Assembly (NCBI GenBank): GCA_021413965.1 | Contig: JAIOPI010000033.1 | Coordinates: 62,001-126,000, forward strand | Length of the DNA stretch: 64,000 nt | Direction of reading: 5' to 3' | Source of the DNA: Lentisphaerota bacterium | GTDB lineage: Bacteria > Verrucomicrobiota > Kiritimatiellia > UBA8416 > JAIOPI01 | Shown: positions 1-64,000 of the stretch, in pieces | How the letters are laid out: the number at the start of each line of letters is the position of its first letter | Numbering within the stretch: the stretch's first letter is position 1 | Program-made: the position numbers and the translations under genes | Notes under the pieces: generated by a model | Told to the model about the DNA's origin: nothing | Database searches by the model: none | What the model saw: the letters and a program-made list of their open reading frames with translations, nothing else

Positions 1-108
1 TAGCGAGGGATTCAGCGATCCGAGCACGCCGTTGAGGGCCATCCGGCCGTGATCGGCCAGGTCCAGCGTGGCCGGGATCGTGTTCGTGTCGTGGTCGTTC
101 GGGATCAT
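1..108 (-). CDS. Partial CDS, N-terminus of an unrecognised protein
   Basis: A reading frame starts with ATG at 108 and runs off the left edge, giving 36 visible residues beginning MIPNDHDTNTIPATLDLADH. The start codon overlaps the stop of the upstream beta-helix gene in an ATGA arrangement, a usual sign of translational coupling. The stretch is a proline-poor, soluble-looking N-terminus with no signal peptide. I recall, without being able to check, that large uncharacterised proteins of PVC bacteria begin with a similar IPATLDLA segment, so it is probably the next gene of the long operon. No function can be assigned from this fragment. Confidence 0.6.
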   Translation of the reverse strand, partial: MIPNDHDTNTIPATLDLADHGRMALNGVLGSLNPSL

Positions 109-1688
109 TCGATCACATTCCCGGGTCCGTTGGCCTTGACGCCGGACCGGTTGCCCTCAAACACATTGCGCAGTACGCGGTGGCCGCCGTCCCGGATGGG
201 CTCACCCCGGATCTCGCGATCCGTGACTTTCCCCCTGAGCATGATGGCGTGGCGCTTGCAGTCGACAACCACGTTGTCCGCGAACGTCTGGCCGCAGGAA
301 TCATGTTCATAGATGCCGTGCCCGTCGATGCCGACGACCACATTGTGGTCCACCAGGTTCTCGCGGCTGGAGGCCTCCACGAAAATTCCCTTGTTGGCCC
401 GCATGATCGTGTTTCCGAAGCAACGCGTGTTCTCGTTGTCGAAGTCCATCCAGATCCCCGGGCCATACAGAGTGTCCAGCACGACGTTGTGACGGATCAG
501 GCAGTTGACGTTGCCGTGGGTCTTGATGCCTGCGGTTTCACAGAGCGCATCCACATCGTGGAACGCGCTGCGCATGATGAGGTTGTCCTCGATGAGAAGC
601 CCGAAGTCGTGCCCGCCGCCGGGCCCCAAGCCCGCGATGCCACAAACCCCGCAGTCCGTCACCACATTGCGGCGGATGATGTGATGGCCAACCGCCGCCT
701 CCGGCTGCGGCCACCACCAGGCCTGCTTGCCCACATCGATGCCGACACCATTCGCCCAGGCCACGCGGTTGTCTTCCAGGATCCAGTGGTGGCCGCGAGT
801 GGTCGAGATCGCCCCCTGCTGCGGCATCGGAAATGCGTTGCCGGCCTGCTCGACCCTGAAGCCCTTGACGCGAATGTACCCCAGGCCAGGCTCGGCCGGA
901 CCGAAGATCGTGCCGAGAACGGTAACCTCGAACGTTGCCCCCGCCGGATCGCCATCGCCGAACGGGCGCACGTGCAGAACCCGATTCACGCGATCCACCC
1001 AGTAGGTCCCGTCCGCACGGGCAAGATCGTTCGATGAAACGACCTGCTCAAGGTGCCGCCCGTCCTGGAACACCATGCCCCGCGGAAGCGTGTACGGCGC
1101 CGTGCCCCGCAACGCATGCGCCCAGGTCATGGGCTCAAAATCCTGCGGCAGCACATTGTCCATCGTGAAGGGATCCTCTGCGTCCGGAGCACACGCCGGT
1201 AGCGGCGCCTGCCAGGCGCCAGGCGACTCGGCCGACGGCGTCCACGGCCCCGGCAGAATCACCGACCCCTTGATCACAACCGTCGCCCCGGGGGCGGCCT
1301 CGTAGCTGATCATCGCGGACGGCCCCGTGCCCCCGCGGGCGGGTGCGACCCGTTCCCGGTAGGTCCCCGCGTTGACCGCGACCCGCTCCCCCGGCCGCAG
1401 GATTTGCGCCGCCCGGTTGATTGTCTTGAACGGCTGCGCCTGAGTTCCCGGGTTGTCGTCCGAAGCCTCGGCGTGACTCTGATCCACCCAGTAAGTATGG
1501 GTGTAGGGCGTGCCGTCCTGCCACATGGGGAACGGCGCGCCGTCCGGCAGCACCATCCCGGTATCCGTCCCTGGAGCGGCCGGATCCAGGGCTGCCGCGC
1601 CGTTCGTCTCGGCGCACGCTCCCGTCACGACGGCCATCTTCAGGACCAGCACCGCCACCAGAGTCTGGCGTATCCGTCTCACCCTCAC
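105..1688 (-). CDS. Secreted right-handed parallel beta-helix protein
   Basis: A 527-residue protein with a cleavable signal peptide: a basic start, a hydrophobic run to about residue 24, and an A-C-A motif before ETNG that fits signal peptidase I. The cysteine lacks a good lipobox, so a lipoprotein is less likely. After a short linker come the signature WVDQSHA and the segment PFKTINRAAQILRPGERV, typical of the DUF1565/pectin-lyase-fold entry strand. Repeated N-x-V/I strand turns (ILEDNRV, IIRRNVV, LLIEDNLIM, LIRHNVV) then follow to the C-terminus. Such proteins bind or cleave extracellular polysaccharides; the activity here is unknown. The start is a GTG at 1688 whose GTGA overlaps the stop of the dehydrogenase gene. 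Confidence 0.8.
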   Translation of the reverse strand: MRVRRIRQTLVAVLVLKMAVVTGACAETNGAAALDPAAPGTDTGMVLPDGAPFPMWQDGTPYTHTYWVDQSHAEASDDNPGTQAQPFKTINRAAQILRPGERVAVNAGTYRERVAPARGGTGPSAMISYEAAPGATVVIKGSVILPGPWTPSAESPGAWQAPLPACAPDAEDPFTMDNVLPQDFEPMTWAHALRGTAPYTLPRGMVFQDGRHLEQVVSSNDLARADGTYWVDRVNRVLHVRPFGDGDPAGATFEVTVLGTIFGPAEPGLGYIRVKGFRVEQAGNAFPMPQQGAISTTRGHHWILEDNRVAWANGVGIDVGKQAWWWPQPEAAVGHHIIRRNVVTDCGVCGIAGLGPGGGHDFGLLIEDNLIMRSAFHDVDALCETAGIKTHGNVNCLIRHNVVLDTLYGPGIWMDFDNENTRCFGNTIMRANKGIFVEASSRENLVDHNVVVGIDGHGIYEHDSCGQTFADNVVVDCKRHAIMLRGKVTDREIRGEPIRDGGHRVLRNVFEGNRSGVKANGPGNVIE

Positions 1689-2635
1689 ACCGCTCCCATC
1701 ACCAGCGCGGCCTTGAAGAGCCCCTCTTTCCTCGTGTCGAGATCGTGGAAGGCCTCCGCCACCGCGGACAGGTCATAGTACGTCACCAGCGGCGCGAGGT
1801 TGAGCCGACCCGCCGCCATCAGCCTGACGCCGGCCTCCATCGCCGCCATCTTCTCCGCCCGCCGCCGGCAGTGGCCATTGACCACATCAATGGCCTTGTA
1901 GTTCCACAACTGCATGTTGATCGTGCGCTTGCCCCCGTCCGACATGTGATAGCCGATCAGCACGATCCGGCCATGCTGCCGCACCAGTTCGCCGCACCAG
2001 TCGATCGCCGACTGCACCCCGGCCGCCTCGATCACCACGTCGAATTCACCGCCGACCTCCTTGAGAACATCGGCCGGCGTCCGTCCCTGCGGATTGATCC
2101 TGACATCCGCGCCCATCTGCTCCGCCATCTTCAAGCGCGACGGAATGGGATCGAAGGCGCAAATGAATGCCGCGCCCTGCAGCCGCGCCACCGCCAGGGC
2201 GACCAGCCCCATGAAGCCGCAGCCGACCACGGCCACGCGGTCGCCCACACGGGTCCCGAACCGGTTTCCCGCGTGGATCACGCACGCGACCGGTTCGCCG
2301 AGCGCCCAGCGCGGATCCACGCCGGACGGCAACTTGACCAGCCGTTCCGCCGGCACCACGAAGTACTCCGTGAACTTGCCGCCCAGGGCCGTGACCGCAT
2401 CGCCGGCCTTGAGGCCCGTCACGTTCGCGCCCACCTTCTCCACGATGCCGCTGCCCTCATGCCCCAGCAGATACTCCGGGGGATTCATGTTCGCCCGGAT
2501 ACGGTAGTGCTGGACTTCCCCTTCGCACACCCCGCATACCAGCGTCTTCACCAGAACCTCGTCCGGCCCGCAGGACGGAATGTCCTGTTCCCGAAACTCA
2601 AAACCCTGTCGCGTCAGAAAAGCTGCTTTCATCAT
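1685..2635 (-). CDS. Zinc-type medium-chain alcohol/polyol dehydrogenase
   Basis: A 316-residue member of the medium-chain dehydrogenase/reductase family, oxidising an alcohol or sugar-alcohol with NAD(P). A GroES-like N-terminal domain carries the catalytic-zinc motif CGVCEGE near residue 34 and GHEGSG near residue 58. The Rossmann motif VGCGFMG lies near residue 140. The usual four-cysteine structural-zinc lobe is missing, so the protein is shorter than classical sorbitol or alcohol dehydrogenases. Translation should begin at ATGATG (2635 or 2632), with a GGAG ribosome site overlapping the stop of the isomerase gene upstream. A longer in-frame extension exists but has no homologous look. 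Its neighbours, a sugar isomerase and glycosidases, suggest a sugar or sugar-acid substrate. A distant paralogue lies at 62136-63173. Confidence 0.85.
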   Translation of the reverse strand: MMKAAFLTRQGFEFREQDIPSCGPDEVLVKTLVCGVCEGEVQHYRIRANMNPPEYLLGHEGSGIVEKVGANVTGLKAGDAVTALGGKFTEYFVVPAERLVKLPSGVDPRWALGEPVACVIHAGNRFGTRVGDRVAVVGCGFMGLVALAVARLQGAAFICAFDPIPSRLKMAEQMGADVRINPQGRTPADVLKEVGGEFDVVIEAAGVQSAIDWCGELVRQHGRIVLIGYHMSDGGKRTINMQLWNYKAIDVVNGHCRRRAEKMAAMEAGVRLMAAGRLNLAPLVTYYDLSAVAEAFHDLDTRKEGLFKAALVMGAV

Positions 2636-2643
2636 CGCGTCTC

Positions 2644-3462
2644 CTACTCCAGCGATTGCTTGCAGAACTCGACACACTTGGCCACTTCGCGCACCGCGTC
2701 GGAATCCGCGGGGACGGGGTACTCCAGCTCGATGTCCGCGGGGAACGACAACCGGTGCTTCTTCATGTACTGCAGCACCAGCGCCACCGGCGTGTCCCCC
2801 TGTCCGAATGGCATGTTGGGCCCGTTGCTCACTTTGCGGTCCTTGAGGTGGATGCTCAGGATGCGGTCGGCATACTTTTCGATAAACGGGATGGGCGACT
2901 CATTCGTGGCCGCCACGTAGTGGCCGATATCGAAGTTGATGCCCAGGTACTTGCCGTACGAGAGAACACCTCCATCGTAGGTGGTCGGCGTAACCTGCAT
3001 GTGGTTGTGGAAGCCGATCATGATCTCGTGCTTGTCGGCGAAGGGCCCCAGCCGCCGCGCCGCCTCTTCGGACAGCTCGCGGGTGATGCCCTTGGCGCCA
3101 AGGATCCTGGCGACCTCGAAATGGCGGTCGATGACGGCATCGGGAATGCACGGATCGCCGATATCGCGGTACTTGATGATGTGGATCTGGACGCCGGCGT
3201 CGTTGTACAACTTGCGCAACGCGCGAAATCCGTCCAGCGAGGTCGTGAGCATCCACTCGTTCCACTCGTTGACATCCCCGCTGGCCGCAGGCCCGCCCGC
3301 GAATTGACCGGCCGGGGCGCCCATCAGCTCGACCGAACTGATCCCGCTCTGAATGGCGTACTGCAGCAGGTTCTCCGCGAACCCGGGCAGCGTCCGGTAG
3401 CTGTAGGTGATGGCGCCGATCTGCACGCCATGGAAGTTGGAATTGGGTTTGGTTGTCGTCAT
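2644..3462 (-). CDS. Sugar phosphate isomerase/epimerase family protein (copy 1)
   Basis: A 272-residue TIM barrel of the xylose-isomerase-like (AP_endonuc_2) superfamily. Family metal and substrate residues are visible in order: GFHNHMQ near residue 152, NFDIGHY near 176, IHLKDRK near 207 and DIELEY near 245. There is no signal peptide, so it acts in the cytoplasm, probably on a keto-sugar or inositol-like intermediate; the exact substrate cannot be read from the sequence. The stop TAG overlaps the ribosome site of the dehydrogenase gene that follows, so the two are co-translated. It is a close duplicate of the protein at 8900-9757 but lacks the short insertion near residue 48 of that copy. 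Confidence 0.85.
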   Translation of the reverse strand: MTTTKPNSNFHGVQIGAITYSYRTLPGFAENLLQYAIQSGISSVELMGAPAGQFAGGPAASGDVNEWNEWMLTTSLDGFRALRKLYNDAGVQIHIIKYRDIGDPCIPDAVIDRHFEVARILGAKGITRELSEEAARRLGPFADKHEIMIGFHNHMQVTPTTYDGGVLSYGKYLGINFDIGHYVAATNESPIPFIEKYADRILSIHLKDRKVSNGPNMPFGQGDTPVALVLQYMKKHRLSFPADIELEYPVPADSDAVREVAKCVEFCKQSLE

Positions 3463-3550
3463 GCGCGTTCCAGTTTGTGCTCGGTCCTGTCATCGTCCGG
3501 AGCGTGCGCAAGCCCCATCGACAACGCAACAGTCCGTGCCAGTTTTACCG

Positions 3551-4720
3551 CTATGCGTTTCTGTCTGCGATGTACTCCAAGGTAATGGCTGCTTCACCCG
3601 TCGCAAGCCCCAACGTATTCCGTCCGCGCGCCTTGATGACATTGCGCCCCGGATGCAGCCGCCAGTTGAGCACCCGCTCGCTCACCCCGCTGCCCACCTT
3701 GAGCCAGGCGCCACCGTCGATCTGCACCTCGAAATGCTCCAGATTCGGCACGCAGTGGGTCAGCAGAACTTCCACGAGGCCCTCGGGTTTCTGCTCAAAC
3801 GTCAGGTCCAGGTGCACACGATTGACGGACGGGTAGAGGTCATCCGGGTCGTCCGTCGCCTGCGACGACTCGCGCAGCGGCGTCTGCCCGTCATACCAGG
3901 CAAGGCGGCTGTACAGGTCCAGGTCGGTGTAATCATGGACGGGCCTGCCGATGCTCGCGGCCCGCTCGAAGAAGTTGTTGGCCGTTCCGACCACAAAGCG
4001 GGTGAAGAAGGTGACGTACTCCGCCAACCTCCCGGGTGCGTCCAAATGCATCCGTTCCTCGCCTTCGAAGGTCGTCCACTGGCGCTGGTGCGCCCGGACC
4101 TCGCCGCCGCCGCCCGCCAGGATTAGGTTGTGCAGCTCCAGCGCGTTGAGGGGGATCGGACTGTCCTTCCGGGTGAACATGCTACAGCAGTTGGGATCCA
4201 CCACCACCCATTTCCCGAATTCGTCGCTGTAGGCCTCGGTCAGCGCATGGAGCGGCTCGTATTGCCAGAGCCGCGTATCCCCCGGCTTGCGCACGTTCAG
4301 CAGTCGGGCATGCCGGCCCAGCGCTTGCATGGCCTGGATGAAGACGACCGCCGCACAGATGCAGTGCAGGGGCTGCCCTTCCTGGCCTCGTGCAATCAGG
4401 TATGCGGCGTCCCAGGCCGGTTCCCCTTCGTCCGGGATGCCGAACTTCCAGTGCGACCGCACCCACTGGGACAGCGCCAGGAAGTAGTCCATGTCGCCCT
4501 GCGCATCCCGCACGACCGCGTCCAGGGCGTGTGCCTCCCGGAGCTGCGCCAACTCGGGGCACGGGAGGGGCTGGTACTGCATCGGGTAGCGGGACCGGAC
4601 GATCGCGGGGTTGTCATAGCCCACGAGCGAGACGCCGTGCGGCCAGCCCGGGTGGTGGTCGCAGATCCACCGCAGATCACCGGCATTCAACTGAACGGTT
4701 CTGGAGTAGCTGTTCGCCAT
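3551..4720 (-). CDS. Transglutaminase-like cysteine protease-fold protein
   Basis: A 389-residue protein with a central transglutaminase-like core. The Cys-His-Asp triad is visible: cysteine in HCICAAV near residue 120, histidine in EPLHALTEAY near 157, and aspartate in VVVDPNC near 173. An N-terminal segment of about 90 residues precedes the core. A C-terminal beta-rich segment (about 290-385) contains FEVQIDGGAW and resembles an Ig-like domain. There is no signal peptide. Start ATG 4720 lies five bases after the stop of the GH20-like gene, so the two are probably coupled. Family members act as peptidases or acyl-transfer enzymes. A cytoplasmic one inside a glycan-degradation operon is unusual, and the substrate is unknown. 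Confidence 0.75.
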   Translation of the reverse strand: MANSYSRTVQLNAGDLRWICDHHPGWPHGVSLVGYDNPAIVRSRYPMQYQPLPCPELAQLREAHALDAVVRDAQGDMDYFLALSQWVRSHWKFGIPDEGEPAWDAAYLIARGQEGQPLHCICAAVVFIQAMQALGRHARLLNVRKPGDTRLWQYEPLHALTEAYSDEFGKWVVVDPNCCSMFTRKDSPIPLNALELHNLILAGGGGEVRAHQRQWTTFEGEERMHLDAPGRLAEYVTFFTRFVVGTANNFFERAASIGRPVHDYTDLDLYSRLAWYDGQTPLRESSQATDDPDDLYPSVNRVHLDLTFEQKPEGLVEVLLTHCVPNLEHFEVQIDGGAWLKVGSGVSERVLNWRLHPGRNVIKARGRNTLGLATGEAAITLEYIADRNA

Positions 4721-4725
4721 AGGTG

Positions 4726-6129
4726 TTACCGGTACACGGGCAAGCGGTTCAACAGGTGCAACAGGTACTGATCCCCCCAGTTGGGGAACATCGGCTTCCG
4801 TTTCTGCGGGTCGCTGGAGAACCGGGTGCGGTCCCAGTCCGCGGCGGCCGCCCGGCGCACGTCACCCCGCAGCCGGTTGTAATCGGCCATGCGCGCGGGA
4901 TCCCCCCGGCACAGGCCGAGCAGAACCGATTCGCTGCAGAGCCAGACACTCTTCACGGCCAGAACCATTGCGTTCCAGATGTGCGCGTTCGCGGCGGGTG
5001 CGTACGCCGCCGCATCGCCCATCAAGGCCTTTCCGGTCCCGTTGACGGTCTCCAGCCGCGCGATCTCCTCGGGATTGAACGTGCCGCTACGGTTGAAAAT
5101 CTTCCGGTAAAGCGGACGCGGGATCTCCATGTCCGGCGCTCGCGCAAGAAATCGGTGCAGGGCCGGTGTCTGATCGGTGCCGAAGACGCGGCGGCTGAAT
5201 TCCCGGTGAAAGGCTGCCAGCCGAAATGGCCCCCTGGCGCGTAGAAGCGCCCCGGTGTACGCAATGCCGTAGTACATGGCATCCTGGTAGTAGCGCCAGG
5301 GCGCCCACATCGTGTTGATCACGCCCTGCGCGCCGTGCCGGCGGGCATAGCGGCACAGAAGCCGCGTGTTCGTCAGGTTGCGTCGCGTGGGCAGCACGTG
5401 CGTTCCCACGCAGGCCAGCGAGGGCGCGAGCACAAGCTTCCGAAAGCCCGCGGCCTTCAGTTTCCGGATCGGCGTCGCGCACGCCTCGGCGGTGTAGTCC
5501 CAGTGAACCAGCACCACGTCCTTGCGCAGGCCACCCGCGATGCGCCGGTCATGCACCGGATGATCGCCCCACAGCATGGGAATCTTGCCGTTCGCGCGAA
5601 CCAGATCCACGACACGGTTCACGTAGGCCGTCCAGGTCACGGTCTCGTCGAGACCGCGCTTCTCGCAGTACGCCTTCACACTCACTTCATCACACCCGAT
5701 GTGCATGTGCCGCGACGGAAACAGCCGCGCCGTAGCGCGAATCAGCCGTTCGACCAGTGTCAGCGTTGCCGGATTCAGCGGATCGAGCGCGCCAAACTCC
5801 ACGGTGCGGGTCCGCTGGCCGGCATGGAGGCCGCCATACCGCGGATGGTCGGTGATGTAGCGCGTGTGGCCGAAGGTCTCCAGTTCCGGGATGACGTCGA
5901 TGCCGCGTTCCGCCGCGACGCGCACGAGCGACCGGATTTCGGCGGCCGTTAACGCTCTCGGCATCGCCAGGTGCTTGAGACCCGGCAAAGCCACCGCGCA
6001 GCCGAAATCGTCCGTGAAATGCAGCAGGAGCGTATTGAGCTTCCATTGGGCCATGAACACGATCAGGTCGCGGTAATACGTATGCCGCTCCAGCAGCCGC
6101 GAACAGTCGATCATGACCCCCTTCATCAT
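4726..6129 (-). CDS. Glycoside hydrolase family 20-like protein (hexosaminidase-like)
   Basis: A 467-residue TIM-barrel protein resembling the catalytic domain of GH20 beta-N-acetylhexosaminidases. The adjacent Asp-Glu pair used in substrate-assisted catalysis is present in HIGCDEV near residue 146. Upstream, LLLHFTDDFG and VIPELETFGHTRYI fit early barrel strands of the family. No signal peptide or N-terminal GH20b domain is seen, so the enzyme would work on imported oligosaccharides. The start is ATG 6129 because a strong GGAGG lies eight bases upstream. The reading frame stays open far upstream, but that part overlaps the GH28-like gene and is low-complexity. Specificity for GlcNAc versus another hexosamine is not resolvable. 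Confidence 0.75.
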   Translation of the reverse strand: MMKGVMIDCSRLLERHTYYRDLIVFMAQWKLNTLLLHFTDDFGCAVALPGLKHLAMPRALTAAEIRSLVRVAAERGIDVIPELETFGHTRYITDHPRYGGLHAGQRTRTVEFGALDPLNPATLTLVERLIRATARLFPSRHMHIGCDEVSVKAYCEKRGLDETVTWTAYVNRVVDLVRANGKIPMLWGDHPVHDRRIAGGLRKDVVLVHWDYTAEACATPIRKLKAAGFRKLVLAPSLACVGTHVLPTRRNLTNTRLLCRYARRHGAQGVINTMWAPWRYYQDAMYYGIAYTGALLRARGPFRLAAFHREFSRRVFGTDQTPALHRFLARAPDMEIPRPLYRKIFNRSGTFNPEEIARLETVNGTGKALMGDAAAYAPAANAHIWNAMVLAVKSVWLCSESVLLGLCRGDPARMADYNRLRGDVRRAAAADWDRTRFSSDPQKRKPMFPNWGDQYLLHLLNRLPVYR

Positions 6130-6169
6130 GTTGTCAGCCTCCACGTCGTCCCGTTCATTGCGGCAGGCA

Positions 6170-7651
6170 TCACCGTCCCGGCATCGCCGGGTTCCAGCCC
6201 GGCTTGCCGCCGGGCGCGAACGTGATGTTGCGCACGTTCGGTTTGCGCCCGTCCCAGCTCGGGTAGTTCTCGACGAGCACGTCGGCCTCGCCCAGCGATT
6301 CGCACACCTTCCCCGCGATGGTGAAATGGTCGAAGTGGATGCCGTCGAAACTTCCGTGGAAGGACATGATCGTCGAAGAACGCGGCCAGCGCTGATCGAC
6401 CACGGTGTCCTTGATGAGCACCTTCCGGATCTGCCCGCCGCCCTTGCCGTCGCCCTTGCGGTCATGCGTGTAGAAGTCGATGAGCCGCTGCTTGGCGTCC
6501 AGCACCGGCTTCTCGAAGCGATTGCCGACAAACCGTACGTCCTCGATTTCCGCGCCGTCTTCGATATAGAGCGACATGCCGCGATCACAGCCCAGGATGT
6601 CGTTATCCTCGAAGCTGATGTCCCGTGAGGCGTTCACTTCCGACCCGAGCTTGAGCGCGGACTTAAGCGAGTAGATCGTGTTGCCGATAAAGCGCACGCT
6701 CGTCGAATCAACCGCCCCCTTGCCTTTCAGGCAGGCCGCGTCATCGCCGCAGAAAATGAAGCTGTCCCGCATGACCGTGTTCGTGCAGCTCTCCAGATCG
6801 ACGCCGTCGGTGTTGAGCACGTCGAGATGCGAGATGACTTTGACGTTCTTCAAGACGGTGTCCACACAGTTCGTGAGATGCGTATTCCAGGCCGGCGAGT
6901 CCAGCAACGTCAGCCCCTCAACGACCACGTTGCGGCAATCGGCCATCGCGAGCACGCGACCGTCCACGCCCTTCGGCCGCATTTCGACGCCGCGGGCGTC
7001 AATCGTCCCGTAGCCCGACACGATCAGGTTCTCGCAGTCCTCCGCCATGAGCAGCGCGAACGGGCCGTACCCGCTTCTCACGGACCGCCGAAGATCCGTC
7101 GGCGACGGGGAGGAAAGCAGCACGGCGCCTTCATCCAGGTGCAGCGTCATGTGGCTCTTGAGGGCCAGCGTCCCCGTCAGGTAGGTCCCGGCTTCCAGAT
7201 GGAGGGCGCCGCCTTTCGGCACCGCGTCAATGGCCTTCTGCAGGGCCGCCGTCTGCAGTTCGACCCCCGTCTTGTCGGTGACGAAGTCCGAGGCATGGAG
7301 CGTGGTTCCCTCGGGCAAACGCTCGCCAGGCTTGCGCCGGTCCGCAAGCACGTAGAGAGGGGGATACTCGTCGAACCGGATACAGTAGTACGCGCTCTTG
7401 TCGATGGCGTACGACATCGTGCCGCGGTGGACGGCGGCCTCCGGCACGCGACGGTAAGGACGGAACTCGCACTGGTGGATGAACTTGCGATTCTCCTGGC
7501 CGATGGAGGGCCTCAGCTGCACCTCAACCCGGCAGGTGTCGTCAAAGACCAGCCGTGCAAAGAACTGGTCGGAAAACACGTCGACCGGCACGATTTTCCC
7601 GTTGGCGCGAACGACATAGATGGGCCCTGAGTCTTTCATAAAGCGTTTCAT
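6170..7651 (-). CDS. GH28-like polygalacturonase-fold protein (copy 1)
   Basis: A 493-residue protein. A beta-sandwich-like N-terminal domain of about 130 residues is followed by a right-handed beta-helix of the GH28 type. Catalytic-motif candidates NTDG (near residue 280) and GDD (near 303) are present. The classical GHG and RIK motifs are not recognisable; the equivalent region reads ALKLGSE. It may cleave galacturonic-acid-containing or other glycosidic bonds, or be a lyase of related fold. No signal peptide is present, so it is cytoplasmic. The start is uncertain: ATG 7651 sits almost on top of a GGGGG tract, and ATG 7639 is an alternative. The paralogue at 29122-30639 shares the same two-domain layout. 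Confidence 0.75.
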   Translation of the reverse strand: MKRFMKDSGPIYVVRANGKIVPVDVFSDQFFARLVFDDTCRVEVQLRPSIGQENRKFIHQCEFRPYRRVPEAAVHRGTMSYAIDKSAYYCIRFDEYPPLYVLADRRKPGERLPEGTTLHASDFVTDKTGVELQTAALQKAIDAVPKGGALHLEAGTYLTGTLALKSHMTLHLDEGAVLLSSPSPTDLRRSVRSGYGPFALLMAEDCENLIVSGYGTIDARGVEMRPKGVDGRVLAMADCRNVVVEGLTLLDSPAWNTHLTNCVDTVLKNVKVISHLDVLNTDGVDLESCTNTVMRDSFIFCGDDAACLKGKGAVDSTSVRFIGNTIYSLKSALKLGSEVNASRDISFEDNDILGCDRGMSLYIEDGAEIEDVRFVGNRFEKPVLDAKQRLIDFYTHDRKGDGKGGGQIRKVLIKDTVVDQRWPRSSTIMSFHGSFDGIHFDHFTIAGKVCESLGEADVLVENYPSWDGRKPNVRNITFAPGGKPGWNPAMPGR

Positions 7652-7693
7652 CCCCCTTGTTGGCGTTTATACGATTTTAACCTCAGCCTACCC

Positions 7694-8818
7694 TTAGATC
7701 TCGTCCCGCGGCGCGCCCCCCCGCTCCCGGCACAAAGCGACGGCCAGCTTGATCCGCTCCCAGGGGGTGTCCACGGCCGTGTTGCAGGACGCGGCAAAGA
7801 TCAGACGAGGAAACCCCTCCAGTTCCCGGAAGAACCCGTCGTAAAACTGGCGGAGCTCATCGTCGGTTTTGGACGCCTGCTCGTGGGCCGAGAACCCGCC
7901 GTTGTAGATGAAGCGCTCCCCCAGACCCCAGACCTCGGCCGGAATAAAATCCCCGAGCGGCGCGTGAGGAATCCCTTCAAGCCCGTGCACCCCGGAGGCT
8001 TTGAGCACGTCGCGAAGCCCGCGCAGTTTCCCGCAGGCATGGACCAGCAGGCGCTTTCCCTTCCGTTCGAACAGGTCCGCGGCTTGCCGCACGTACGGGG
8101 TCCAGAATTTCTCGCACAGGTTCGGAGGGTAGAAGGGCGTATCCACGTTGTCCATGAGGATGGCCGCGTGCAGACCGTCCGCTTCCACCACGTCGCAGAG
8201 CATGGGCCACAGCCGCTCCCAGTACGCGTCGCAGCAGGACTTGGCCGCTTCCGGGTGCAGCATCATGAACACGGAGGCGTACTCCAGTCCGAAATCCATG
8301 TGCAGGCGCTTCAACGGGGTCTCACCCACGGGCATCATGATCAGGCCGTGCTCCCCCACCTCTGCAAGGGTCCGGGCGAACAACTCCCGGTCCCAGCTCA
8401 TCCGAAGCCGCTCCAGCGCGTACAGGTAGGCCCGGCCCTGGGTTTCCCAGTCCCGCACGAAATGCTCCATCTCGTGCGCGGTGGTCATGGCGGCCTGCTC
8501 CTGGCTCACCGCCCGGAGGTCGCCGTGCGGCGTGCGGAGAATCCGGGTCGTCTGCATGCCTAGCGGCCGCTGGATGCTTTCCACGTCCACGACCACGCCT
8601 TCGTAACACTCCATGCGCTGACAGGGGACATTGCGGGTGAAGAAGTCACAACCCAGCACCTTCATCGCGTCGAGGTCGCTCTCGGTGCCCTGGAGCTCCT
8701 CGGGCAGCGTCCCGAAGGTCTTGTGGTGCTTGTGCCACTGCCACAGGTTGAGCGAACAGGGCACCCACTCCGGCTTGCCGCCGGAAAGCAGGTTAAGCAG
8801 ATTCTGTTTCCGTGTCAT
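7694..8818 (-). CDS. URO-D/methylcobamide methyltransferase superfamily protein A
   Basis: A 374-residue TIM-barrel protein of the uroporphyrinogen decarboxylase superfamily, which also holds the corrinoid methyltransferases MtaA, MtbA and CmuA. It keeps the methyltransferase-type zinc motif: HACG near residue 258 and a C-terminal cysteine in AASCNTA near 344. This argues for thiol or methyl-transfer chemistry rather than haem synthesis. The N-terminus MTRKQNLLNLL with GKPEWVP is typical of the catabolic branch. An AAAGG ribosome site lies just before ATG 8818. It sits between a GH28-like gene and a sugar isomerase in the long operon. The substrate is unknown. Confidence 0.75.
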   Translation of the reverse strand: MTRKQNLLNLLSGGKPEWVPCSLNLWQWHKHHKTFGTLPEELQGTESDLDAMKVLGCDFFTRNVPCQRMECYEGVVVDVESIQRPLGMQTTRILRTPHGDLRAVSQEQAAMTTAHEMEHFVRDWETQGRAYLYALERLRMSWDRELFARTLAEVGEHGLIMMPVGETPLKRLHMDFGLEYASVFMMLHPEAAKSCCDAYWERLWPMLCDVVEADGLHAAILMDNVDTPFYPPNLCEKFWTPYVRQAADLFERKGKRLLVHACGKLRGLRDVLKASGVHGLEGIPHAPLGDFIPAEVWGLGERFIYNGGFSAHEQASKTDDELRQFYDGFFRELEGFPRLIFAASCNTAVDTPWERIKLAVALCRERGGAPRDEI

Positions 8819-8899
8819 ACGACCTTTGCCAACACGCGCTCGATCTTGGTCATCTTGGCCATATCGCCTATTGCCACCCGCATTCTCGCACGTCTTCGT

Positions 8900-9757
8900 C
8901 TACGCCAACGCTTGTTTGCAGAACGCGGCACACCTGGCGACTTCCCGCACGGCGTCGGAACCCGCAGGTATCTCGTACTCCAGTTCGATGTCGGCGGGAA
9001 AGGCCAGCCGGTTCCTCTTCAGGTGCTGCAGGACCAGCGCCACGGGCGTGTCCCCCTCGCCGAACGGCATGTTGGGACCGTTGTTCACTTTGCGATCCTT
9101 GAGGTGAATGCTCAGGATCCGGTCGGCATACTTCTCGATGAACGGGATGGGCGACTCGTTCGTGGCGGCCACATAATGGCCGATGTCGAAGTTGATGCCC
9201 AGGTACTTGCCGTACGACAGAATGTCGCCATCGTAGGTGGTCGGCGTGACCTGCATGTGGTTGTGGAAGCCGACCATGATCTCGTGCTTGTCGGCGAAGG
9301 GCCCCAGCCGGCGCGCTGCGTCTTCGGAAAGCTCGCGGGTGATGCCGGCCGCGCCAAGCACCTTGGCGACCTCGAAGTAGCGGTCGATGACCGCATCGGA
9401 GGTGCACGGGTCGCCGATGCAGCGGTACTTGATGATGTGGATCTGGACGCCGGCGTCGTTGTACAGCTTGCGTAACGCGCGAAAGCCGTCCAGGGAGGTC
9501 GAGAGCAGCCACGCGTTCCACTCGTTGACATCCCCGCTGGCCGCGGGACGGCCCGCGAGTTGACCAGCCGGCGCGCTCATCAACTGGTACGAATCCAAGG
9601 GCGGCCCTACAAAGGCCTCGACGGAGTTGATCCCGCTCTGAACCGCGTACTTCAGCACGTTCTCGGCGAACCCCGGCATCGACCGATAGCTGTACGTACT
9701 GACGCCGATCTGGACGCCGTTGAACATCGAGTTTGGTTTGGGGTGCTCACCGCACAT
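8900..9757 (-). CDS. Sugar phosphate isomerase/epimerase family protein (copy 2)
   Basis: A 285-residue xylose-isomerase-like TIM barrel, more than four-fifths identical by eye to the protein at 2644-3462 over its last 220 residues. It shares FHNHMQ, NFDIGHY and IHLKDRK. It differs by an insertion of about ten residues (FVGPPLDSYQ) around residue 52, close to the barrel mouth, which could change specificity. ATG 9757 was chosen because AAGGA lies eight bases upstream and the homology to copy 1 starts there. The longer upstream frame overlaps the preceding URO-D-like gene. It is cytoplasmic and carries no signal peptide. The gap to the URO-D-like gene downstream (81 bases) holds no visible feature. 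Confidence 0.85.
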   Translation of the reverse strand: MCGEHPKPNSMFNGVQIGVSTYSYRSMPGFAENVLKYAVQSGINSVEAFVGPPLDSYQLMSAPAGQLAGRPAASGDVNEWNAWLLSTSLDGFRALRKLYNDAGVQIHIIKYRCIGDPCTSDAVIDRYFEVAKVLGAAGITRELSEDAARRLGPFADKHEIMVGFHNHMQVTPTTYDGDILSYGKYLGINFDIGHYVAATNESPIPFIEKYADRILSIHLKDRKVNNGPNMPFGEGDTPVALVLQHLKRNRLAFPADIELEYEIPAGSDAVREVARCAAFCKQALA

Positions 9758-9779
9758 ATTCCGGTCCTTGTCCTGCGTC

Positions 9780-10850
9780 CTAGACTCCAGTTTCGCGCAC
9801 AGCCCCGATGTAATAGGCAAACGTGGCGAGTGAAACCTCCGGCGGCGGGCAATCGTCGACCGCCGGAATAAAGCCGCCGTCACGGATCACCGGCAGGAGG
9901 CGCTCGATCTCGCGATCGATGGCCGCCGGGCCGGCGATGAGGGCCTCCTTGGAAATCCCGCCGGCGAGCCGAAGCTCGCGGCCGAACATCCGGCGCAGCG
10001 CCACCGGATCCATCCCCGCCATCTGCTCCAGCGGCCAGGTGGCGTTAAACCCGTGCTCCATCAGCATCGGCAGCAGCGGGACGATGTTGCCGGCCGTCCA
10101 CATGGCAATCAAGGGAACCCCATGCCGCTTGAGCTCCGCGACGATGGGATCCTGGTAGGGCAGCCAAAAGTCGCGGTAGAGCTTGGGCGAAATGTGCGGG
10201 GCCGACTTGTAGGCCAGATCCTCGCCGAAGATCGCCACATCGACGCGCGTGCAGGCCAGCATCGGGCGCAGCGTGCGCAGGGTCAGGTCGCTCCAGAAGG
10301 CGAACATCTCGTGAATCAACTCCGGCTGATCGTAGAAGGCGGTCATGAACCGGTCCATGCCCATCGCATAGAAACCGAGCCGGAAGAAGTGCGGAAAGCA
10401 GCAGGCGCCCACCGGGACCGCACCGGCATTCAGTGCCGCCGCGCGCGGCGCGAGATCGGCAGGAATGCGCCCGGCGGCGGACGCGTCGAACCGGCGCGCA
10501 TAGTCCCGCCAGTCATCCACGTTCTTCACCGGGTGGTCCACGTACCCGTAGTACATGGCGGGCGCGGCCTTCTGACGGCGCACGGTGGCGCCCATCCAGT
10601 CCCGCTGCACGTAGTCGGCTGGCGTCTCGGACAGGATCGTCGTCTCGAACGGCGGCAGCGGCCAGAGATGGAGCGGCGCGTGGGCAATGCGCGTGATGCC
10701 GAAATGCGCGTCCGGCGACACGTCCGCCGGGAGCCCCTCCCGGCGCCATTGCTCGACGCCGAACGACTCATACGGCTCGAACAGCATCACCGGCAGCCGG
10801 TCCACCGGCTGGTAGTGCATCACCGCCAGAAAGCGCTCGCGGTCGTTCAT
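9780..10850 (-). CDS. URO-D/methylcobamide methyltransferase superfamily protein B
   Basis: A 356-residue URO-D superfamily TIM barrel starting MNDRERFLAVMHYQPVDRLP, the usual opening of the catabolic branch. The position that normally carries the HxCG zinc motif reads MWTAGN (near residue 250), so two zinc ligands are lost. A late cysteine in DDCPPPE (near 330) is retained. It may therefore be a non-metal variant or use other ligands. Its ATG at 10850 overlaps the stop of the next URO-D-like gene upstream in an ATGA arrangement, which implies equimolar, possibly paired, expression with protein C. Confidence 0.8.
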   Translation of the reverse strand: MNDRERFLAVMHYQPVDRLPVMLFEPYESFGVEQWRREGLPADVSPDAHFGITRIAHAPLHLWPLPPFETTILSETPADYVQRDWMGATVRRQKAAPAMYYGYVDHPVKNVDDWRDYARRFDASAAGRIPADLAPRAAALNAGAVPVGACCFPHFFRLGFYAMGMDRFMTAFYDQPELIHEMFAFWSDLTLRTLRPMLACTRVDVAIFGEDLAYKSAPHISPKLYRDFWLPYQDPIVAELKRHGVPLIAMWTAGNIVPLLPMLMEHGFNATWPLEQMAGMDPVALRRMFGRELRLAGGISKEALIAGPAAIDREIERLLPVIRDGGFIPAVDDCPPPEVSLATFAYYIGAVRETGV

Positions 10851-11899
10851 GTGCGGATCCGCTGGTTCTCGTCGTACATCGCCAGGATGTTGTCCAGCGG
10901 AATGTCCTCGATGAACGCCTGGCTGCCGCAGAGAATGTAACCGCCGCGTTCCCGCGTCAGCTCCAGATAGGAGCGGACCTCGGCGCGCACTTCGGCGACA
11001 GACCCGAAGGGCAGCGTCGTCTGCGTGTCCACGCCGCCATGGAAACACATCCGTCCGCCGAAGTCCCGGACCAGACCGGCGAGATCCATTCCCGCGGCCG
11101 CCACCTGAATGGGATCGAGGATGTCCACGCCATCTTCGATGAAGAACGGGATCAAGGAACGGACCGCCCCACACGAGTGTTGCATGACCTTGCAGCCAAA
11201 GTCGTGCGACACATCGAAGTACCGCTTGAGCGGCTGGCGAAAAAACTCCTGCCACATCCGCGGGGAGATGAAACACCCGCGCTGGGTGCCAAAGTCGTTC
11301 CCGAAGTAGGCGATGTCGAGCATCCCGTCCGTGGCGGACAAAAACCGCCGCGTGGCCTCGACTTCATAATCGACCACATGCTGAATGACGGCATGCACCA
11401 CCTCGGGCTTGGTGCTCATCCAGGAGAGGAACTCCTCCTGGCCGATCAGCCAACCGACTTCATGGAAGAACGGACACCAGGGCGACCCATAGGTGGCGTA
11501 CCGGCCATGGTGCTTCTCGCATTGCGCACGAACCTTGGAATAGTCGAGCGCGGCCGGGTCGGGCCAGGCATGCGCGTGAACATCATCCACGGTGCTGTCT
11601 TCCGTGAACGGGGAGAGGGTATCCGGTCGTCCGTCCCGCTGTCCCTTGTCGCGCTTCCGCGCGCCCCACATGGTGCGCCGGTACCCGTCTGCGTCCGGCG
11701 GACCATCGGGCTGGTTGTAGTCGAACCAGATCGCGCGCATGTCCACGCCGAGCGACACCAGCAGTGCCTCGGTGTCGGCGACTCCGACCTTCTTGACCAG
11801 CGCCTCCGTCACGGACGTTTGCGCCCCAAAGTCGGCGGGCGTCCGGTCCGTCGGTTTGTGGGCAATGGCCGCCAACACACGTTCGCGCGATGTCATCAT
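10847..11899 (-). CDS. URO-D/methylcobamide methyltransferase superfamily protein C
   Basis: A 350-residue URO-D superfamily protein with a complete methyltransferase-type zinc motif: QHSCG near residue 243 and a C-terminal cysteine in YILCGSQ near 323. The C-terminal segment contains GGVDTQTTLPFGSV, characteristic of the branch. ATG 11899 (or 11896) is preferred because AAGGA lies four to seven bases upstream; a GTG at 11923 is possible. It is translationally coupled to protein B through a 4-base overlap. Protein B lacks the zinc pair while C keeps it, so a heteromeric or sequential role is conceivable but unproven. The free-standing fragment at 44468-44887 resembles the C-terminus of this protein. 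Confidence 0.8.
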   Translation of the reverse strand: MMTSRERVLAAIAHKPTDRTPADFGAQTSVTEALVKKVGVADTEALLVSLGVDMRAIWFDYNQPDGPPDADGYRRTMWGARKRDKGQRDGRPDTLSPFTEDSTVDDVHAHAWPDPAALDYSKVRAQCEKHHGRYATYGSPWCPFFHEVGWLIGQEEFLSWMSTKPEVVHAVIQHVVDYEVEATRRFLSATDGMLDIAYFGNDFGTQRGCFISPRMWQEFFRQPLKRYFDVSHDFGCKVMQHSCGAVRSLIPFFIEDGVDILDPIQVAAAGMDLAGLVRDFGGRMCFHGGVDTQTTLPFGSVAEVRAEVRSYLELTRERGGYILCGSQAFIEDIPLDNILAMYDENQRIRT

Positions 11900-11963
11900 G
11901 TGGTCCTTGCTGATTCCACTCACCTCTCCCTGCAGGGGCGCACGTCAACCTCGCCCGCGGACC

Positions 11964-13202
11964 TTATCCACCCACCACCTGCATCGCCACGCGCCCCCAC
12001 TCCTCCAGCCGTTGCGGTTCATAGCGCACGGTGCTGATGTCCTTCAGGATGAATTCCAGCGGGCAGCCGTGCTTCTCACAGGCGTCGCGCGTGGCCGTCA
12101 GATCCGCGCGAACATCCTCCGGCCGGAAGGGATCCGTGGCCAGCAGCGCCGGGCTGGGTTTGCGGGAAAAGACGTAGTCGCCGTGAATCGCAGCCGCGCC
12201 GCGCTCCACGCTCACCCACGGGCTCATCGAGACCTTGCGCACGTTCGGGATGCGCCGCACCTCGGCCATCTTGCCGTCAAGGGGCTCGCAGCAGCCGTAA
12301 TAGACCAAGCCGTAGCGCGCCGCGATGCGGCTGATATAGTCCATTTCGTACTCCCGGTGCATCGCCGGCGATACGGTGGAAAACATCTGCGCCATGCCGC
12401 AGATCCAGACGTCCTTCGCGCGCGGCGCCTGCGGGTTATAGCCGGGGGCGGGCAGCTCATCCGTATAGGCCCCGGTGCAGTGAATCAGGCTCTGCGGGTC
12501 GCACATCAGGCCCTGCGCTTCCAACTGGTCGATCATCCCGAGGCAGGCATCGGTCAGGCGCCCCATCAGCCGATGCATGTAGTCGGGATTATCCACGATC
12601 GTGTAGAGCGCATTCTCAACCCCCATCCACATGGAAATGGCATCCCACAGCGCCATGCCCATTTCCATGCCGACCGGCCGGATCTCCAGCAAGCCGTCGA
12701 AGAGCTCGTGGGCCACCGCCAGGCGGCGCTGCGTTTCGCCCAGGTCGTGGCTGATCTGTGGCGTGCGGATCTTGTCCAGGTCGGCTTCGGTCTGGAACTG
12801 GTTTTCGTACTTGTGGCCGACCACCGCGTTCTGCGGGTCGGTCACGGCCGTCTCTTCGCGGATCTGGACGCCATAGCCGGTGTTCCGGACCGCCTTGTAG
12901 ATCCGGATGAAGGGATCGACCACCATGTCCACCGGGAAATGCCGCCACTTGTAGAGCGTGCGCCGCAGGCGCTCCTCATAGGCGCGGCACTCCGGGTCCG
13001 TGCACTGAAGGGTCAGCGCCCCGTCAGGGTTCATCTCGTTCCAGCAGACCTGATCGATCAGCACCATCGGGCGCGCCGGCTTCCGCGCATTGAGCGCGCG
13101 CCAGAGCGCCCGTTTCTCTTCCTGCACCGGCAACGCGGCAATCTCCGCCACCTCGGCGGCCAGTCGCCTCAGGACCGAAACGTCTTTACCCGGCTTATCC
13201 AT
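11964..13202 (-). CDS. URO-D/methylcobamide methyltransferase superfamily protein D
   Basis: A 412-residue, longer member of the URO-D superfamily. It has an N-terminal helical extension (residues 1-40) and the distinctive motif YYGCCEPLDGK near residue 301 in place of the usual HxCG. The double cysteine could serve as metal ligands. An earlier HCTG occurs near 241. The C-terminus has no obvious third cysteine ligand. Start ATG 13202 has GGAGAAGG directly upstream. It is cytoplasmic and lies between protein C and an aldo/keto-reductase-like gene in the same transcription direction with short gaps. It may demethylate or decarboxylate a small metabolite; the substrate is unknown. Confidence 0.75.
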   Translation of the reverse strand: MDKPGKDVSVLRRLAAEVAEIAALPVQEEKRALWRALNARKPARPMVLIDQVCWNEMNPDGALTLQCTDPECRAYEERLRRTLYKWRHFPVDMVVDPFIRIYKAVRNTGYGVQIREETAVTDPQNAVVGHKYENQFQTEADLDKIRTPQISHDLGETQRRLAVAHELFDGLLEIRPVGMEMGMALWDAISMWMGVENALYTIVDNPDYMHRLMGRLTDACLGMIDQLEAQGLMCDPQSLIHCTGAYTDELPAPGYNPQAPRAKDVWICGMAQMFSTVSPAMHREYEMDYISRIAARYGLVYYGCCEPLDGKMAEVRRIPNVRKVSMSPWVSVERGAAAIHGDYVFSRKPSPALLATDPFRPEDVRADLTATRDACEKHGCPLEFILKDISTVRYEPQRLEEWGRVAMQVVGG

Positions 13203-13235
13203 GCCTTCTCCAATCCCGCCTCGGGGCGGACACCG

Positions 13236-14102
13236 TCAGACCGCCGCGGCCGGCTTGATCGACGCCTTCGAGCGCGTCTCCTGTAGCACGACGTCGGCCG
13301 GGCGCCGGTCCAGGATGCTCATCGAGATCTCGATGAGCTCTTCCGCTTCCCGGGGCGTCATCGCGCCGGCCGTCACCATGTCCTGGGGGCGGATCGTGTT
13401 CCAGACGTACGTCAGCCCTTGCAGGGGCCGCAACATCCCGGCGGCCATCGGCTTGATGGTCATCACCGGCTTTCCGGCCTTGCGAATGAGCTGGCACGTC
13501 CAATCGACTTCGGCCTGCATCAGGAATCCCATGCTGTTGTAGATCGAAATATAGGTTTCGACGTCGAGTCCCTGCTCGTCGGCGTAGACCATGGTCTCGG
13601 GCATGTGGGTACTCAGGCCGGGGATCATGCCGCACTCGCGAATCCTGGCGCACAGTTGCTCCATCCAGCGGATCTTGCGCGTGCAGCGATCCACCAGCGC
13701 GTCGGTCACCGCCTGGTGTGGCATGCAGAACGTCGCGCCAAGCTTGACCTCGAGCTCCAGGATCTGGTCGACCTCCGCCAGGTTGAACCCCCGCTCCGGG
13801 ACTTGCGGCGTGACCGGGAAATGTGGGGTCGAGACAATGATGCAGCCCACGCCCGTGCGGTCTTGCGCCTCGGCAATGCCCTCGGCCAGCACGGGGGTGG
13901 CAATCTTGCCCATGATCGTGTCCACGCCACTCCGCAGGTACACCGCAATGATGTCGGCGATCTTCTTGCGGTCGGCGATGGTCTCCTTGATGAAGGCATC
14001 CTTGGCCGCGGTGGCGTGGCTGCAGCCCAGGAACCAGTTCGAGCCGATGATCAACCGCGAGAGCGAGACGCCCCCAACCACCGTGCGAGGAAACCGTTGC
14101 AT
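13236..14102 (-). CDS. Aldo/keto-reductase-like TIM-barrel protein of unknown function
   Basis: A 288-residue soluble protein. Its opening GGVSLSRLIIGSNWFLGCSH recalls the first strand of aldo/keto reductases. The last 60 residues (PLQGLTYVWN to the helix MTPREAEELIEI) resemble the AKR C-terminal strand and helix. The canonical Asp-Tyr-Lys-His tetrad is not clearly visible, so this may be a catalytically different relative. It contains THMPETM and TIKPMAAG segments typical of barrel strand ends. Start ATG 14102 has AAGGA ten bases upstream, 13 bases after the previous stop. It is embedded between URO-D-like genes D and E, so a shared pathway is likely. Confidence 0.5.
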   Translation of the reverse strand: MQRFPRTVVGGVSLSRLIIGSNWFLGCSHATAAKDAFIKETIADRKKIADIIAVYLRSGVDTIMGKIATPVLAEGIAEAQDRTGVGCIIVSTPHFPVTPQVPERGFNLAEVDQILELEVKLGATFCMPHQAVTDALVDRCTRKIRWMEQLCARIRECGMIPGLSTHMPETMVYADEQGLDVETYISIYNSMGFLMQAEVDWTCQLIRKAGKPVMTIKPMAAGMLRPLQGLTYVWNTIRPQDMVTAGAMTPREAEELIEISMSILDRRPADVVLQETRSKASIKPAAAV

Positions 14103-14115
14103 ATCGTCGATTCCT

Positions 14116-15225
14116 TTACGTGAGGTTACTCACCGACCGAACCTTCTGCAGAATGGGATCAGGCCGCGTGCCTTCCGGACACGCGACCGTGAGCATGAAC
14201 CGTCCTTCGACCACGATGTTGAGCAGTTCATCAAGTCGGTCACAGGGGACCCAGCCGGCGATCGGGCACTGGAGCGAGGCGGCCAGGATCGTGTCGCGCA
14301 GCTTGGGGTGGTCCAGCAGAGCCGACGCAAGCGACGGCTGTTTGGGGTCATCCACATACCACTGCACCAGGGCGCCCCGGTAGGAACTGACGAGGTCCGC
14401 CTGGTGCAAGCCCACGGTATGGTTGTGATAGAATCCGCCGCCGGTTTGCGTGAAGAGCTTCTCCGTCGACGGGCGGTCGAATGTTTCGGCCTGCGTCCGG
14501 CCGATCAGCCCCACCGGATCCCCATTCACAAAAACCGCATCGTCCGGCAACCACACGCCCCAGATCCCCACGCCCCAACCGGCGGGGCGCGGCGCCTGCG
14601 CCTTCAGATGCCGCTCGACGGCGATGGACCAGTCGGCGCACCAGTCCGTCAGCGCCTGGACCCGCTCCGGGGCCTCGTACATCTCGGCGAACAACTCCGT
14701 TCCCCGAATGCCATTGGCCGCATCAAGCGGAGAGCGATGCACGTACGGCATCACCAGAAAATCCTCATCCCAGTACTTCCACAGCGCACGGTTCACGTCC
14801 CGCGCCAACCCGATCCACTTGTTGGCGGGATCGAAGCTCAGGCCCTCGATTTCCGACCAGGCGAGGTTGGGCTCCAGCCAGCTTGAGCCGCCATCGTGCC
14901 AGGGGTCGCGGCCGACCATGGCCGCGGTGATGCCGCCGATTCCCCAGTAGACAATGGCGCAGGGGACACGGTCGTCGTCGATTGAATAGAAATGATCAAA
15001 CGACCCGTGTAACAGGTTCACATACTCCCGGATCGCCGCTTCAACCGCCTCAGGCTGCAGCGCGACATCCGGCTCACGTTCATGCAAGCGGGCGCACAGA
15101 AAGCCATTGAGGTCGGTACTTCTGCCGGCATTGATGTAAACCAGCAGGTCCCCCGGTTCGCGGCGAGCATGGAACGCGCGATGCAGCGACATCCGCCGTG
15201 CCAGTTGGGGCGCGTACTTTCTCAT
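14116..15225 (-). CDS. URO-D-superfamily-like protein E
   Basis: A 369-residue protein that I place at the edge of the URO-D superfamily by its overall pattern: GDLLVYINAG at the N-terminus, a central helical part, and DELLNIVVEGRFML near the end. The zinc-motif region reads FYHNHTVGLHQ near residue 268, giving several histidines but no HxCG cysteine. No late cysteine ligand aligns clearly. It may therefore bind metal differently or not at all. There is no signal peptide. The ribosome site before ATG 15225 is weak (GCGAGCG). It is the first of the URO-D block in transcription order after the two unknown barrel proteins. Confidence 0.6.
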   Translation of the reverse strand: MRKYAPQLARRMSLHRAFHARREPGDLLVYINAGRSTDLNGFLCARLHEREPDVALQPEAVEAAIREYVNLLHGSFDHFYSIDDDRVPCAIVYWGIGGITAAMVGRDPWHDGGSSWLEPNLAWSEIEGLSFDPANKWIGLARDVNRALWKYWDEDFLVMPYVHRSPLDAANGIRGTELFAEMYEAPERVQALTDWCADWSIAVERHLKAQAPRPAGWGVGIWGVWLPDDAVFVNGDPVGLIGRTQAETFDRPSTEKLFTQTGGGFYHNHTVGLHQADLVSSYRGALVQWYVDDPKQPSLASALLDHPKLRDTILAASLQCPIAGWVPCDRLDELLNIVVEGRFMLTVACPEGTRPDPILQKVRSVSNLT

Positions 15226-15247
15226 GTTTCGCTCGCCGGACAGCGAC

Positions 15248-16204
15248 TTACCCCTGCCGCTGGCGCCAGTCGCGCACCACGGTCTTCATCTCGCGCATGT
15301 AGCGCTCCATGGGACTGGTGCAACTGCCGTAGTAGTAATACATCAAATGATCGACGGGCGTCTTGAGAAAGTCCTTCACGTGCCCGATGGTCTGCTCCAG
15401 CGGGATGCCGGGGCCCGTCTCGATCAGGCACATCGACTTCACGCCGGCCGCCTTGCACGCCGCGTTGGCGCGGTCCATGTTGCCGAACACCGTCTTGTAC
15501 CGCGGGTACGTGCCGGGATTGGGCCGGCACAGCCCGTCGATGCCGAAGTAATCAAGCCCGTCGATGGCGGCGAAGTGCCGCATGATCAGGTCGCTGAAAT
15601 GCGCGTAGACGAAGCAGGAGATCGTCAAGTCCGGCTTCTTCGCCCGCGCATGGCGCGTGGCCTTGCTGAAGAACTCGGCCATGTGGCGCACGTGCGTCTC
15701 GCCCGTGCTGGGCGCGCCGAGTGCCTTGATGGCGGCTTCGGAGTGGTCCTCGTCCTCAAGGGTTTTGGGCTCGTCCCAGATCACGCCCGCAAACGGCCAC
15801 TGGTCCAGCATGCGGTTGATGCTGGTCTGGTAGAGCTCCAGCGTCGCGGGATGATAGATGCTGCAGATGGCACCGCCCGCGAAGTTGCGGATGAGCGGCG
15901 TGCCGTCCGCGTTGCGGATCCAAGCCTCGGGATGCGTCGCGGAGAAGATGCCGGCCGCCGTCGGCCAGCCCGCGATCAGCCCGGCCCAGCGCGAGGCAAT
16001 GGCGTGCACCTTGATGCCGACGCGCTCGGCCTCGGAGCAAATGATCTCGAGGCCACACGACCCCAGCCGGTCCAACTGAAACTCGTGCACGCCGACCGCC
16101 ACGTTATCCGTGCCGGCATCGGCCATCCATTCCAGGTCCTCGCGCACCTGGTGCCGCACGACGCACGAGTCCTGTCCATTGAAATAATAAGCGGTCAACG
16201 GCAT
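15248..16204 (-). CDS. Unknown TIM-barrel-like protein, possible glycosidase (copy 1)
   Basis: A 318-residue soluble protein that I do not recognise as a named family. It begins MPLTAYYFNGQDSCVVRHQV. It has features expected of a glycosidase-type barrel: GVHEFQLDRL, IKVHAIASRW, an acidic WDEPK near residue 143, ISCFVYAHF, and DYFGIDG near 221. WDEPK and DYFGID are candidate catalytic or binding sites. The start at 16204 is fixed by AGGAG seven bases upstream and by homology to the neighbouring copy; a longer open frame runs through the intergenic repeat. About 70% of residues match the protein at 16325-17278, so this is a tandem duplication. Confidence 0.6.
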   Translation of the reverse strand: MPLTAYYFNGQDSCVVRHQVREDLEWMADAGTDNVAVGVHEFQLDRLGSCGLEIICSEAERVGIKVHAIASRWAGLIAGWPTAAGIFSATHPEAWIRNADGTPLIRNFAGGAICSIYHPATLELYQTSINRMLDQWPFAGVIWDEPKTLEDEDHSEAAIKALGAPSTGETHVRHMAEFFSKATRHARAKKPDLTISCFVYAHFSDLIMRHFAAIDGLDYFGIDGLCRPNPGTYPRYKTVFGNMDRANAACKAAGVKSMCLIETGPGIPLEQTIGHVKDFLKTPVDHLMYYYYGSCTSPMERYMREMKTVVRDWRQRQG

Positions 16205-16232
16205 GCCGAAGCTCCTTTGCCCTTCCGAACCA

Positions 16233-16283
16233 ACGGCGGGGACCGCCGTCTCCACCCACCTGGAACCGGCCGTCCCGGCCGGT
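16233..16283. repeat. REP-like double hairpin, copy 1
   Basis: Two adjacent perfect inverted repeats lie between the two paralogous genes: ACGGCGG/CCGCCGT with a 3-base loop (16233-16249), and ACCGGCC/GGCCGGT with a 5-base loop (16265-16283). The same order, with shared GACCGCCGTCTCC and CCGGCCGTCCCGGCCGGT, occurs at 46287-46339. This fits a dispersed extragenic palindromic element. Confidence 0.6.
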
Positions 16284-16324
16284 CTTCCCATCCCGCATTC
16301 GCGCCGGCCACCATCACGTGCCCG

Positions 16325-17278
16325 TCATGGCCGTTTGCGCCAATCCGTCAAGACGCGCTTCATCTCGCTCATGTAGCGCTTCATCGGCCCGACATTGCTG
16401 CCATGGTAGTAGTAATACAGGTTGTCGATCGGCGTCTGGATGAACTCGCGCACATAGCCAATCGCCTGCTCCAGGGGCAGTCCCGAACCCGGCATGGTTT
16501 CGACCAGGCACAGCGTCTTGCGGTTCGCCTCCCTGGCCACTACGGCCGAACGCTGGAAGTTGCCGAATACGCTCTTGCGCCGCGGATCCTCGTGCGGAAT
16601 CGCCACGCCATCGATGCCGAAATAGTCGAGCCCGTCGATCGCCGCGCAGTGCCGCATGATCCAGTCCTCGAACCAGGCGTAGATGAAGCAGGAAATCACC
16701 AGGTCCGGCTTGATGGCGCGCGCAAATTGATTCGCCTTGCTGAAGAAGGCCGCCATGTTGCGCACATGCGTTTCGCCGGTGCTGGGCCCGCCCAGCGCCT
16801 TGATCGCCGCCGCCGAGTGGTCTTCGTCCCGGAGGACCTTGATCTCATCCCACACGATGCCGTCTATCGGCCATTGCTTCAGCAGGCGCGTGAGGTTGTG
16901 CTGGAAGGACTCCAGCGTCGCGGGGTGATAAATGCTGCAGATCGCCCCGCCCGCGAAATTGCGAATGACGGGTGTGCCGTCCGCATTGCGCATCCAGGCT
17001 TCGGGATGCGTCGCGGAAAACATGCCGGCGGCCGTTGACCATCCCGCGATCAATCCGCCCCAGCGCGCGGGGATGGCGTGGATTTTGATGCCCACGCGCG
17101 CCGCTTCGTCGCAGATGATGTCGAAGCCGGCGTCCCCCAGGCGCTCCAGTTGGAACTCGTGCACCCCGACAGCCGCGTAATCCGTCCCGACGTCGGCCAT
17201 CCACTGCATGTCCTCGCGGATGTGCCGCCGGACGACGCACAGGTCTTGTCCTCTGAAATAGTAGGCGGTCAGCGGCAT
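16325..17278 (-). CDS. Unknown TIM-barrel-like protein, possible glycosidase (copy 2)
   Basis: A 317-residue paralogue of the preceding protein with the same landmarks: MPLTAYYFRGQD start, GVHEFQLERL, WDEIK near residue 142, and DYFGIDGVAIP near 221. The conserved WDE[PI]K and DYFGIDG across both copies point to functional sites. It has no signal peptide and is cytoplasmic. ATG 17278 has a strong GGAGGAG seven bases upstream. It is the most upstream gene of the long minus-strand run that ends beyond position 1, so transcription of that run probably starts in the 212-base gap in front of it. That gap also carries the GGCGAAAC motif. Confidence 0.6.
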   Translation of the reverse strand: MPLTAYYFRGQDLCVVRRHIREDMQWMADVGTDYAAVGVHEFQLERLGDAGFDIICDEAARVGIKIHAIPARWGGLIAGWSTAAGMFSATHPEAWMRNADGTPVIRNFAGGAICSIYHPATLESFQHNLTRLLKQWPIDGIVWDEIKVLRDEDHSAAAIKALGGPSTGETHVRNMAAFFSKANQFARAIKPDLVISCFIYAWFEDWIMRHCAAIDGLDYFGIDGVAIPHEDPRRKSVFGNFQRSAVVAREANRKTLCLVETMPGSGLPLEQAIGYVREFIQTPIDNLYYYYHGSNVGPMKRYMSEMKRVLTDWRKRP

Positions 17279-17329
17279 CGCCACGCTCCTCCCCAAAAGG
17301 CCCCCCACGGGCCCCAGATCACCCTACGC

Positions 17330-17398
17330 GGCGAAACCTCCCGGGCGCAAGCGTGGCGGGGTGTAGGATCGCATGGCGAAACGTGTACGATTACGTGT
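17330..17398. promoter_or_regulatory. Candidate operator region upstream of the long operon
   Basis: The gap upstream of 17278 contains GGCGAAACC (17330-17338) and CATGGCGAAACGT (17372-17384). An ACGTGT direct repeat with a 12-base period sits at 17381-17386 and 17393-17398. Near-identical 13-base sequences occur in front of the genes at 59273 and 62136, so I read this as a possible shared operator. No convincing sigma-70 promoter was found here. Confidence 0.3.
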
Positions 17399-17430
17399 CC
17401 AGCGCCGCGACGACCGGAACGTAAGCGCCC

Positions 17431-17468
17431 CGTGCCGCCGGAGCCTTCCGGCAGCACGCGGCGGCACG
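17431..17468 (-). terminator. Hairpin downstream of the (alpha/alpha)6 gene
   Basis: A perfect 10-base inverted repeat CGTGCCGCCG/CGGCGGCACG with an 18-base loop lies 23 bases beyond the stop of the gene ending at 17491. There is no T-tract, so it may be a weak terminator or an mRNA-stabilising hairpin rather than a classical Rho-independent terminator. Confidence 0.35.
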
Positions 17469-17490
17469 GACGCGATGCCCAAGCGGGCGG

Positions 17491-18714
17491 TCAGACCACC
17501 TTGACCTTGTCCAACCCGAAGGGGCTGAATCCCGTGCCCGTCCCTTTGCCGGAGAGACGGAACAGCGTGCCGGCCATGTAGCAGGTCGTGCGGGTGACGA
17601 CGTAATCGAGCGACTTGCCGCCGAAGACTCCGCCCTCTCCTTGCTCGTCTTCGCCGCGGAAACCACCTTCGGCATTCGCATCCTTGGATCCCATGACCTG
17701 CAGGTCGAGGCAATGCTTCTGCAGGTGGTCAAGGACCCAGGCGCTGCGGTCCAGGCCCGCGACGTGGCCGATGTCCAGCACGTTATTGGCCTGCACGCCG
17801 AAGGCATTGAACGGGCGCTGGTGCGGCCCGTTCGCCACCGTCCACTCCATGTAGCTGACCATGGCGTCGAGATACTTCTGCTTCTTCGTGGCCAGGTACG
17901 CCGCCAGCACCACGACCACGATGCCGTCGTCGTTGCGCAGCAGGTAGCGGTCGTCGCCCTTGCCGAAACCCCAGTGGTGATTGGCGCCGACAACCGCCTC
18001 GCCATCCTTCAGGCGGTGCACGAAGTTGATGCCGCCATCCGCGCGCTGGTTCAGCAGGATGTTGTCCGCCGCCACGATCACCGGCTTCAGGAAGCGCCTG
18101 TCACCGGTCCGCCGGTACTGGTGCCACAACGGAATTTCGCTGGCGTAGCCAATGGTCCCGTGCCGCCCCGTTTTCGGGTAGCGGATCTCCTCCGTCGGGT
18201 AAATCTGGATCCACTCCGGCAGGCCGACGCCCGCCTTGTAGTTGCGCAGCATGCACTCGCAGAACGCGTCGCCGCGCCGCAGCCACTCCTTGTTGCCGCT
18301 GACCTGCCCCAGCATCAGCAAACCGGACGCCGCCTGCGCCGCATCCAGGATGCCACTGTGCCAGATCGCCGGAACCTCCTCCTTGATCGTGCCGTGCGCC
18401 TGTTTGAAGTGCGGATCCATGACCTGCAGCGCGGAGATGTAATACGCCCCGCGCGTCGCGGACTCGAGATAGGCCTTGTTCTTCGTGAGTTTGAACGCCT
18501 CGCTCAGCACGAAGAGCGCGCGGCCATGGGTCCAGTTCAGGCCCGGCACCTTCTGCTTCACCTTCATGTTGTAGTAGTAAGGGAAGCGGTTGTTGTCCCC
18601 GAACCAGTTCTTGTTGTCGGGGTGGCGCATCTGGCCGTTCACGAACCAATCTGCCGCCTTGAGGGCGCGGTCGAGGTAGAGTTTGCGATCTTTGGCGCTG
18701 AGTGAATAAGCCAT
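17491..18714 (-). CDS. Six-hairpin (alpha/alpha)6-barrel protein, putative sugar-acting enzyme
   Basis: A 407-residue soluble protein rich in paired helices with aromatic and acidic turns, as in the six-hairpin glycosidase superfamily. Landmarks include NWTHGRALFVLSEAF near residue 60, IWHSGILDAAQAASGLLML near 118, ASEIPLWHQYRRTGD near 190 and NADGG-like RADGGINFVH near 225. There is no signal peptide. AAGGAG lies five bases before ATG 18714. It is separated from the operon downstream by a hairpin and is divergent from the giant secreted protein. Members of this fold include unsaturated glucuronyl hydrolases, epimerases and lyases. The family and substrate cannot be fixed here. Confidence 0.6.
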   Translation of the reverse strand: MAYSLSAKDRKLYLDRALKAADWFVNGQMRHPDNKNWFGDNNRFPYYYNMKVKQKVPGLNWTHGRALFVLSEAFKLTKNKAYLESATRGAYYISALQVMDPHFKQAHGTIKEEVPAIWHSGILDAAQAASGLLMLGQVSGNKEWLRRGDAFCECMLRNYKAGVGLPEWIQIYPTEEIRYPKTGRHGTIGYASEIPLWHQYRRTGDRRFLKPVIVAADNILLNQRADGGINFVHRLKDGEAVVGANHHWGFGKGDDRYLLRNDDGIVVVVLAAYLATKKQKYLDAMVSYMEWTVANGPHQRPFNAFGVQANNVLDIGHVAGLDRSAWVLDHLQKHCLDLQVMGSKDANAEGGFRGEDEQGEGGVFGGKSLDYVVTRTTCYMAGTLFRLSGKGTGTGFSPFGLDKVKVV

Positions 18715-18759
18715 GGGGTCTCCTTTTGTGGCGCGTATTCTGCCCGCGCCCCCCCATAA

Positions 18760-18773
18760 TGCAAGCGCTACCT
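18760..18773. promoter_or_regulatory. LacI/CcpA-type operator-like site in a divergent promoter region
   Basis: The 270-base gap 18715-18984 separates two divergent genes. TGCAAGCGCTACCT matches 13 of 14 positions of the cre-type consensus TGNAANCGNTNNCA used by LacI-family regulators. Further along is a perfect dyad ACAAC-AA-GTTGT (18851-18862). A TATGAT at 18910-18915 could be a -10 element for the plus-strand gene, but no good -35 lies 17 bases upstream. No LacI-family gene is present in the window. Confidence 0.3.
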
Positions 18774-18984
18774 AGCAAGGATCCGCTAGCCACCTTGCGC
18801 GTGGCGGGCCTCGACGCTTCGCGGCGCTCCGCAGGCAAGACTCAAAAAGTACAACAAGTTGTCGCCGATCCTACCACGCAAGGGGCACCGTCCCGGGCTG
18901 GGATTGTGTTATGATGCCCGAATGGCGCGCACCTGAAATGCGGGGCCGCGCTGGAATTGGTGAAATGACATCCGGAAGTCAGGC

Positions 18985-21900
18985 ATGCGCTTCAACGCTA
19001 CACGCACCGCCCACGCCACGTGGCTATCGCTTGCCCTCCTCGGGGCAACCTTGCCCGCGACGGGCGATCTCGTCATCAATGAGTTCATGGCGTCGAACCT
19101 TGCCACCCTGACCAACAGCGCCGGCGAGAGCCCGGACTGGATCGAACTCTACAACCCGACTGACGCCTCCATCGATCTCGCCGGCTGGCACCTCACCGAT
19201 CGACGCGACAACCTGGCCAAGTGGACCTTCCCCGGCACCAACATCCCGCCTGCCAGCTACCTCCTCGTCTTCGCGTCCGGCGCCGACACCCCGGTGATCG
19301 GGTCGGACCTGCACGCCAACTTCAAACTCGACCCCGACGGCGAATACCTCGCGCTGGTCAAACCCGATGGCGTGACCGTCGCCTCCGAATACGCGCCCGC
19401 CTACCCGGACCAAACCACGGATGTCTCGTTTGGCTTGCGACCCGACGCCAAAACCGTGCTGCTGCTCTCAAGCAACACCCCCTGCCGCTTCAACATCCCC
19501 ACCGATGACTCCGCCGGCACCACCTGGACCGCGAAGACCTTCGATGCCACCGCCTGGAGTCCGGGGGCATTCGGCATCGGCTACGAAACCGCACCCGGCG
19601 ATTTCGCGAGCCTGATCCAGACTCCCGTGCCGGACCGCACGCGCGGCGTCTACGTGCGCTGCCTGTTTGAAGTCGCCAATCCGGACCTGCTCGATGAACT
19701 GCTCCTCCGGGTGAAGTTCGACGATGGGTTCGTGGCCTATCTCAATGGCGTGCGCGTCGCCGCCGCCAACGACCCGGCGGGCCTGCGCTGGGATTCCTCC
19801 GCCACGATCGAACAAACCAACAGCGACGCCATGGTGTTCGAGGAATTCGACCTCACGTCGTTTCGCGGCCAGCTGACCGCCGGCACCAACGTGCTCGCTA
19901 TTCACCTGCTGAATCGAATCCTAAACCCCCTGATCCCGTCAGACCTGCTGCTGGCGCCCGAACTCTCGGCCCAATCCTTCAGCCCCGGCACAAACACCGT
20001 CTGGCGCTACTTCCACCAGCCGACCCCCCTCGCCCGCAATGTCCTGGGCGCGCTCGATTTCCTGCGGCCGGTTACCTTCAGCAGGACACGCGGCTTTTGC
20101 AGCGCCCCCTTCTCCCTCGCACTGTCCACACCCACCCCGGGCGCCGATATCTTCTACACCACCGACAGCTCCGTCCCCACGACGTCAGCCGGCACGCGTT
20201 ACCTCGCCCCCTTCCCGATCACCCGCACCACGGTGGTGCGCGCACGCGCCTTCAAGCCCAACGAGGAGCCGTCCGTGGCGCAGACCCATACCTACCTCTT
20301 CCCGTCCGACATCATCGCGGCGCCCAGCATGCGCACCAGCATCACCCAGTCGCCCGTCTATGGCCCCGGCATGACGAATGCCCTCTTGTCCATCCCTTCC
20401 ATCTGCCTGGCCACGCTGTCGACCGCCATCGACCGCACCCCCGAGTGGCCGACCTCCGTGGAAATGATCTGGCCCGACGGCCGCGAGGGGTTTCAGGTGA
20501 ACGCCGGCGTCGCCCGGTTCGGCAACTACTGGCAGAACTTCGAAAAGCGCATGTTCCGGCTCTACTTCCGAGAGAAGTACGGCGCCAGCAAGCTGCGCTA
20601 CCCGCTCTTCAAGGGCGTCGAGCAGGGCCTCGCCCCCGTGGAGGAGTTCGATCAGCTGGACCTGAAGTCCGGCTCGCAGGACATGGCCGCCCGCGGTTTC
20701 TACATGTCGGAACCGTTCTGCGACGACGCCATGCTGGAAATGGGAAGGCTCGCGCCCCACGGCCGGTTCGTGCACGTCTACCTCAACGGCCAGTACTGGG
20801 GCATCTACCACCTGCACGAGCGCTGGGAGCCGCACATGCTGACGGCCTATCTCGGCGGCAACCCCGACGGCTATGAATCCGTCGACAGCGAAGGCACGCA
20901 CGAGAACTGGGTCGACGAACCGGTGCATCCCGTCGATGGCGATGGATCGGCCTGGGCGCGCATCGAGTCCCTGCGCTCCAACTACCAGGCGCTGCGCGCG
21001 TATCTCGACGTGCCCCAGTACCTGGATTTCATGTTGCTGTGGCTGACGGGCTACTGTGAAGCCGAGTTTCGCGGCGTGGGCCCGGTCGCCGCCAACGCCG
21101 GCGGGTACAAGATGTGGATGAAGGACACGGACGGATGGCTGCGGGGCTTCGGGCACACGCTCACCACCCCGGGGCCCGGCGGCGCTTTTTCCGGGCTGTG
21201 GCAGGAACAAGACGCCGACTACGTGGTCCTCAAGCGCGATCGCATCCAGCAGCTGTTCACCGGCGACGGCGTGCTGACGCCCGCGCGCAACCAGGCGCGC
21301 CTGAGCCGGCGTTGCGACGAAATCGAGCCGGCGTTTCCTGCCGAGTCGGCCCGCTGGGGCTACCGGATGCCGGACACCTGGGCCACGGAGAAGGCAGCCG
21401 CGCTCGCCAGGCTGGCCACCCAGACCGACCAGGTGCTGGCCACGTTCCGCGCTGCCGGTTGGTACCCGCTGGACGCGCCCGCCTTGGCGCCCCCGGGCGG
21501 CGTGTTCACCGGCGCCGTGACCGTCACCCTCGGCGTTACCAACAGCGCCACGATCTACTACACGTTAAACGGCGACGACCCGCGCCAAGCCGGCTCCGGG
21601 GCGCCCGCAGGCCGCCCCTACGCGACGCCACTGTCCCTGACGCGCGCCACGCTGCTCAAGGCGCGCGCCAGGATCGGCAACACCTGGAGCGGCCTGCAGG
21701 AAGCCCTCTATGTGCCCGCCGACGCCGGGCCCCTGCGCGTGACCGAACTCATGGCCCATCCACGCGCCCCCACGGCAGCGGAAACGAATGCCGTCGGCGG
21801 CGGCGCCTGGACCGCCACGGATTTTGAATTCATCGAGCTTCGCAACACCGGCACGACGCCCGTCAGTCTTGTGGGCGTCCACGTTGCCGATGCCATCGAT

Positions 21901-24900
21901 TTTGATTTTACGCACAGCGCCGTCACGATCCTGCCGCCCGGGGAACACGTGCTCGTGGTCGGCAACCGCGCGGCGTTCGCCACCCGCTACCCGGCCGTAC
22001 CGCCGCGGTTGGTCGCCGGCGAATTTGCCGCGATCGCGAACTGGCCCGCGAAGACGCTGTCGGACGGCGGCGAACGCGTGCGCCTCGCCGACGGGCTCGA
22101 CCGGACCATCGTCAGCTTCACGTACGGCAATGGGCGCGACTGGCCGCTCGCGGCCGACGGTGCCGGCCATTCCCTGGTGCCGCTCGCGCTCGACGACCAA
22201 TCCGACGCACTGGAATACGGCGGAAACTGGCGTGCCAGCGCGTTCCGCGACGGCTCCCCCGGCGCGCCTGACCCCGTTCCCACTCGCGATCTGGTCGTCA
22301 ACGAGGTCGCGGCCCACACGGACTACAGCAACGCCGTCCTGACCGACTACGATTCCAATGACTGGCTGGAACTTTTCAATCACACGGCGGCGCCAATCGG
22401 CCTGAGCGGGTGGTACCTCAGCGACCGCGCCGACAACCTGACGCTGTGGCCGATCCCCGCTGCCAATGTCATCACGGCCGGCGGATTCATCGTCTTCGAC
22501 GAGGTGAACGGGTTCCACAGCCCGATCACCAACGGCTTCGGCCTGAACAAGGCCGGCGACCAGGTCTTTCTCTCCTATCTGCCCGGCGATGCACGCGATC
22601 GCGTCGCGGACGCCGTGCGCTTCGACGGTCAGGAGAATGGCCGCTCGCTCGGACGGGCTCCGGATGGTGAACCGAACTGGGTCGCCATGGTCCCGTCCCC
22701 CGACGCCTCCAATCAAACCGTCGTGGCGGGCGTAGTCATCAGCGAACTCATGTTCCACCCGCCCGACACCAACGGCGCCGAGAACGCTATCGGCGAATTC
22801 ATCGAACTCCACAATCCACAGGGCGTGACGGTGGCACTCTGGAACGCCGAAGGGCCATGGCGCGTTGAGGGGACCGCGCGGCTGACGTTGCCCGCGGGGA
22901 CCAGCCTGCGCCCGGGCGAGCGGTTGGTCCTGGTTTCGTTCGATCCGGCGAGCAACACGGCAGCGCGCGCCTCGTTCCTGGCTGAATACGGGCTGACCAA
23001 CGATCAGGCGCGCCTCGTTGGGCCCTACGACGGCCTCCTGAGCGATCGCGGCGGGCGGGTCTCGCTGGAGGCTCCGCTGGCGCCTGACCTCGCCGGCGGG
23101 CCCCTGGTGTGGGTGGTGGTCGACGACGTCATCTACTTTGATCGCACCCCGTGGCCACAGAGCGCGGACGGCACAGGTCCTGCGCTGACGCGCGCAACGC
23201 CTCCGCATGCCGGACGAGACCCCGTCAACTGGTATGCCGCGCCCCCCACCCCGGGCTCCCCTCCGGCGCGCGTGGCGCTGTCTGCGCCCGAGGACGGCGC
23301 CATCGTCTTTGCGCCGGGTCCCCAAACGGTGCAGGCCGTGGTGGAGAGCGCCCTGGTCGCCGAACCGGTGGCTCAGGTCGCGATGCTTGAGGATTCCCAT
23401 GCGCTGGCCACGCCAACCGCCCCGCCCTACGCCGCCGCGTGGGCCATCCCTGGCGCGGGACACTACGCGCTTCGGGCGGAACTCACGGATGCCGCCGGCA
23501 CCTGGACATCGCGCACCGTGGAAGTCACCGCGCTCGCCGTCTCCAATGTGCAGGTCGAGGCGGTCACGGATGGCCAGGCGATCTTCGACGGACAGCTGTC
23601 GGGCGATGCCGCGGCCGAGGTGCGCGTATACTGGGGACGCGTCGATGGCGGAACCCAGCCCACCGCGTGGGAATCTTCCGCCCTGGTGGGCAGCGTCAGC
23701 AACGCGGGGTTCTCGCTTCGTGCGGGCAACTTGCAGCAGGACCTCGAGTACCACGTGCGCGCCAGCGCGCGCGTGGGCGCCAGCCTGGGGTGGGCCCCGC
23801 AGTCCGTGGCGTTCACGACGCCGGGCTATGGGTCCTGGTCAAACACCGCGCGCATCCGGTTCGACGGCTACGTGGAGGCCGAAACCCTGCGCGACTTCCC
23901 CGCACTCGTGTGCCTCGGCCCTCACCTGGCGGGATTCCGCTACGCCTCGTTCGGCGGCGACTGGGCCAGCTTGCGCTTTACGGACGATGCCGGCGGCCAA
24001 CAATTGCCCTACGACGTGGACACGTGGGACACCAACGGCCTCTCCGCCGTGTGGGTGCGCGTGCCGGCGCTGACCAACGGCGCCGCCATCCGCGCCTACT
24101 GGGGGCGGGACGGCATGACAAATCCTCCGCCGGAGTCGCAGGACGGAAGCGTCTGGCGCGAAACCTTTGACGGCGTCTGGCATGGCGACGAAGCGCTCGA
24201 CAACGCCGCCGCCCCCGGCTCCCCGGGCCGTAACAGCGGATCGACGGCGACGACGGGTCCGGTCGGGGCGGCGCGAGCCTTTGACGGCGTGGATGACGCC
24301 GTGGAACCCGCCCTCGACACGGCTTGGTACCATCGGCACCTCGCCGCGCAGTCATGGAGCCTCTGGGTGCGACCGGCTGCCAGCCCCTCCAGCGGATCGA
24401 CTGTGTTTGGCGCGGGCGGAAACACAAACCGACTTTACATCATGATGAACACGGTGCCCCTCGTCCGGAAATGGTCCTACGGCGTGGGGATGACCGATCG
24501 CCTCGGGCCGGCCTACGCCACGGGCGTCTGGCAGATGGTGTCGCTGGTGCTGAGCAACGGGACGGCCTACGCGCAGGTTAACGAGGGCGCACGCGTCTCG
24601 CTGGGAACCTACGGTGACGTGGCGCTAACCAACCAGCCGGTGCTGGGTATGCGCGGCGGGGCCGGCTTCCCCTTCGCCGGTGCGATCGATGAACTGCGCC
24701 TCGCCCCGCTCGCGCGGTCGGCGGCCTGGTTGCGCGCCGAGTACCGCACGATGGGCACGCCCTTTGCCTTCGCCACGTACGAGCCCGTGCAGTCCGCCGA
24801 TCACAATCCCGACCAGGATGCCGATGGCCTCCCGGACGCCTGGGAGCGTCTGCGCCTCGGGGACACCACGCAAGACGGTGGCGGCGATGGGGACCACGAT

Positions 24901-25224
24901 GGCATGACGGACGCGGCGGAGTACGTCGCGGGCACTGACCCCACGAACACGGAAAGCGTCCTGCGCCTGGCGATCGCCCCCGGCCCCGGAGTTGCCGGGG
25001 TGATGCTGCCGACGGTCACCGCCCAGGGGCCTGGCTACGAAGGGTTGGTGCGCCAGTACGATCTGCTTGCGACGCCCGGACTCGCGGCCACGCCATGGGA
25101 ACCGATTCCGGATTTTACGAACATTCCCGGCACCGATGTACTGCTGATTTATACGAATCCTGGCCCGGTCGCGGGCCCGCGTTTCTATCGCACGCGCGTC
25201 CGCCTCGCCGTCGCCCCGCCGTAG
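18985..25224 (+). CDS. Giant secreted multidomain protein: lamin-tail, CotH, DUF2341, LamG, TSP3
   Basis: A 2079-residue exported protein with a signal peptide of about 27 residues before DLVINEF. Domains in order: lamin-tail domain (about 27-160, DLVINEFMASN and WIELYNP); an intermediate beta region; CotH-kinase-like domain (about 455-825, with LNGQYWGIYHLHER near 590); a chitobiase/Fn3-associated domain (about 830-910, IYYTLNGDDPR); three more lamin-tail domains (about 916, 1105 and 1250); Ig/Fn3-like segments (about 1430-1610); DUF2341 (from about 1618, RIRFDGYVE); a LamG-like fold (to about 1925); and calcium-binding TSP3-like DxDxDGxxD repeats (about 1935-1985). Such proteins are large cell-surface or extracellular factors of Verrucomicrobia-type bacteria. 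A GGAAG site precedes the start. The function is unknown; binding or surface anchoring is plausible. Confidence 0.85.
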   Translation: MRFNATRTAHATWLSLALLGATLPATGDLVINEFMASNLATLTNSAGESPDWIELYNPTDASIDLAGWHLTDRRDNLAKWTFPGTNIPPASYLLVFASGADTPVIGSDLHANFKLDPDGEYLALVKPDGVTVASEYAPAYPDQTTDVSFGLRPDAKTVLLLSSNTPCRFNIPTDDSAGTTWTAKTFDATAWSPGAFGIGYETAPGDFASLIQTPVPDRTRGVYVRCLFEVANPDLLDELLLRVKFDDGFVAYLNGVRVAAANDPAGLRWDSSATIEQTNSDAMVFEEFDLTSFRGQLTAGTNVLAIHLLNRILNPLIPSDLLLAPELSAQSFSPGTNTVWRYFHQPTPLARNVLGALDFLRPVTFSRTRGFCSAPFSLALSTPTPGADIFYTTDSSVPTTSAGTRYLAPFPITRTTVVRARAFKPNEEPSVAQTHTYLFPSDIIAAPSMRTSITQSPVYGPGMTNALLSIPSICLATLSTAIDRTPEWPTSVEMIWPDGREGFQVNAGVARFGNYWQNFEKRMFRLYFREKYGASKLRYPLFKGVEQGLAPVEEFDQLDLKSGSQDMAARGFYMSEPFCDDAMLEMGRLAPHGRFVHVYLNGQYWGIYHLHERWEPHMLTAYLGGNPDGYESVDSEGTHENWVDEPVHPVDGDGSAWARIESLRSNYQALRAYLDVPQYLDFMLLWLTGYCEAEFRGVGPVAANAGGYKMWMKDTDGWLRGFGHTLTTPGPGGAFSGLWQEQDADYVVLKRDRIQQLFTGDGVLTPARNQARLSRRCDEIEPAFPAESARWGYRMPDTWATEKAAALARLATQTDQVLATFRAAGWYPLDAPALAPPGGVFTGAVTVTLGVTNSATIYYTLNGDDPRQAGSGAPAGRPYATPLSLTRATLLKARARIGNTWSGLQEALYVPADAGPLRVTELMAHPRAPTAAETNAVGGGAWTATDFEFIELRNTGTTPVSLVGVHVADAIDFDFTHSAVTILPPGEHVLVVGNRAAFATRYPAVPPRLVAGEFAAIANWPAKTLSDGGERVRLADGLDRTIVSFTYGNGRDWPLAADGAGHSLVPLALDDQSDALEYGGNWRASAFRDGSPGAPDPVPTRDLVVNEVAAHTDYSNAVLTDYDSNDWLELFNHTAAPIGLSGWYLSDRADNLTLWPIPAANVITAGGFIVFDEVNGFHSPITNGFGLNKAGDQVFLSYLPGDARDRVADAVRFDGQENGRSLGRAPDGEPNWVAMVPSPDASNQTVVAGVVISELMFHPPDTNGAENAIGEFIELHNPQGVTVALWNAEGPWRVEGTARLTLPAGTSLRPGERLVLVSFDPASNTAARASFLAEYGLTNDQARLVGPYDGLLSDRGGRVSLEAPLAPDLAGGPLVWVVVDDVIYFDRTPWPQSADGTGPALTRATPPHAGRDPVNWYAAPPTPGSPPARVALSAPEDGAIVFAPGPQTVQAVVESALVAEPVAQVAMLEDSHALATPTAPPYAAAWAIPGAGHYALRAELTDAAGTWTSRTVEVTALAVSNVQVEAVTDGQAIFDGQLSGDAAAEVRVYWGRVDGGTQPTAWESSALVGSVSNAGFSLRAGNLQQDLEYHVRASARVGASLGWAPQSVAFTTPGYGSWSNTARIRFDGYVEAETLRDFPALVCLGPHLAGFRYASFGGDWASLRFTDDAGGQQLPYDVDTWDTNGLSAVWVRVPALTNGAAIRAYWGRDGMTNPPPESQDGSVWRETFDGVWHGDEALDNAAAPGSPGRNSGSTATTGPVGAARAFDGVDDAVEPALDTAWYHRHLAAQSWSLWVRPAASPSSGSTVFGAGGNTNRLYIMMNTVPLVRKWSYGVGMTDRLGPAYATGVWQMVSLVLSNGTAYAQVNEGARVSLGTYGDVALTNQPVLGMRGGAGFPFAGAIDELRLAPLARSAAWLRAEYRTMGTPFAFATYEPVQSADHNPDQDADGLPDAWERLRLGDTTQDGGGDGDHDGMTDAAEYVAGTDPTNTESVLRLAIAPGPGVAGVMLPTVTAQGPGYEGLVRQYDLLATPGLAATPWEPIPDFTNIPGTDVLLIYTNPGPVAGPRFYRTRVRLAVAPP

Positions 25225-25340
25225 ACAGGGCGGGGCCTCAGCACCGGCTCGCGGCGCACCGTGGGCTTACCGAGGTAGGGCCCGAGATTCTTACGGAAGG
25301 GCCGCGCGACGTTGTCAATGGCCAGCAGGACTTGTTGCAT
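25185..25340 (-). pseudogene. 5' remnant of a gene, cut off at the end of the giant gene
   Basis: ATG 25340 lies two bases after the TGA stop of the beta-propeller gene and opens a frame reading MQQVLLAIDNVARPFRKNLG, then PYLGKPTVRREPVL. This looks like a genuine protein N-terminus. It then runs into the reverse complement of the 3' end of the giant gene and stops after 51 residues. I recall, uncertainly, that longer sugar-acting beta-propeller proteins begin with a similar RKNL-x-YL-x-KPTVR-x-EPVL segment. The most likely reading is that the rest of the gene was lost by deletion or rearrangement, with the junction near 25225-25240. Confidence 0.5.
25213..25236. terminator. Bidirectional hairpin at the convergent gene ends
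   Basis: GCCCCGCC (25213-25220) and GGCGGGGC (25229-25236) form a perfect 8-base stem around an 8-base loop that spans the TAG stop of the giant gene. No T-tract follows. Its place between convergent genes fits a terminator. Confidence 0.4.
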
Positions 25341-25343
25341 GGC

Positions 25344-26444
25344 TCACTCCATGGGCTGCTCAACCAACAGAAAGCGGCCGATGCCGCCCGCGTACTGGAT
25401 CGGCGAGGCGACCTTGTCGTCGTGGCCCCGCGTCGATCCCGCGTAGTAGATCCACCACGTTCCGGGACGCGGGCCCGGCACCGCGCCGGGCCCGACGTAG
25501 AGCCCCTTGCTGTCAAACCCGCGGCCCAAAGGAAGGAACAAGTCCCGGCTGGGGCGCTGAAACGTGCGGCCGTCGGCGCTCAGCGCCAACTGTGCCGCGA
25601 CGGTGCCATCGATGGACTCCCCCACCTTCACGGAATGATACGCGCTCGGGAACATGACGTAGAGCCCGTCCCGCAGTTTGGTGGCGGCGGAGTTGTAGAG
25701 GTTCAAGTCGGGCGGATCCTGCGCATCGGGCGATAGAATGGCCACGGGATCAGGAAAGTCGCCAAAGTGTTTGGATTCCGTGTAGCCGACCAGGCGGCGC
25801 CCCCGATAGAGCCCCTTGCTCCACATCCGCACGTAAAGCCGATACCAGTCGCCATCGCGGAAGCAGACGGTCTGGGTGTCGGAGTTGCGCGCCAGCAGTG
25901 GCTTGTCGCCTGGCGTCCAATGGATGCCATCCGGACTGGTGCCGCCATAGATCCACCACTCGCCCTTCCCCGCCAACTTTGTGAACACCAGTTTGTACCG
26001 TTCGGCGGCTGGCGCATCGGGGTCAAGGAAGACGGTATGGCCATGAACGCCGGCTATGGGAGGCCCCGCGATCACGATGTTGTTGCCGCAGTTGCCCTCG
26101 TATAGGACGAGGCCCAGATCGGGCTTCTCCCACGTCACGCCGTTGGTCGAATGCGCGTAGCACAAGTACCCGTCCGAATCATCCTTGTGGTGATGATCGT
26201 AGGCGCCGTACCACATCTGCCAATCGTTCCCGTCGCGAATGACGTTCACATAGGCAATCTGACAATCTTCCCAGGGCTTATCCGCGATGAGCAGGGGGTC
26301 GGTTGTTCGCTGTTCAACATGTAGGGCGGGCCTGACGCCCGCCGCCGGCACGTTGGTAACGATCGTCCCCGCGAGCCCGAGCCACAAGCAACCACGCCAC
26401 AGACGAGCCAGGCGATCCCCGGCTGAGAAAGATGTTGATCGCAT
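25344..26444 (-). CDS. Exported five-bladed beta-propeller glycosidase-like protein
   Basis: A 366-residue protein with a signal peptide (RLARLWRGCLWLGLAGTIV, likely cleaved near residue 33). It is followed by repeated blade motifs: DWQMWYGAY, WWIYGGTSPDGIHW, WYRLYVRMW and TWWIYYAG. These W-x-W/Y-Y patterns with SxDGxxW turns are typical of GH32/43/62-like and GH130-like propellers. The catalytic acids are not certain. The start ATG 26444 has GGAGAGGGG upstream. It lies after an AAC(3)-like gene and before the truncated remnant. A palindromic repeat is embedded in its coding sequence just after the signal peptide (26325-26343). A role in cleaving or sensing extracellular or periplasmic glycans is inferred. 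Confidence 0.7.
   Translation of the reverse strand: MRSTSFSAGDRLARLWRGCLWLGLAGTIVTNVPAAGVRPALHVEQRTTDPLLIADKPWEDCQIAYVNVIRDGNDWQMWYGAYDHHHKDDSDGYLCYAHSTNGVTWEKPDLGLVLYEGNCGNNIVIAGPPIAGVHGHTVFLDPDAPAAERYKLVFTKLAGKGEWWIYGGTSPDGIHWTPGDKPLLARNSDTQTVCFRDGDWYRLYVRMWSKGLYRGRRLVGYTESKHFGDFPDPVAILSPDAQDPPDLNLYNSAATKLRDGLYVMFPSAYHSVKVGESIDGTVAAQLALSADGRTFQRPSRDLFLPLGRGFDSKGLYVGPGAVPGPRPGTWWIYYAGSTRGHDDKVASPIQYAGGIGRFLLVEQPME
26325..26343. repeat. REP-like palindrome inside a coding region
   Basis: GGCGGGC, loop CTGAC, GCCCGCC form a perfect 7-base stem. The palindrome encodes the Ala/Val/Arg-rich linker (AAGVRPALH) right after the signal peptide of the beta-propeller gene, and is flanked by TGTAG. 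It looks like an extragenic-type palindrome that became part of a linker. Confidence 0.4.
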
Positions 26445-26487
26445 GCAACCCCTCTCCGGTTTTGGACCAGGCCTTGGTCACCACAAC

Positions 26488-27237
26488 TCAGCCGTAGAAC
26501 CGATCCGGATCAGCCTGCAAGGCCTGCGCGTAGAGTTCCACCAGGGCCCGCAGTCGCACCAGGCTTACCATGGCCGCCCCAATCCTGCCGTCCCTCATGA
26601 TCCCGGCCTCACGGCAGGGCCCCTCCATTTTCGAAAAGTCCGGATAAGGCCCAAAAACCAGGGAGAGCCCCGGGTGGCGTGCGACCAGTTCCGGGGGTGG
26701 CGTCATGCGCGCCAGGATCCGCTCCGGCAGTTTGACGACGGTTCGCTCCGCCAGGTGCATCGCGGAGCAGCAACCCAATCCCACGCCAATCAACAGCATG
26801 ACGCCATCCAAATCGAAAAGCGCGTCCCAACGTCTGTCCGCGAACAGTTGCTGGTGACGACCGATGGCAACGAGTGAATGTGCCGGGGAGTTGCCACGCA
26901 CGATTCCCGGACGCCGAAGCAAGGCCGCCGCAATTTTGCCGGTCCAGCAGCCGGCGGTGGCCGCGTCATAGGGCAGCATGCGGATCTTCATCGCCAGCCC
27001 CTGCGCCCGCTCCTCCGGCGTCACCTCCAACAGTTCCCGATTGGTGGAATAGGCCGGCATGATGAGCGTGCCCGCCGGGCCGATGACGTCGAGCAACGCG
27101 TCGATCACCGCCTCGGCGCCGCCTTCAACCTGCCCGAGGCTCGATAGCGAACTGTGCACCCCCACGGCGTCGCCGGGCCGTAGGCCAAGCCCGCGCAGGC
27201 CCTCGGCCATCGCGGCGCGCGTCACGTGCGGCTTCAC
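26488..27237 (-). CDS. AAC(3)-like N-acetyltransferase family protein
   Basis: A 249-residue protein of the aminoglycoside 3-N-acetyltransferase (antibiotic_NAT) fold. The conserved N-terminal pattern is present: GVHSSLSSLGQVEGGAEAVI (near residues 25-44), then GTLIMPAYSTN, and RGNSPAHSLVAIG near 125. The Asn/His of the NSPAHS segment match the active-site region of the family. The start is taken as GTG 27237, overlapping the stop of the upstream glycosidase-like gene by GTGA; a GTG at 27249 is possible. In this catabolic context it more likely acylates an amino sugar or related metabolite than an antibiotic, but this is inference. It is cytoplasmic. Confidence 0.75.
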   Translation of the reverse strand: MKPHVTRAAMAEGLRGLGLRPGDAVGVHSSLSSLGQVEGGAEAVIDALLDVIGPAGTLIMPAYSTNRELLEVTPEERAQGLAMKIRMLPYDAATAGCWTGKIAAALLRRPGIVRGNSPAHSLVAIGRHQQLFADRRWDALFDLDGVMLLIGVGLGCCSAMHLAERTVVKLPERILARMTPPPELVARHPGLSLVFGPYPDFSKMEGPCREAGIMRDGRIGAAMVSLVRLRALVELYAQALQADPDRFYG

Positions 27238-29066
27238 TGGATGTCCCACGTGCCCTTGACCACATCCGCCGTGATCGAGACGCCATTCGCGTAGACGGCG
27301 CGTTGCAACGTGCGCGCTTCATTGAGGAAGGCGTGGCTCACCATTTCCTCGAGCGCCACACGCGCATGCAGGTCGGTGTGGGCCTTGACGCGCGCCAGCT
27401 CGTCGTCCGTCGGCTCGATCGACAGATACGGCATGCCGCCGTGCAGCGCCGCATGGGCGGCGGGAGCATGCCCCGCGGGAATGCCATCCGACCAGGTCAC
27501 CGCCCCAATCGACCACGGGATGAACAGCGCATCGTGATACACCAGGTTCCAGAGCGGCGCGACGGGCGGCTGGACATCCTCCTTGCTCAAAAACAGTTCC
27601 ATGATCACGTACGGCCCGTAGTGGGTCAGGTCGAGGTGCGGCAGCGCGAAATCCAGCGGCTCCTCCGAGCTCACAATCCCTTCCAGATCGCGGATAATCG
27701 CAAAACAACGCACGCGCGCCTCCAGGCAATCGCGCCGCGACATGCGGTGCCAGGGGTGGAAGCACTCGTCGGGAATCCGGGCCGCAAACACGTCCAGGTA
27801 TGTGCCATCGACGAGGACGCCGCGCTCCTGCAGTTGCCGATGATTCCGCAGCACGTAGGCCGGGGCCAGCATGGTGCAAAGCGCGGATTGCGGTCCGCCA
27901 AACCAGCGCGCCTGCTCGGGAATCTGCCCCGCCGCATCGTGCAGCGCGTTGTCCGGCGAGAACGAGACCGCGTCCTTGTAATAGTCGCGATACTGATCGT
28001 GAAGCGCCAGCAGGTACCCAAGCTCCCGGCACGTTTCCGACAAAGCGCGCATGCCCTCCCACCCGCCCGCTTCCTCGTTTGGCGGCAGGTAATCGGGGTG
28101 CGCCCGGTCGTACCCCTTCACGCCCCAGCCATCGAGGTGGAGATAAGCCCTGGCCACGCCCCGCGCCTTCAGCGCTCGCAGCTGCCGCGCCCGCTCCGAA
28201 AACGGGACACACCAGTCGTTGGCGCCGAGCTTGTTGTAGTAATCGCTCGCCGGGTGAATGTGATAGGAGATGCCCTCGTGAATGACGGGCGCGCCAATCA
28301 GCCCGGCCAACGCGGGCCGCGCCGCTATCTTCTCGCGCAGGCTGACGAAGCGCCCGCGGCGCTTCACATGGGCCCGGTAGTGCTTGCACATCGACACGTA
28401 GTCGCAGCGGTCAAAGAACCTGTACCGGACGCGACGCGCATAGCGCAGGCGCCCCAGGCTGGCATCCCAGCGCGGCCCCACCGACGTTGGGCCCCCGGCG
28501 GGATGCTCCAACCGGCAGCCGGCGTCGGCATCGTGCTCGATGATCCCCACATAGCCCGCCGCACCGCGCCGCTGCCCCCACCAAGGCATGTAGAACAGGC
28601 GGTGGTTGACCGTCAGCTCCTTCGCGCCCCATGCGTGCGGCCACGTCCCCGGCAGCAGCATGCCCTGCATCAGGGGAAACACCGTCTCCTGGTCGCCCGG
28701 GGTCTCGAACCGCACCGGTCCCGGCCACCACAGGGACTGGATCCCGCCACCCGCTTCCTCGGCATCCACGGACGCCACCAGGTCGCCGGTGGCGGTTTCG
28801 ATGACGATGCTCAACGTGATCGCGAGACCGCCCGCCTGCCCCGCAAAGCCGGAGAGTGCGCAGGTGAACCCCTCGAAGGCGCCACCCGACACACGCCGGG
28901 TGGTCACCACCGACGCGTCGCGCAGCGACATCGTCGTGGCAAGTGCGAGATCGTCATGCGAAGCCGCCGTCCGCCAAACCTCGCGGCCCTGGCGCACAGT
29001 CCAGGCAAGCTCCTGTTCGTGCCACGTGAGTTCCAGGCCGCATGCTTCAACCGTGAAAACGCTCAT
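27234..29066 (-). CDS. Large glycosidase-like protein (DUF5696/GH101-like barrel)
   Basis: A 610-residue soluble protein. An N-terminal beta-sandwich (about 1-200) is followed by a central TIM barrel with RAYLHLDGWGVKGYDRAHPD near residue 310, YLLALHDQYRDYYKD near 350, and LVDGTYLDVFAA near 420. A C-terminal beta region completes it. The D/E-rich strand ends HLDGWG, LHDQY and YLDVF, and SSEEPLDF near 465, are candidate catalytic positions. The layout resembles endo-alpha-N-acetylgalactosaminidase-like and DUF5696 proteins; I cannot decide between them. AGGA lies seven bases before ATG 29066. The stop overlaps the acetyltransferase start, indicating coupling. Confidence 0.6.
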   Translation of the reverse strand: MSVFTVEACGLELTWHEQELAWTVRQGREVWRTAASHDDLALATTMSLRDASVVTTRRVSGGAFEGFTCALSGFAGQAGGLAITLSIVIETATGDLVASVDAEEAGGGIQSLWWPGPVRFETPGDQETVFPLMQGMLLPGTWPHAWGAKELTVNHRLFYMPWWGQRRGAAGYVGIIEHDADAGCRLEHPAGGPTSVGPRWDASLGRLRYARRVRYRFFDRCDYVSMCKHYRAHVKRRGRFVSLREKIAARPALAGLIGAPVIHEGISYHIHPASDYYNKLGANDWCVPFSERARQLRALKARGVARAYLHLDGWGVKGYDRAHPDYLPPNEEAGGWEGMRALSETCRELGYLLALHDQYRDYYKDAVSFSPDNALHDAAGQIPEQARWFGGPQSALCTMLAPAYVLRNHRQLQERGVLVDGTYLDVFAARIPDECFHPWHRMSRRDCLEARVRCFAIIRDLEGIVSSEEPLDFALPHLDLTHYGPYVIMELFLSKEDVQPPVAPLWNLVYHDALFIPWSIGAVTWSDGIPAGHAPAAHAALHGGMPYLSIEPTDDELARVKAHTDLHARVALEEMVSHAFLNEARTLQRAVYANGVSITADVVKGTWDIQ

Positions 29067-29121
29067 GCTCGATCCTGTCTGTCCCAGCCAAAGGCCGATT
29101 GTGGATTTCCCGGCGGTGCGC

Positions 29122-30639
29122 TCACTTGTCCAGAAACGCCAGGTTCACCGGGATGCCGCCGTCGAAGGTGATGTTGCCCGCCGTCGCGCGCCGGTCATCG
29201 TTGCATGGCAGCGTATCCACCAGCAGATCCGCATCCCGCAGGCTGCGGCAGCGCACGCCGTTGACGACAAAATTCTCGAAGTGCACGCCATCGATCCAGC
29301 CGGAGGCCGGAAAAAGCGTCGAGGGGCGTGGCCACTTCTGATCGACCACGCAATCCTTGATCACCGTGTTTTCGATTCGGCCGCCGCCGGTGCGGTTCCA
29401 GGTGTAGAAATCGATCAGCCGCCGGCGCGTATCGGGGTACGGCAACTCGAAGCGGTTGTTGATGTAGGTGGTGTTGCGGACCGGCCCTCCGTCTTCGCAC
29501 ACACAGGTCATGCCGCGATCAGACTCGACGACGTCGTTGTCCGCAAAGGTCACGTGATTGACCTCGGCATGCGTCTCGGTGCCGATCTTGAGCGCGGATT
29601 TCTTCGTCAGGTAGACTCCGCCGCGGAAGATCACGTCGTCCACCGTGGGCGCGTCCTTGGTCGTGACCTTGACGCAGGCCGCATCGTCGGCGCAGTAGTT
29701 GAAGGCGCCCTCGACGAGGACGTGCTTCGAACTGTCGACCGTGATGCCGTCCGCGTTGAGCACATTGCGGTTGTCGATGCCCTTAAAGTTGCGGACTGTC
29801 ACATGCTCGCAGGCGGTCATGTGGAAGCACATGCCGGCCGGCTCGATCAGCGTCACGTCTTCCACGGTGACATGGCGGCAGGTGTGCATGAAGAACATGG
29901 TCGGGGCGTGCTGCTGAGAGCGCAAGGCCGCCCCGTTGCCGATCATCATGCCGCGCCCGGCCACCCGGACGTTCGACGCATTGGCGATCCACAGGAACGA
30001 CTGGTTCGACCAGTACGGCGACGGCGGCTGCACCGGGTAGTCGGCAATGTCGGCCGTGCTGCGCAGCACGGCGCCGCCGGCCAGATAGAGCGTCATGTCG
30101 CTCTTCAGCGCGACGGTGCCGGTCAGGTAGAGGCCGGGCGGAACGTACAGCGTGCCCCCCTGGCCCACCGCCGCGATGGCGCTTGCGATCGCCTGGGTTT
30201 GCGGAGTCGCGCCCGTCTTGTCGGTGGCGTAGTCCGCCAGGTTCACGACGCCCGGCTGTCCGGGCGCGGGCGGATTCACCTCCGGCGCGTCCGCAAAGAG
30301 GAAGAAGCGTTCGAATTCGTTGATGCGGATGACGAGCTTGGTTGGTTGCTCGAGTGTGAAGTGCAGCGTGTTCACCTCCGCCCGCGCAGGAACCTCGCGA
30401 CGCTTGGGCCGCATGTCGTAGGCATGAATGTAGCGCAGGTTGCGGTGCCCGATGGACGGGGGAATGCTGAGCGCCACCTCGCATTTGCCCGTGAAGGCGA
30501 CTTGCGCGAAGTGCACGTCCGCGACGGTCACCACATCCACCGGCTGCCCGTTCACGGTCAATGTGTACACCGGGCTGAGCGGCACGCCGGGCGGCACCGG
30601 GAAACTCACGGCATTGGAACTGACGGCTGTATCGGTCAT
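29122..30639 (-). CDS. GH28-like polygalacturonase-fold protein (copy 2)
   Basis: A 505-residue paralogue of the protein at 6170-7651, with the same N-terminal beta-sandwich followed by a beta-helix. The shared frame includes DFxTDKTG-like DYATDKTGATPQTQAIASAI near residue 137 and LKSDMTLYL. The catalytic-motif positions are further eroded: NADG (near 295) replaces NTDG and ADD (near 317) replaces GDD, and no GHG is visible. The aspartates survive, so activity is possible, perhaps on another substrate. There is no signal peptide. ATG 30639 has AAGGAGG four to five bases upstream; upstream in-frame sequence overlaps the MttB-family gene and was excluded. Confidence 0.75.
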   Translation of the reverse strand: MTDTAVSSNAVSFPVPPGVPLSPVYTLTVNGQPVDVVTVADVHFAQVAFTGKCEVALSIPPSIGHRNLRYIHAYDMRPKRREVPARAEVNTLHFTLEQPTKLVIRINEFERFFLFADAPEVNPPAPGQPGVVNLADYATDKTGATPQTQAIASAIAAVGQGGTLYVPPGLYLTGTVALKSDMTLYLAGGAVLRSTADIADYPVQPPSPYWSNQSFLWIANASNVRVAGRGMMIGNGAALRSQQHAPTMFFMHTCRHVTVEDVTLIEPAGMCFHMTACEHVTVRNFKGIDNRNVLNADGITVDSSKHVLVEGAFNYCADDAACVKVTTKDAPTVDDVIFRGGVYLTKKSALKIGTETHAEVNHVTFADNDVVESDRGMTCVCEDGGPVRNTTYINNRFELPYPDTRRRLIDFYTWNRTGGGRIENTVIKDCVVDQKWPRPSTLFPASGWIDGVHFENFVVNGVRCRSLRDADLLVDTLPCNDDRRATAGNITFDGGIPVNLAFLDK

Positions 30640-30658
30640 AATCCTCCTTGATGCGTGT

Positions 30659-32122
30659 TCAACGTCCAACGGGTTGCTCGCGCTTAGCCCCGGCCCCCAA
30701 TTCGCGCCTGGCCGCGGCGACAATGCTCTCGATCGCCTGCTCCACCGCGGGATCCATCGGCTCGGGCCGATGCTGCTTCAGAATCTGCTCGCGCCGTGCC
30801 CGGCAACGATCCTCCATCGATCGCGCGCCTTCCGCGCGCCAGCCCTCGTAGTAGTCACGGTCGAGCAGCTGCGGGAACCACAGTTCGCGGCGGAATCGCT
30901 CCGCGGTGTGCTCGGCGTCAATGAAGCGCCCCCCCTGCACGACCTCGGCCGTGACGTCGATCCCGAACGCCTCATCGGAGAAATCGAGATCCCGCATGAC
31001 GCTGGTGACGTAGCTGATGATCTCATCCTGCATCACGAGGATGTCGAGCGACGTGGCCTGGTCGACACCGCAGATGCCCATGTGGCCGTAGATATCCGCC
31101 CCGGCCGCCGCGCCGAGCATCACGGTCAGGCCGGCCTCCAGCCCGGCCTGCGCATCCGGCCGCTTGGAGTCGGTCAGCCCCACGTTGATATAGACCGGCA
31201 GCCCCAGGTGCTTGCCCATCTGCGTCATGGCCACGCCGAAGATGGCCTGCTCCGGACCGCCGAAAATCATCTGCGTGGTGCGCATGTCGAAGGCATGGCA
31301 GATCCCGCCATAACAGACCGGCATCCCCGGCTTCACCGTCTGCGTGATCACGATGCCCGCCAGGATTTCCGCATGCTCCTGGGCCAGCGTGCCCGCCACC
31401 GTGCAGGGCGCGGACAACCCCATCTGCGCCATCGGACCGATGGGCACCGGCAAGTTCAGCCGCGCCGTCTCGTACAGCAGATCGATCCCGTTCATCGGAA
31501 AACGCAGCGGGCTGATCGGCTCCAGGAACGGGTACCAGGCGGGTTGCGCGGCGGCGGCGGACGCGCTGCCCCGCAACGCGATCATCAGCTCATTCAGGAA
31601 GCGGGCCGACGCCCGGTCGTGGTACCAGAACGTGATGGGCTTCGTGGTCTGCCGCAGCATGGTGGCGGCCACCTCGACGCAGCGGTAGGCCACGGGCACC
31701 TCGTGCGGGTCGGACATCGCGCCGGGTATGGTGATGTGCCCGAGGGCGTCCGCGCACCGCGCCGCGGTCGCCACATCCGCCAGCGTCGCAAAGCGCCGCG
31801 GCCCGCCGATGTCGTCCACCCAGTGGGCCTCCCCGGCAATGCTGTTGAACTGGCGCTGCCCCACGCCGAACGCCGCCGTGCGAGACACGTCGCGACCGTA
31901 CAGCGTGAATTGCTTCCCGGCCGAGTCGATGGCCCGCTGAATCAGGCCCGCCGGCAGGTACACCCGCTGCGCCGCACGATCCACGCGCGCCCCGGCGTCG
32001 TGCAGTCGCGACAGCATCTCGGCATGCGGCACCCCCACGCCAACGCGCTCCAGAATCTCCAACGCCTTCTGGTGAACGCGGCCAATCTGTTCCGGGGTCA
32101 GTACGGTTGCGTGCATGGGCAT
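30659..32122 (-). CDS. MttB/MtgB-family corrinoid methyltransferase, non-pyrrolysine type
   Basis: A 487-residue member of the trimethylamine methyltransferase (MttB, COG5598) family, which moves a methyl group from a quaternary or tertiary amine to a corrinoid protein. Family landmarks include EILERVGVGVPH near residue 23, LYGRD near 75, a glycine-rich core (GPMAQMGLSAPCTVAGTLAQ) and GGRFIDAEHT near 395. The frame is open throughout, with no in-frame amber where archaeal MttB carries pyrrolysine. It thus belongs to the larger non-pyrrolysine branch that includes glycine betaine methyltransferase. The start is ATG 32122 or 32116 (GGAG upstream). No corrinoid protein or activase gene is in the window; the URO-D-like proteins could be the partner methyltransferases. 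Confidence 0.85.
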   Translation of the reverse strand: MPMHATVLTPEQIGRVHQKALEILERVGVGVPHAEMLSRLHDAGARVDRAAQRVYLPAGLIQRAIDSAGKQFTLYGRDVSRTAAFGVGQRQFNSIAGEAHWVDDIGGPRRFATLADVATAARCADALGHITIPGAMSDPHEVPVAYRCVEVAATMLRQTTKPITFWYHDRASARFLNELMIALRGSASAAAAQPAWYPFLEPISPLRFPMNGIDLLYETARLNLPVPIGPMAQMGLSAPCTVAGTLAQEHAEILAGIVITQTVKPGMPVCYGGICHAFDMRTTQMIFGGPEQAIFGVAMTQMGKHLGLPVYINVGLTDSKRPDAQAGLEAGLTVMLGAAAGADIYGHMGICGVDQATSLDILVMQDEIISYVTSVMRDLDFSDEAFGIDVTAEVVQGGRFIDAEHTAERFRRELWFPQLLDRDYYEGWRAEGARSMEDRCRARREQILKQHRPEPMDPAVEQAIESIVAAARRELGAGAKREQPVGR

Positions 32123-32193
32123 TCTCTCCGTATGTTGCAGTTCCCCACCATCCGGTCCGCGACAGGCATAGCCGCGACCGCACCCCGGCAGTT

Positions 32194-33117
32194 TCAGCGG
32201 AATATGGCCAGCGGCAGGTACGCCGACACAATCCAGTCCGGCCGGTCAACAATCTCGCTGATCTTCAAGTCCACGGCGGCGCCGCACAGGCAGTAGGCGG
32301 CTTCGCGACTCAGGCCGTACGTCTTCACCAGGTGTGCGATCATGTCGCGAATCACCTGCTGCGAATTGGCATAAAGATCCGGGCCGTGGGCCGTGACGAC
32401 ATAGTAGCCCTGTTCATCCGCCAGCGAGAGCCGCCTCCCCGGCGGCGTCTGAAACCGCAGGCCCGTCAGGTTCGCGCCTTTTTCCACGCCAAAGCGCAGC
32501 GTCACGGACATGGGCGCCTCGATGCCGCTGCCATTCACCTCGCCATCGCCCTGCGCGGCATGGCAGTCGCCGCAGGAAAACAGGGCGCCATCGGCCAGCA
32601 CCGGCAGCCACATGACGGTCCCTGGCGTCAAATGCCGGATATCAAGGTTCCCGCCGTGCGGACCCGGCGCCAGCGTCCGCAGGCTCCCCTCCGCCGGCGC
32701 CACGCCCATGACGCCGCAAAACGGCTCAAAGGGAATCCGAATGTTGCGACTGAACTCGCAGGCATCGCCCACCAGGCGGCAATGATGCAGGTACAACTCG
32801 GGAAATTCCCCGGCCAGCAGACCGAAGGCTGGCCACACGGCGGTCCAGCCCCATCCCTTATGCTGCAAGTCCAGGATTTCCACGCGCAGCGCATCGCCCG
32901 GTTCAGCGCCCTCCACGCGAACAGGCCCGGTCAACGCATGCACGCGACTCTGGTCGACGCGCGCAAAGTCCGCCGCCGTCCAACCCGGCTGCACCTGGCC
33001 GCCGCCCTCGAGCGTCTCGAAGACAACGGTGTCGCCGGGGCGCACGGTCAGTCGCGGCGGCAGCATCCGGTCGAACTGGCTGTGCGGGGCGCGGTCGTCC
33101 ACATGGTGAGTCGTCAT
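32194..33117 (-). CDS. Acetamidase/formamidase family protein
   Basis: A 307-residue protein of the FmdA/AmdA family, which hydrolyses short amides to ammonia and the acid. The family signatures GGNLDIRHLTPGTVMWLPV (near residue 150) and DCHAAQGDGEV (near 180) are present. The C-terminal segment SREAAYCLCGAAVDL is also typical. It is soluble, with no signal peptide. ATG 33117 is chosen over a GTG at 33141, although AAGGA is about 12 bases away. It is the first gene of the run that includes the MttB-family protein, so release of amine or amide nitrogen may be part of the same pathway. The 250-base divergent gap upstream showed no clear operator. Confidence 0.85.
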   Translation of the reverse strand: MTTHHVDDRAPHSQFDRMLPPRLTVRPGDTVVFETLEGGGQVQPGWTAADFARVDQSRVHALTGPVRVEGAEPGDALRVEILDLQHKGWGWTAVWPAFGLLAGEFPELYLHHCRLVGDACEFSRNIRIPFEPFCGVMGVAPAEGSLRTLAPGPHGGNLDIRHLTPGTVMWLPVLADGALFSCGDCHAAQGDGEVNGSGIEAPMSVTLRFGVEKGANLTGLRFQTPPGRRLSLADEQGYYVVTAHGPDLYANSQQVIRDMIAHLVKTYGLSREAAYCLCGAAVDLKISEIVDRPDWIVSAYLPLAIFR

Positions 33118-33367
33118 CGAGGTAAGTATTCCTTGGCGCACATGCTAGGGGTGGCGAGGATCCCAATCAAGCACGACAGATCGGCCCGGGCATTCGACCG
33201 CTTGTAGATTACCGTACATTCGCTGCAGGTTCTGGGTTTTGACGGCATGGGCGGCACGCGGCGACCGCGCAATCGTGCTTGCGCTGGCGACCATCGGCCT
33301 GCTAACACCCAACGACGTTCAGCGCAGGCTGCGCCGCAACGCGCCGGCAACGAAACCCAGGAGACTC

Positions 33368-34573
33368 ATGCAACGGACTCATGCCCCTCACACACAGTCC
33401 CTCCGCATCGGCGTCATCGGCGCCGGCGGACGCGGCTGGCTGTCCCAACACGCGCACCAACCGGATCAGGGCGTGCGTATCGTCGCCATTGCCGACACTG
33501 ACCCGAAGGCGATTACCGCCTATCGCGACAAGTACGGGGCGGATCTCTACGCGACCAGTGATTATCGCCAACTCCTCAAGGATGGCGGGGTGGACGCCGT
33601 CTTCGTCTGCACGCCCGATTATCTTCACGAGGAGCACGCCTGCGCCGCCCTCGAGGCGGGCAAGCATGTGTATCTCGAGAAGCCCATGGCCATCACCATC
33701 GCCGGTTGCGACCGCATTTTGCGCACCGCCATGGAGACGAAGTCCCGCCTTTACCTCGGGCACAACATGCGGCACATGGACTTCGTCCAGAAGATGAAGC
33801 AGCTGATCGATGCAGGCGCCATCGGGGAGGTCAAGACCGCCTGGTGCCGCCACTTCTGCTCCTACGGCGGCGACGCCTACTTCAAGGACTGGCATGCCGA
33901 CCGGACGAAGTCCACGGGCCTGCTCCTGCAGAAGGCGGCGCATGACATTGACGTGCTGCATTGGATCTGCGGGGGATTCACCACGCGCACCGTCGGCATG
34001 GGCGGGCTCACGCTCTACGACCAGATCACCGACCGCCATCCCCCGGAGGAACGCGGTGATGCGAGCTGGAACCGCGCCAACTGGCCCCCCCTATCCCAGA
34101 AAGGCCTGAATCCAGTCATCGACGTCGAGGACCTCTCGATGATCCTCATGCGCCTCGACAACGGCATTCAGTGCTCATACCAGCAGTGCCACTACGCGCC
34201 GGACGGCTGGCGCAATTACACGTTCATCGGCACCGAAGGCCGGATCGAGAATCAGGGCGACCACCCCGGCGATTGCGTCATCAAGGTGTGGAACCGGCAG
34301 CGCTATTACAACCAGTATGGCAACGCGATCCACTACATCGACGAAGCGGTGGACACGCACCACGGGCATGGCGGCGCGGACCCGCGCATCGTGCGCGAGT
34401 TCATCGCGCACATCCGCGACGGCGTCAAAATGACCACCTCGCCCGTCGCCGCCCGCAACAGCGTCGCCACCGGGTGTGCCGCCACGCAGTCGATCAGGAC
34501 CGACAGCCAGCCGATGGATGTGCCGCCGGTCGCGAGCGACGTCGCCGCCTATTTTGCCGCACTCACCCAGTAA
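33368..34573 (+). CDS. Gfo/Idh/MocA-family oxidoreductase (1)
   Basis: A 401-residue NAD(P)-dependent oxidoreductase. The Rossmann motif GVIGAGGRG lies near residue 16 and the family's EKP motif in YLEKPMAIT near residue 105. The family's catalytic-region histidine is likely the one in AAHDIDVLHWICGG near 195. The remainder is the alpha/beta C-terminal domain. Typical substrates are inositols, sugars or sugar acids. There is no Tat or Sec signal. ATG 33368 is fixed by CAGGAG five bases upstream; the 43-residue upstream extension looks non-coding. It diverges from the acetamidase operon and converges on the histidine kinase gene. The 89-base gap to that gene has only a short perfect palindrome (34630-34641). 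Confidence 0.9.
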   Translation: MQRTHAPHTQSLRIGVIGAGGRGWLSQHAHQPDQGVRIVAIADTDPKAITAYRDKYGADLYATSDYRQLLKDGGVDAVFVCTPDYLHEEHACAALEAGKHVYLEKPMAITIAGCDRILRTAMETKSRLYLGHNMRHMDFVQKMKQLIDAGAIGEVKTAWCRHFCSYGGDAYFKDWHADRTKSTGLLLQKAAHDIDVLHWICGGFTTRTVGMGGLTLYDQITDRHPPEERGDASWNRANWPPLSQKGLNPVIDVEDLSMILMRLDNGIQCSYQQCHYAPDGWRNYTFIGTEGRIENQGDHPGDCVIKVWNRQRYYNQYGNAIHYIDEAVDTHHGHGGADPRIVREFIAHIRDGVKMTTSPVAARNSVATGCAATQSIRTDSQPMDVPPVASDVAAYFAALTQ

Positions 34574-34662
34574 CGCCGTCCCGGTGGACCGGCAGGCAGG
34601 GAAGGGACGCGGCTCACGCGCGCCACGCCGCGACCGGTCGCCCGGGGACCGCCCGGCGCGGG

Positions 34663-36594
34663 TCAGGCGCCATCCAGCGCGCGCCGCACCGCCTCGGCAA
34701 GCGCGAGGCGCGAGAATGGCTTTTGCAGGAAATGCACGCCTTCATCGAGCAGGCCGTCACGGGCAAAGACATTGGCCGCGTAGCCTGAAATGAACAGGCG
34801 CTTCAAGCCCGGGTACAGGGTCACCAGGCGCGAGGCCAGTTCCATGCCGTTCATCTCGGGCATGACCACATCCGTGACCAGGAGCTCGATCTCGTGCGTG
34901 CGCTCCTGGGAAAGGCGAATGGCCTCGGCGGGAGTGCCCGCCTTGAGCACGCGGTAGCCCAGCCCCTCCAGCATGCGGCGGCACATCTCGAGCAGCATCG
35001 GTTCGTCTTCCACCAGCAGCACCGTGGCGGTCTTCGCAGGCGACGCCAGCGCACCCGCCTGTTCGGGCGTGGGCATGACCACGCCGCCATGGCGCGGCAG
35101 ATAGATGCAGAAGGTGGTCCCCTTGCCGGGTTCACTGGTGACGCTGATGAAGCCGCCATTCTGGCTGACGATGCCGTACACCATCGCGAGCCCAAGCCCG
35201 GTGCCCTGCCCGAATGCCTTGGTCGTGTAAAACGGCTCAAAGAGGTGCGCGCGCACATGCGCATCCATCCCGCATCCATTGTCCCCCACGGTGAGGACGA
35301 CGTAGTCACCCGGCATGGCATCGGGCAGTTCCACGCCCGGGGAATGAGTGATCGTGCAGTTGCGGGTCTCGATCGTCACGCGTCCCACGCCCGATATGGC
35401 ATCACGCGAGTTCACGCAAAGGTTCGTGAGGATCTGATCGACTTGGGAAGGATCGATCTTCACCCGCCACAGCGCCTCACCCGCATGCCACTCAATGGCG
35501 ATGTCCTCTCCGATCAACCGCCGCAGTATCATCAGGAGGCCGGACACGGCCGCATTCAGGTCCAGGATCCTCGGGGTCACCGTCTGCTTGCGGGCAAAGG
35601 CGAGCAGCTGACGGGTAAGTTCGGCGGAGCGCTGGGTGGCATTGCGAATTTCCGTGACGGTGGCGCGATTGATATCGTCCGGGCTCAGATCCTCCATGAG
35701 CAGATCGGCATACCCCTGGATGACGCCCAACATGTTGTTGAAATCGTGGGCCACCCCGCCCGCCAGCCGGCCGACTGACTCCATCTTCTGCGCTTGCACC
35801 AATTGCGCGCGCAGCTTCTCGCGCTCGTCCTCGGACCGTTTGCGATCGGTGACGTCGAGCACGGACGACTGATAACCCAGAATATGGCCGCTCTCATCGC
35901 GCACGACGGTGGCCTGGCTGCTTGCCAGAAAGGTCGTGCCGTCCGGCCGCTTCGCCGTGTATTCGCCCGCCCACGCGCCGGTGGCGTTGAGGGCATTCAA
36001 GATGGCAAGAGATTCATGCTGGTATGCCAGGAACTCCGGAACCTTCCGGCCAATCACCTCTTCCATCCGGGCAAACCCCCAGATGCGCAAAAACGCCTGG
36101 TTGGCTTCAATGATGGTCCCCGATGTATCGGAAATGCTGTTGGCCGTCATCGCGGAATCGAACACGAACGTCTTCAGCCGGAGTTCATGCTCCATCATGC
36201 GCCGATACGTGGCGTCCCGGAACGACCCCATGAGACAGGGGCGTCCCGAAACCGTCATGGGCGCCCCGCTCACGTCGCAGAGAATCACCCGACCATCCTT
36301 GCGTTTCACGGGAATGTCGGGCGCAATCTTGATCTCGCCCCGGGCTTGACGGTTGAACAGGTCCGTGACGTAGCCTCCCGCTTCCGGCGGATAAAGGTCA
36401 TCCACGCTCATCCGGAGGATCTCTTCGACCCCATAACCGATCAGCGTGCAGAAACTCTTATTGGCCAGGACGAGCCGATGCGTCTCGAGGTCGGCCACCA
36501 CGAGCCCGTCAGAAACGCCATCAAACACCGCCTGCAGGTGCCCTTCGTTCTCAGCCGGAACTTGTTCGATCGGTCTGTCTTCGCCTGGGTTCAT
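34663..36594 (-). CDS. Soluble hybrid histidine kinase (PAS-PAS-HisKA-HATPase-REC)
   Basis: A 643-residue sensor protein. Two PAS domains (about 20-130 and 140-255) are followed by a HisKA dimerisation domain with the phospho-acceptor histidine in GVAHDFNNMLGV near residue 280. The HATPase domain shows N-, G1- and G2-box motifs (NLCVNSRDA, VGDNGCGMD, GQGTGLGL). A C-terminal receiver domain (about 522-640) carries the phospho-acceptor aspartate in LLVTDVVMPEM near 575. No transmembrane segment is present, so it senses a cytoplasmic ligand. No output domain or separate DNA-binding partner is adjacent. AGGA lies nine bases before ATG 36594. It lies in the same direction as a URO-D-like gene and glycosidase-like genes, and may regulate them. 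Confidence 0.92.
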   Translation of the reverse strand: MNPGEDRPIEQVPAENEGHLQAVFDGVSDGLVVADLETHRLVLANKSFCTLIGYGVEEILRMSVDDLYPPEAGGYVTDLFNRQARGEIKIAPDIPVKRKDGRVILCDVSGAPMTVSGRPCLMGSFRDATYRRMMEHELRLKTFVFDSAMTANSISDTSGTIIEANQAFLRIWGFARMEEVIGRKVPEFLAYQHESLAILNALNATGAWAGEYTAKRPDGTTFLASSQATVVRDESGHILGYQSSVLDVTDRKRSEDEREKLRAQLVQAQKMESVGRLAGGVAHDFNNMLGVIQGYADLLMEDLSPDDINRATVTEIRNATQRSAELTRQLLAFARKQTVTPRILDLNAAVSGLLMILRRLIGEDIAIEWHAGEALWRVKIDPSQVDQILTNLCVNSRDAISGVGRVTIETRNCTITHSPGVELPDAMPGDYVVLTVGDNGCGMDAHVRAHLFEPFYTTKAFGQGTGLGLAMVYGIVSQNGGFISVTSEPGKGTTFCIYLPRHGGVVMPTPEQAGALASPAKTATVLLVEDEPMLLEMCRRMLEGLGYRVLKAGTPAEAIRLSQERTHEIELLVTDVVMPEMNGMELASRLVTLYPGLKRLFISGYAANVFARDGLLDEGVHFLQKPFSRLALAEAVRRALDGA

Positions 36595-36645
36595 AACCGC
36601 ACGTCCTGTCTCCGTGCATGACCGCGTGAACCGTGCCGAACTCGA

Positions 36646-37743
36646 CTACACCGCGCCCCAACGCTCCAGCCGCTTCCGCACCAGCCCCTCGTCCTTTATA
36701 TCAAAATCGCGAGCATCGTCATAGAGATTCACCACCCCGCCCCCCCGACCACCCAGCGTCGCAAGGACGCGCTCAAAAACGTCCAGCCCGCCCATCACCT
36801 GGATCTTCTTGCCGCCCTTCCGGATGCGCGCATACACCTCGGGCCACTGATCGCATTCCGGCTGGCCAGCCCCCGGAACCCACTGGATGCCATCGAGTTC
36901 CGGAATGGCCAGCAGCGAATCCAGGTGCGGCAGCTGGCCCGGGCCATCGACATGATAGAAACTCCGGTCCAGCATGCGCATCGACGCCGCCAGCGTGGGC
37001 TTGACGAACGTGTCGAACATCTCCGGCCCGATCATGTAGCAGAAATCGTTCGACAGCATGTGGCAGGGAGTGTCGGAGTAGATGCGGCTCCAGTCGGAGT
37101 ACCCGTAGGTGCCGGCGCCCATCGCGGCGGCCAGCTCGTCGTAGAAACGGTGGAAAAGCCCGTGCAATTCCCACGCCACTCGCTTCACGTCGTCCGGATG
37201 ATCGTAAAGATCCAACAACAGCATCTCGCCCGGCCGGAACATGGAGAGCACATCAAACGGCCCTCCGAGATCGGGCATCAGCACCAGCACCTCGCCCTGC
37301 CACCGTCTCGCCGCGGCCGCGCAGATCGCCTTCACCCGCCGCAACCACGGATTGTCCGGATCGTATTCAAAATGCAGATCCGTGACCGGCAACAGGCGCG
37401 CCGGCTCGTACCAGACTTTGCCTGACGCATTGTTTGCAGCCGCCCCCAGGAAAGCCCCGATGCAGCCCGGCCCAAAGTATCCCGTGTAGAAATGCGGATA
37501 CGCGTCACCGAGAAACGTGACGCGCGACAGCTCCCAATCCACACGATCGATCACCTGCTCAGGCGTCCAGGACCAATCGTGGCAGTTGTGCTGGCCGGGA
37601 TACGGGGCGGGGGGTTCCGGCCGTCCGGGATCACGCCCCACACAGCGCGCCAGCACGACGGGCCGTTGTAGCGTACCCGCCCAGAACTGCCGGAAAGTCG
37701 CCCGCACTCGATCCCATGAGTTGCTCGAGAATGTGACGGACAT
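36646..37743 (-). CDS. URO-D-superfamily protein F
   Basis: A 365-residue URO-D-superfamily-like TIM barrel. The equivalent of the HxCG zinc motif reads YHVDGPGQL near residue 263: histidine is kept but cysteine is replaced by aspartate. No late cysteine ligand is evident. Other landmarks are VLMPDLGGPFDVLSMFRPGE near 155, SDWSRIYSDTPCHMLSNDF near 220 and LDGIQWVPGAGQP near 285. A GGGAGGG ribosome site lies five bases before ATG 37743. It is between a hybrid histidine kinase and a large glycosidase-like protein. The branch with HVDGPG is probably not a zinc methyltransferase; its reaction is unknown. Confidence 0.7.
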   Translation of the reverse strand: MSVTFSSNSWDRVRATFRQFWAGTLQRPVVLARCVGRDPGRPEPPAPYPGQHNCHDWSWTPEQVIDRVDWELSRVTFLGDAYPHFYTGYFGPGCIGAFLGAAANNASGKVWYEPARLLPVTDLHFEYDPDNPWLRRVKAICAAAARRWQGEVLVLMPDLGGPFDVLSMFRPGEMLLLDLYDHPDDVKRVAWELHGLFHRFYDELAAAMGAGTYGYSDWSRIYSDTPCHMLSNDFCYMIGPEMFDTFVKPTLAASMRMLDRSFYHVDGPGQLPHLDSLLAIPELDGIQWVPGAGQPECDQWPEVYARIRKGGKKIQVMGGLDVFERVLATLGGRGGGVVNLYDDARDFDIKDEGLVRKRLERWGAV

Positions 37744-37794
37744 TACGCCCTCCCGATGCCGCCGGCCCCGCCTGTCCCCTTTCCATTGACCTCG

Positions 37795-39855
37795 TCACCG
37801 ACTTGCCTCCCACACCAGCACGCCTGCGCCATAGGCGGGCAGGGCCAGATCGAACGACGCCCCGCCCCGCCGCCTGACGGGCCGTATCGTCCGCGGGGCC
37901 TCCCCCTCAACATGCAGCCGACATGTGGCATCCGGCACTCCACGCAGGACGTCGGACGCCACGGTCGCCTTCACGCGGGCAGGCTTGGGCTGTCTGTTCG
38001 CCGCCGCCACCGCCAGCCCTCGGCCTGACGTGTAGAGAAACCCCTTGCCGCCTTCCACACACAATCCGCGATCATCCCGGAAGGTCCCGTGGCTGACCCA
38101 CGGTGCCGTGGCTTTGCGTAGCGCGGCCAGCCGCCTGATCTGCCGCGCCAGCGCCGGCGCATCGGACAGCTTGCCGGTCATATCGCGTGTCGCAATGGCC
38201 ATCAGGCTGCCCGTGGCAAACGCTTCGGCGATGCAATCGCGCTGGGTTTCGTCGACCGGCCAGAGCGGCACCATCTGCGGCATGACATAGCGCAAGACCT
38301 CGGCGCGCGCCCAGGCCCCGTCACGATAGGCCCAGCACCACCACAAATCCGCCCACTGCGTGTTCCACAACTCGGGCACCTCGGCCACCACGTAGGCCTC
38401 CGGATCGCGCGCCCGCACGCGCCTGAGCGCGTCCCGAATCCAGATGAAGGACTGATCAATCGCTTCCGCCGGGTTGCGATGCCCGTGATGGGTCGCATAG
38501 CAGCAGGCTTGCTCCACGCACTGGTCGATGAAGAGGTCCGAAAAACCAAGGTCGAGGGTTTGGTCGACCAGCTTCCGCGCGAATCGCCGGAACTTGGGCG
38601 ACGCCTGGCACAGCGCATACGAACCCTGTTCATAGGCCGGGTCTGCATAGATCGCCCCATCCATCGTGCCGCAGGCAAATCCATATTGGCCCTGCCCGAA
38701 GAGGCTCATCTGCACCTCCGACTTGAGCGCCTTCCACAGGCGGTTGCGCGCGACAATGAGCCGCCAATTCACGCACGCATTCGTGCGGCAGCCCATGGCG
38801 CGCAAGTCCGCCAGCGCCCGCTTCAACTCCGCCAGCCGGCGCGCCGGCATGTCCCAGTAGCCGCCCGTGTCCGGCCGGAAGTAGATCGACGCCGTGTTGT
38901 CCCAAATCGACAGGTCCCGCACGCCGTACGTCAAACCATCCCGCCCGATGGCCGGCAAGTCGGCAAACTCGTTGAACACCTCCCCGGAGAAGCCATGCGT
39001 CTGCACATGAAACATGCCGATCTTCTCGCGAATGGCCGGCGCCATGCCGGAGGGCGTCCACCAGGTGTCGAGAAAGGCCTTCATCCGGTCAGCCGTCACG
39101 TGCCAGTCGCCCTCGTGCACGCCAATGCCGTACTCGCAACTCGTCCAGGTTTCGCCAGGCTCCACGCTGGGATAGCGCGCCCAGGCCCAGCTCATGCAGA
39201 ACGCATCCAGACTGGGCGCCAGGTTCTCGAAGACGAGCTTGGTCAGCACCGGTTTCTGCGAATACTGATTGTAGGACAAGCCGCCTTCCGGCCCCTGCAG
39301 ATCCATCAGCGGGAGCGGCCCGAACTTGATGCGATGGTTGTGGCGGCTAAAGGCGTGCGTCGCCATGTCCCCCCCGCCCAGTTGGTCATACAGGTTCTCG
39401 GTGCTCGCGCCCGCGTAGCCCTTGCCGTAGCTCAGCGTCACCCGGTCCCGATGATCGCCGCGCCGCGCCGGGCGCCCGCCCACCACCGGGAACCACGCCT
39501 CCAGCACCCGGTGCGGGCTCCTGTTGCGGATCTCCAGCGTGAAGAAGGCTTCCTGGCTGCCCGCCGGCAGGCGCACGGTCACGGTGACAAACACGCCGGT
39601 CCGCGCGCCCTTGTCGCGCAGTTCCGGTATCACGATCTTGAGCCGGTCGCCGGTCTTCGTCATGCGTGGCCGGCCGGCTTCATGGGAAAGCAGCACACGC
39701 GACATGTGCTCCGGCGTCGGCACGATCAGCTTCACCAGCCGGAACCCGCGCGGATCCTTCAAGAACCCCTTGCCGCTGCGCAAATTCGTAATTTGCCGCA
39801 GGCTGCCCGTGGCGTCATCGAAATCAAGCCGCAATAAGCCGTTGGTCAGGATCAT
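37795..39855 (-). CDS. Large glycosidase-like protein (DUF6259-like), copy 1
   Basis: A 686-residue soluble protein. An N-terminal beta-sandwich (about 1-250) opens with MILTNGLLRLDF. A TIM barrel (about 260-600) follows, in which SDLFIDQCVEQ near residue 443 and VVAEVPELW near 490 supply candidate catalytic Asp and Glu. A small C-terminal beta domain ends the protein. The plan resembles alpha-galactosidase-type and DUF6259 hydrolases. No signal peptide is present. GAAGGAG lies five bases before ATG 39855. A paralogue at 41270-43372 shares the start and the RPRM, WHVTADR and LWxxWxxxD-type landmarks. The GGCGAAAC motif lies 30-40 bases upstream. Confidence 0.65.
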   Translation of the reverse strand: MILTNGLLRLDFDDATGSLRQITNLRSGKGFLKDPRGFRLVKLIVPTPEHMSRVLLSHEAGRPRMTKTGDRLKIVIPELRDKGARTGVFVTVTVRLPAGSQEAFFTLEIRNRSPHRVLEAWFPVVGGRPARRGDHRDRVTLSYGKGYAGASTENLYDQLGGGDMATHAFSRHNHRIKFGPLPLMDLQGPEGGLSYNQYSQKPVLTKLVFENLAPSLDAFCMSWAWARYPSVEPGETWTSCEYGIGVHEGDWHVTADRMKAFLDTWWTPSGMAPAIREKIGMFHVQTHGFSGEVFNEFADLPAIGRDGLTYGVRDLSIWDNTASIYFRPDTGGYWDMPARRLAELKRALADLRAMGCRTNACVNWRLIVARNRLWKALKSEVQMSLFGQGQYGFACGTMDGAIYADPAYEQGSYALCQASPKFRRFARKLVDQTLDLGFSDLFIDQCVEQACCYATHHGHRNPAEAIDQSFIWIRDALRRVRARDPEAYVVAEVPELWNTQWADLWWCWAYRDGAWARAEVLRYVMPQMVPLWPVDETQRDCIAEAFATGSLMAIATRDMTGKLSDAPALARQIRRLAALRKATAPWVSHGTFRDDRGLCVEGGKGFLYTSGRGLAVAAANRQPKPARVKATVASDVLRGVPDATCRLHVEGEAPRTIRPVRRRGGASFDLALPAYGAGVLVWEASR

Positions 39856-39883
39856 GGGATCTCCTTCGCGACATGTTCAAATC

Positions 39884-39896
39884 AAAGGCGAAACAT
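39884..39896. promoter_or_regulatory. GGCGAAAC motif upstream of the glycosidase-like gene
   Basis: AAAGGCGAAACAT matches 10 of 13 positions of the CATGGCGAAACGT motif found before three other genes. It lies in the 135-base gap in front of ATG 39855. It is the weakest of the four sites. Confidence 0.2.
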
Positions 39897-39990
39897 TTGA
39901 CGGGTGAACGCGTCATGGCACGGCCACTTTCTTTCATCACCCGCAGACGAGTCGCGTCCGCATCGGGCAGCGGCCATGGCCTGGAACTTC

Positions 39991-41241
39991 TTACCGCAGG
40001 TTAAACAGGAATCCATTCTCTGCACGGGCAGGCCCCGAGCGCGACGCGTCCGCGACATTGCCGTAGGCGCCCAGATCCACACGGCCCCCGTTCGGCTGGG
40101 GCTCGAGGTCAAAGGGGCTCAGGGGATCGCCCGCATCGATGCAGGGACTGTTGGTGGTGTCATACACCCACGTGCCGTTCGACCACCGTCCGGCGTAGGA
40201 CTTCAGATGCAGATCACCGGCATTGGTGTTGCCGAACGCGGGGTCGGCTTCCATCAAGTGCGTAAAGACTTCCTTGTTCACATTATCGCGATAGAACGAA
40301 TAGAACTTCGAGGCGCCAACCGGTGTCCAGTCCGTATAGCTCAGCTGCAAATACAGAGGCACATTCTGATCGGGTTGCTGAAGCGAAATTTCCCAGCCGC
40401 CGTCATTTTCGGCTGGATTCGGGGTGCCTGTGCGGTTGTTCCACAGGATACAGTTCTTGATCACGTACGGCACCACCGTGCCCCGGTAGAGCTTGATTCC
40501 GCCGCTGCGCCGCCCGGCGAAATTGTTGTAGAGCGTGCAGGATTCAATTCGGTACGGGCACTCATACAAGTAGATTCCGCCCGCATCGCTCTTGCCATCG
40601 GCGGCCCCCTCGCAGCGGTTGCCGATGAAGACGCAATTTCGGATCACGCCCGCCGCGGCCACGTTGTAGTACTGCGCATACAGCCCGCCACCCTCCTGGA
40701 TCGCGGAATTGGCGACGACCCGGTTGCGTTCAAAGGTCGCCTGCACGCCCGACAGGAACACGCCGCCACCCGTGGTCGCGGTGTTGCTGACGATGTTGCA
40801 GTTGGCCACCGTCAAACTCCCGCCGCTCATGGCGATGCCGCCGCCCGTCACGGCGCTGCCGCCGGTCACCGTAAACCCGTCAAGCCGGGCGCCATTCGCC
40901 CCACTGACCACCGGCCCCCCTCCTTTGAGAACGGTCGGGTTGGCCATCCAGTTGCGCGCTTCCAACGCACCCATGCCGTTGGTGAATCCCCCGTAGACCG
41001 AAGCATTGACCGGCAACTGGAAGGGGCCCGGCGAGTAGGTCCCCTTGGCCACCCAGACATTGGCGCCACTACCCGCGGCCAAGGCGGCACCCAAACTGGT
41101 GAAGGCATCCGACCAACTCGTGCCGTTGCTGGCGCCCGTCGCCTGTCCATCCACATAGAGTGTCGCCGCCGTGATGATCGAGGTCTGCAGCGCAACCAAG
41201 CCGGCAACCACGCATCCCAACATTCTGTTTCTGCAGGTCAC
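39991..41241 (-). CDS. Secreted beta-helix protein with conserved C-terminal tail
   Basis: A 416-residue exported protein. The signal peptide runs to about residue 25 (SIITA before ATLYVDG). It is followed by the module start YVDGQATGASNGTSWSDAF and a WVAKGTYSPG segment. A right-handed beta-helix of polymorphic-outer-membrane-protein type follows, with NCNIVSN, FERNRVVANS and NCVFIGNRCEG turns. The module end reads SPCIDAGDPLSPFD, then VDLGAYGN. The extreme C-terminus GFLFNLR matches the tails of the two giant adhesin-like proteins downstream. The GTG start at 41241 has GGGAGGGG upstream; ATG 41223 is an alternative. It lies between two paralogous glycosidase-like genes, suggesting a surface partner in glycan capture. 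Confidence 0.8.
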   Translation of the reverse strand: MTCRNRMLGCVVAGLVALQTSIITAATLYVDGQATGASNGTSWSDAFTSLGAALAAGSGANVWVAKGTYSPGPFQLPVNASVYGGFTNGMGALEARNWMANPTVLKGGGPVVSGANGARLDGFTVTGGSAVTGGGIAMSGGSLTVANCNIVSNTATTGGGVFLSGVQATFERNRVVANSAIQEGGGLYAQYYNVAAAGVIRNCVFIGNRCEGAADGKSDAGGIYLYECPYRIESCTLYNNFAGRRSGGIKLYRGTVVPYVIKNCILWNNRTGTPNPAENDGGWEISLQQPDQNVPLYLQLSYTDWTPVGASKFYSFYRDNVNKEVFTHLMEADPAFGNTNAGDLHLKSYAGRWSNGTWVYDTTNSPCIDAGDPLSPFDLEPQPNGGRVDLGAYGNVADASRSGPARAENGFLFNLR

Positions 41242-41269
41242 GGAACCCCTCCCGATACCTCATCGCCCG

Positions 41270-43372
41270 TCAAGCGTCACCAGGGCAAGAGGAAGTGGTT
41301 ACCACCTCGATCACGCCGCATTCCCATTTCCTCAGCTTCGTCTCCAGCCGCAGCGTGCTGCCGCGCCGCGTGACGCGCAAGGCCTTTCGCGAGCCATCCT
41401 CACGGTGCAGGATCGCCAGTCGCGGCTTGGCCGCCCCGTGCGGCGCGAGGTCCAGCTTCACGCTGACCGATCCCCCGCCGCGCGATTCGCGCCGCGACGT
41501 TTCACCCAACACGATGCCCATGCGCGAACGCGTGGCATACAGCCCGGACGCAACAGACGCGTCGCTGTCCAGTTCAAGCCCCATGGAATCCAGAAATCGT
41601 CCGGCCACCGTGAAACCCGCCGTGCGCTTGCGCAACGCCGCCAGCCGTCTAACCCGGCGGCCAAAGTCGGGCACATCGCGCAGCGTGCCTTCCAGTCCCT
41701 TGACGATGATGGCCAGCAGGAATCCCCAGGCAAACGCCTTGCCGACTTCATCCTCGTGTTCATAGGCGTCGATCGTCCAAGCCTGCAAGGCATCCGGCAG
41801 CGTGTAGCGGAAAATGTTGCCGTGACCGTCCGACCAGTTCCAGTACCACCCGAGGTTGATGCCGCGCGTGGTGTGGATGTCGAGCGATTCCCCGATCGTG
41901 TAGGCGTCCGGATGTCGGGCGCGCACGAGTTCCGAGGCGCGCGCCGTCCACTCCGCCACGCCGCGGGCGCTGTGTCCGGGCACGCCATGCCCATGATCCG
42001 CCGCGAAGCACAGGTCTTCGCCGAAGGGCTCGTCGAGGAACATCGACGTGAAGCCCAGGTCCTGGGCACGCGCCACGGTATCGATGGCCCATTCCTGAAA
42101 ATCCGGGTGGCATTGGCACAGCCGGCGTCCGGATTCATCGAGGTAGTCGGAGGCCAGTCGCCCGTGCGCGCCGCGAATGGGATAGCTCTCCATCGTCGGC
42201 TGACCGTAGAGCGTGCGCGCCCCCCAGCGCTCCCAGAGTTCGCCCCCCAGGCGGTTCTTCATGGTGACCAGGCGCGTGTTGATGAGGGTGCTGGTGTTGA
42301 CGCCCATCGCGGCCGCTTCGTGCAGCACACGCCGGAGCAAGGCCAACCGCTCCGGGCGATCGGTGAGCGTGGCCTCGCGGCCGGCCCGTGTGTACACGCC
42401 CATCATGGTCATGTCCCAGATGCAGAAATCCTGCAGGCCCAGCGTCTGACCGTGCCGGACAATCGCCGGCAGCTCCGCGTATGAACGCCATTCACGTCCG
42501 CAGAAGTCGCGGAACAGCGCATTGTGAAAGCCGATCGACTGCCGCAGGCGCACGGGCGTGGGTGGCGGGCGCCACCACGCCGCCAGCCAGCGGCTCAACC
42601 GGTCCGCCGTGGCATGCCAGTCACCGGCGTGCGGCGCGATGCCGATCACGTCACTGGTCCAGCGCTGGCCCGGCGCCAGCGCGGCATGGTGCAGCCAGGC
42701 CGCGCCAATGCGCGCATCACCGGGATGCGGATTCAAATCCTCGATGACGGCGTTCTGCAAGCTGGGACCGGCCGGGTACGGCACGACCGAAAAACCGCGA
42801 CCGCCCCCCGACAAGTCAAGAAACGGCACCATCATGTTGATGTGATTGGGCGCCGTCCGGCGGTGCTGTCCGTGAATCGTCCAGCCCCGGCCAAACGCGC
42901 CGCCGCGGTCGTGCATCGCGTGGGGATCGAACTGGCACTGCCCTGCCGTGACCATGTCCCGGCCGGGGCCGGCAGATCCTGGCCAGCCGCCAATCCAGGG
43001 GAAGCGCACTTCATGGATCAGGAAGGGGCCGCCGTTGCGCACCTCGATCGTGAAGCGGGCCTCATCGGCACCTTCGGGGAGGGTCACCGTGACGATCACG
43101 GCGATGCCCGTGGAAACATGCTCGGGAGTCTTGAGATCCGGATACCGGATGGTCAGCCGGCCCCGGGCCAGCAACATGCGCGGCCGGCCGGACTCATGCG
43201 AATCCGCATAGCGGTCGATCCAGCGCTCCTCGTCCGGCGCGCAGACGCGGAAGAGGCGGCCATAGGCGGGGTCGAAACGATGCCGGACACGAGCGCGCCG
43301 ATGCTCCAATCCCACGAGGCTGCCGGTCTTCCGATCAAACTCGAAGGCTACGATGCCGTTCGCCAATCGCAT
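41270..43372 (-). CDS. Large glycosidase-like protein (DUF6259-like), copy 2
   Basis: A 700-residue paralogue of the protein at 37795-39855. It begins MRLANGIVAFEFDRKTGSLV and has the same N-terminal sandwich, ESGRPRM and DWHATADRLSRW landmarks. The barrel strand FTSMFLDEPFGEDLCF near residue 440 and IGESLDIHTTRGINLGWYWN near 490 carry the candidate acidic residues. No signal peptide is seen. ATG 43372 is chosen because it aligns with the start of the paralogue and has AAGG upstream; an ATG at 43411 adds 13 unconvincing residues. It is divergent from the AraC-type regulator at 43460, so that regulator is a good candidate for its control. Confidence 0.65.
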   Translation of the reverse strand: MRLANGIVAFEFDRKTGSLVGLEHRRARVRHRFDPAYGRLFRVCAPDEERWIDRYADSHESGRPRMLLARGRLTIRYPDLKTPEHVSTGIAVIVTVTLPEGADEARFTIEVRNGGPFLIHEVRFPWIGGWPGSAGPGRDMVTAGQCQFDPHAMHDRGGAFGRGWTIHGQHRRTAPNHINMMVPFLDLSGGGRGFSVVPYPAGPSLQNAVIEDLNPHPGDARIGAAWLHHAALAPGQRWTSDVIGIAPHAGDWHATADRLSRWLAAWWRPPPTPVRLRQSIGFHNALFRDFCGREWRSYAELPAIVRHGQTLGLQDFCIWDMTMMGVYTRAGREATLTDRPERLALLRRVLHEAAAMGVNTSTLINTRLVTMKNRLGGELWERWGARTLYGQPTMESYPIRGAHGRLASDYLDESGRRLCQCHPDFQEWAIDTVARAQDLGFTSMFLDEPFGEDLCFAADHGHGVPGHSARGVAEWTARASELVRARHPDAYTIGESLDIHTTRGINLGWYWNWSDGHGNIFRYTLPDALQAWTIDAYEHEDEVGKAFAWGFLLAIIVKGLEGTLRDVPDFGRRVRRLAALRKRTAGFTVAGRFLDSMGLELDSDASVASGLYATRSRMGIVLGETSRRESRGGGSVSVKLDLAPHGAAKPRLAILHREDGSRKALRVTRRGSTLRLETKLRKWECGVIEVVTTSSCPGDA

Positions 43373-43459
43373 GCCATGCCGCCTTTCCCTGGACCCCTGA
43401 GCATAGGCCATTCAGACCCCACGGCCGAGATTGTTGCATTGTAGGATGACCTCCCTCCC

Positions 43460-44383
43460 ATGTATATTTTTGATGTGAGCAACGAAACCAGCATGCCGCC
43501 TCACGCGGTGTTGGGCGCCCCCTACGACCCGGAAGTGCAAGTCTCGGAACAGCGCCTGGCCGTCGCAGGTCGCTATGTACAGGCACAGGTGCAGGCCAAG
43601 CCGGTGTTCAGCCTGCACGCCGGCCTGGAGATCGGCATTGTACTTTCTGGACGCATCCTGCGCTGCTGGGAGGGATGCCGCCGGGTGCTGCAAGCCGGAG
43701 ATGTGTGGTTCACCGGCGTCTTCGAACCGCATGGCAGCGCCGTGGTCGCGGCGCCCTGCACGCAGATGAACCTCGCGATCTGGCCGGACTGGCTGGCCAA
43801 CCTGCGCATGCCGGAAATGCCGGAGGTCGACTGGCTGCAGCCCTTTCTGCTTCCCCCCGCCCGACGCCCCCGCGTGCCCCCCGCCAGCCGCCCCCGCATC
43901 CTGGCGCTGGCGCACCGGATTCCCGATGTCTGGAAAGGGGGATCGCCTGAACATCGCGCACTGGTGCGGCTGCGGATCATGGAACTCCTGCTGATGATGC
44001 GACGACTTTGCCCGCCGCCCGCGCAGGCCGCCGTGGCGCCCCCGCGCAAGATTGGCCTCCATGCCCGCCTGACCCCGGCGCTACAGCTTGGGCTGCAGCA
44101 GCGGGAACGCCTGAGCGCCGCCCGTGCCGCGCAAGCCTGCGACATGCACACCGCCGCCTTCCAGCGCAGCTTCCGGCGCGCCATGGGCATCTCGTTCACC
44201 CAATTCGCGCTGCGCCACCGCATCAGCGGCGCGGCCGCCGACCTGGCCGGCAGCAACGCCCCGCTCAAGGCCATCGCCGCCAACTGGGGGTTCACGGATA
44301 CCAGCCACCTGTTCCGCGTGTTCGTCGAACACTACCACTGCAGCCCATCCGATTACCGCCGGCGCACCGGAACCCGGTCGTGA
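43460..44383 (+). CDS. AraC-family transcriptional regulator
   Basis: A 307-residue regulator. A cupin-like N-terminal ligand domain (about 20-115, with EIGIVLSGRI and LQAGDVWFTGVFEPHGSA) is joined by a Pro/Arg-rich linker to a C-terminal double helix-turn-helix (about 205-300). In the latter, AARAAQACDMHTAAFQRSF and IAANWGFTDTSHLFRVF are the two recognition units. The N-terminal type usually binds a sugar. There is no good ribosome site before ATG 43460; GTG 43475 and ATG 43493 are later in-frame options. The 87-base divergent gap to the glycosidase-like gene probably holds both promoters. The regulator may control the catabolic genes on either side. Confidence 0.92.
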   Translation: MYIFDVSNETSMPPHAVLGAPYDPEVQVSEQRLAVAGRYVQAQVQAKPVFSLHAGLEIGIVLSGRILRCWEGCRRVLQAGDVWFTGVFEPHGSAVVAAPCTQMNLAIWPDWLANLRMPEMPEVDWLQPFLLPPARRPRVPPASRPRILALAHRIPDVWKGGSPEHRALVRLRIMELLLMMRRLCPPPAQAAVAPPRKIGLHARLTPALQLGLQQRERLSAARAAQACDMHTAAFQRSFRRAMGISFTQFALRHRISGAAADLAGSNAPLKAIAANWGFTDTSHLFRVFVEHYHCSPSDYRRRTGTRS

Positions 44384-44467
44384 ATCAGCCGATCTGGCGC
44401 CATTCCTGCTTTGCACCGCCTCGGCGCCGTACCAGGCTGGCGGCAACGACGGCCTTCAGGAGTCTCC

Positions 44468-44887
44468 ATGATGACGAACCTCGAACGCTTGCAGGCAACC
44501 ATCGAGCGCAATGGCTGCAACGACATCTTCGAGATTGCCGTGCGCTATCCGCACAAGCTGTACGTCGGCAATGTCTGCTGCGAAACCACCCTGCCCTTCG
44601 GCTCGGTGGAGGATGTCGAGGACGAGGTCCTGGAACTGCTCGAGCGCATCCCGGGCAACGGGGGCGCCATCTGCATCGGTTCATCGAGCGAGATTCACGA
44701 CAAGATTCCCGTCGCCAACGCCGAAACCCTGTACCACACGGTGCATGAATACGGGTCCCTGCCCATCGACCTCGACCGCGTCCGCCGGAGGCGAACGGAG
44801 TTGCGCCCCAGGCTCCAGGTGCGGCGAACACAGCCGGGAGACGCGCCACCGCGTGGCGAATCCCGCCCCCCTACCCCCGCGTCTTGA
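44468..44887 (+). CDS. Free-standing URO-D-like C-terminal domain
   Basis: A 139-residue protein with CAGGAG five bases before ATG 44468. Residues 1-95 align with only the C-terminal quarter of URO-D-superfamily proteins: CCETTLPFGSVEDVEDEV and GGAICIGSSSEIHDKIPVAN correspond to TQTTLPFGSVAEVRAEV and GGYILCGSQ in protein C. The late zinc-ligand cysteine is kept, but the barrel carrying HxCG is absent. The last 35 residues are Arg/Pro-rich and read into the opposite gene. It is either a decayed remnant or a captured domain. The good ribosome site and intact frame favour expression. It overlaps the end of the convergent ceramidase-like gene by 17 bases. Confidence 0.6.
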   Translation: MMTNLERLQATIERNGCNDIFEIAVRYPHKLYVGNVCCETTLPFGSVEDVEDEVLELLERIPGNGGAICIGSSSEIHDKIPVANAETLYHTVHEYGSLPIDLDRVRRRRTELRPRLQVRRTQPGDAPPRGESRPPTPAS

Positions 44888-46262
44888 ATAACTCCCGCAG
44901 CAACGCCAGCGAGGTGTCGCCCATGCGCTTGAGCGCCGAGGGGTGCAGCTTGGAACCCGCCCCCGTGTGCGTCTCGTAGCCCCCGCGCCGGAATGCGGCC
45001 GGCGTCGGGATGTAGCCGACGTAGCTGTTGGACATGTGCGCCATGAACGTGTACGGCGCCGGCGACAACTCCTTGATGCGCAGTTGCTCCTCGACGAACG
45101 GTTCACCCGGCACGGCCACAATCCCGACCTGACCCAGCCGGAAGACCTGGACCGGATAATCGAAGCGCGGCTGCCGCTTCACGTTGTACGCCAAATCCAC
45201 CCGCATCGCCGCGTAGACCCAATCCCAGCTCACGGCCGTCTTCGCGGCGTCCGTCCATGTCGGCTGCGGATGTCGCTTCAACAGCGCCCGGGCCGCCTTG
45301 ACTTCCTCCGCGCTGGGCGAGCGCATGGGAATACGCAAGTGGCGCGTGGTGACCCCCAGCACCGGCTCGTCAATGGGCGTGAGGCGCGCCAGCGCGGTGG
45401 CCGTGGTCTCCGTCAGCTTGCGGCCCATGGCGTGAAAATCATCCTTCCACTGCGGATCCAGGTGATTGCCGTGATGAATGTTGCCGCAAAACCCGTTCAA
45501 CACCAGCGCCACGCCCTCGCCCCCACCGAGTTCCACCACGCCCCTGGCCCAGGTGCCCGGCCAGTCGGCGGAAATCCAGCGCTTCGGGTAGCCATGGGTT
45601 GGATGACACGTGTGATGGAGCGCGTAGGCGATCGGCTTGCCATGCGCGCCCGTGAAGCGCATCACGCCGACCTCGGGGTCGGCCGGCCCTTCGCTGCACA
45701 GGATGTCGGGAGAACAGCTCGGCGGATGCGTTTGCCCCGTGCCGTCGCGCATGATGAACCGGCGGTTGAACGCCACGCTCCCGTTCACGCCCCGCCCGAC
45801 CTCGGCCTGTGCCGGTTGAAGATGCTTCAGTGCCAGCCCGATCGCCTCCACCGCCCCGTTGATGCACACCGGCGTGTAGCGATCATCCCCGCCGAGCAAC
45901 CACGGCTGCTCCTTGGGAAACAGACCCAGGACATCGCCATCGAAGACAAAGAAGTGACCGACCGAAGGCGCCGAATGCGTCTGCGTGGCATGCACCAGGA
46001 TGTGGTCCTCGTCCAACCCGAACCGGGCGGCGGCCTCCTGGCGAATGGCGTCTGACTCGCGCCGGCCAATGGCCAGCACATCAAGCGCCAGCCAGCAGAC
46101 ACGCCGCTTGCCGTGCTCGATGACGAGCGCCTTGGCGAACAGCGGATCGCGAATCTCCTCCACCGGCCGGTAGCGTCCAATGTCGCCGGCAATCTGCGTG
46201 CCCATCGCTGGCGTGATATCCACTTGCGCGGCCCCGGCCCGAAGAACGGTTTTGTGTTTCAT
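44871..46262 (-). CDS. Neutral/alkaline ceramidase-like N-terminal domain protein
   Basis: A 463-residue protein resembling the N-terminal domain of neutral/alkaline ceramidases. It begins with a VDITP motif (AAQVDITPAMGTQIAGDI) and carries the zinc-region motif HATQTHSAP near residue 93. HHTCHPTHGYP (near 210) and the loop GFCGNIHHGNH near 257 follow. In true ceramidases the loop supplies a nucleophilic serine in a GDVSPN-like motif; here cysteine and histidines stand there instead, so ceramide cleavage is doubtful. There is no signal peptide. Family members are common in catabolic clusters of PVC bacteria with unknown role. ATG 46262 has a weak ribosome site; the upstream open frame crosses a REP-like repeat. 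Confidence 0.75.
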   Translation of the reverse strand: MKHKTVLRAGAAQVDITPAMGTQIAGDIGRYRPVEEIRDPLFAKALVIEHGKRRVCWLALDVLAIGRRESDAIRQEAAARFGLDEDHILVHATQTHSAPSVGHFFVFDGDVLGLFPKEQPWLLGGDDRYTPVCINGAVEAIGLALKHLQPAQAEVGRGVNGSVAFNRRFIMRDGTGQTHPPSCSPDILCSEGPADPEVGVMRFTGAHGKPIAYALHHTCHPTHGYPKRWISADWPGTWARGVVELGGGEGVALVLNGFCGNIHHGNHLDPQWKDDFHAMGRKLTETTATALARLTPIDEPVLGVTTRHLRIPMRSPSAEEVKAARALLKRHPQPTWTDAAKTAVSWDWVYAAMRVDLAYNVKRQPRFDYPVQVFRLGQVGIVAVPGEPFVEEQLRIKELSPAPYTFMAHMSNSYVGYIPTPAAFRRGGYETHTGAGSKLHPSALKRMGDTSLALLRELFKTRG

Positions 46263-46286
46263 AAGTTCATCTCGCCCTGCATGCAC

Positions 46287-46339
46287 GACGGCGACCGCCG
46301 TCTCCCTCGCGCCTCCTGGAGCCGGCCGTCCCGGCCGGT
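46287..46339. repeat. REP-like double hairpin, copy 2
   Basis: This is the second copy of the element at 16233-16283, in the 92-base gap between the URO-D-like and ceramidase-like genes. GACGGC/GCCGTC (46287-46303) and CCGGCC/GGCCGG (46322-46338) form two hairpins. GACCGCCGTCTCC and the second palindrome are shared with copy 1; the middle differs. Confidence 0.6.
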
Positions 46340-46354
46340 GCGCCTTCCGGTTCC

Positions 46355-47479
46355 TCACCCCGGCAACCCGCCAAACTCCCGGCAGCAATCCGCCAGAAAC
46401 CGGTTCTGCGCCATCGTGCGGTGCGGAAACCCCGCCATGCCGAACATGATGTGATCACCCGCCCCCGCGTCGCGGTACATCTGCTCCACGGTCGCCCGCA
46501 CAGCCGCCGGATCCCATTCAATATTGGAAAGCATGCCGAAGCTGACAATCATCGTGATGCGATTGCCCAGCACGGGGCGCCCGCCTTCAATCGTCGCATT
46601 GCCCACGGTCGGCAGCGTATAGGCGTGGACGGCATCCATGCGCGTGCGGCGATACAACGGCAGCAAATCGCGAATCAGTCCGCAGGAATGGTGAAAGTAG
46701 TGTTTCCCCGCGGCGTGGCAGAGATCGGCCCGCGCATCCGTCAGCGCGAGGTTGCAGGCCCCGAACATCGCGGGCGAGATGACGGTGGTCGACGTGTCGT
46801 CCATCCCCACCAGGATGTCGGCCGCCGACGCCGCCGCAATCCGGAACTGCTCCATGTACGTCCGCTCCATGACGCCCAACAGCGACTGCAGATCGTCACG
46901 TGCATCCGCCCACAGATACGCCAAGGCTTCGACAGAGGTATACACCCGGTACATCATACCGAGCGGCGTGCCCGGCATGAACACCATCACCACGCCATCG
47001 TCACCAATCAGGGCGCGCCGGGCGCGGATCTTCTCCGCGAGCGCTTCGTCATGCGACCACTGCTCGTCCTCGAACAGGGCGGCGAGGGCGGCCAGATCCT
47101 CCGGCCCCTTGACCAGGTGTTCGCGCACGTACGAGGTGCCATCGTCGCGCGTCTGCCGGCTCACTTCGCGCAGGTCACCCGCGGGCGTATGCCAGATCGT
47201 GAGCGTATCGGCACCCTCGTGGCGCACCTCCTTGGCCACCTGCCGGCGCGTGCAACTCACGGGCGGCGCCAGAAAATCCGTGATGTCCAATCCCAGCGCG
47301 CGCGAATAGGCCACCGTCGACTCGTCGCACCACTCGACCTTCTTCAGCGTCTCGCGCAGCCCCGCATCCATGCCCTCGTGCGAGGGCTGATTGTAGGGGT
47401 CGCAATGGCCGGTGACAGGAATCCACGCCGGCCGCTCGTGCCGGAGCACACGCAACAGATTCTCACGCCGGGTCAACAT
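46355..47479 (-). CDS. URO-D/methylcobamide methyltransferase superfamily protein G
   Basis: A 374-residue URO-D superfamily protein beginning MLTRRENLLRVLRHERPAWI. The zinc motif FHHSCGLIRDL near residue 263 keeps His and Cys. The late cysteine ligand is missing: the corresponding strand reads IMFGMAGFPH near 353. It also has a conspicuous GMDDTSTTVISPAMF near 220. It may bind zinc with a different third ligand. GAGG lies eight bases before ATG 47479. It sits between a ceramidase-like gene and, upstream, a large inverted repeat and a PhyH dioxygenase gene. The substrate is unknown. Confidence 0.78.
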   Translation of the reverse strand: MLTRRENLLRVLRHERPAWIPVTGHCDPYNQPSHEGMDAGLRETLKKVEWCDESTVAYSRALGLDITDFLAPPVSCTRRQVAKEVRHEGADTLTIWHTPAGDLREVSRQTRDDGTSYVREHLVKGPEDLAALAALFEDEQWSHDEALAEKIRARRALIGDDGVVMVFMPGTPLGMMYRVYTSVEALAYLWADARDDLQSLLGVMERTYMEQFRIAAASAADILVGMDDTSTTVISPAMFGACNLALTDARADLCHAAGKHYFHHSCGLIRDLLPLYRRTRMDAVHAYTLPTVGNATIEGGRPVLGNRITMIVSFGMLSNIEWDPAAVRATVEQMYRDAGAGDHIMFGMAGFPHRTMAQNRFLADCCREFGGLPG

Positions 47480-47515
47480 GCTGCATGCCTCGACTGAGAT
47501 CGGTTTGGCTCAAGC

Positions 47516-47616
47516 ACCCACCCCGCCCTTCGGGCACCCCTCCACGGGAGGGGACCCGGAGCCAACCGTCGCCGCGATCCCCTCCTCCGGAGGGGTGCCC
47601 GAAGGGCGGGGTGGGT
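47516..47616. repeat. Perfect 28-base inverted repeat with internal hairpins
   Basis: Bases 47516-47543 and 47589-47616 are exact reverse complements (arms starting ACCCACCCCGCCCTTCGGGC), separated by 45 bases. Smaller hairpins are nested in it, for example CCCCTCC/GGAGGGG at 47579-47595 around TCC. It fills most of the 160-base gap between two same-direction genes. It contains no gene. It may be a non-autonomous mobile palindrome, a REP doublet or a strong transcription barrier. Confidence 0.8.
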
Positions 47617-47639
47617 AGCATCAGCCATCCCATTCATAC

Positions 47640-48353
47640 TCACCCCGGCATCCGGCCGCGCAGCAGGGGCGCGTCCTTGGGATCCTGCTTCAGCAAACCG
47701 GCCTGCTGCAGATGGATCGTGTAGCCGCGCCGCGGACGGTCCGCGTTGTTGGGCGGTGCACCGTGAATCGTCAGGCAGTGGTGCATGACGGCATGCCCGG
47801 CGGGCACGACGAACGACACGGCCCGCCGCACCTCCACCTGTTCGGGCGCGAGCATGTGATACGTGCCGTGCTTGGGATCGTTCACGGCCTGGGTGCCCGG
47901 AATCAGCACGGTGTGGCTGCCAGGAATGTACTGCACGCCGCCGTTGCTGGCGTCCACATCATCGAGCGCGACCCAGATCGTCAGCATGTGGGGCGGATTG
48001 GCGTGCCACCACAGGTTGTCCTGGTGCCAGGCCGTCTCCGCCCCGTCGCGGGCCGGCTTGTAGAACACGTTGTCCTGGAAATACTGGACGTTGGGCCCCA
48101 GCACGGACTCGGCGGCGTCGAGCACGGCCGGCGCCGAGACGATCTGCTTGAACCAGGCATCGTGGGAACTGACCAGCAGCAACCGGAAGCTGCGCCGCTC
48201 CGGATCGCGCGACGGGTTATCCATCAGGTTGCGCTGGCGCAGCGCCTCGAGGTGTTCGCGGGCCACCGCCACGGTCGTCTCGTCGATCACGCGCCCCAGC
48301 GGCAGCACGCCGTCGCGCCGATAGGCTTCACATTGGGCACGGGTCAGATGCAT
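47640..48353 (-). CDS. Phytanoyl-CoA dioxygenase (PhyH) family protein
   Basis: A 237-residue Fe(II)/2-oxoglutarate dioxygenase. The double-stranded beta-helix metal motif is visible: HQD in AWHQDNLWWHAN near residue 111 and the distal His in GHAVMHHCLTIHG near 190. The 2-oxoglutarate-binding Arg lies in RPRRGYTIH near 205. It oxidises an unknown small substrate, using O2, so the pathway is at least partly aerobic or microaerobic. AAGGAG lies seven bases before ATG 48353. The longer upstream frame is low-complexity and was rejected. The next gene downstream lies beyond a 28-base inverted repeat. Confidence 0.88.
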   Translation of the reverse strand: MHLTRAQCEAYRRDGVLPLGRVIDETTVAVAREHLEALRQRNLMDNPSRDPERRSFRLLLVSSHDAWFKQIVSAPAVLDAAESVLGPNVQYFQDNVFYKPARDGAETAWHQDNLWWHANPPHMLTIWVALDDVDASNGGVQYIPGSHTVLIPGTQAVNDPKHGTYHMLAPEQVEVRRAVSFVVPAGHAVMHHCLTIHGAPPNNADRPRRGYTIHLQQAGLLKQDPKDAPLLRGRMPG

Positions 48354-48467
48354 CGTGCTTCTCCTTATCGCTGCTCCGGTTCGCTTCGTCCACAGAATCC
48401 GGTGCCGCCACGCCCGCGCCGGCGGTGACGCCCGTCGGGGACCTGCTTCTGCCCGCACGCCTGTCCA

Positions 48468-51400
48468 TCATTTCACGAGGAACAGGATGCCGGACGTCGC
48501 GCCGGCCCCCTCACTGCCGGCGGCCTCGACCGTGCCGCCGTAGGCGCCCATGTCGATGCGACACGGATCCCCCTGCGGCTCCTCCTCGCACGAATCAGCC
48601 GGATCCCCGGCGTCGACACAAGGGCTGGTCTCCGTGTCGCGCACGATGCCCGACGGCGTCCAGCGTCCGGACTTGGACTTGAGGTGGAAATCGTTGGCAC
48701 CCGGGCTGGCGAAGAGCGGGTCCTCCGCGCGCTGTCCGCCATTGTCGGTGATATCCCCGCTGCACAGCGCATTATTATAATCACTGTACGACACGTAGAC
48801 GATGGCATTGGCGCTGTCGCCGCGCGACCGGATGTTCTGGACGCCGCTCGGGGAATTGTCCTGGAGTGGATTCTGGGCATCGTTGCCCCAGACGATGGCG
48901 TTGCGCAACGTGAGGACCGAGATGGCGCTGGCGCGGGCGTACACGCCGTCACCCTCATCCTGCGCGACGTTGGCGGTCACCGTGCAGTTGATCATGACCA
49001 CCGATGCATAGGGTGGCGTGAAGCCGTCGATTCCAAATCCGGCGGCGCGGAACTCGCAACGATTGCCATAGAACAGGCAGTTTCGCACCGTGCCCGTGGC
49101 CCCCAGGTCGCACCACATGCCTGCGCCCAGTCCAGACGCCGCCATGTAGTTATCCGTGATGATGCACCGACTCACGAGGAACGGGCTGGCCATGCCCACA
49201 AACAGTCCGCCCCCCCGGCCCCCCTGCCCCTGCCCACCGCTTATCGTGAACCCGTCCAGGACCGCCCCATTGGCGCCACTGCAGGACACCACCATGGACG
49301 CGTTATCGCTCCGGCCACCAAAATTTGGCGTGTCATCGCCGTTCAGGTCGCCGCTGAGCACGGTCTCATGCCGGCTGGGATCGCGCTGCGCCAGGGCCGA
49401 CATGCCGCTGACAAACCCCCCGTGCAGCCGGGTGCCCGCGCGGAACGCGAAGCGATTCGTCGTGGACGCGCCGGCCGGCGCCGGCCGGTACACGCCCGTC
49501 GCCACCCACACCGCATTCGTGCCCGCCACGTCCAGCGCCGCCTGCACCCCCGTAAACGCATCGTCCCAGTTCAGGCCCGTCTGGCGGCCCGCGGCGGAGA
49601 GGTCAACCAACTGGATCCCCAGGTTGGCCTCGTCGTCGAAGATGGTGCCCGTCCCGGCTTCCTGCAGCAGGACCGCATTCACGGCATTCGTGAGCGACAC
49701 GGTGAAGGTCTCGGGCGTCTCCACTTTCTGATCGCCGAACACGCGCACGACGATCTGCGTCGCCAGGCTGCCGGCCGGAATCACCACGGTGCCATTGGTC
49801 GGCGCATAATCAACAAACGCCGCCCACGCGCTGCCGTCCACCGTCTGCCAGTCGGCGCGAACGTCCGCAGCAGCCGGTGACATCAGGCTGACGGTGAAGA
49901 CCATGCTGGTCTGCCCCGCGTCCCCCTCCCGCACGCTGGCATCGCCGATCGATAGCAACGGTTCGGCACCCAGCGTCAGGCGGACCCACCCATTGGCGAC
50001 GCTGAAGCTGTAGAACCCGGCCGGCGGAGGATTGAGCAGCGTCAGCCCGCTCACGCCCGCACCTCCAATCGCGCCGGCGTACCGGATCAGATCGTAGGTC
50101 CCGTTGACGGCCCAGTCATGGGTGGTGCCCGCTGCGCGAATCAGAACGCCCGCCCCGTCGATCGTCAGCCCGTTGGTTTCGGACACGAGCAGTTGATCGT
50201 TGGCCGGCGCATCGCTGAACTCGAACGCAAGCACGCTGCCGGGCCGCATCGCAACGCTGGCCGCGCTCAGAGTCCCGAGGCCGGCCGCGCCGGGCGCCAG
50301 CGTGCCGCCCGCGAGATTGGTCACGGCGCCGGCGATAACGCCCGCGCCGCCGAGCGTGCCGCCCCCGGCCACCGTGACCGTCGATCGGGCCGCCAGCGAG
50401 CCGTTGACCAGCAAGGTTCCGGCGGCCACCAGCGTCGCCCCCGTGTACGTGTTGGCCGCACCCAGCACCACCGTTCCCGCCGTACTCTTCGTCAGCGCGG
50501 CCGCCCCGCCCAGGCGCGCGCTGACCGTGCCGTCCTCCACCTGGTACACGCGACCGGTAAGCACGCCCGAACTGCCCGCGATGATTCCGCTCCGCAGTTG
50601 GATGGTGCCCACGCTTTCATTGAAGGACTGAATGTCGAACGTCCCGCCGTCCACCACCACGGCGGCACCATTCGCGATCCGCTCGCTCGCACCGATCTGC
50701 AGCGTGCCGCCTTGCACGGTGTTGGTACCCACCGCGGCCGCGGTCTGGGCGCCGGTCAGCAGCAGCGTGCCCGCACGAACCCAGGTGGGGCCCGAATAGC
50801 TGTTGGCGCCGCCGAGCGTCACGCTGTCCGGCCCCTCCTTGATGAGCGTGCCACCGCCCGTGATGCCGCTGCCATAGACGTACGCTCCGGCGCGATCAAA
50901 CACCAACGTGCCGTTGAGGGTTGTGATCCCTGAGCCGAGCGTGCCGGACGGCCCGCCATTGCCGATGCGCAGCGTGCCCGCGCTGATGGCCGTCGTCGTG
51001 TAGGTGTTATTGGTGACCAGCGTCGCCACGCCCGCGCCGTCCTTCGTTAGCGTGCTCCCGGTCTGCACGGCGTCAGCCACCACCACATCTCCCGCGCCGC
51101 CGAGCGTCAACGCGAAGGCGCCTCGCACGGGAGCGCCGAGCGTCAACATGTCCTGGTCCGCGTTGATGCGACTGGCGGCCACCAGCGTCACGGCGCCACT
51201 GAAGCGGTTGGTGCCGGACACGCTTCGCAACGCGCCGCCGCTGGCAACCCCGGCCCCGGCCAGGGTCAACGGTTCGGCCGCCGTTACGATCCCGCCCTCC
51301 AACTCCAGTGCCGCCAGATTGGCGACCGTGGTGCCCGCATTCGTGCTGCCGAGCCCCGTGGCGCTTTGCATATTCATCACGCCCGCTGCGACTGCCGTCA

Positions 51401-52406
51401 GGCCGCTGTAGGTGCTGTCACCGCTCAACACCACCTTGCCCGCTCCGCTCTTGGTCACCGTTCCGACCCCGCGGATGGCGCCGGCATGCGTGAGCAGCCC
51501 CGTGCGATTAAAGACCAGCGCCGCCTGGTTGATGGTCTCGCCCGCCCCCAGACTGCCCGTGGCACCGGCACTGCCGACCTGCAAGGTTCCAGCCTCGATG
51601 GTCGTGCGTCCCGCGTAGGCATTGCTCGCAGTCAAGATGACGGTGTTCGGTCCCGTCTTCGTCAGGTTCCCGGGGCCGGCGACAGGCGCGGCTAGCGTCA
51701 GCGTGGTGGTCCCGATCAGCGTGGCCGTGGCATTGCTGGCCACCGTGATGGTGCGCGGCCCGGTCAGGGTGAAGGCCACGCTGTTGCTCAGCGCGCCGTT
51801 GCCCGTGAACGTCACGCCGCTCGCCGCCCCGCCCAGACTGGCGTCCGCGTCGATCGCCAACGTGCCGCCCGCAATCGTGACGCCACTGGTGAACGTGTTC
51901 GCACCGGTCAGGACGAGCAGCCCCTCTTGCACGGTCAGCCCCCCCCGTGCGCTGACCACGCCGCTCAGGGCTTGCGCGCCCGCCCCGATCTTGCGCAAGC
52001 CCAGCACGCCCCCGCCGTCGCGCAGCACGCCCGTGAACGTCGCCGAGGCATCGTGCGCCCCCACTGTCAGCAGCGCCGTCCCGGCGGAGTTGGTGACATA
52101 GCCGGCGGCCGTGCTCGACAGCCCGTTCAAGGTTTGATCGTGACCGCCCAGATCCAAACCCGCTGTGGTGGCCCCTATGCTGAGGAGGTCTTTCCCGGCC
52201 CCGTAGGGCAGCGCGTCCGCGACACCCAGCTGCAGCCGGCCCGCATTCACGGCCGTGGTCCCGTCGTAGGTATTCGTGCCGCTCAGGACCAGGGTCCCCG
52301 CACCGGACATCGTGACATCGCCCCCGCCGCCGACGGTGCCGGCCACCGTGAACACCACACCGGCGGGAGGCGAGACGGTGAGCATCGCCCCGGCGTCGAT
52401 CGACAC
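48468..52406 (-). CDS. Autotransporter-repeat/Calx-beta/beta-helix adhesin, 3' part after amber codon
   Basis: A 1312-codon frame that continues in the same frame directly after a TAG at 52407-52409, so it is the main part of one 1519-codon gene starting at 53027. Numbered from 53027, many autotransporter-associated beta-strand repeats (GAGTLVLSGTNTYDGTT-like units) run from about 25 to 1010. They are followed by a Calx-beta domain (about 1026-1135, VREGDAGQTSMVFTVSL) and a beta-helix module (about 1142-1519, GLNWDDAF to SPCVDAGDPADSC). The C-terminus is GILFLVK. No outer-membrane autotransporter barrel is present. After the stop, translation could restart only at the GTG of VSIDAG, without a ribosome site or signal peptide. 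So this part is either read through or not made. Confidence 0.7.
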   Translation of the reverse strand: MSIDAGAMLTVSPPAGVVFTVAGTVGGGGDVTMSGAGTLVLSGTNTYDGTTAVNAGRLQLGVADALPYGAGKDLLSIGATTAGLDLGGHDQTLNGLSSTAAGYVTNSAGTALLTVGAHDASATFTGVLRDGGGVLGLRKIGAGAQALSGVVSARGGLTVQEGLLVLTGANTFTSGVTIAGGTLAIDADASLGGAASGVTFTGNGALSNSVAFTLTGPRTITVASNATATLIGTTTLTLAAPVAGPGNLTKTGPNTVILTASNAYAGRTTIEAGTLQVGSAGATGSLGAGETINQAALVFNRTGLLTHAGAIRGVGTVTKSGAGKVVLSGDSTYSGLTAVAAGVMNMQSATGLGSTNAGTTVANLAALELEGGIVTAAEPLTLAGAGVASGGALRSVSGTNRFSGAVTLVAASRINADQDMLTLGAPVRGAFALTLGGAGDVVVADAVQTGSTLTKDGAGVATLVTNNTYTTTAISAGTLRIGNGGPSGTLGSGITTLNGTLVFDRAGAYVYGSGITGGGTLIKEGPDSVTLGGANSYSGPTWVRAGTLLLTGAQTAAAVGTNTVQGGTLQIGASERIANGAAVVVDGGTFDIQSFNESVGTIQLRSGIIAGSSGVLTGRVYQVEDGTVSARLGGAAALTKSTAGTVVLGAANTYTGATLVAAGTLLVNGSLAARSTVTVAGGGTLGGAGVIAGAVTNLAGGTLAPGAAGLGTLSAASVAMRPGSVLAFEFSDAPANDQLLVSETNGLTIDGAGVLIRAAGTTHDWAVNGTYDLIRYAGAIGGAGVSGLTLLNPPPAGFYSFSVANGWVRLTLGAEPLLSIGDASVREGDAGQTSMVFTVSLMSPAAADVRADWQTVDGSAWAAFVDYAPTNGTVVIPAGSLATQIVVRVFGDQKVETPETFTVSLTNAVNAVLLQEAGTGTIFDDEANLGIQLVDLSAAGRQTGLNWDDAFTGVQAALDVAGTNAVWVATGVYRPAPAGASTTNRFAFRAGTRLHGGFVSGMSALAQRDPSRHETVLSGDLNGDDTPNFGGRSDNASMVVSCSGANGAVLDGFTISGGQGQGGRGGGLFVGMASPFLVSRCIITDNYMAASGLGAGMWCDLGATGTVRNCLFYGNRCEFRAAGFGIDGFTPPYASVVMINCTVTANVAQDEGDGVYARASAISVLTLRNAIVWGNDAQNPLQDNSPSGVQNIRSRGDSANAIVYVSYSDYNNALCSGDITDNGGQRAEDPLFASPGANDFHLKSKSGRWTPSGIVRDTETSPCVDAGDPADSCEEEPQGDPCRIDMGAYGGTVEAAGSEGAGATSGILFLVK

Positions 52407-53027
52407 CTAGCGGTCAGCACCCAGCGTCGCCGTGGCGGTTGGATTCAGCGTGCTGCTGGCCGTCACCGCCACGTGCCCGGTTGCGCCGCCAAGCCCCGCC
52501 GCGTTGGCGCTCAACGTCCCCCCGTTGAGCGTCAGCAGTCCTCCGTAGCCCGCCGCGTTACCGTTGAGCCACACCGTCCCCCCGCCGCTCTTCGTGACCG
52601 CGGCCGTCCCCGACAGCGTCCCGCCGATCCGCAACGAAAGCCCCGTCGCCACATTCCAGACCTGATCGGCTCCGACCACCAGGCCGGCATTGTTGGTGAA
52701 GCTGCGGGTCGCCGCGGACAGGTCGATGCCGCCCGCCCCAAGCGTGATGGCGTGATTGGTGGACGGTATCGTGAAATTGTGCGGGGGATCCGCAATCTGG
52801 ATGCCCAGCCAGGTGACTGGACTCGCCAGGGGCGATCCCTGCACCGTCGCCAGGCTATCCCAGCGCGCGATGTCGTTACTTCCCGGCGACACGCCTCCGA
52901 GCCAACTCGCGCCCGAGTCCAAGGCCTGGTTGTTGTTGGCCTTGGCGATCGTGTCGGCACGCAGTCCCGCCGGACCGCCCGCTAAAGTCCCCGCCACCAC
53001 CACAAGCATCAATCGATGACAACCCAT
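52407..53027 (-). CDS. Autotransporter-repeat adhesin, 5' part ending at an in-frame amber codon
   Basis: A 206-residue frame with a signal peptide (MLVVVAGTLAGGPAGLRA, cleaved before DTIAK). It is followed by a WLGGVSPGSNDIARWDS entry strand and the first autotransporter-associated repeats (TKSGGGTVWLNGN, LTLNGGTLSANAAG). It ends ATATLGADR and then TAG, immediately followed in the same frame by VSIDAGAMLTVSPP and hundreds of further repeats. A single C-to-T change would turn CAG (Gln) into this TAG. AGGAG lies ten bases before ATG 53027. The likeliest reading is a nonsense mutation or sequence error in one giant surface-protein gene. Confidence 0.75.
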   Translation of the reverse strand: MGCHRLMLVVVAGTLAGGPAGLRADTIAKANNNQALDSGASWLGGVSPGSNDIARWDSLATVQGSPLASPVTWLGIQIADPPHNFTIPSTNHAITLGAGGIDLSAATRSFTNNAGLVVGADQVWNVATGLSLRIGGTLSGTAAVTKSGGGTVWLNGNAAGYGGLLTLNGGTLSANAAGLGGATGHVAVTASSTLNPTATATLGADR

Positions 53028-53132
53028 TGAGCCGCGCTCCTTCGGGTGCTCATGCCACGCCTTCCAGCTGCACGCGATTGTCCGCCGCCAGACCGTGTTA
53101 AAACCATCGCGCCGGCGCGTACGCCCACGCCG

Positions 53133-56100
53133 TTACTTCACGATGATGAAGAGGCCACTCGGCGGCAGGGGGCCCCGGCCGCCCGCCTGGACCGTGCCGC
53201 CGTAGGCGCCCATGTCGACCGGGCACGGATCGCCCAGCAGGTCGCCGCACGGATCGGCCGGATCGCCGGCGTCGATGCAGGGGCTGGTCACCTCATCGAT
53301 CACGATCCCGGCCGGCGTCCAACGCCCGCTGGCAGACTTGAGGTGGAAGTCTCCTCCCGCGCTGTTCGCAAACAGCGGATCGGCCGAAAGAATTCCCGCC
53401 AACTGGGTCAAGACGCCGCCGCCGCGCTCGTACAGCCACGGCGTGCCCTGATCGACATCGCTGTAGCTCAGCGTCATGCGCCCGCCGTTCTGCACGCAGA
53501 TCTCAGACCCGCCGCCATCGTTCGCCTGCAAGGTATGGTTGTCCCACAGGATGCAGTTGCGCAGGATCACGGGCGCCTGCGCGCTCGCGTCGTAAACCTG
53601 GATCCCGCCGCCCTGGCGCTTCGCGGTGTTGCCGGTAATGGTGCAGTTGAGAACCTGCGTTCCCGGCGCGCCCGAGATCTGCAGGCCGGCCCCGTCGTAG
53701 TTCACCGTCGTGTTGCCCGCAAACACGCAGTTGCGGATGGTGGGCGCGGGAAGTCCCGTCACGTTCAACCCGCCGCCGCCTGCCGCGACGCCGCCGTTGT
53801 TGATGAAGTGGCAGTGTTCAACAACCGACGCCGAGTTGCCAAGATGCAGCCCCGCCCCGGCACCCGAGGCAGAATTGCCGCGGAATTCGCAATTCGCGAT
53901 CACCATGGCGCCGCCGACCACCTGCATGCCGCCCCCGTAATCGCTGCTGCCGCCGGTGATCGTGAAGCCATCGATCCTCGCCTCGGCTGCACCCGTCACC
54001 ACGCGCCCGCCGCCCGAGAGCGTGGTCTTGTATGTCACCCAGTCGCGCTCGGCCAGCTGGCTCATGCCCGCCGTGAACCCCCCGTAGAGGGAAACCCCGT
54101 TGCTGAACACGACCGGCCCGGGGTACGTCGCCCAGGCCACCCAGATCTCGTCGCCGCTGTGCGCGTGCGCCATGGCCGACGCCACGTTCGCGTACGCATC
54201 CGCCCAGCTGGACCCGTTGTTCGCCCCGGACGCGAGTTCGTCAACGTACTTGCGATTGTCATCGAGTATCGTGTAGGTGTGCCGGCTTGTCCCGCCGAGG
54301 CTGGCGCCCACCGGCGCGTACAGATCCACGCTGACCGTTTCCGCATCCTCCGCCAGCGCGTCGTCGAACACCTTGAGCGCGATCTGCCGCGTGGTTTCGC
54401 CCACGGCAAAGGTGAGCGTGCCCGGCGTCAGCCCGTAATCGACGGCCGGCGTTGCCGTCCCGCCCGTGGCTGAAAACTGCACGCTGACCGGCGCGGCGGA
54501 CAGGCGATTGAGGACCACCGCCACCATCACCGGCGTGACGTTTTCCATCCCACTCGACGACGCCTGCTGGAAGGACACGGTGACCGGCGCGTCGTCGTCC
54601 AGAATCGTGATCGTGTGCGTGGCGATCGGGCCGAGGGTGACGTTGGTCGGATTCGACAGCGTCAGCACGATGGTGCGCGGCGCGTTGGGCGCGCCGTTGG
54701 GCAGCACGGTGACGTTGACCACCTGCTGCCCCGTGGCGGCATCGAACGTGAGCACGGCTGGGGTGAAGGTGAAATCCGTTCCCGCCGCGGCGGTCCCGCC
54801 CGTGACCGCGACCTGCACGGTGCCGGTGCCCTCGTACAGCCAGTTGCCGACGGCAACCCCCACCACGGCCGTTCCGGCCGATTCACTGACGTACGAGGCG
54901 GAGGTTTGAAACGCCACGGCATAGACCGGAGCGCCCTCGTACGCGCCCATATCGAACGATCCGCCCACGGGCTGCGGCCGCGCGGCCCCGCGGATATCGT
55001 CCGTCACGCCAAAGTCCACACCGGCATCGAAGACCGGGCTGCCACTGGTTGGCTGATATCCCGCAATCCCATAGGCCGCCCCGTTCGTGGCCACGGCCTG
55101 GGCCGCGCGGTTGGAGACGGCGTTGCCCCACACGTAAACCGTCTGTGCGCTGTTCGACGCAATCACGAACTGCAGATACTGGTTTGTATTGGGATTGAGG
55201 AAGCGCCCCGCCAACAGCCCCGCGGCCCACGCGGCCTGGCTGTCGGTCAGCGCGGTCTGGCCCCGCGCCGCATCGTAGACCGGCGCGCCGGTCCACACCC
55301 CGCCGGGGCCGCCCTCGAATTGCGGGTCCGCGTCGATATTGCCGGTGCCGCTGCGGCCGCCGCGCACGTCGCTGAAGAGCACGGCGGTGCTGCCGGGCGT
55401 GGACTCGGCGATCTCCGCCCCGCCGCCCGCCGCCACGTTGTTCCACAAGATGCTGTTCACGACCTGCACGGCCCCGTTGCCGCAGGCCAACCCGCCACCC
55501 GTGGCGGACGTGCGGTTCGCGGCGATGGTGCAGTGCCGGATGTTGAAGCTCGCGGTCGAATACGCATTCAGCGCGCCGCCGGGCCCTGCCGATTCGTTGC
55601 CGACCAGCAGGCAGTTCTCGAACTCCGGAATGCCCGTGGCCCCCTGGTAGAACATGGCGGAGCCGCCGTACGACGGGTGCCCGCTCTCATTGCCCGCAAA
55701 CCGGCTCCGCCGGAACGTCGTCGAACTGTCCGCGCTGAATGACGCCCCGCCATAGCTGGCGCTGCGATTGCCGCTGATGACACAGTCGTCAAAGGCGAAA
55801 CTGTCGACGTTGACGAAGGCCCCGCCGGTGCCCGTGGCGGCATTGTCGGCAAACACGCAGTGGCGGTTGGTCACGAGGCACGTGAGCCGGCTCTGGGTCC
55901 AGTACACGCCGCCCCCGCTCGACCCCGCGGTATTTCCCACAAAGGTGCAGCGCTCGACCAGCCCGCTGACACTGGCTCCATAGGCCACGCCGCCCCCGGC
56001 GCTCGCGCGGTTACCCGCAAAGACGGAGTCCCGAATCGCCACCAGGCCGCTGGCCCAATGGAGCGCGCCGCCGTAGCTGGCCGAGTTGTTGCGAAAGATG

Positions 56101-59100
56101 CAGTTGCTGATCGTCACCTGGCTGCCGACCCCAAGTTCGGTCAGGGCCCCGCCGTAATTCACCGCCGTGTTGTTGTCGAAGGTGCAGTTGCGGATGACGG
56201 CGGCCACGCCATCCACGACCATGCCGCCGCCATTGCCCGCCGAAGCCCCGTTGGTGATGACAAACCCGTCCAGCGCGGCGTTGTTGGTGGCGGAGATGAC
56301 CCGCCGCACCCCCTGGCCGTCCAGCAGGGAGGGGTGGGCGTTCCAGTCCCGCGCGGCCGGCGTCCCCTCCCACCCGCCGAAGCCGCCGTAGAGATTCACG
56401 CCGGGCTTCATCGGGTAGGTCGCCCCACCCGCGTAGGTGCCCTGCGCCACCCAGATCTCGTCGCCGCTCACGGCCTGGGCCAGCGCCTGCGCCAGATCGA
56501 CGCGCGCATTGAACCAGTCCAGCCCCGTGTTGGCCCCGGTCGCGTTGTCGTTCACGTAAATCACCTGCCCGGCCTGGCCATGGTAGAAAGAGGCCGTGAC
56601 CCCCTTTGGCGCATTCATCAACACCGATGTTGTCGTGTTGGTGCCGGTTGCCGCGCCCGTCCAGCGCCCGAACGGCACGTCCGTGGCCGGCACGGCCGTC
56701 AGCGCCGCCATCGTCCCGGCATCCAGGTAGGTCCCCGAGGACGGCAGCACCGACCCGAATCCCGCATCCGGCCACACCGTCCACGTCAACGCGTACTGCG
56801 TCTTGAATTGCGCCACCAGATTGGTGCCGGCCGTGCCCGTCGTGAAGAGCCGCTGCGTGGCGGTGCTGCCGTCCTCCCACCGGATGAACACGTACCGCAC
56901 GCTGCCGACATCCTGCGTGGGCGCCACGGACACGCTGTGCACGTCGCCCGGCTGCCAGCTGAACATGTTGGTGGTCCAGGTCGTGCCATCGACATCGATG
57001 TCACGTCCCGCCGGGGTGCTGTACACGCGCACGACGGTCCCGGTGGGGGCAAACTGCGCGATGCCGTGGTGAGCCTGGTTCATGGTCACGCCGGCCTGGG
57101 GGTTGGTGCCCGTCACCGTGCCCGCCCAATTCGTGAACACCCAGCCGCTAGCCGCCACCGCCTCGGCCCCAACGGCCGCGCTCAGCTCATACCAGACGCC
57201 GCCCGGGGGCATGACCGTCCCCGCCGACGCCACGGGTTCGACGGCCGTGGTCCACAACATCTGCGTCGAAAAGGCCGCCGTGAGCGTCGTGCCGTTGATC
57301 AACCCCGTCACGCTGTGGACCTGCGCCCCGCCATCGGACCAGGCGCTGAAGAGGAACTGTGTGCCGGCGCCGCCCGCGAGCGGACTGGACACCGCGATGG
57401 TGTGCACGCTGTTCGTCTTCCACACCAGCGCGCGCGGCGCGGCGGAGGTCGTGGCATCGGCCTGCACGGCCAGGCCGGCCGGACTGGTCTGCAGCGTGTA
57501 CGTCACGGTGGGCACGGTCACCTCGTACGCGCCCATCTCGAAGCCCTCGTTGAGCGGCCGCACGGTGTCCGTCAGGTCATTCGTCACGCCGACATTCACC
57601 CCCGCATCGATGACGGGGCTCAGGATCTGCGGGCGGTAGTTCTGGATCTGAAACGCGTCACCCGCCTGGGCGATGGACGCGCCGACACGATTGGTCAGCG
57701 CATGCCCCCAGACATACAGCGTGTCCGTGCTGTTGGACGCAATCGCGAACTGCAGGTCCTGCGAGAGGTCCGGATTGACCGTCAGCCCGCGATACGCATT
57801 GACAGCCCAGCCGGCGCCGCTCGCCGTCAGCATCGTCTGCGCGGTGCCCGGCAGAAAAGGCCCGACCAAGGTCCATGTGCCCGCCGGTCCGCCGCTGAAC
57901 AGCGGGTCGGCGTCGAGATTCTGGATGCCCGGGCCGCTCCACCCGCCCTGGACATCGGAGTAGCTCAGGCCGACGGTCCCGGCCTGGTTGGCATAGACTT
58001 GTGCGCCACCGCCGCTCGCCATGTTGGTCCAGACCACGCAGTTGGTGATGCCGAAGAATGCCGTGCCCCCGATGTGGTAAATCGCGCCGCCCTGGGTGCC
58101 CGAGCGGTTGCCCGCCAGGGTGCTGTGGCGCAGGGTGAAGCGCGCATTCGAATAGAAATACAGGGCGCCGCCCGGCCCGGCCGTGACGTTGCCGGCGAAC
58201 AGGCAGTTCTCGTAGGACGGAAACACGGTCGTGCCCTGGTAGTACGTGGCCCCGCCGCCGTTCAAGGCCTCGTTGCCGGCGAACACGCAGCGCCGGATCA
58301 CGGTCTCATTGTCCGCGCCAAAGATCGCGCCCGCCCAGGACGCCGTGCGATTGCCGCTGAACACGCAATCCTCCAGCGTGTACGCATCGGCCCCGACGAA
58401 GGCGCCGCCCCAGCCGTTGGCGCCGCTTGCCACGTTGTGGACGAAGACGCAGCGCTGGAACAGGGCCAGGCAATTGGCCCGCGATCCGCTGTAGACCGCG
58501 CCACCCCCGCTGGCCGCCGCCGAATTGCCCAGAAAGACCGAATCGGCAATCGTGCCGGTCAGGGCCAGGGGGTACAGGGCGCCGCCCCCGCTGGTCGCGC
58601 TGTTGCCAATGAACCGGCAGACGCTTACGGTCGTGCTGCCGGCGGCCCAGTACACCGCCCCGCCGAACGCGGCGCTGTTGTCTCGAAAGACGCAATTGCT
58701 GATCGCGATCTCGCTGCCCGCGCCGGTCTGGGCCAGGGCGCCGCCGTAGCCCGTGCCGCCGCTGGCCTGGTTGTTCACAAACAGGCAGTTGCGCACGCTC
58801 ATCCCCGGGCCGCTCGACAGCAGCCCGCCGCCCGCCTGCCCCGCGGCCAGCCCGTTCGTCACCACGAAACCGTCCAGCACGGCGTTGGTGGTGCCGAGCA
58901 GGACGCGCCGGATGCCGAGCCCGGTCAGCAGCGTGGGGTTGGCATTCCAGTCGCGCGCGGCGAGGGACGTCATGGTATTGGCGAAGCCGCCGTAAACCAC
59001 CACGCCCGGCTTGAGCTGCAGCGTGACGGCGCCGGCATACGTGCCACGCGCCACCCATAATTCGTCGCCGCTCGACGCCGCCGTGAGCGCCGTCGCCATG

Positions 59101-59273
59101 GCGCTGTAGGCGTTCGCCCAACTGCTGCCGTTGGCGGCGCCGCCAGCCACCGCGGCATCGACATAGCGCACGCCGGCATGCCCCGCCCGCACCAGCCCGA
59201 ACAGCACGCTCCCCACCAGCACCAGCACCCGCATGCCAACGCCACCCGCCCGCATCTGTCCACTAGCTGCCAT
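53133..59273 (-). CDS. Giant secreted beta-helix protein with three homologous modules and Calx-beta domains
   Basis: A 2046-residue exported protein. ATG 59273 has GGAGG seven bases upstream; the hydrophobic signal segment MRVLVLVGSVLFGLVRAGHA follows. Module 1 (about 38-585, RYVDAAVAGG to MGAYE) is a beta-helix with repeated NCVFRDNSA- and GNSATSGGGA-type turns. Then come InlB-type bacterial repeats (about 588-900, FLFSAWSDGGAQ and RWEDGST). Module 2 (about 905-1450) repeats the same beta-helix plan. Two Calx-beta domains (about 1455-1560 and 1562-1670) follow. Module 3 (about 1675-2046, KYVDELASGANNGSSWADAY to SPCIDAGDPADPC) ends in GLFIIVK. There is no LPXTG, PEP-CTERM or autotransporter barrel. 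It is probably a surface adhesin or polysaccharide-binding protein. Confidence 0.85.
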   Translation of the reverse strand: MAASGQMRAGGVGMRVLVLVGSVLFGLVRAGHAGVRYVDAAVAGGAANGSSWANAYSAMATALTAASSGDELWVARGTYAGAVTLQLKPGVVVYGGFANTMTSLAARDWNANPTLLTGLGIRRVLLGTTNAVLDGFVVTNGLAAGQAGGGLLSSGPGMSVRNCLFVNNQASGGTGYGGALAQTGAGSEIAISNCVFRDNSAAFGGAVYWAAGSTTVSVCRFIGNSATSGGGALYPLALTGTIADSVFLGNSAAASGGGAVYSGSRANCLALFQRCVFVHNVASGANGWGGAFVGADAYTLEDCVFSGNRTASWAGAIFGADNETVIRRCVFAGNEALNGGGATYYQGTTVFPSYENCLFAGNVTAGPGGALYFYSNARFTLRHSTLAGNRSGTQGGAIYHIGGTAFFGITNCVVWTNMASGGGAQVYANQAGTVGLSYSDVQGGWSGPGIQNLDADPLFSGGPAGTWTLVGPFLPGTAQTMLTASGAGWAVNAYRGLTVNPDLSQDLQFAIASNSTDTLYVWGHALTNRVGASIAQAGDAFQIQNYRPQILSPVIDAGVNVGVTNDLTDTVRPLNEGFEMGAYEVTVPTVTYTLQTSPAGLAVQADATTSAAPRALVWKTNSVHTIAVSSPLAGGAGTQFLFSAWSDGGAQVHSVTGLINGTTLTAAFSTQMLWTTAVEPVASAGTVMPPGGVWYELSAAVGAEAVAASGWVFTNWAGTVTGTNPQAGVTMNQAHHGIAQFAPTGTVVRVYSTPAGRDIDVDGTTWTTNMFSWQPGDVHSVSVAPTQDVGSVRYVFIRWEDGSTATQRLFTTGTAGTNLVAQFKTQYALTWTVWPDAGFGSVLPSSGTYLDAGTMAALTAVPATDVPFGRWTGAATGTNTTTSVLMNAPKGVTASFYHGQAGQVIYVNDNATGANTGLDWFNARVDLAQALAQAVSGDEIWVAQGTYAGGATYPMKPGVNLYGGFGGWEGTPAARDWNAHPSLLDGQGVRRVISATNNAALDGFVITNGASAGNGGGMVVDGVAAVIRNCTFDNNTAVNYGGALTELGVGSQVTISNCIFRNNSASYGGALHWASGLVAIRDSVFAGNRASAGGGVAYGASVSGLVERCTFVGNTAGSSGGGVYWTQSRLTCLVTNRHCVFADNAATGTGGAFVNVDSFAFDDCVISGNRSASYGGASFSADSSTTFRRSRFAGNESGHPSYGGSAMFYQGATGIPEFENCLLVGNESAGPGGALNAYSTASFNIRHCTIAANRTSATGGGLACGNGAVQVVNSILWNNVAAGGGAEIAESTPGSTAVLFSDVRGGRSGTGNIDADPQFEGGPGGVWTGAPVYDAARGQTALTDSQAAWAAGLLAGRFLNPNTNQYLQFVIASNSAQTVYVWGNAVSNRAAQAVATNGAAYGIAGYQPTSGSPVFDAGVDFGVTDDIRGAARPQPVGGSFDMGAYEGAPVYAVAFQTSASYVSESAGTAVVGVAVGNWLYEGTGTVQVAVTGGTAAAGTDFTFTPAVLTFDAATGQQVVNVTVLPNGAPNAPRTIVLTLSNPTNVTLGPIATHTITILDDDAPVTVSFQQASSSGMENVTPVMVAVVLNRLSAAPVSVQFSATGGTATPAVDYGLTPGTLTFAVGETTRQIALKVFDDALAEDAETVSVDLYAPVGASLGGTSRHTYTILDDNRKYVDELASGANNGSSWADAYANVASAMAHAHSGDEIWVAWATYPGPVVFSNGVSLYGGFTAGMSQLAERDWVTYKTTLSGGGRVVTGAAEARIDGFTITGGSSDYGGGMQVVGGAMVIANCEFRGNSASGAGAGLHLGNSASVVEHCHFINNGGVAAGGGGLNVTGLPAPTIRNCVFAGNTTVNYDGAGLQISGAPGTQVLNCTITGNTAKRQGGGIQVYDASAQAPVILRNCILWDNHTLQANDGGGSEICVQNGGRMTLSYSDVDQGTPWLYERGGGVLTQLAGILSADPLFANSAGGDFHLKSASGRWTPAGIVIDEVTSPCIDAGDPADPCGDLLGDPCPVDMGAYGGTVQAGGRGPLPPSGLFIIVK

Positions 59274-59398
59274 GCCCACGCCTCCCCCCGACTATCGAAA
59301 AGTTCACAGCACCCGCACCGGGAACCCGGCACGTACGCTGGCTAACGCGGCGTTATGATACCCGACGAGCCCCCTCCCGGCGGTAAGGAAAGTACGGA

Positions 59399-59411
59399 AC
59401 GTTTCGCCGTG
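59399..59411. promoter_or_regulatory. GGCGAAAC motif upstream of the giant beta-helix gene
   Basis: On the minus strand this reads CACGGCGAAACGT, one mismatch from the site at 17372-17384. A TATCAT (-10-like, 59360-59355 on the minus strand) lies about 40 bases closer to ATG 59273 but lacks a -35, which would suit activator-dependent transcription. CCGTGCG/CGCACGG (59407-59413 and 59427-59433) also form a hairpin across it. Confidence 0.3.
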
Positions 59412-59442
59412 CGGCATGTATTTTTTCGCACGGACAGGGCCG

Positions 59443-60480
59443 CTAGCGCCAGAGCGCTTCGGCCAGGCGCAAATCCTCGAGGGCATCGGCCCCGGGACTC
59501 AGCCCCGGCTGGCCCGTCGCCACGTCGCGGACAAAGGCCTCGGATTGGCGGCGGAAGGACCAACTCCACGGGGCTTGCGGCGCAACCCGTTCCTGCACCT
59601 CGCCCGCCCGATACAACTCCACCCGGGCCGGCACGTTCCGCAGCATCGGCGGCGGCGTCCACACCGTCAGCCGCCCGTGCGCGAAGACGATCTCCGTCAC
59701 TTCGTCCCAGCCACGATTGGACACGCGGCCGACTTCGAGCGTGGCGCTGAAATCGCCGAAATCCAGCACGGCCAACTGGGCCGCCGGATTCCCCATGCGC
59801 GCATACGCCACGCGCGGCGTCTTCCCGAACAGGAATCGCAGCAGGTTGGTGTTGTGCGAGTAGGTATTAACGAACGCCGCAAACGGCTTGGCGGCGTCCG
59901 GAGGGAGCCATTCCGGTGCGGTTGGCCAGCCCGCGTCAGGATAGGTGACGCGCTCCTCCGTCACGACGTGCCCGTCCACGCGGCAGAAGGAATCCCCCAT
60001 GTAACAGTGCGCGCGGGCGGACAGCACCGGCCCGAGTGCGCCGGTCGCCTGCGCGTCATCCAGCAGGCGCTTCGCGGCTTGTACGCCCTCGTCGTGGCGC
60101 TTCATGTAACCCACCGCGTAGTGGACCCCCTGCGCCCGGGCACAGGCCACCAGGCGCTCCCCCTGTGCCACGGTCCCCGCCATGGGCTTCTCGGACAGCA
60201 CATGCTTGCCCGCCATCAGGCAGTCCAGCACGATCGGCCCCATGTGCGGCCGCGGCGTGACCACAACCACGGCATCGACCGCCGCATCCTGGAGCAACTC
60301 GGTGTGCGTGGCATAGGTGCGCGGGATGCCGAAGCGCGCCGCCACCCGCTGGCGCAGCTCCGGACGGCACTCGGCCAGGGCCACCACGCGGCACCCCTTG
60401 ACCTCCACCAGGTTCATCAAGTGGGCAAGCTGCCCCATGAACCCGGCTCCGACCATGCCAATGTTGATCGTGCGTTCCAC
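59443..60480 (-). CDS. Gfo/Idh/MocA-family oxidoreductase (2)
   Basis: A 345-residue NAD(P)-dependent oxidoreductase with Rossmann motif GMVGAGFMG near residue 10 and EKP in LSEKPMAGT near 98. The C-terminal alpha/beta domain includes FVNTYSHNTNLLRFLFG near 200. The start is GTG 60480 (GTGGAACGC), directly before INIGMVGAG. It is cytoplasmic. Its neighbours, a C-methyltransferase-type enzyme and an aminotransferase, suggest a nucleotide-sugar or surface-glycan pathway rather than catabolism, although either is possible. It is only distantly similar to the protein at 33368-34573. The 150-base gap upstream contains no recognised feature. Confidence 0.88.
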   Translation of the reverse strand: MERTINIGMVGAGFMGQLAHLMNLVEVKGCRVVALAECRPELRQRVAARFGIPRTYATHTELLQDAAVDAVVVVTPRPHMGPIVLDCLMAGKHVLSEKPMAGTVAQGERLVACARAQGVHYAVGYMKRHDEGVQAAKRLLDDAQATGALGPVLSARAHCYMGDSFCRVDGHVVTEERVTYPDAGWPTAPEWLPPDAAKPFAAFVNTYSHNTNLLRFLFGKTPRVAYARMGNPAAQLAVLDFGDFSATLEVGRVSNRGWDEVTEIVFAHGRLTVWTPPPMLRNVPARVELYRAGEVQERVAPQAPWSWSFRRQSEAFVRDVATGQPGLSPGADALEDLRLAEALWR

Positions 60481-60630
60481 CGGTTACGTACCGCCCATCT
60501 GCCGCCCGTCCACCCCCTGTAGGGGCCGCGCTGGCGCGGACCTGTTCACCGCGACCAGCCTCCGCCAGCGGAGTCCCTGCAGGCCGGCCAGCCCACCACC
60601 CACATGTCCGTGGTTTCCGATTCCCAGCAT

Positions 60631-61896
60631 TCACTTCGGCGGCGCGCTGTCGGCGCCGATCACGCGCACGTCGGGGCAGCAGGTCACGAAATGCCCGCCC
60701 TGCTCCAGGTACGCCCGGTTGCTGGCGACGATGCTGCGCGCATGCAGGTAGGCCAGGATGATGACGTAATCCGGCTTGCGCTCCATCAGCGTCCGCGTCG
60801 GCAGGACGGGGATCCGGTGGTAGGGAGAGAACCGGTTTACCTTCTGCGGATGGTCATCGAAAATGCAATCGATCAGGCCGCCCAGGCCAAACTGCACGAT
60901 AAGGGTCGGGCCGCTGCGCGCCGCCCCATAGGCGGCCACCGTGGCCCCGCGCCGGGTCCACTCCGCCCGCAGGCGGTCCATGTCCTGCCGGAGCCGCCCC
61001 AGGCGCGCGCCGAACTCCTGCAACGCCTCAGGGCGATCCAGGCCGCGCTCGCGCTCGAGCGCCAGGTGCGCCGCCACGGACGGCTGCACCGGACGCGGTC
61101 CGCCGCGGCGCTGGGCCGTGCCGATGATCGACCCCCGCTGGATCGACACCCGCTCCACGTCGATCAGTTCCATGCCGTGGCGGGCGAGGAACCGCTGCAT
61201 GGGCGCCACGGAGTGATGCGACATGTGCTCGTGGAAAATGGTGCCGAGCAGCACGTGGTCAACAATATCCAGCAGGTACTGGGCTTCAAACAGGAACACG
61301 CCGTCCGGCGCCAGCAGATCGTGGATGCTCTGCGCCATGGCGCCCATGTCCGGGGCGTGCGCGAACACGTTGAAGGCCGTCACCACGGAGGCGGGCCCAT
61401 GGCGCTCGACGATGCGTTTCGCCAGCGCGGGGGTCATGCCTTCCGGCACCGTCTCGATCCCGCTGGCGGTCGCCTCGGCGGCGATGTAGCGCACAGGATC
61501 CACGCCCAGCACCCGGTGGCCGCGGCGCTTGAACGGGCGCAGGAGGCTGCCGTCGTTGCTGCCGATATCCACGACCAGGCTGCCCGCGGGAGGGTGGTGG
61601 CGGGCGATCACGCTGGCCGCCACCGCTTCAAAATGGTCGAGGATGCCCTTGGTCTGCCCGGAGCGGTACGCGTAGTCTTCCCAAAGCACGGCCGGATCGA
61701 TGATGTCGAGAATTTGAACGTGGCCGCAATCACGGCACAGGTAAAGGTCGGTGGGATAGAGCGCGTCATCCGCGGGCGCCGCGCGCTCGGCCGCGTAGTG
61801 GCTGGCGAGGGGAATGGGCTCGAGTTTGACGACCAAGTCCAGGTTTCGGCCGAGGCACAGGCGGCAGTGGGACTGATGCGTGCAGCACACGTTCAT
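60631..61896 (-). CDS. SAM-dependent C-methyltransferase-type protein
   Basis: A 421-residue protein with the three-part architecture of sugar C-methyltransferases. A small zinc-binding N-terminal domain has paired cysteines (CRLC near residue 9 and CRDCGH near 55). A class I SAM-binding domain has motif VVDIGSNDGSLL near 110. The C-terminal domain has AAYGAARSGPTLIVQFGLG near 322 and YVIILAY near 385. In dTDP-sugar pathways such enzymes methylate a keto-sugar carbon. No signal peptide is present. ATG 61896 was chosen because the zinc motif starts right after it, although the ribosome site is weak; earlier in-frame ATGs give low-complexity extensions. Confidence 0.82.
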   Translation of the reverse strand: MNVCCTHQSHCRLCLGRNLDLVVKLEPIPLASHYAAERAAPADDALYPTDLYLCRDCGHVQILDIIDPAVLWEDYAYRSGQTKGILDHFEAVAASVIARHHPPAGSLVVDIGSNDGSLLRPFKRRGHRVLGVDPVRYIAAEATASGIETVPEGMTPALAKRIVERHGPASVVTAFNVFAHAPDMGAMAQSIHDLLAPDGVFLFEAQYLLDIVDHVLLGTIFHEHMSHHSVAPMQRFLARHGMELIDVERVSIQRGSIIGTAQRRGGPRPVQPSVAAHLALERERGLDRPEALQEFGARLGRLRQDMDRLRAEWTRRGATVAAYGAARSGPTLIVQFGLGGLIDCIFDDHPQKVNRFSPYHRIPVLPTRTLMERKPDYVIILAYLHARSIVASNRAYLEQGGHFVTCCPDVRVIGADSAPPK

Positions 61897-61984
61897 ACGT
61901 GGGGCATTCTTCGCCGTCCCGGACGCGGAAGTCAACCTCAACGCATGCCGCATGTCAGTTCCGGATGAAGGCGGACGCGCTTCC

Positions 61985-62062
61985 CATGGCGAAAACGTAC
62001 ACGCGGAGCCTGGACATTGCACCCGGAATAACGCTGTCATCGGATGCGGCGATGCGTACAAT
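61985..62062 (+). promoter_or_regulatory. Candidate promoter and GGCGAAAC operator for the dehydrogenase gene
   Basis: The 239-base divergent gap 61897-62135 holds CTGTCA (62034-62039) and TACAAT (62057-62062) with a 17-base spacer, a fair sigma-70-type promoter for the plus-strand gene. Upstream is CATGGCGAAAACGT (61985-61998), which differs from the site at 17372-17384 by one extra A. The placement would suit an activator. Confidence 0.35.
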
Positions 62063-62135
62063 GCGGCCCCTAGGTGGGGGTGGCCGGTCATCATGAAATC
62101 CGGCCCCACCGGCGATTGACGGCGACGAGACTGAT

Positions 62136-63173
62136 ATGAAAGCTGCTATTCTGGTTGAAACGCGCAAGCCCCTGGTCGTGGCCGACATCACCGTGCCGCA
62201 AGATCTGGCGTACGGCCAGGTCCACGTGCGCCTGCACTACAGCGGCATTTGCGGCTCCCAGCTCAATGAAATCGACGGCGCCAAGGGGCCCGACAAGTAT
62301 CTGCCCCACCTGCTCGGGCACGAGGGCTCTGGCATCGTTCAGCGTGTCGGCCATGGCGTGAAACGCGTCAAGCCCGGCGACCACGTCGTGCTGCACTGGA
62401 TGCCCGCACAGGGCGCCCAGGCCGAGACGCCGACCTACGGCTGGAATGGCCGGCCCGTGAACGCCGGCTGGGTCACGACCTTCAACGAGGAAGCCGTCGT
62501 GTCGGAGAATCGCGTCACCGTCATCCCTGCAGATTTCGACATGCGGATTGCCCCGCTGCTCGGGTGCGCCGTGACCACCGCCGTGGGGGTGGTCAACAAC
62601 GACGCCGGACTGAAAATCGGCCAGTCCCTGCTGGTCCTCGGGCTGGGCGGCGTGGGCATCTCGATCGTGAAGGCGGCGGAGTTGGTTTCCGCCTACCCGA
62701 TCGTGGGCGTGGATCTGCTGGAGACCAAGCTGGAACTGGCCAAACAGAGCGGTCTGACCACCGGGCTGCTGGCCAGCGATCCGCGCTTGCGGGAGAAGAT
62801 CCTCGAACAGGTCGGGCCCGCCGGCGTCGACGTGGCCATCGATGTGACGGGGATCCCGCGCATGATTGAACTCGCCTATGAACTCACCCATCCGCGCGGA
62901 CGCACGATCCTGGTCGGGGTGCCGAAGCAGGGCCAGAAGATCAACATCTACACCTTGCCGCTGCACTTCGAGCAGGTGCTGAAAGGGTCGCACGGCGGAG
63001 ACGTCGAGCCCGACGTGGTGATCCCGCGCCTGATCCGCCTCATGCGCGCCGGACGCCTGCGGCTGGATGATGTGCTGACCGACGAGTACACCCTGGATCA
63101 AATCAACCTCGCCGTCGACCGCCTGCGTACCGGCCAAGCCGGCCGCATCCTGATCCGCCTGAACGGCCAGTGA
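62136..63173 (+). CDS. Zinc-type medium-chain alcohol dehydrogenase
   Basis: A 345-residue NAD(P)-dependent dehydrogenase. The GroES-like domain has SGICGSQLNEIDG (catalytic-zinc cysteine near residue 38) and LLGHEGSGIV (near 66). The Rossmann motif is VLGLGGVGISIVKAA near 172, and VGVDLLETKLELAK near 190 gives the NAD-binding acidic residue. The structural-zinc cysteine cluster is absent. It resembles the dehydrogenase at 1685-2635 in its start (MKAAxL) and GHEGSGIV. The likely substrate is a sugar alcohol or a nucleotide-sugar-linked alcohol. A possible sigma-70 promoter lies upstream. It converges on the aminotransferase gene, with 43 bases between them. Confidence 0.88.
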   Translation: MKAAILVETRKPLVVADITVPQDLAYGQVHVRLHYSGICGSQLNEIDGAKGPDKYLPHLLGHEGSGIVQRVGHGVKRVKPGDHVVLHWMPAQGAQAETPTYGWNGRPVNAGWVTTFNEEAVVSENRVTVIPADFDMRIAPLLGCAVTTAVGVVNNDAGLKIGQSLLVLGLGGVGISIVKAAELVSAYPIVGVDLLETKLELAKQSGLTTGLLASDPRLREKILEQVGPAGVDVAIDVTGIPRMIELAYELTHPRGRTILVGVPKQGQKINIYTLPLHFEQVLKGSHGGDVEPDVVIPRLIRLMRAGRLRLDDVLTDEYTLDQINLAVDRLRTGQAGRILIRLNGQ

Positions 63174-63216
63174 GCGCCGCGCGCAGCCAGCTGGGCCCGG
63201 CGGCCCCGCCGGTCTC

Positions 63217-64000
63217 TCAGGGACACACCGGCGCCTCGCCGCGAATGTCGCGGCCGATGTCGTGCAGCGCGTCGATTGTCTCTTCAATGTGGCGGTCCGG
63301 TTGATCCGGCCCGCATGGCAGCACGAGGCCATTGTCCGCGAAGAAGCGCGCACGGGGATAGGCGCCGCGCGCAAGGAATTGGGGCGAATCGGAGAGGCTG
63401 GGCTGCATGCATCGCGTCTGGATGCCACGCTCGGCCAGCATGGCTTCAACCCGGTTGCGCTCCGCGCAGACAACCTGCACCCAGGTGGGCACCTCCCCCA
63501 TCGCGAGATCCACGGGCAGCATCCGCACGCAAGGCAGGCCTGCCAACCCCTCTCGATACAGGCGGTCCAGGCGTCGCACGGCCGCAACTTTGGCCGGCAG
63601 CTTCGCCAGCTGCGCCAGGGCGATCGCGGCCGTGAAGTCCGTCATGCGAAAATTGAGACCGAGTCGCTCGAAGCGGTTGTTGCGAATGGTCAGGGTCCCG
63701 TGGTTGCGCAACTCGCGCAGGTGGGTGTCGATGGCCGCATCGCGCGTGGCGACGAACCCGCCTTCCCCGGTGCAAATCAGCTTGGACACGGCCATCGAAA
63801 ACGTGCCCGCCCGCGAGTGCGTTCCCAGCGCCCCCTGGGGGCCGCGCGAGCCGAAGGCCTGCGCCGTGTCCTCGACCACCTGCAGCCCGTGCCGCCCGGC
63901 CAGCGCCGTGATGGCTGCCATATCAGCCGACGCCCCATTCAGATGCACGGGAAGGATGACTTTGGTGCGGGGCGTCATCGCACCCTCAATCGCCGTGACG
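63217..64000 (-). CDS. DegT/DnrJ/EryC1-family aminotransferase (partial, 5' end off the edge)
   Basis: A PLP-dependent sugar aminotransferase, or dehydratase relative. The frame stays open to the window edge (VTAIEGAMTPRTKVILPVHL), so the N-terminus is missing. The visible part holds EDTAQAFGS, the PLP-lysine motif SMAVSKLICTGEGGFVAT, RELRNHG, LGLNFRMTDFTAAIALAQL and the C-terminal domain ending EAPVCP. The lysine in AVSK is the Schiff-base residue that distinguishes true aminotransferases. Such enzymes make amino-deoxy sugars for surface glycans, matching the C-methyltransferase-type neighbour. It is cytoplasmic. Confidence 0.9.
   Translation of the reverse strand, partial: VTAIEGAMTPRTKVILPVHLNGASADMAAITALAGRHGLQVVEDTAQAFGSRGPQGALGTHSRAGTFSMAVSKLICTGEGGFVATRDAAIDTHLRELRNHGTLTIRNNRFERLGLNFRMTDFTAAIALAQLAKLPAKVAAVRRLDRLYREGLAGLPCVRMLPVDLAMGEVPTWVQVVCAERNRVEAMLAERGIQTRCMQPSLSDSPQFLARGAYPRARFFADNGLVLPCGPDQPDRHIEETIDALHDIGRDIRGEAPVCP

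Follow-up and report, generated by a model that had tools for sequence, protein, structure and literature searches.

The window, the stretch of 64,000 nucleotides analysed here, encodes on its minus strand three beta-helix proteins (A, B and C) that close in a common module and a short tail. The features are as follows.

39991..41241, minus strand: protein A, 416 aa; signal-peptide-like start, one beta-helix module, linker, tail
39994..40014, minus strand: tail GFLFNLR of protein A
40123..40149, minus strand: SPCIDAGDP of protein A (residue 365)
48468..52406, minus strand: protein B, 1312-aa ORF; PATR beta-strand repeats, Calx-beta, beta-helix module, linker, tail
48471..48491, minus strand: tail GILFLVK of protein B
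48600..48626, minus strand: SPCVDAGDP of protein B (residue 1261)
52407..53027, minus strand: ORF upstream of B, 206 aa, signal-peptide-like start; ends in TAG at 52407-52409
53133..59279, minus strand: protein C, 2048 aa; signal-peptide-like start, three modules ending in GAY[EG], Flg_new_2 and Calx-beta, tail
53136..53156, minus strand: tail GLFIIVK of protein C
53259..53285, minus strand: SPCIDAGDP of the terminal module of protein C (residue 1999)
54936..54953, minus strand: DMGAYE, internal module 2 of protein C, with no tail after it
57522..57539, minus strand: EMGAYE, internal module 1 of protein C, with no tail after it

The sequence-only reading held that all three proteins end with SPC[IV]DAGDP, a GAYG segment, a linker and a hydrophobic tail closing in Lys or Arg, and the ORFs bear this out. 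The GAYG segment (DLGAYG at residue 389 of A, DMGAYG at 1285 of B and 2022 of C) is followed by 22, 22 and 21 residues respectively, corresponding to a linker of 15, 15 and 14 residues and the seven-residue tail. Aligned with the module of C, those of A and B show 41 and 45% identity respectively, and Gly is the sole invariant residue in the last seven columns of the alignment of the three. Pfam Beta_helix and Disaggr_assoc are found above cut-off in protein A. The ORF of protein B is devoid of its own signal peptide; the in-frame 206-aa ORF, which has one, lies directly upstream, with a TAG between the two. The proposal that no known sorting signal is present holds for the family scans made on A, B and C (Pfam, NCBIfam), and their Pfam matches (E up to 1) include no autotransporter barrel.

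The terminal module resembles a known family

The SPC..DAGDP..GAY module is not new and appears to correspond to the NCBIfam family choice_anch_Q (NF041518). With a cut-off of 25 bits, protein C scores 57.6 bits, the best stretch being an internal copy at residues 1409-1448; protein A reaches 16 bits, below the cut-off, and protein B has no match. The choice-of-anchor Q model stops near GAY[EG], and the tail of protein A lies outside the matched stretch. The module is held in common with choice-of-anchor Q proteins of other phyla, whereas the C-terminal regions that follow it there are different, as judged by eye. A fold search with the module of protein C returned weak matches only (TM-scores of about 0.5 or less), among them beta-helix enzymes and rhombotarget A, and nothing on the tail.

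The tail is a suffix of exported proteins

Proteins of the window's own genome that end in the tail were collected, as the sequence-only reading had suggested, and they are linked to signal-peptide-like starts. Across 1.99 Mb, the tail motif closes 18 of 247 soluble ORFs with a signal-peptide-like start, 4 of 664 soluble ORFs devoid of one and 4 of 212 membrane ORFs (Fisher P 9e-8), signal peptides being called by a home-made heuristic and the motif having been drawn up once the first 0.79 Mb had been read, in contigs chosen for holding matches. In the stretches of this genome that were not used for writing the motif, the counts are 5/152 against 2/410 (P 0.018). Within signal-peptide-like proteins the motif occurs at 326 of 145,289 positions (0.22%), compared with 7.3% at the C-terminus. 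The motif is strict: the tail of protein A itself fails it, owing to its Asn, and it is absent from 229 of the 247 exported proteins and from 27 of the 39 that have at least 1000 aa. Four tail-bearing ORFs of this genome have no called signal peptide, as do two of another genome of the class (G020); of the four in this genome, one is protein B and another is C30:207625, a beta-helix protein of 1858 aa in which the heuristic may have overlooked a signal peptide. The 23 own-genome tails used for a profile were chosen by the motif and by eye.

The recurring form is Gly/Thr, a hydrophobic strand and usually a final Lys or Arg, preceded by a linker that is often rich in Pro and Gly. The tail marks mostly large exported proteins of varied fold: in carriers with CBM35, LamG, PKD and Fn3_assoc domains, the domain model is complete or nearly so before the tail begins. 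As with C-terminal sorting signals, the carriers have signal peptides (by the heuristic; a few have none) and only the C-terminus in common.

The tail is restricted to one class and opposed to PEP-CTERM

The pattern G-T-x-x-x-[IF]-[RKQHNS]-stop gave 229 matches against 44 for the control in 131 genomes of the window's class (probably Kiritimatiellae), 18 of which have at least four matches (none for the control), and 123 against 108 in 256 genomes from the rest of the phylum, which is no enrichment; within this sample of the phylum the tail is restricted to the class. One Kiritimatiellae genome alone holds 19 matches against 1 for the control, and the window's own genome 2. In the hold-out genome G020 (340 kb, 185 ORFs), which was chosen for being tail-rich, the strict GT tail is found in 4/37 against 0/125 ORFs (P 0.002), and a looser motif in 4/37 against 2/125 (P 0.02). 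Forty ORFs of at least 100 aa end in the pattern, 39 of them outside the window's genome, although some look spurious (L162, L169, L171); after removal of repeats, 38 ORFs contain zero internal copies in 24,269 positions. By eye, codons differ between tails, and selection therefore acts on the protein.

The distribution of PEP-CTERM is the inverse of that of the tail. The median number of PEP-CTERM matches per genome is 2 in 21 tail-rich and 16 in 27 tail-poor genomes (P 2e-7; P 2e-4 on family means), a contrast that may stem in part from phylogeny, with tail-rich and tail-poor lineages differing by descent. These groups were set by tail counts only, with G074, G468 and the window's own genome added; G032 has 3 matches, G080 (5 against 3 for the control) stands in neither group, and the genomes with zero counts were used in part. 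Three genomes (G049, G108, G111) entered the exosortase and GspD scans and were left out of the PEP-CTERM count, and the PorV scan used a shorter list.

The sequence-only reading also raised the question of a common export system. Exosortase, GspD, SprA and PorV were searched for, and the distribution of none of them matches that of the tail; no receptor or enzyme emerged from this search, and the gene neighbourhoods of some tail proteins, inspected by eye, revealed no recurring partner.

Alternative explanations

The tail could direct export across the outer membrane by the type II or another system, leading to release and not to anchoring. This reading is unlikely, though more probable than the other alternatives: the tail is found on large exported proteins, and GspD-model matches occur in 50/50 genomes tested, 37 of them above the curated cut-off. 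However, tail-poor genomes also have the GspD secretin, which makes it uninformative as a discriminating partner. Type II substrates are not known to have a linear signal in common.

It is rather improbable that the tail has no sorting role and either guards the C-terminus from periplasmic tail-specific proteases or flags it to them. A hydrophobic C-terminus with a basic cap would suit such a function, as would the fact that no receptor was found, but neither the inverse relation with PEP-CTERM nor the presence of the tail on only some exported proteins is explained.

Slightly less probable still is a degenerate PEP-CTERM, now devoid of its transmembrane helix but still an exosortase substrate. 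Both are C-terminal suffixes on unrelated signal-peptide proteins, many per genome, and the P-x-G-T-[LV] of the tail is similar to the P-[GAS]-T-L with which PEP-CTERM ends begin. Exosortase is present in 18/20 tail-rich genomes, and in tail-poor genomes PEP-CTERM is found on related regions of beta-strand repeats. A set of 12 PEP-CTERM proteins was chosen because the match sat in a long open frame. Against this, two genomes with 15 (G021) and 5 (G074) tail matches, 93 and 85% complete, have no detected exosortase (PF09721) and no PEP-CTERM match, on which ground exosortase was rejected as an obligatory partner. Proteins A, B and C have no hydrophobic helix, the best 17-residue mean hydropathy in the last 30 residues being -0.18, 1.11 and 0.60 respectively (threshold for a helix, 1.6), and the NCBIfam PEP models (TIGR02595) matched none of their ends or of nine other tail-bearing ends while matching a control PEP end. 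Unlike PEP-CTERM, the tail has neither transmembrane helix nor basic cluster and consists of about seven residues, one of them basic.

A minimal type IX secretion signal is very unlikely. The tail, like the type IX C-terminal domain, is C-terminal with strand-like last residues and found on exported substrates; by eye, it resembles the last strand of two type IX-like ends of another phylum (L224, L263), which would fit the loose motif. Yet the full SprA model found nothing in 26 genomes while staying silent on the controls too, and a repeat with another model (SprA_N) on five genomes of the class, the window's included, gave 0/5 against 4/4 Bacteroidota controls. The PorV family is above cut-off in 0/35 genomes of the class compared with 2/2 controls; weak matches below the cut-off occur in 14 (5/17 tail-rich, 9/18 tail-poor). 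These proteins do not end in a folded domain of some 40 aa or more; a seven-residue tail of low model confidence follows a linker of 14-15 residues. According to a study that deals with such signals (PMC11969387), the type IX domain is folded and the shortest ones reported span about 40-55 aa.

The idea, also put forward in the sequence-only reading, that the tail forms the closing strand of the choice_anch_Q beta-helix module is the least tenable of all and was rejected as very unlikely in view of the internal copies and the AlphaFold confidence, even though the tail comes shortly after the same module in all three window proteins. Thirteen internal GAYE copies of the module in seven proteins of this genome (one at residue 581 of C) are not followed by the tail, three paralogous modules stop at GAYE[AS]R with no tail, and the tail also closes proteins whose last domain is unrelated to the module. 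Confidence drops at the tail in both AlphaFold models: in protein A from 91-95 up to residue 400 to 61 (401-410) and 49 (411-416), and in the modelled module of C to a pLDDT below 50 at the tail end (residues 360-373), although there the SPC..GAYG end itself reaches only 66-73. Strands are assigned at neither end.

Comparison with other C-terminal signals

The beta-signal recognised by BAM is a short C-terminal strand with alternating hydrophobic residues and a Gly, and the tail is alike in these respects. However, the scanned tail carriers have no barrel domain, and the tail mostly ends in Lys or Arg, whereas the barrel-like ends of this genome close in Phe or Tyr (by eye). The GlyGly-CTERM/rhombosortase and MYXO-CTERM/myxosortase signals are tripartite, with a motif, a helix and a basic cluster, as outlined in two reports (PMC3237569; PMC11980579); the tail is not tripartite.

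A putative sorting suffix

On the strength of these sequence comparisons, we propose that the tail is probably a hitherto undescribed C-terminal suffix that serves in sorting or anchoring, taking the place of PEP-CTERM on large exported proteins and docked by an envelope factor. The earlier suggestion of a secretion or anchoring signal is favoured by the exported carriers, the behaviour as a suffix, the class-wide occurrence and the inverse relation with PEP-CTERM, the function itself being inferred. It can be hypothesised that the proteins are first exported by Sec, after which the folded domains would lead into a linker, flexible and often rich in Pro and Gly, and then into the exposed seven-residue peptide. 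A factor of the envelope, most likely in the outer membrane, may then bind the tail as an added beta-strand, and this docking would either retain the protein at the surface or pass it across the outer membrane. The tail would thereby fill the role that PEP-CTERM and exosortase play in related genomes. A literature search by title and abstract opening, in which subscription journals are thinly covered, returned no description of such a tail, and a main-text term search of two Pontiella papers gave no mention of secretion, C-term, sorting, autotransporter or exosortase.

More tentatively, and with somewhat less than even likelihood, the tail may be the peptide recognised by a dedicated receptor in a sorting pathway of the envelope that has not been described before, operating in one class and having replaced exosortase/PEP-CTERM as the main route by which giant adhesin- and lectin-like proteins reach the cell surface; such a signal would be non-tripartite and helix-free, and possibly derived from PEP-CTERM. 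Several complete sorting systems came to light through C-terminal suffixes: sortase, exosortase, rhombosortase and type IX secretion. The inverse distribution of the tail and PEP-CTERM within one class provides a yes/no vector of genomes for a direct search for the receptor, and a new suffix would make it possible to list the surface or secreted proteins of a lineage that degrades polysaccharides and has received little study.

The tail in the window and in its own genome

The C-terminal tail was seen in three secreted proteins of the window, which lie as follows.

39991-41241, minus strand: protein A, right-handed beta-helix module
48468-52406, minus strand: protein B, right-handed beta-helix module; 1312-aa ORF
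52407-52409, minus strand: in-frame TAG, GTG directly after, between the 206-aa and 1312-aa ORFs of B
53133-59279, minus strand: protein C, right-handed beta-helix modules

As the sequence-only reading had described, all three end with SPC[IV]DAGDP, GAYG and 21-22 residues closing in GFLFNLR (A), GILFLVK (B) or GLFIIVK (C). Judged by sequence, the module would be the already known choice_anch_Q: C exceeds the NCBIfam cut-off, scoring best in one of its internal copies, A matches weakly below it, and the choice_anch_Q scan of B gave no match. B is split, a same-frame 206-aa ORF with a signal-peptide-like start stopping at the TAG immediately before the 1312-aa ORF; this TAG may have arisen by nonsense mutation or assembly error, or be a recoded stop. 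Two proteins of ~700 aa, alike by eye, flank A (37795-39855 and 41270-43411, minus strand) and may work together with it. A 1066-aa ORF antisense to C (55860-59060, plus strand) is probably a high-G+C artefact.

A simple codon model and a heuristic for signal peptides (SP) were used to call ORFs in 1,991,251 bases, 37% of the genome; the tail motif was set down once the first 0.79 Mb had been read, and some tails, that of A included, fail it. The motif ends 18 of 247 soluble SP-like ORFs, of which two may be chance matches by eye (contig:position C20:19948 and C37:181772), compared with 4/664 soluble non-SP and 4/212 membrane ORFs, and it ends 12 of the 39 SP-like ORFs of at least 1000 aa. With the soluble filter dropped, the counts are 20/385 (SP-like) and 7/752 (non-SP), and in the stretches unread when the motif was written they are 5/152 and 2/410 (P 0.018). 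Inside SP-like proteins, the motif occupies 0.22% of positions.

A second recurring C-terminus is carried by giant exported proteins: [FW]YR and then a short end that resembles a strand and differs from the tail.

Window 18985-25224, plus strand: giant exported protein with [FW]YR C-terminus
Own genome elsewhere, [FW]YR C-terminus: C37:154-6027, C37:127600-133704, C33:105558-111953, C7:135525-141962

The tail and the last strand of the module

Internal copies lacking the tail, low model confidence and tails that follow other regions speak against the suggestion that the tail is the module's last strand. The tail follows neither of the two internal module copies of C, nor any of the 13 internal GAYE copies found in 7 of the 8 own-genome tail proteins read (residue 581 of C being counted and SVGAYD at 576 of C37:133860 left out). 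Another region follows the module in C37:8774, C37:155332 and C37:161987, and the tail comes after it, again at the C-terminus. Three adjacent paralogous beta-helix proteins at locus L099 (8907-15418) stop exactly at GAYE[AS]R, without the tail. Ten tail proteins, of which seven belong to the own genome and three to relatives, were scanned against Pfam and gave clear Fn3_assoc, CBM35, LamG and PKD matches, the models ending, or nearly, 10-15 residues short of the C-terminus; the remaining six gave weak or no matches near it. The AlphaFold models (mean pLDDT 90.2 for the C-terminal module of C, 86.5 for whole A) leave both the tail and the SPC..GAYG end without an assigned strand; pLDDT drops in A from 91-95 at residues 331-400 to 61 and 49 over 401-416, and the C module scores 66-73 at residues 331-360 and less than 50 at 360-373. 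Few sequences cover the tail columns, so that this result is support rather than proof.

Distribution across the class

The pattern T-[IVM]-[IF]-x-F-K-stop was matched in 17 of 193 genomes of the window's class, some matches being true long-ORF ends (LPGTIFSFK and LPGTVFSFK in G074) and others short chance frames. In 131 class genomes the refined pattern G-T-x-x-x-[IF]-[K/R/Q/H/N/S]-stop was matched 229 times and its reversed control 44 times, but in 256 genomes from other classes the counts were 123 and 108. At least four matches were found in 18 class genomes (control none), and four in each of two genomes from other classes (G237, G449). We read 40 such ORFs of at least 100 aa, of which one belongs to the window's genome and a few appear spurious (L162, L169, L171). 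Once repeats were removed, the strict pattern was absent from all 24,269 internal positions of the remaining 38 ORFs. Their ends have the profile G-T-[VLIM]-[FILV]-x-[FI]-[RKQHN], its G, T and [FI] being set by the pattern itself. In 340 kb taken as a hold-out from G020, a tail-rich genome (grouped by pattern counts only), the strict tail ends 4/37 soluble SP-like against 0/125 other ORFs (P 0.002), and a looser motif 4/37 against 2/125 (P 0.02). Of these two non-SP ORFs, C4:33053 (GTVIMLR) opens with a hydrophobic stretch and may have an SP that was missed, and C10:23533 is probably not a real frame.

A scan of named genomes gave 464 module relatives, of which the best 80, mostly from Planctomycetota, Bacteroidota and others, were kept. 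Among these 80, a D-[ILMVF]-G-A-[YF] search gave 38 ends, with 8 running off the locus; by eye, many ends are dockerin-like, some T9SS-like and two IPTL-CTERM-like. The module of STD1_141, the sole record called Kiritimatiellae, ends NLGAYG...GTLLILR, and its genome has 19 GT-pattern matches against 1 control. The record 'uncultured Verrucomicrobia bacterium ERR599008_bin.48' shares its match coordinates with class member G028, and its module protein ends GSVLLFR. In 19 other named module-bearing genomes there are 13 matches against 10 control in total, the top count being 3 against 0. The class is therefore probably Kiritimatiellae.

Known sorting systems

The absence of a known sorting signal was borne out in the family scans: in nine tail-bearing sequences the tail was fitted by none of the NCBIfam models, whereas a PEP-CTERM control was recognised. 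For type IX secretion, the full SprA model matched in 0/26 genomes, with no control ringing, and SprA_N in 0/5 class genomes against 4/4 Bacteroidota controls; the PorV family gave nothing over cut-off in 35 class genomes (2/2 controls over). GspD-model matches occur in 50/50 genomes, 37 of them over cut-off.

An exosortase was found in 48 of 50 genomes (30/30 tail-poor, 18/20 tail-rich) and not in tail-bearing G021 and G074 (93 and 85% complete). The 21 tail-rich genomes have a median of 2 PEP-CTERM matches and the 27 tail-poor ones a median of 16 (P 2e-7; on family means, 11 against 13, P 2e-4), with exceptions on both sides (tail-poor G019 none, G088 3, G134 4; tail-rich G379 10, G171 8). 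In tail-poor genomes, most of the long open frames chosen because they held a PEP-CTERM match encode, by eye, beta-strand-repeat proteins ending VPEP...RRR. When the C-terminal regions of eight tail proteins were compared by BLAST with these PEP-CTERM proteins, five matched with an E value of 1e-3 or lower and the other three not at all; the longest match (own C33:146062 to L320, 219 columns, 29% identity) stops 13 residues short of the C-terminus of the tail protein. The 12-sequence database and the repetitive sequence give this comparison moderate weight.

Open frames of ~1345-1415 aa in seven genomes, six of them tail-rich and one tail-poor (G019), also contain exosortase-domain matches; from these matches, they would encode an unusually large exosortase-like protein.

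G000:C14:112042-112782: exosortase-domain match inside such a frame; similar in G027, G019, G028, G093, G044 and G032

Proposed role of the tail

GlyGly-CTERM was recognised by the same comparative signature that the tail shows: a signal peptide with a suffix, homology only at the C-terminus, lineage restriction and an apparent anchor swap (PMC3237569). In architecture they differ, the tail having no helix and one basic residue. We propose that the tail most likely serves in sorting or anchoring, a role in which it would be taken up by a putative strand-binding receptor of the envelope.
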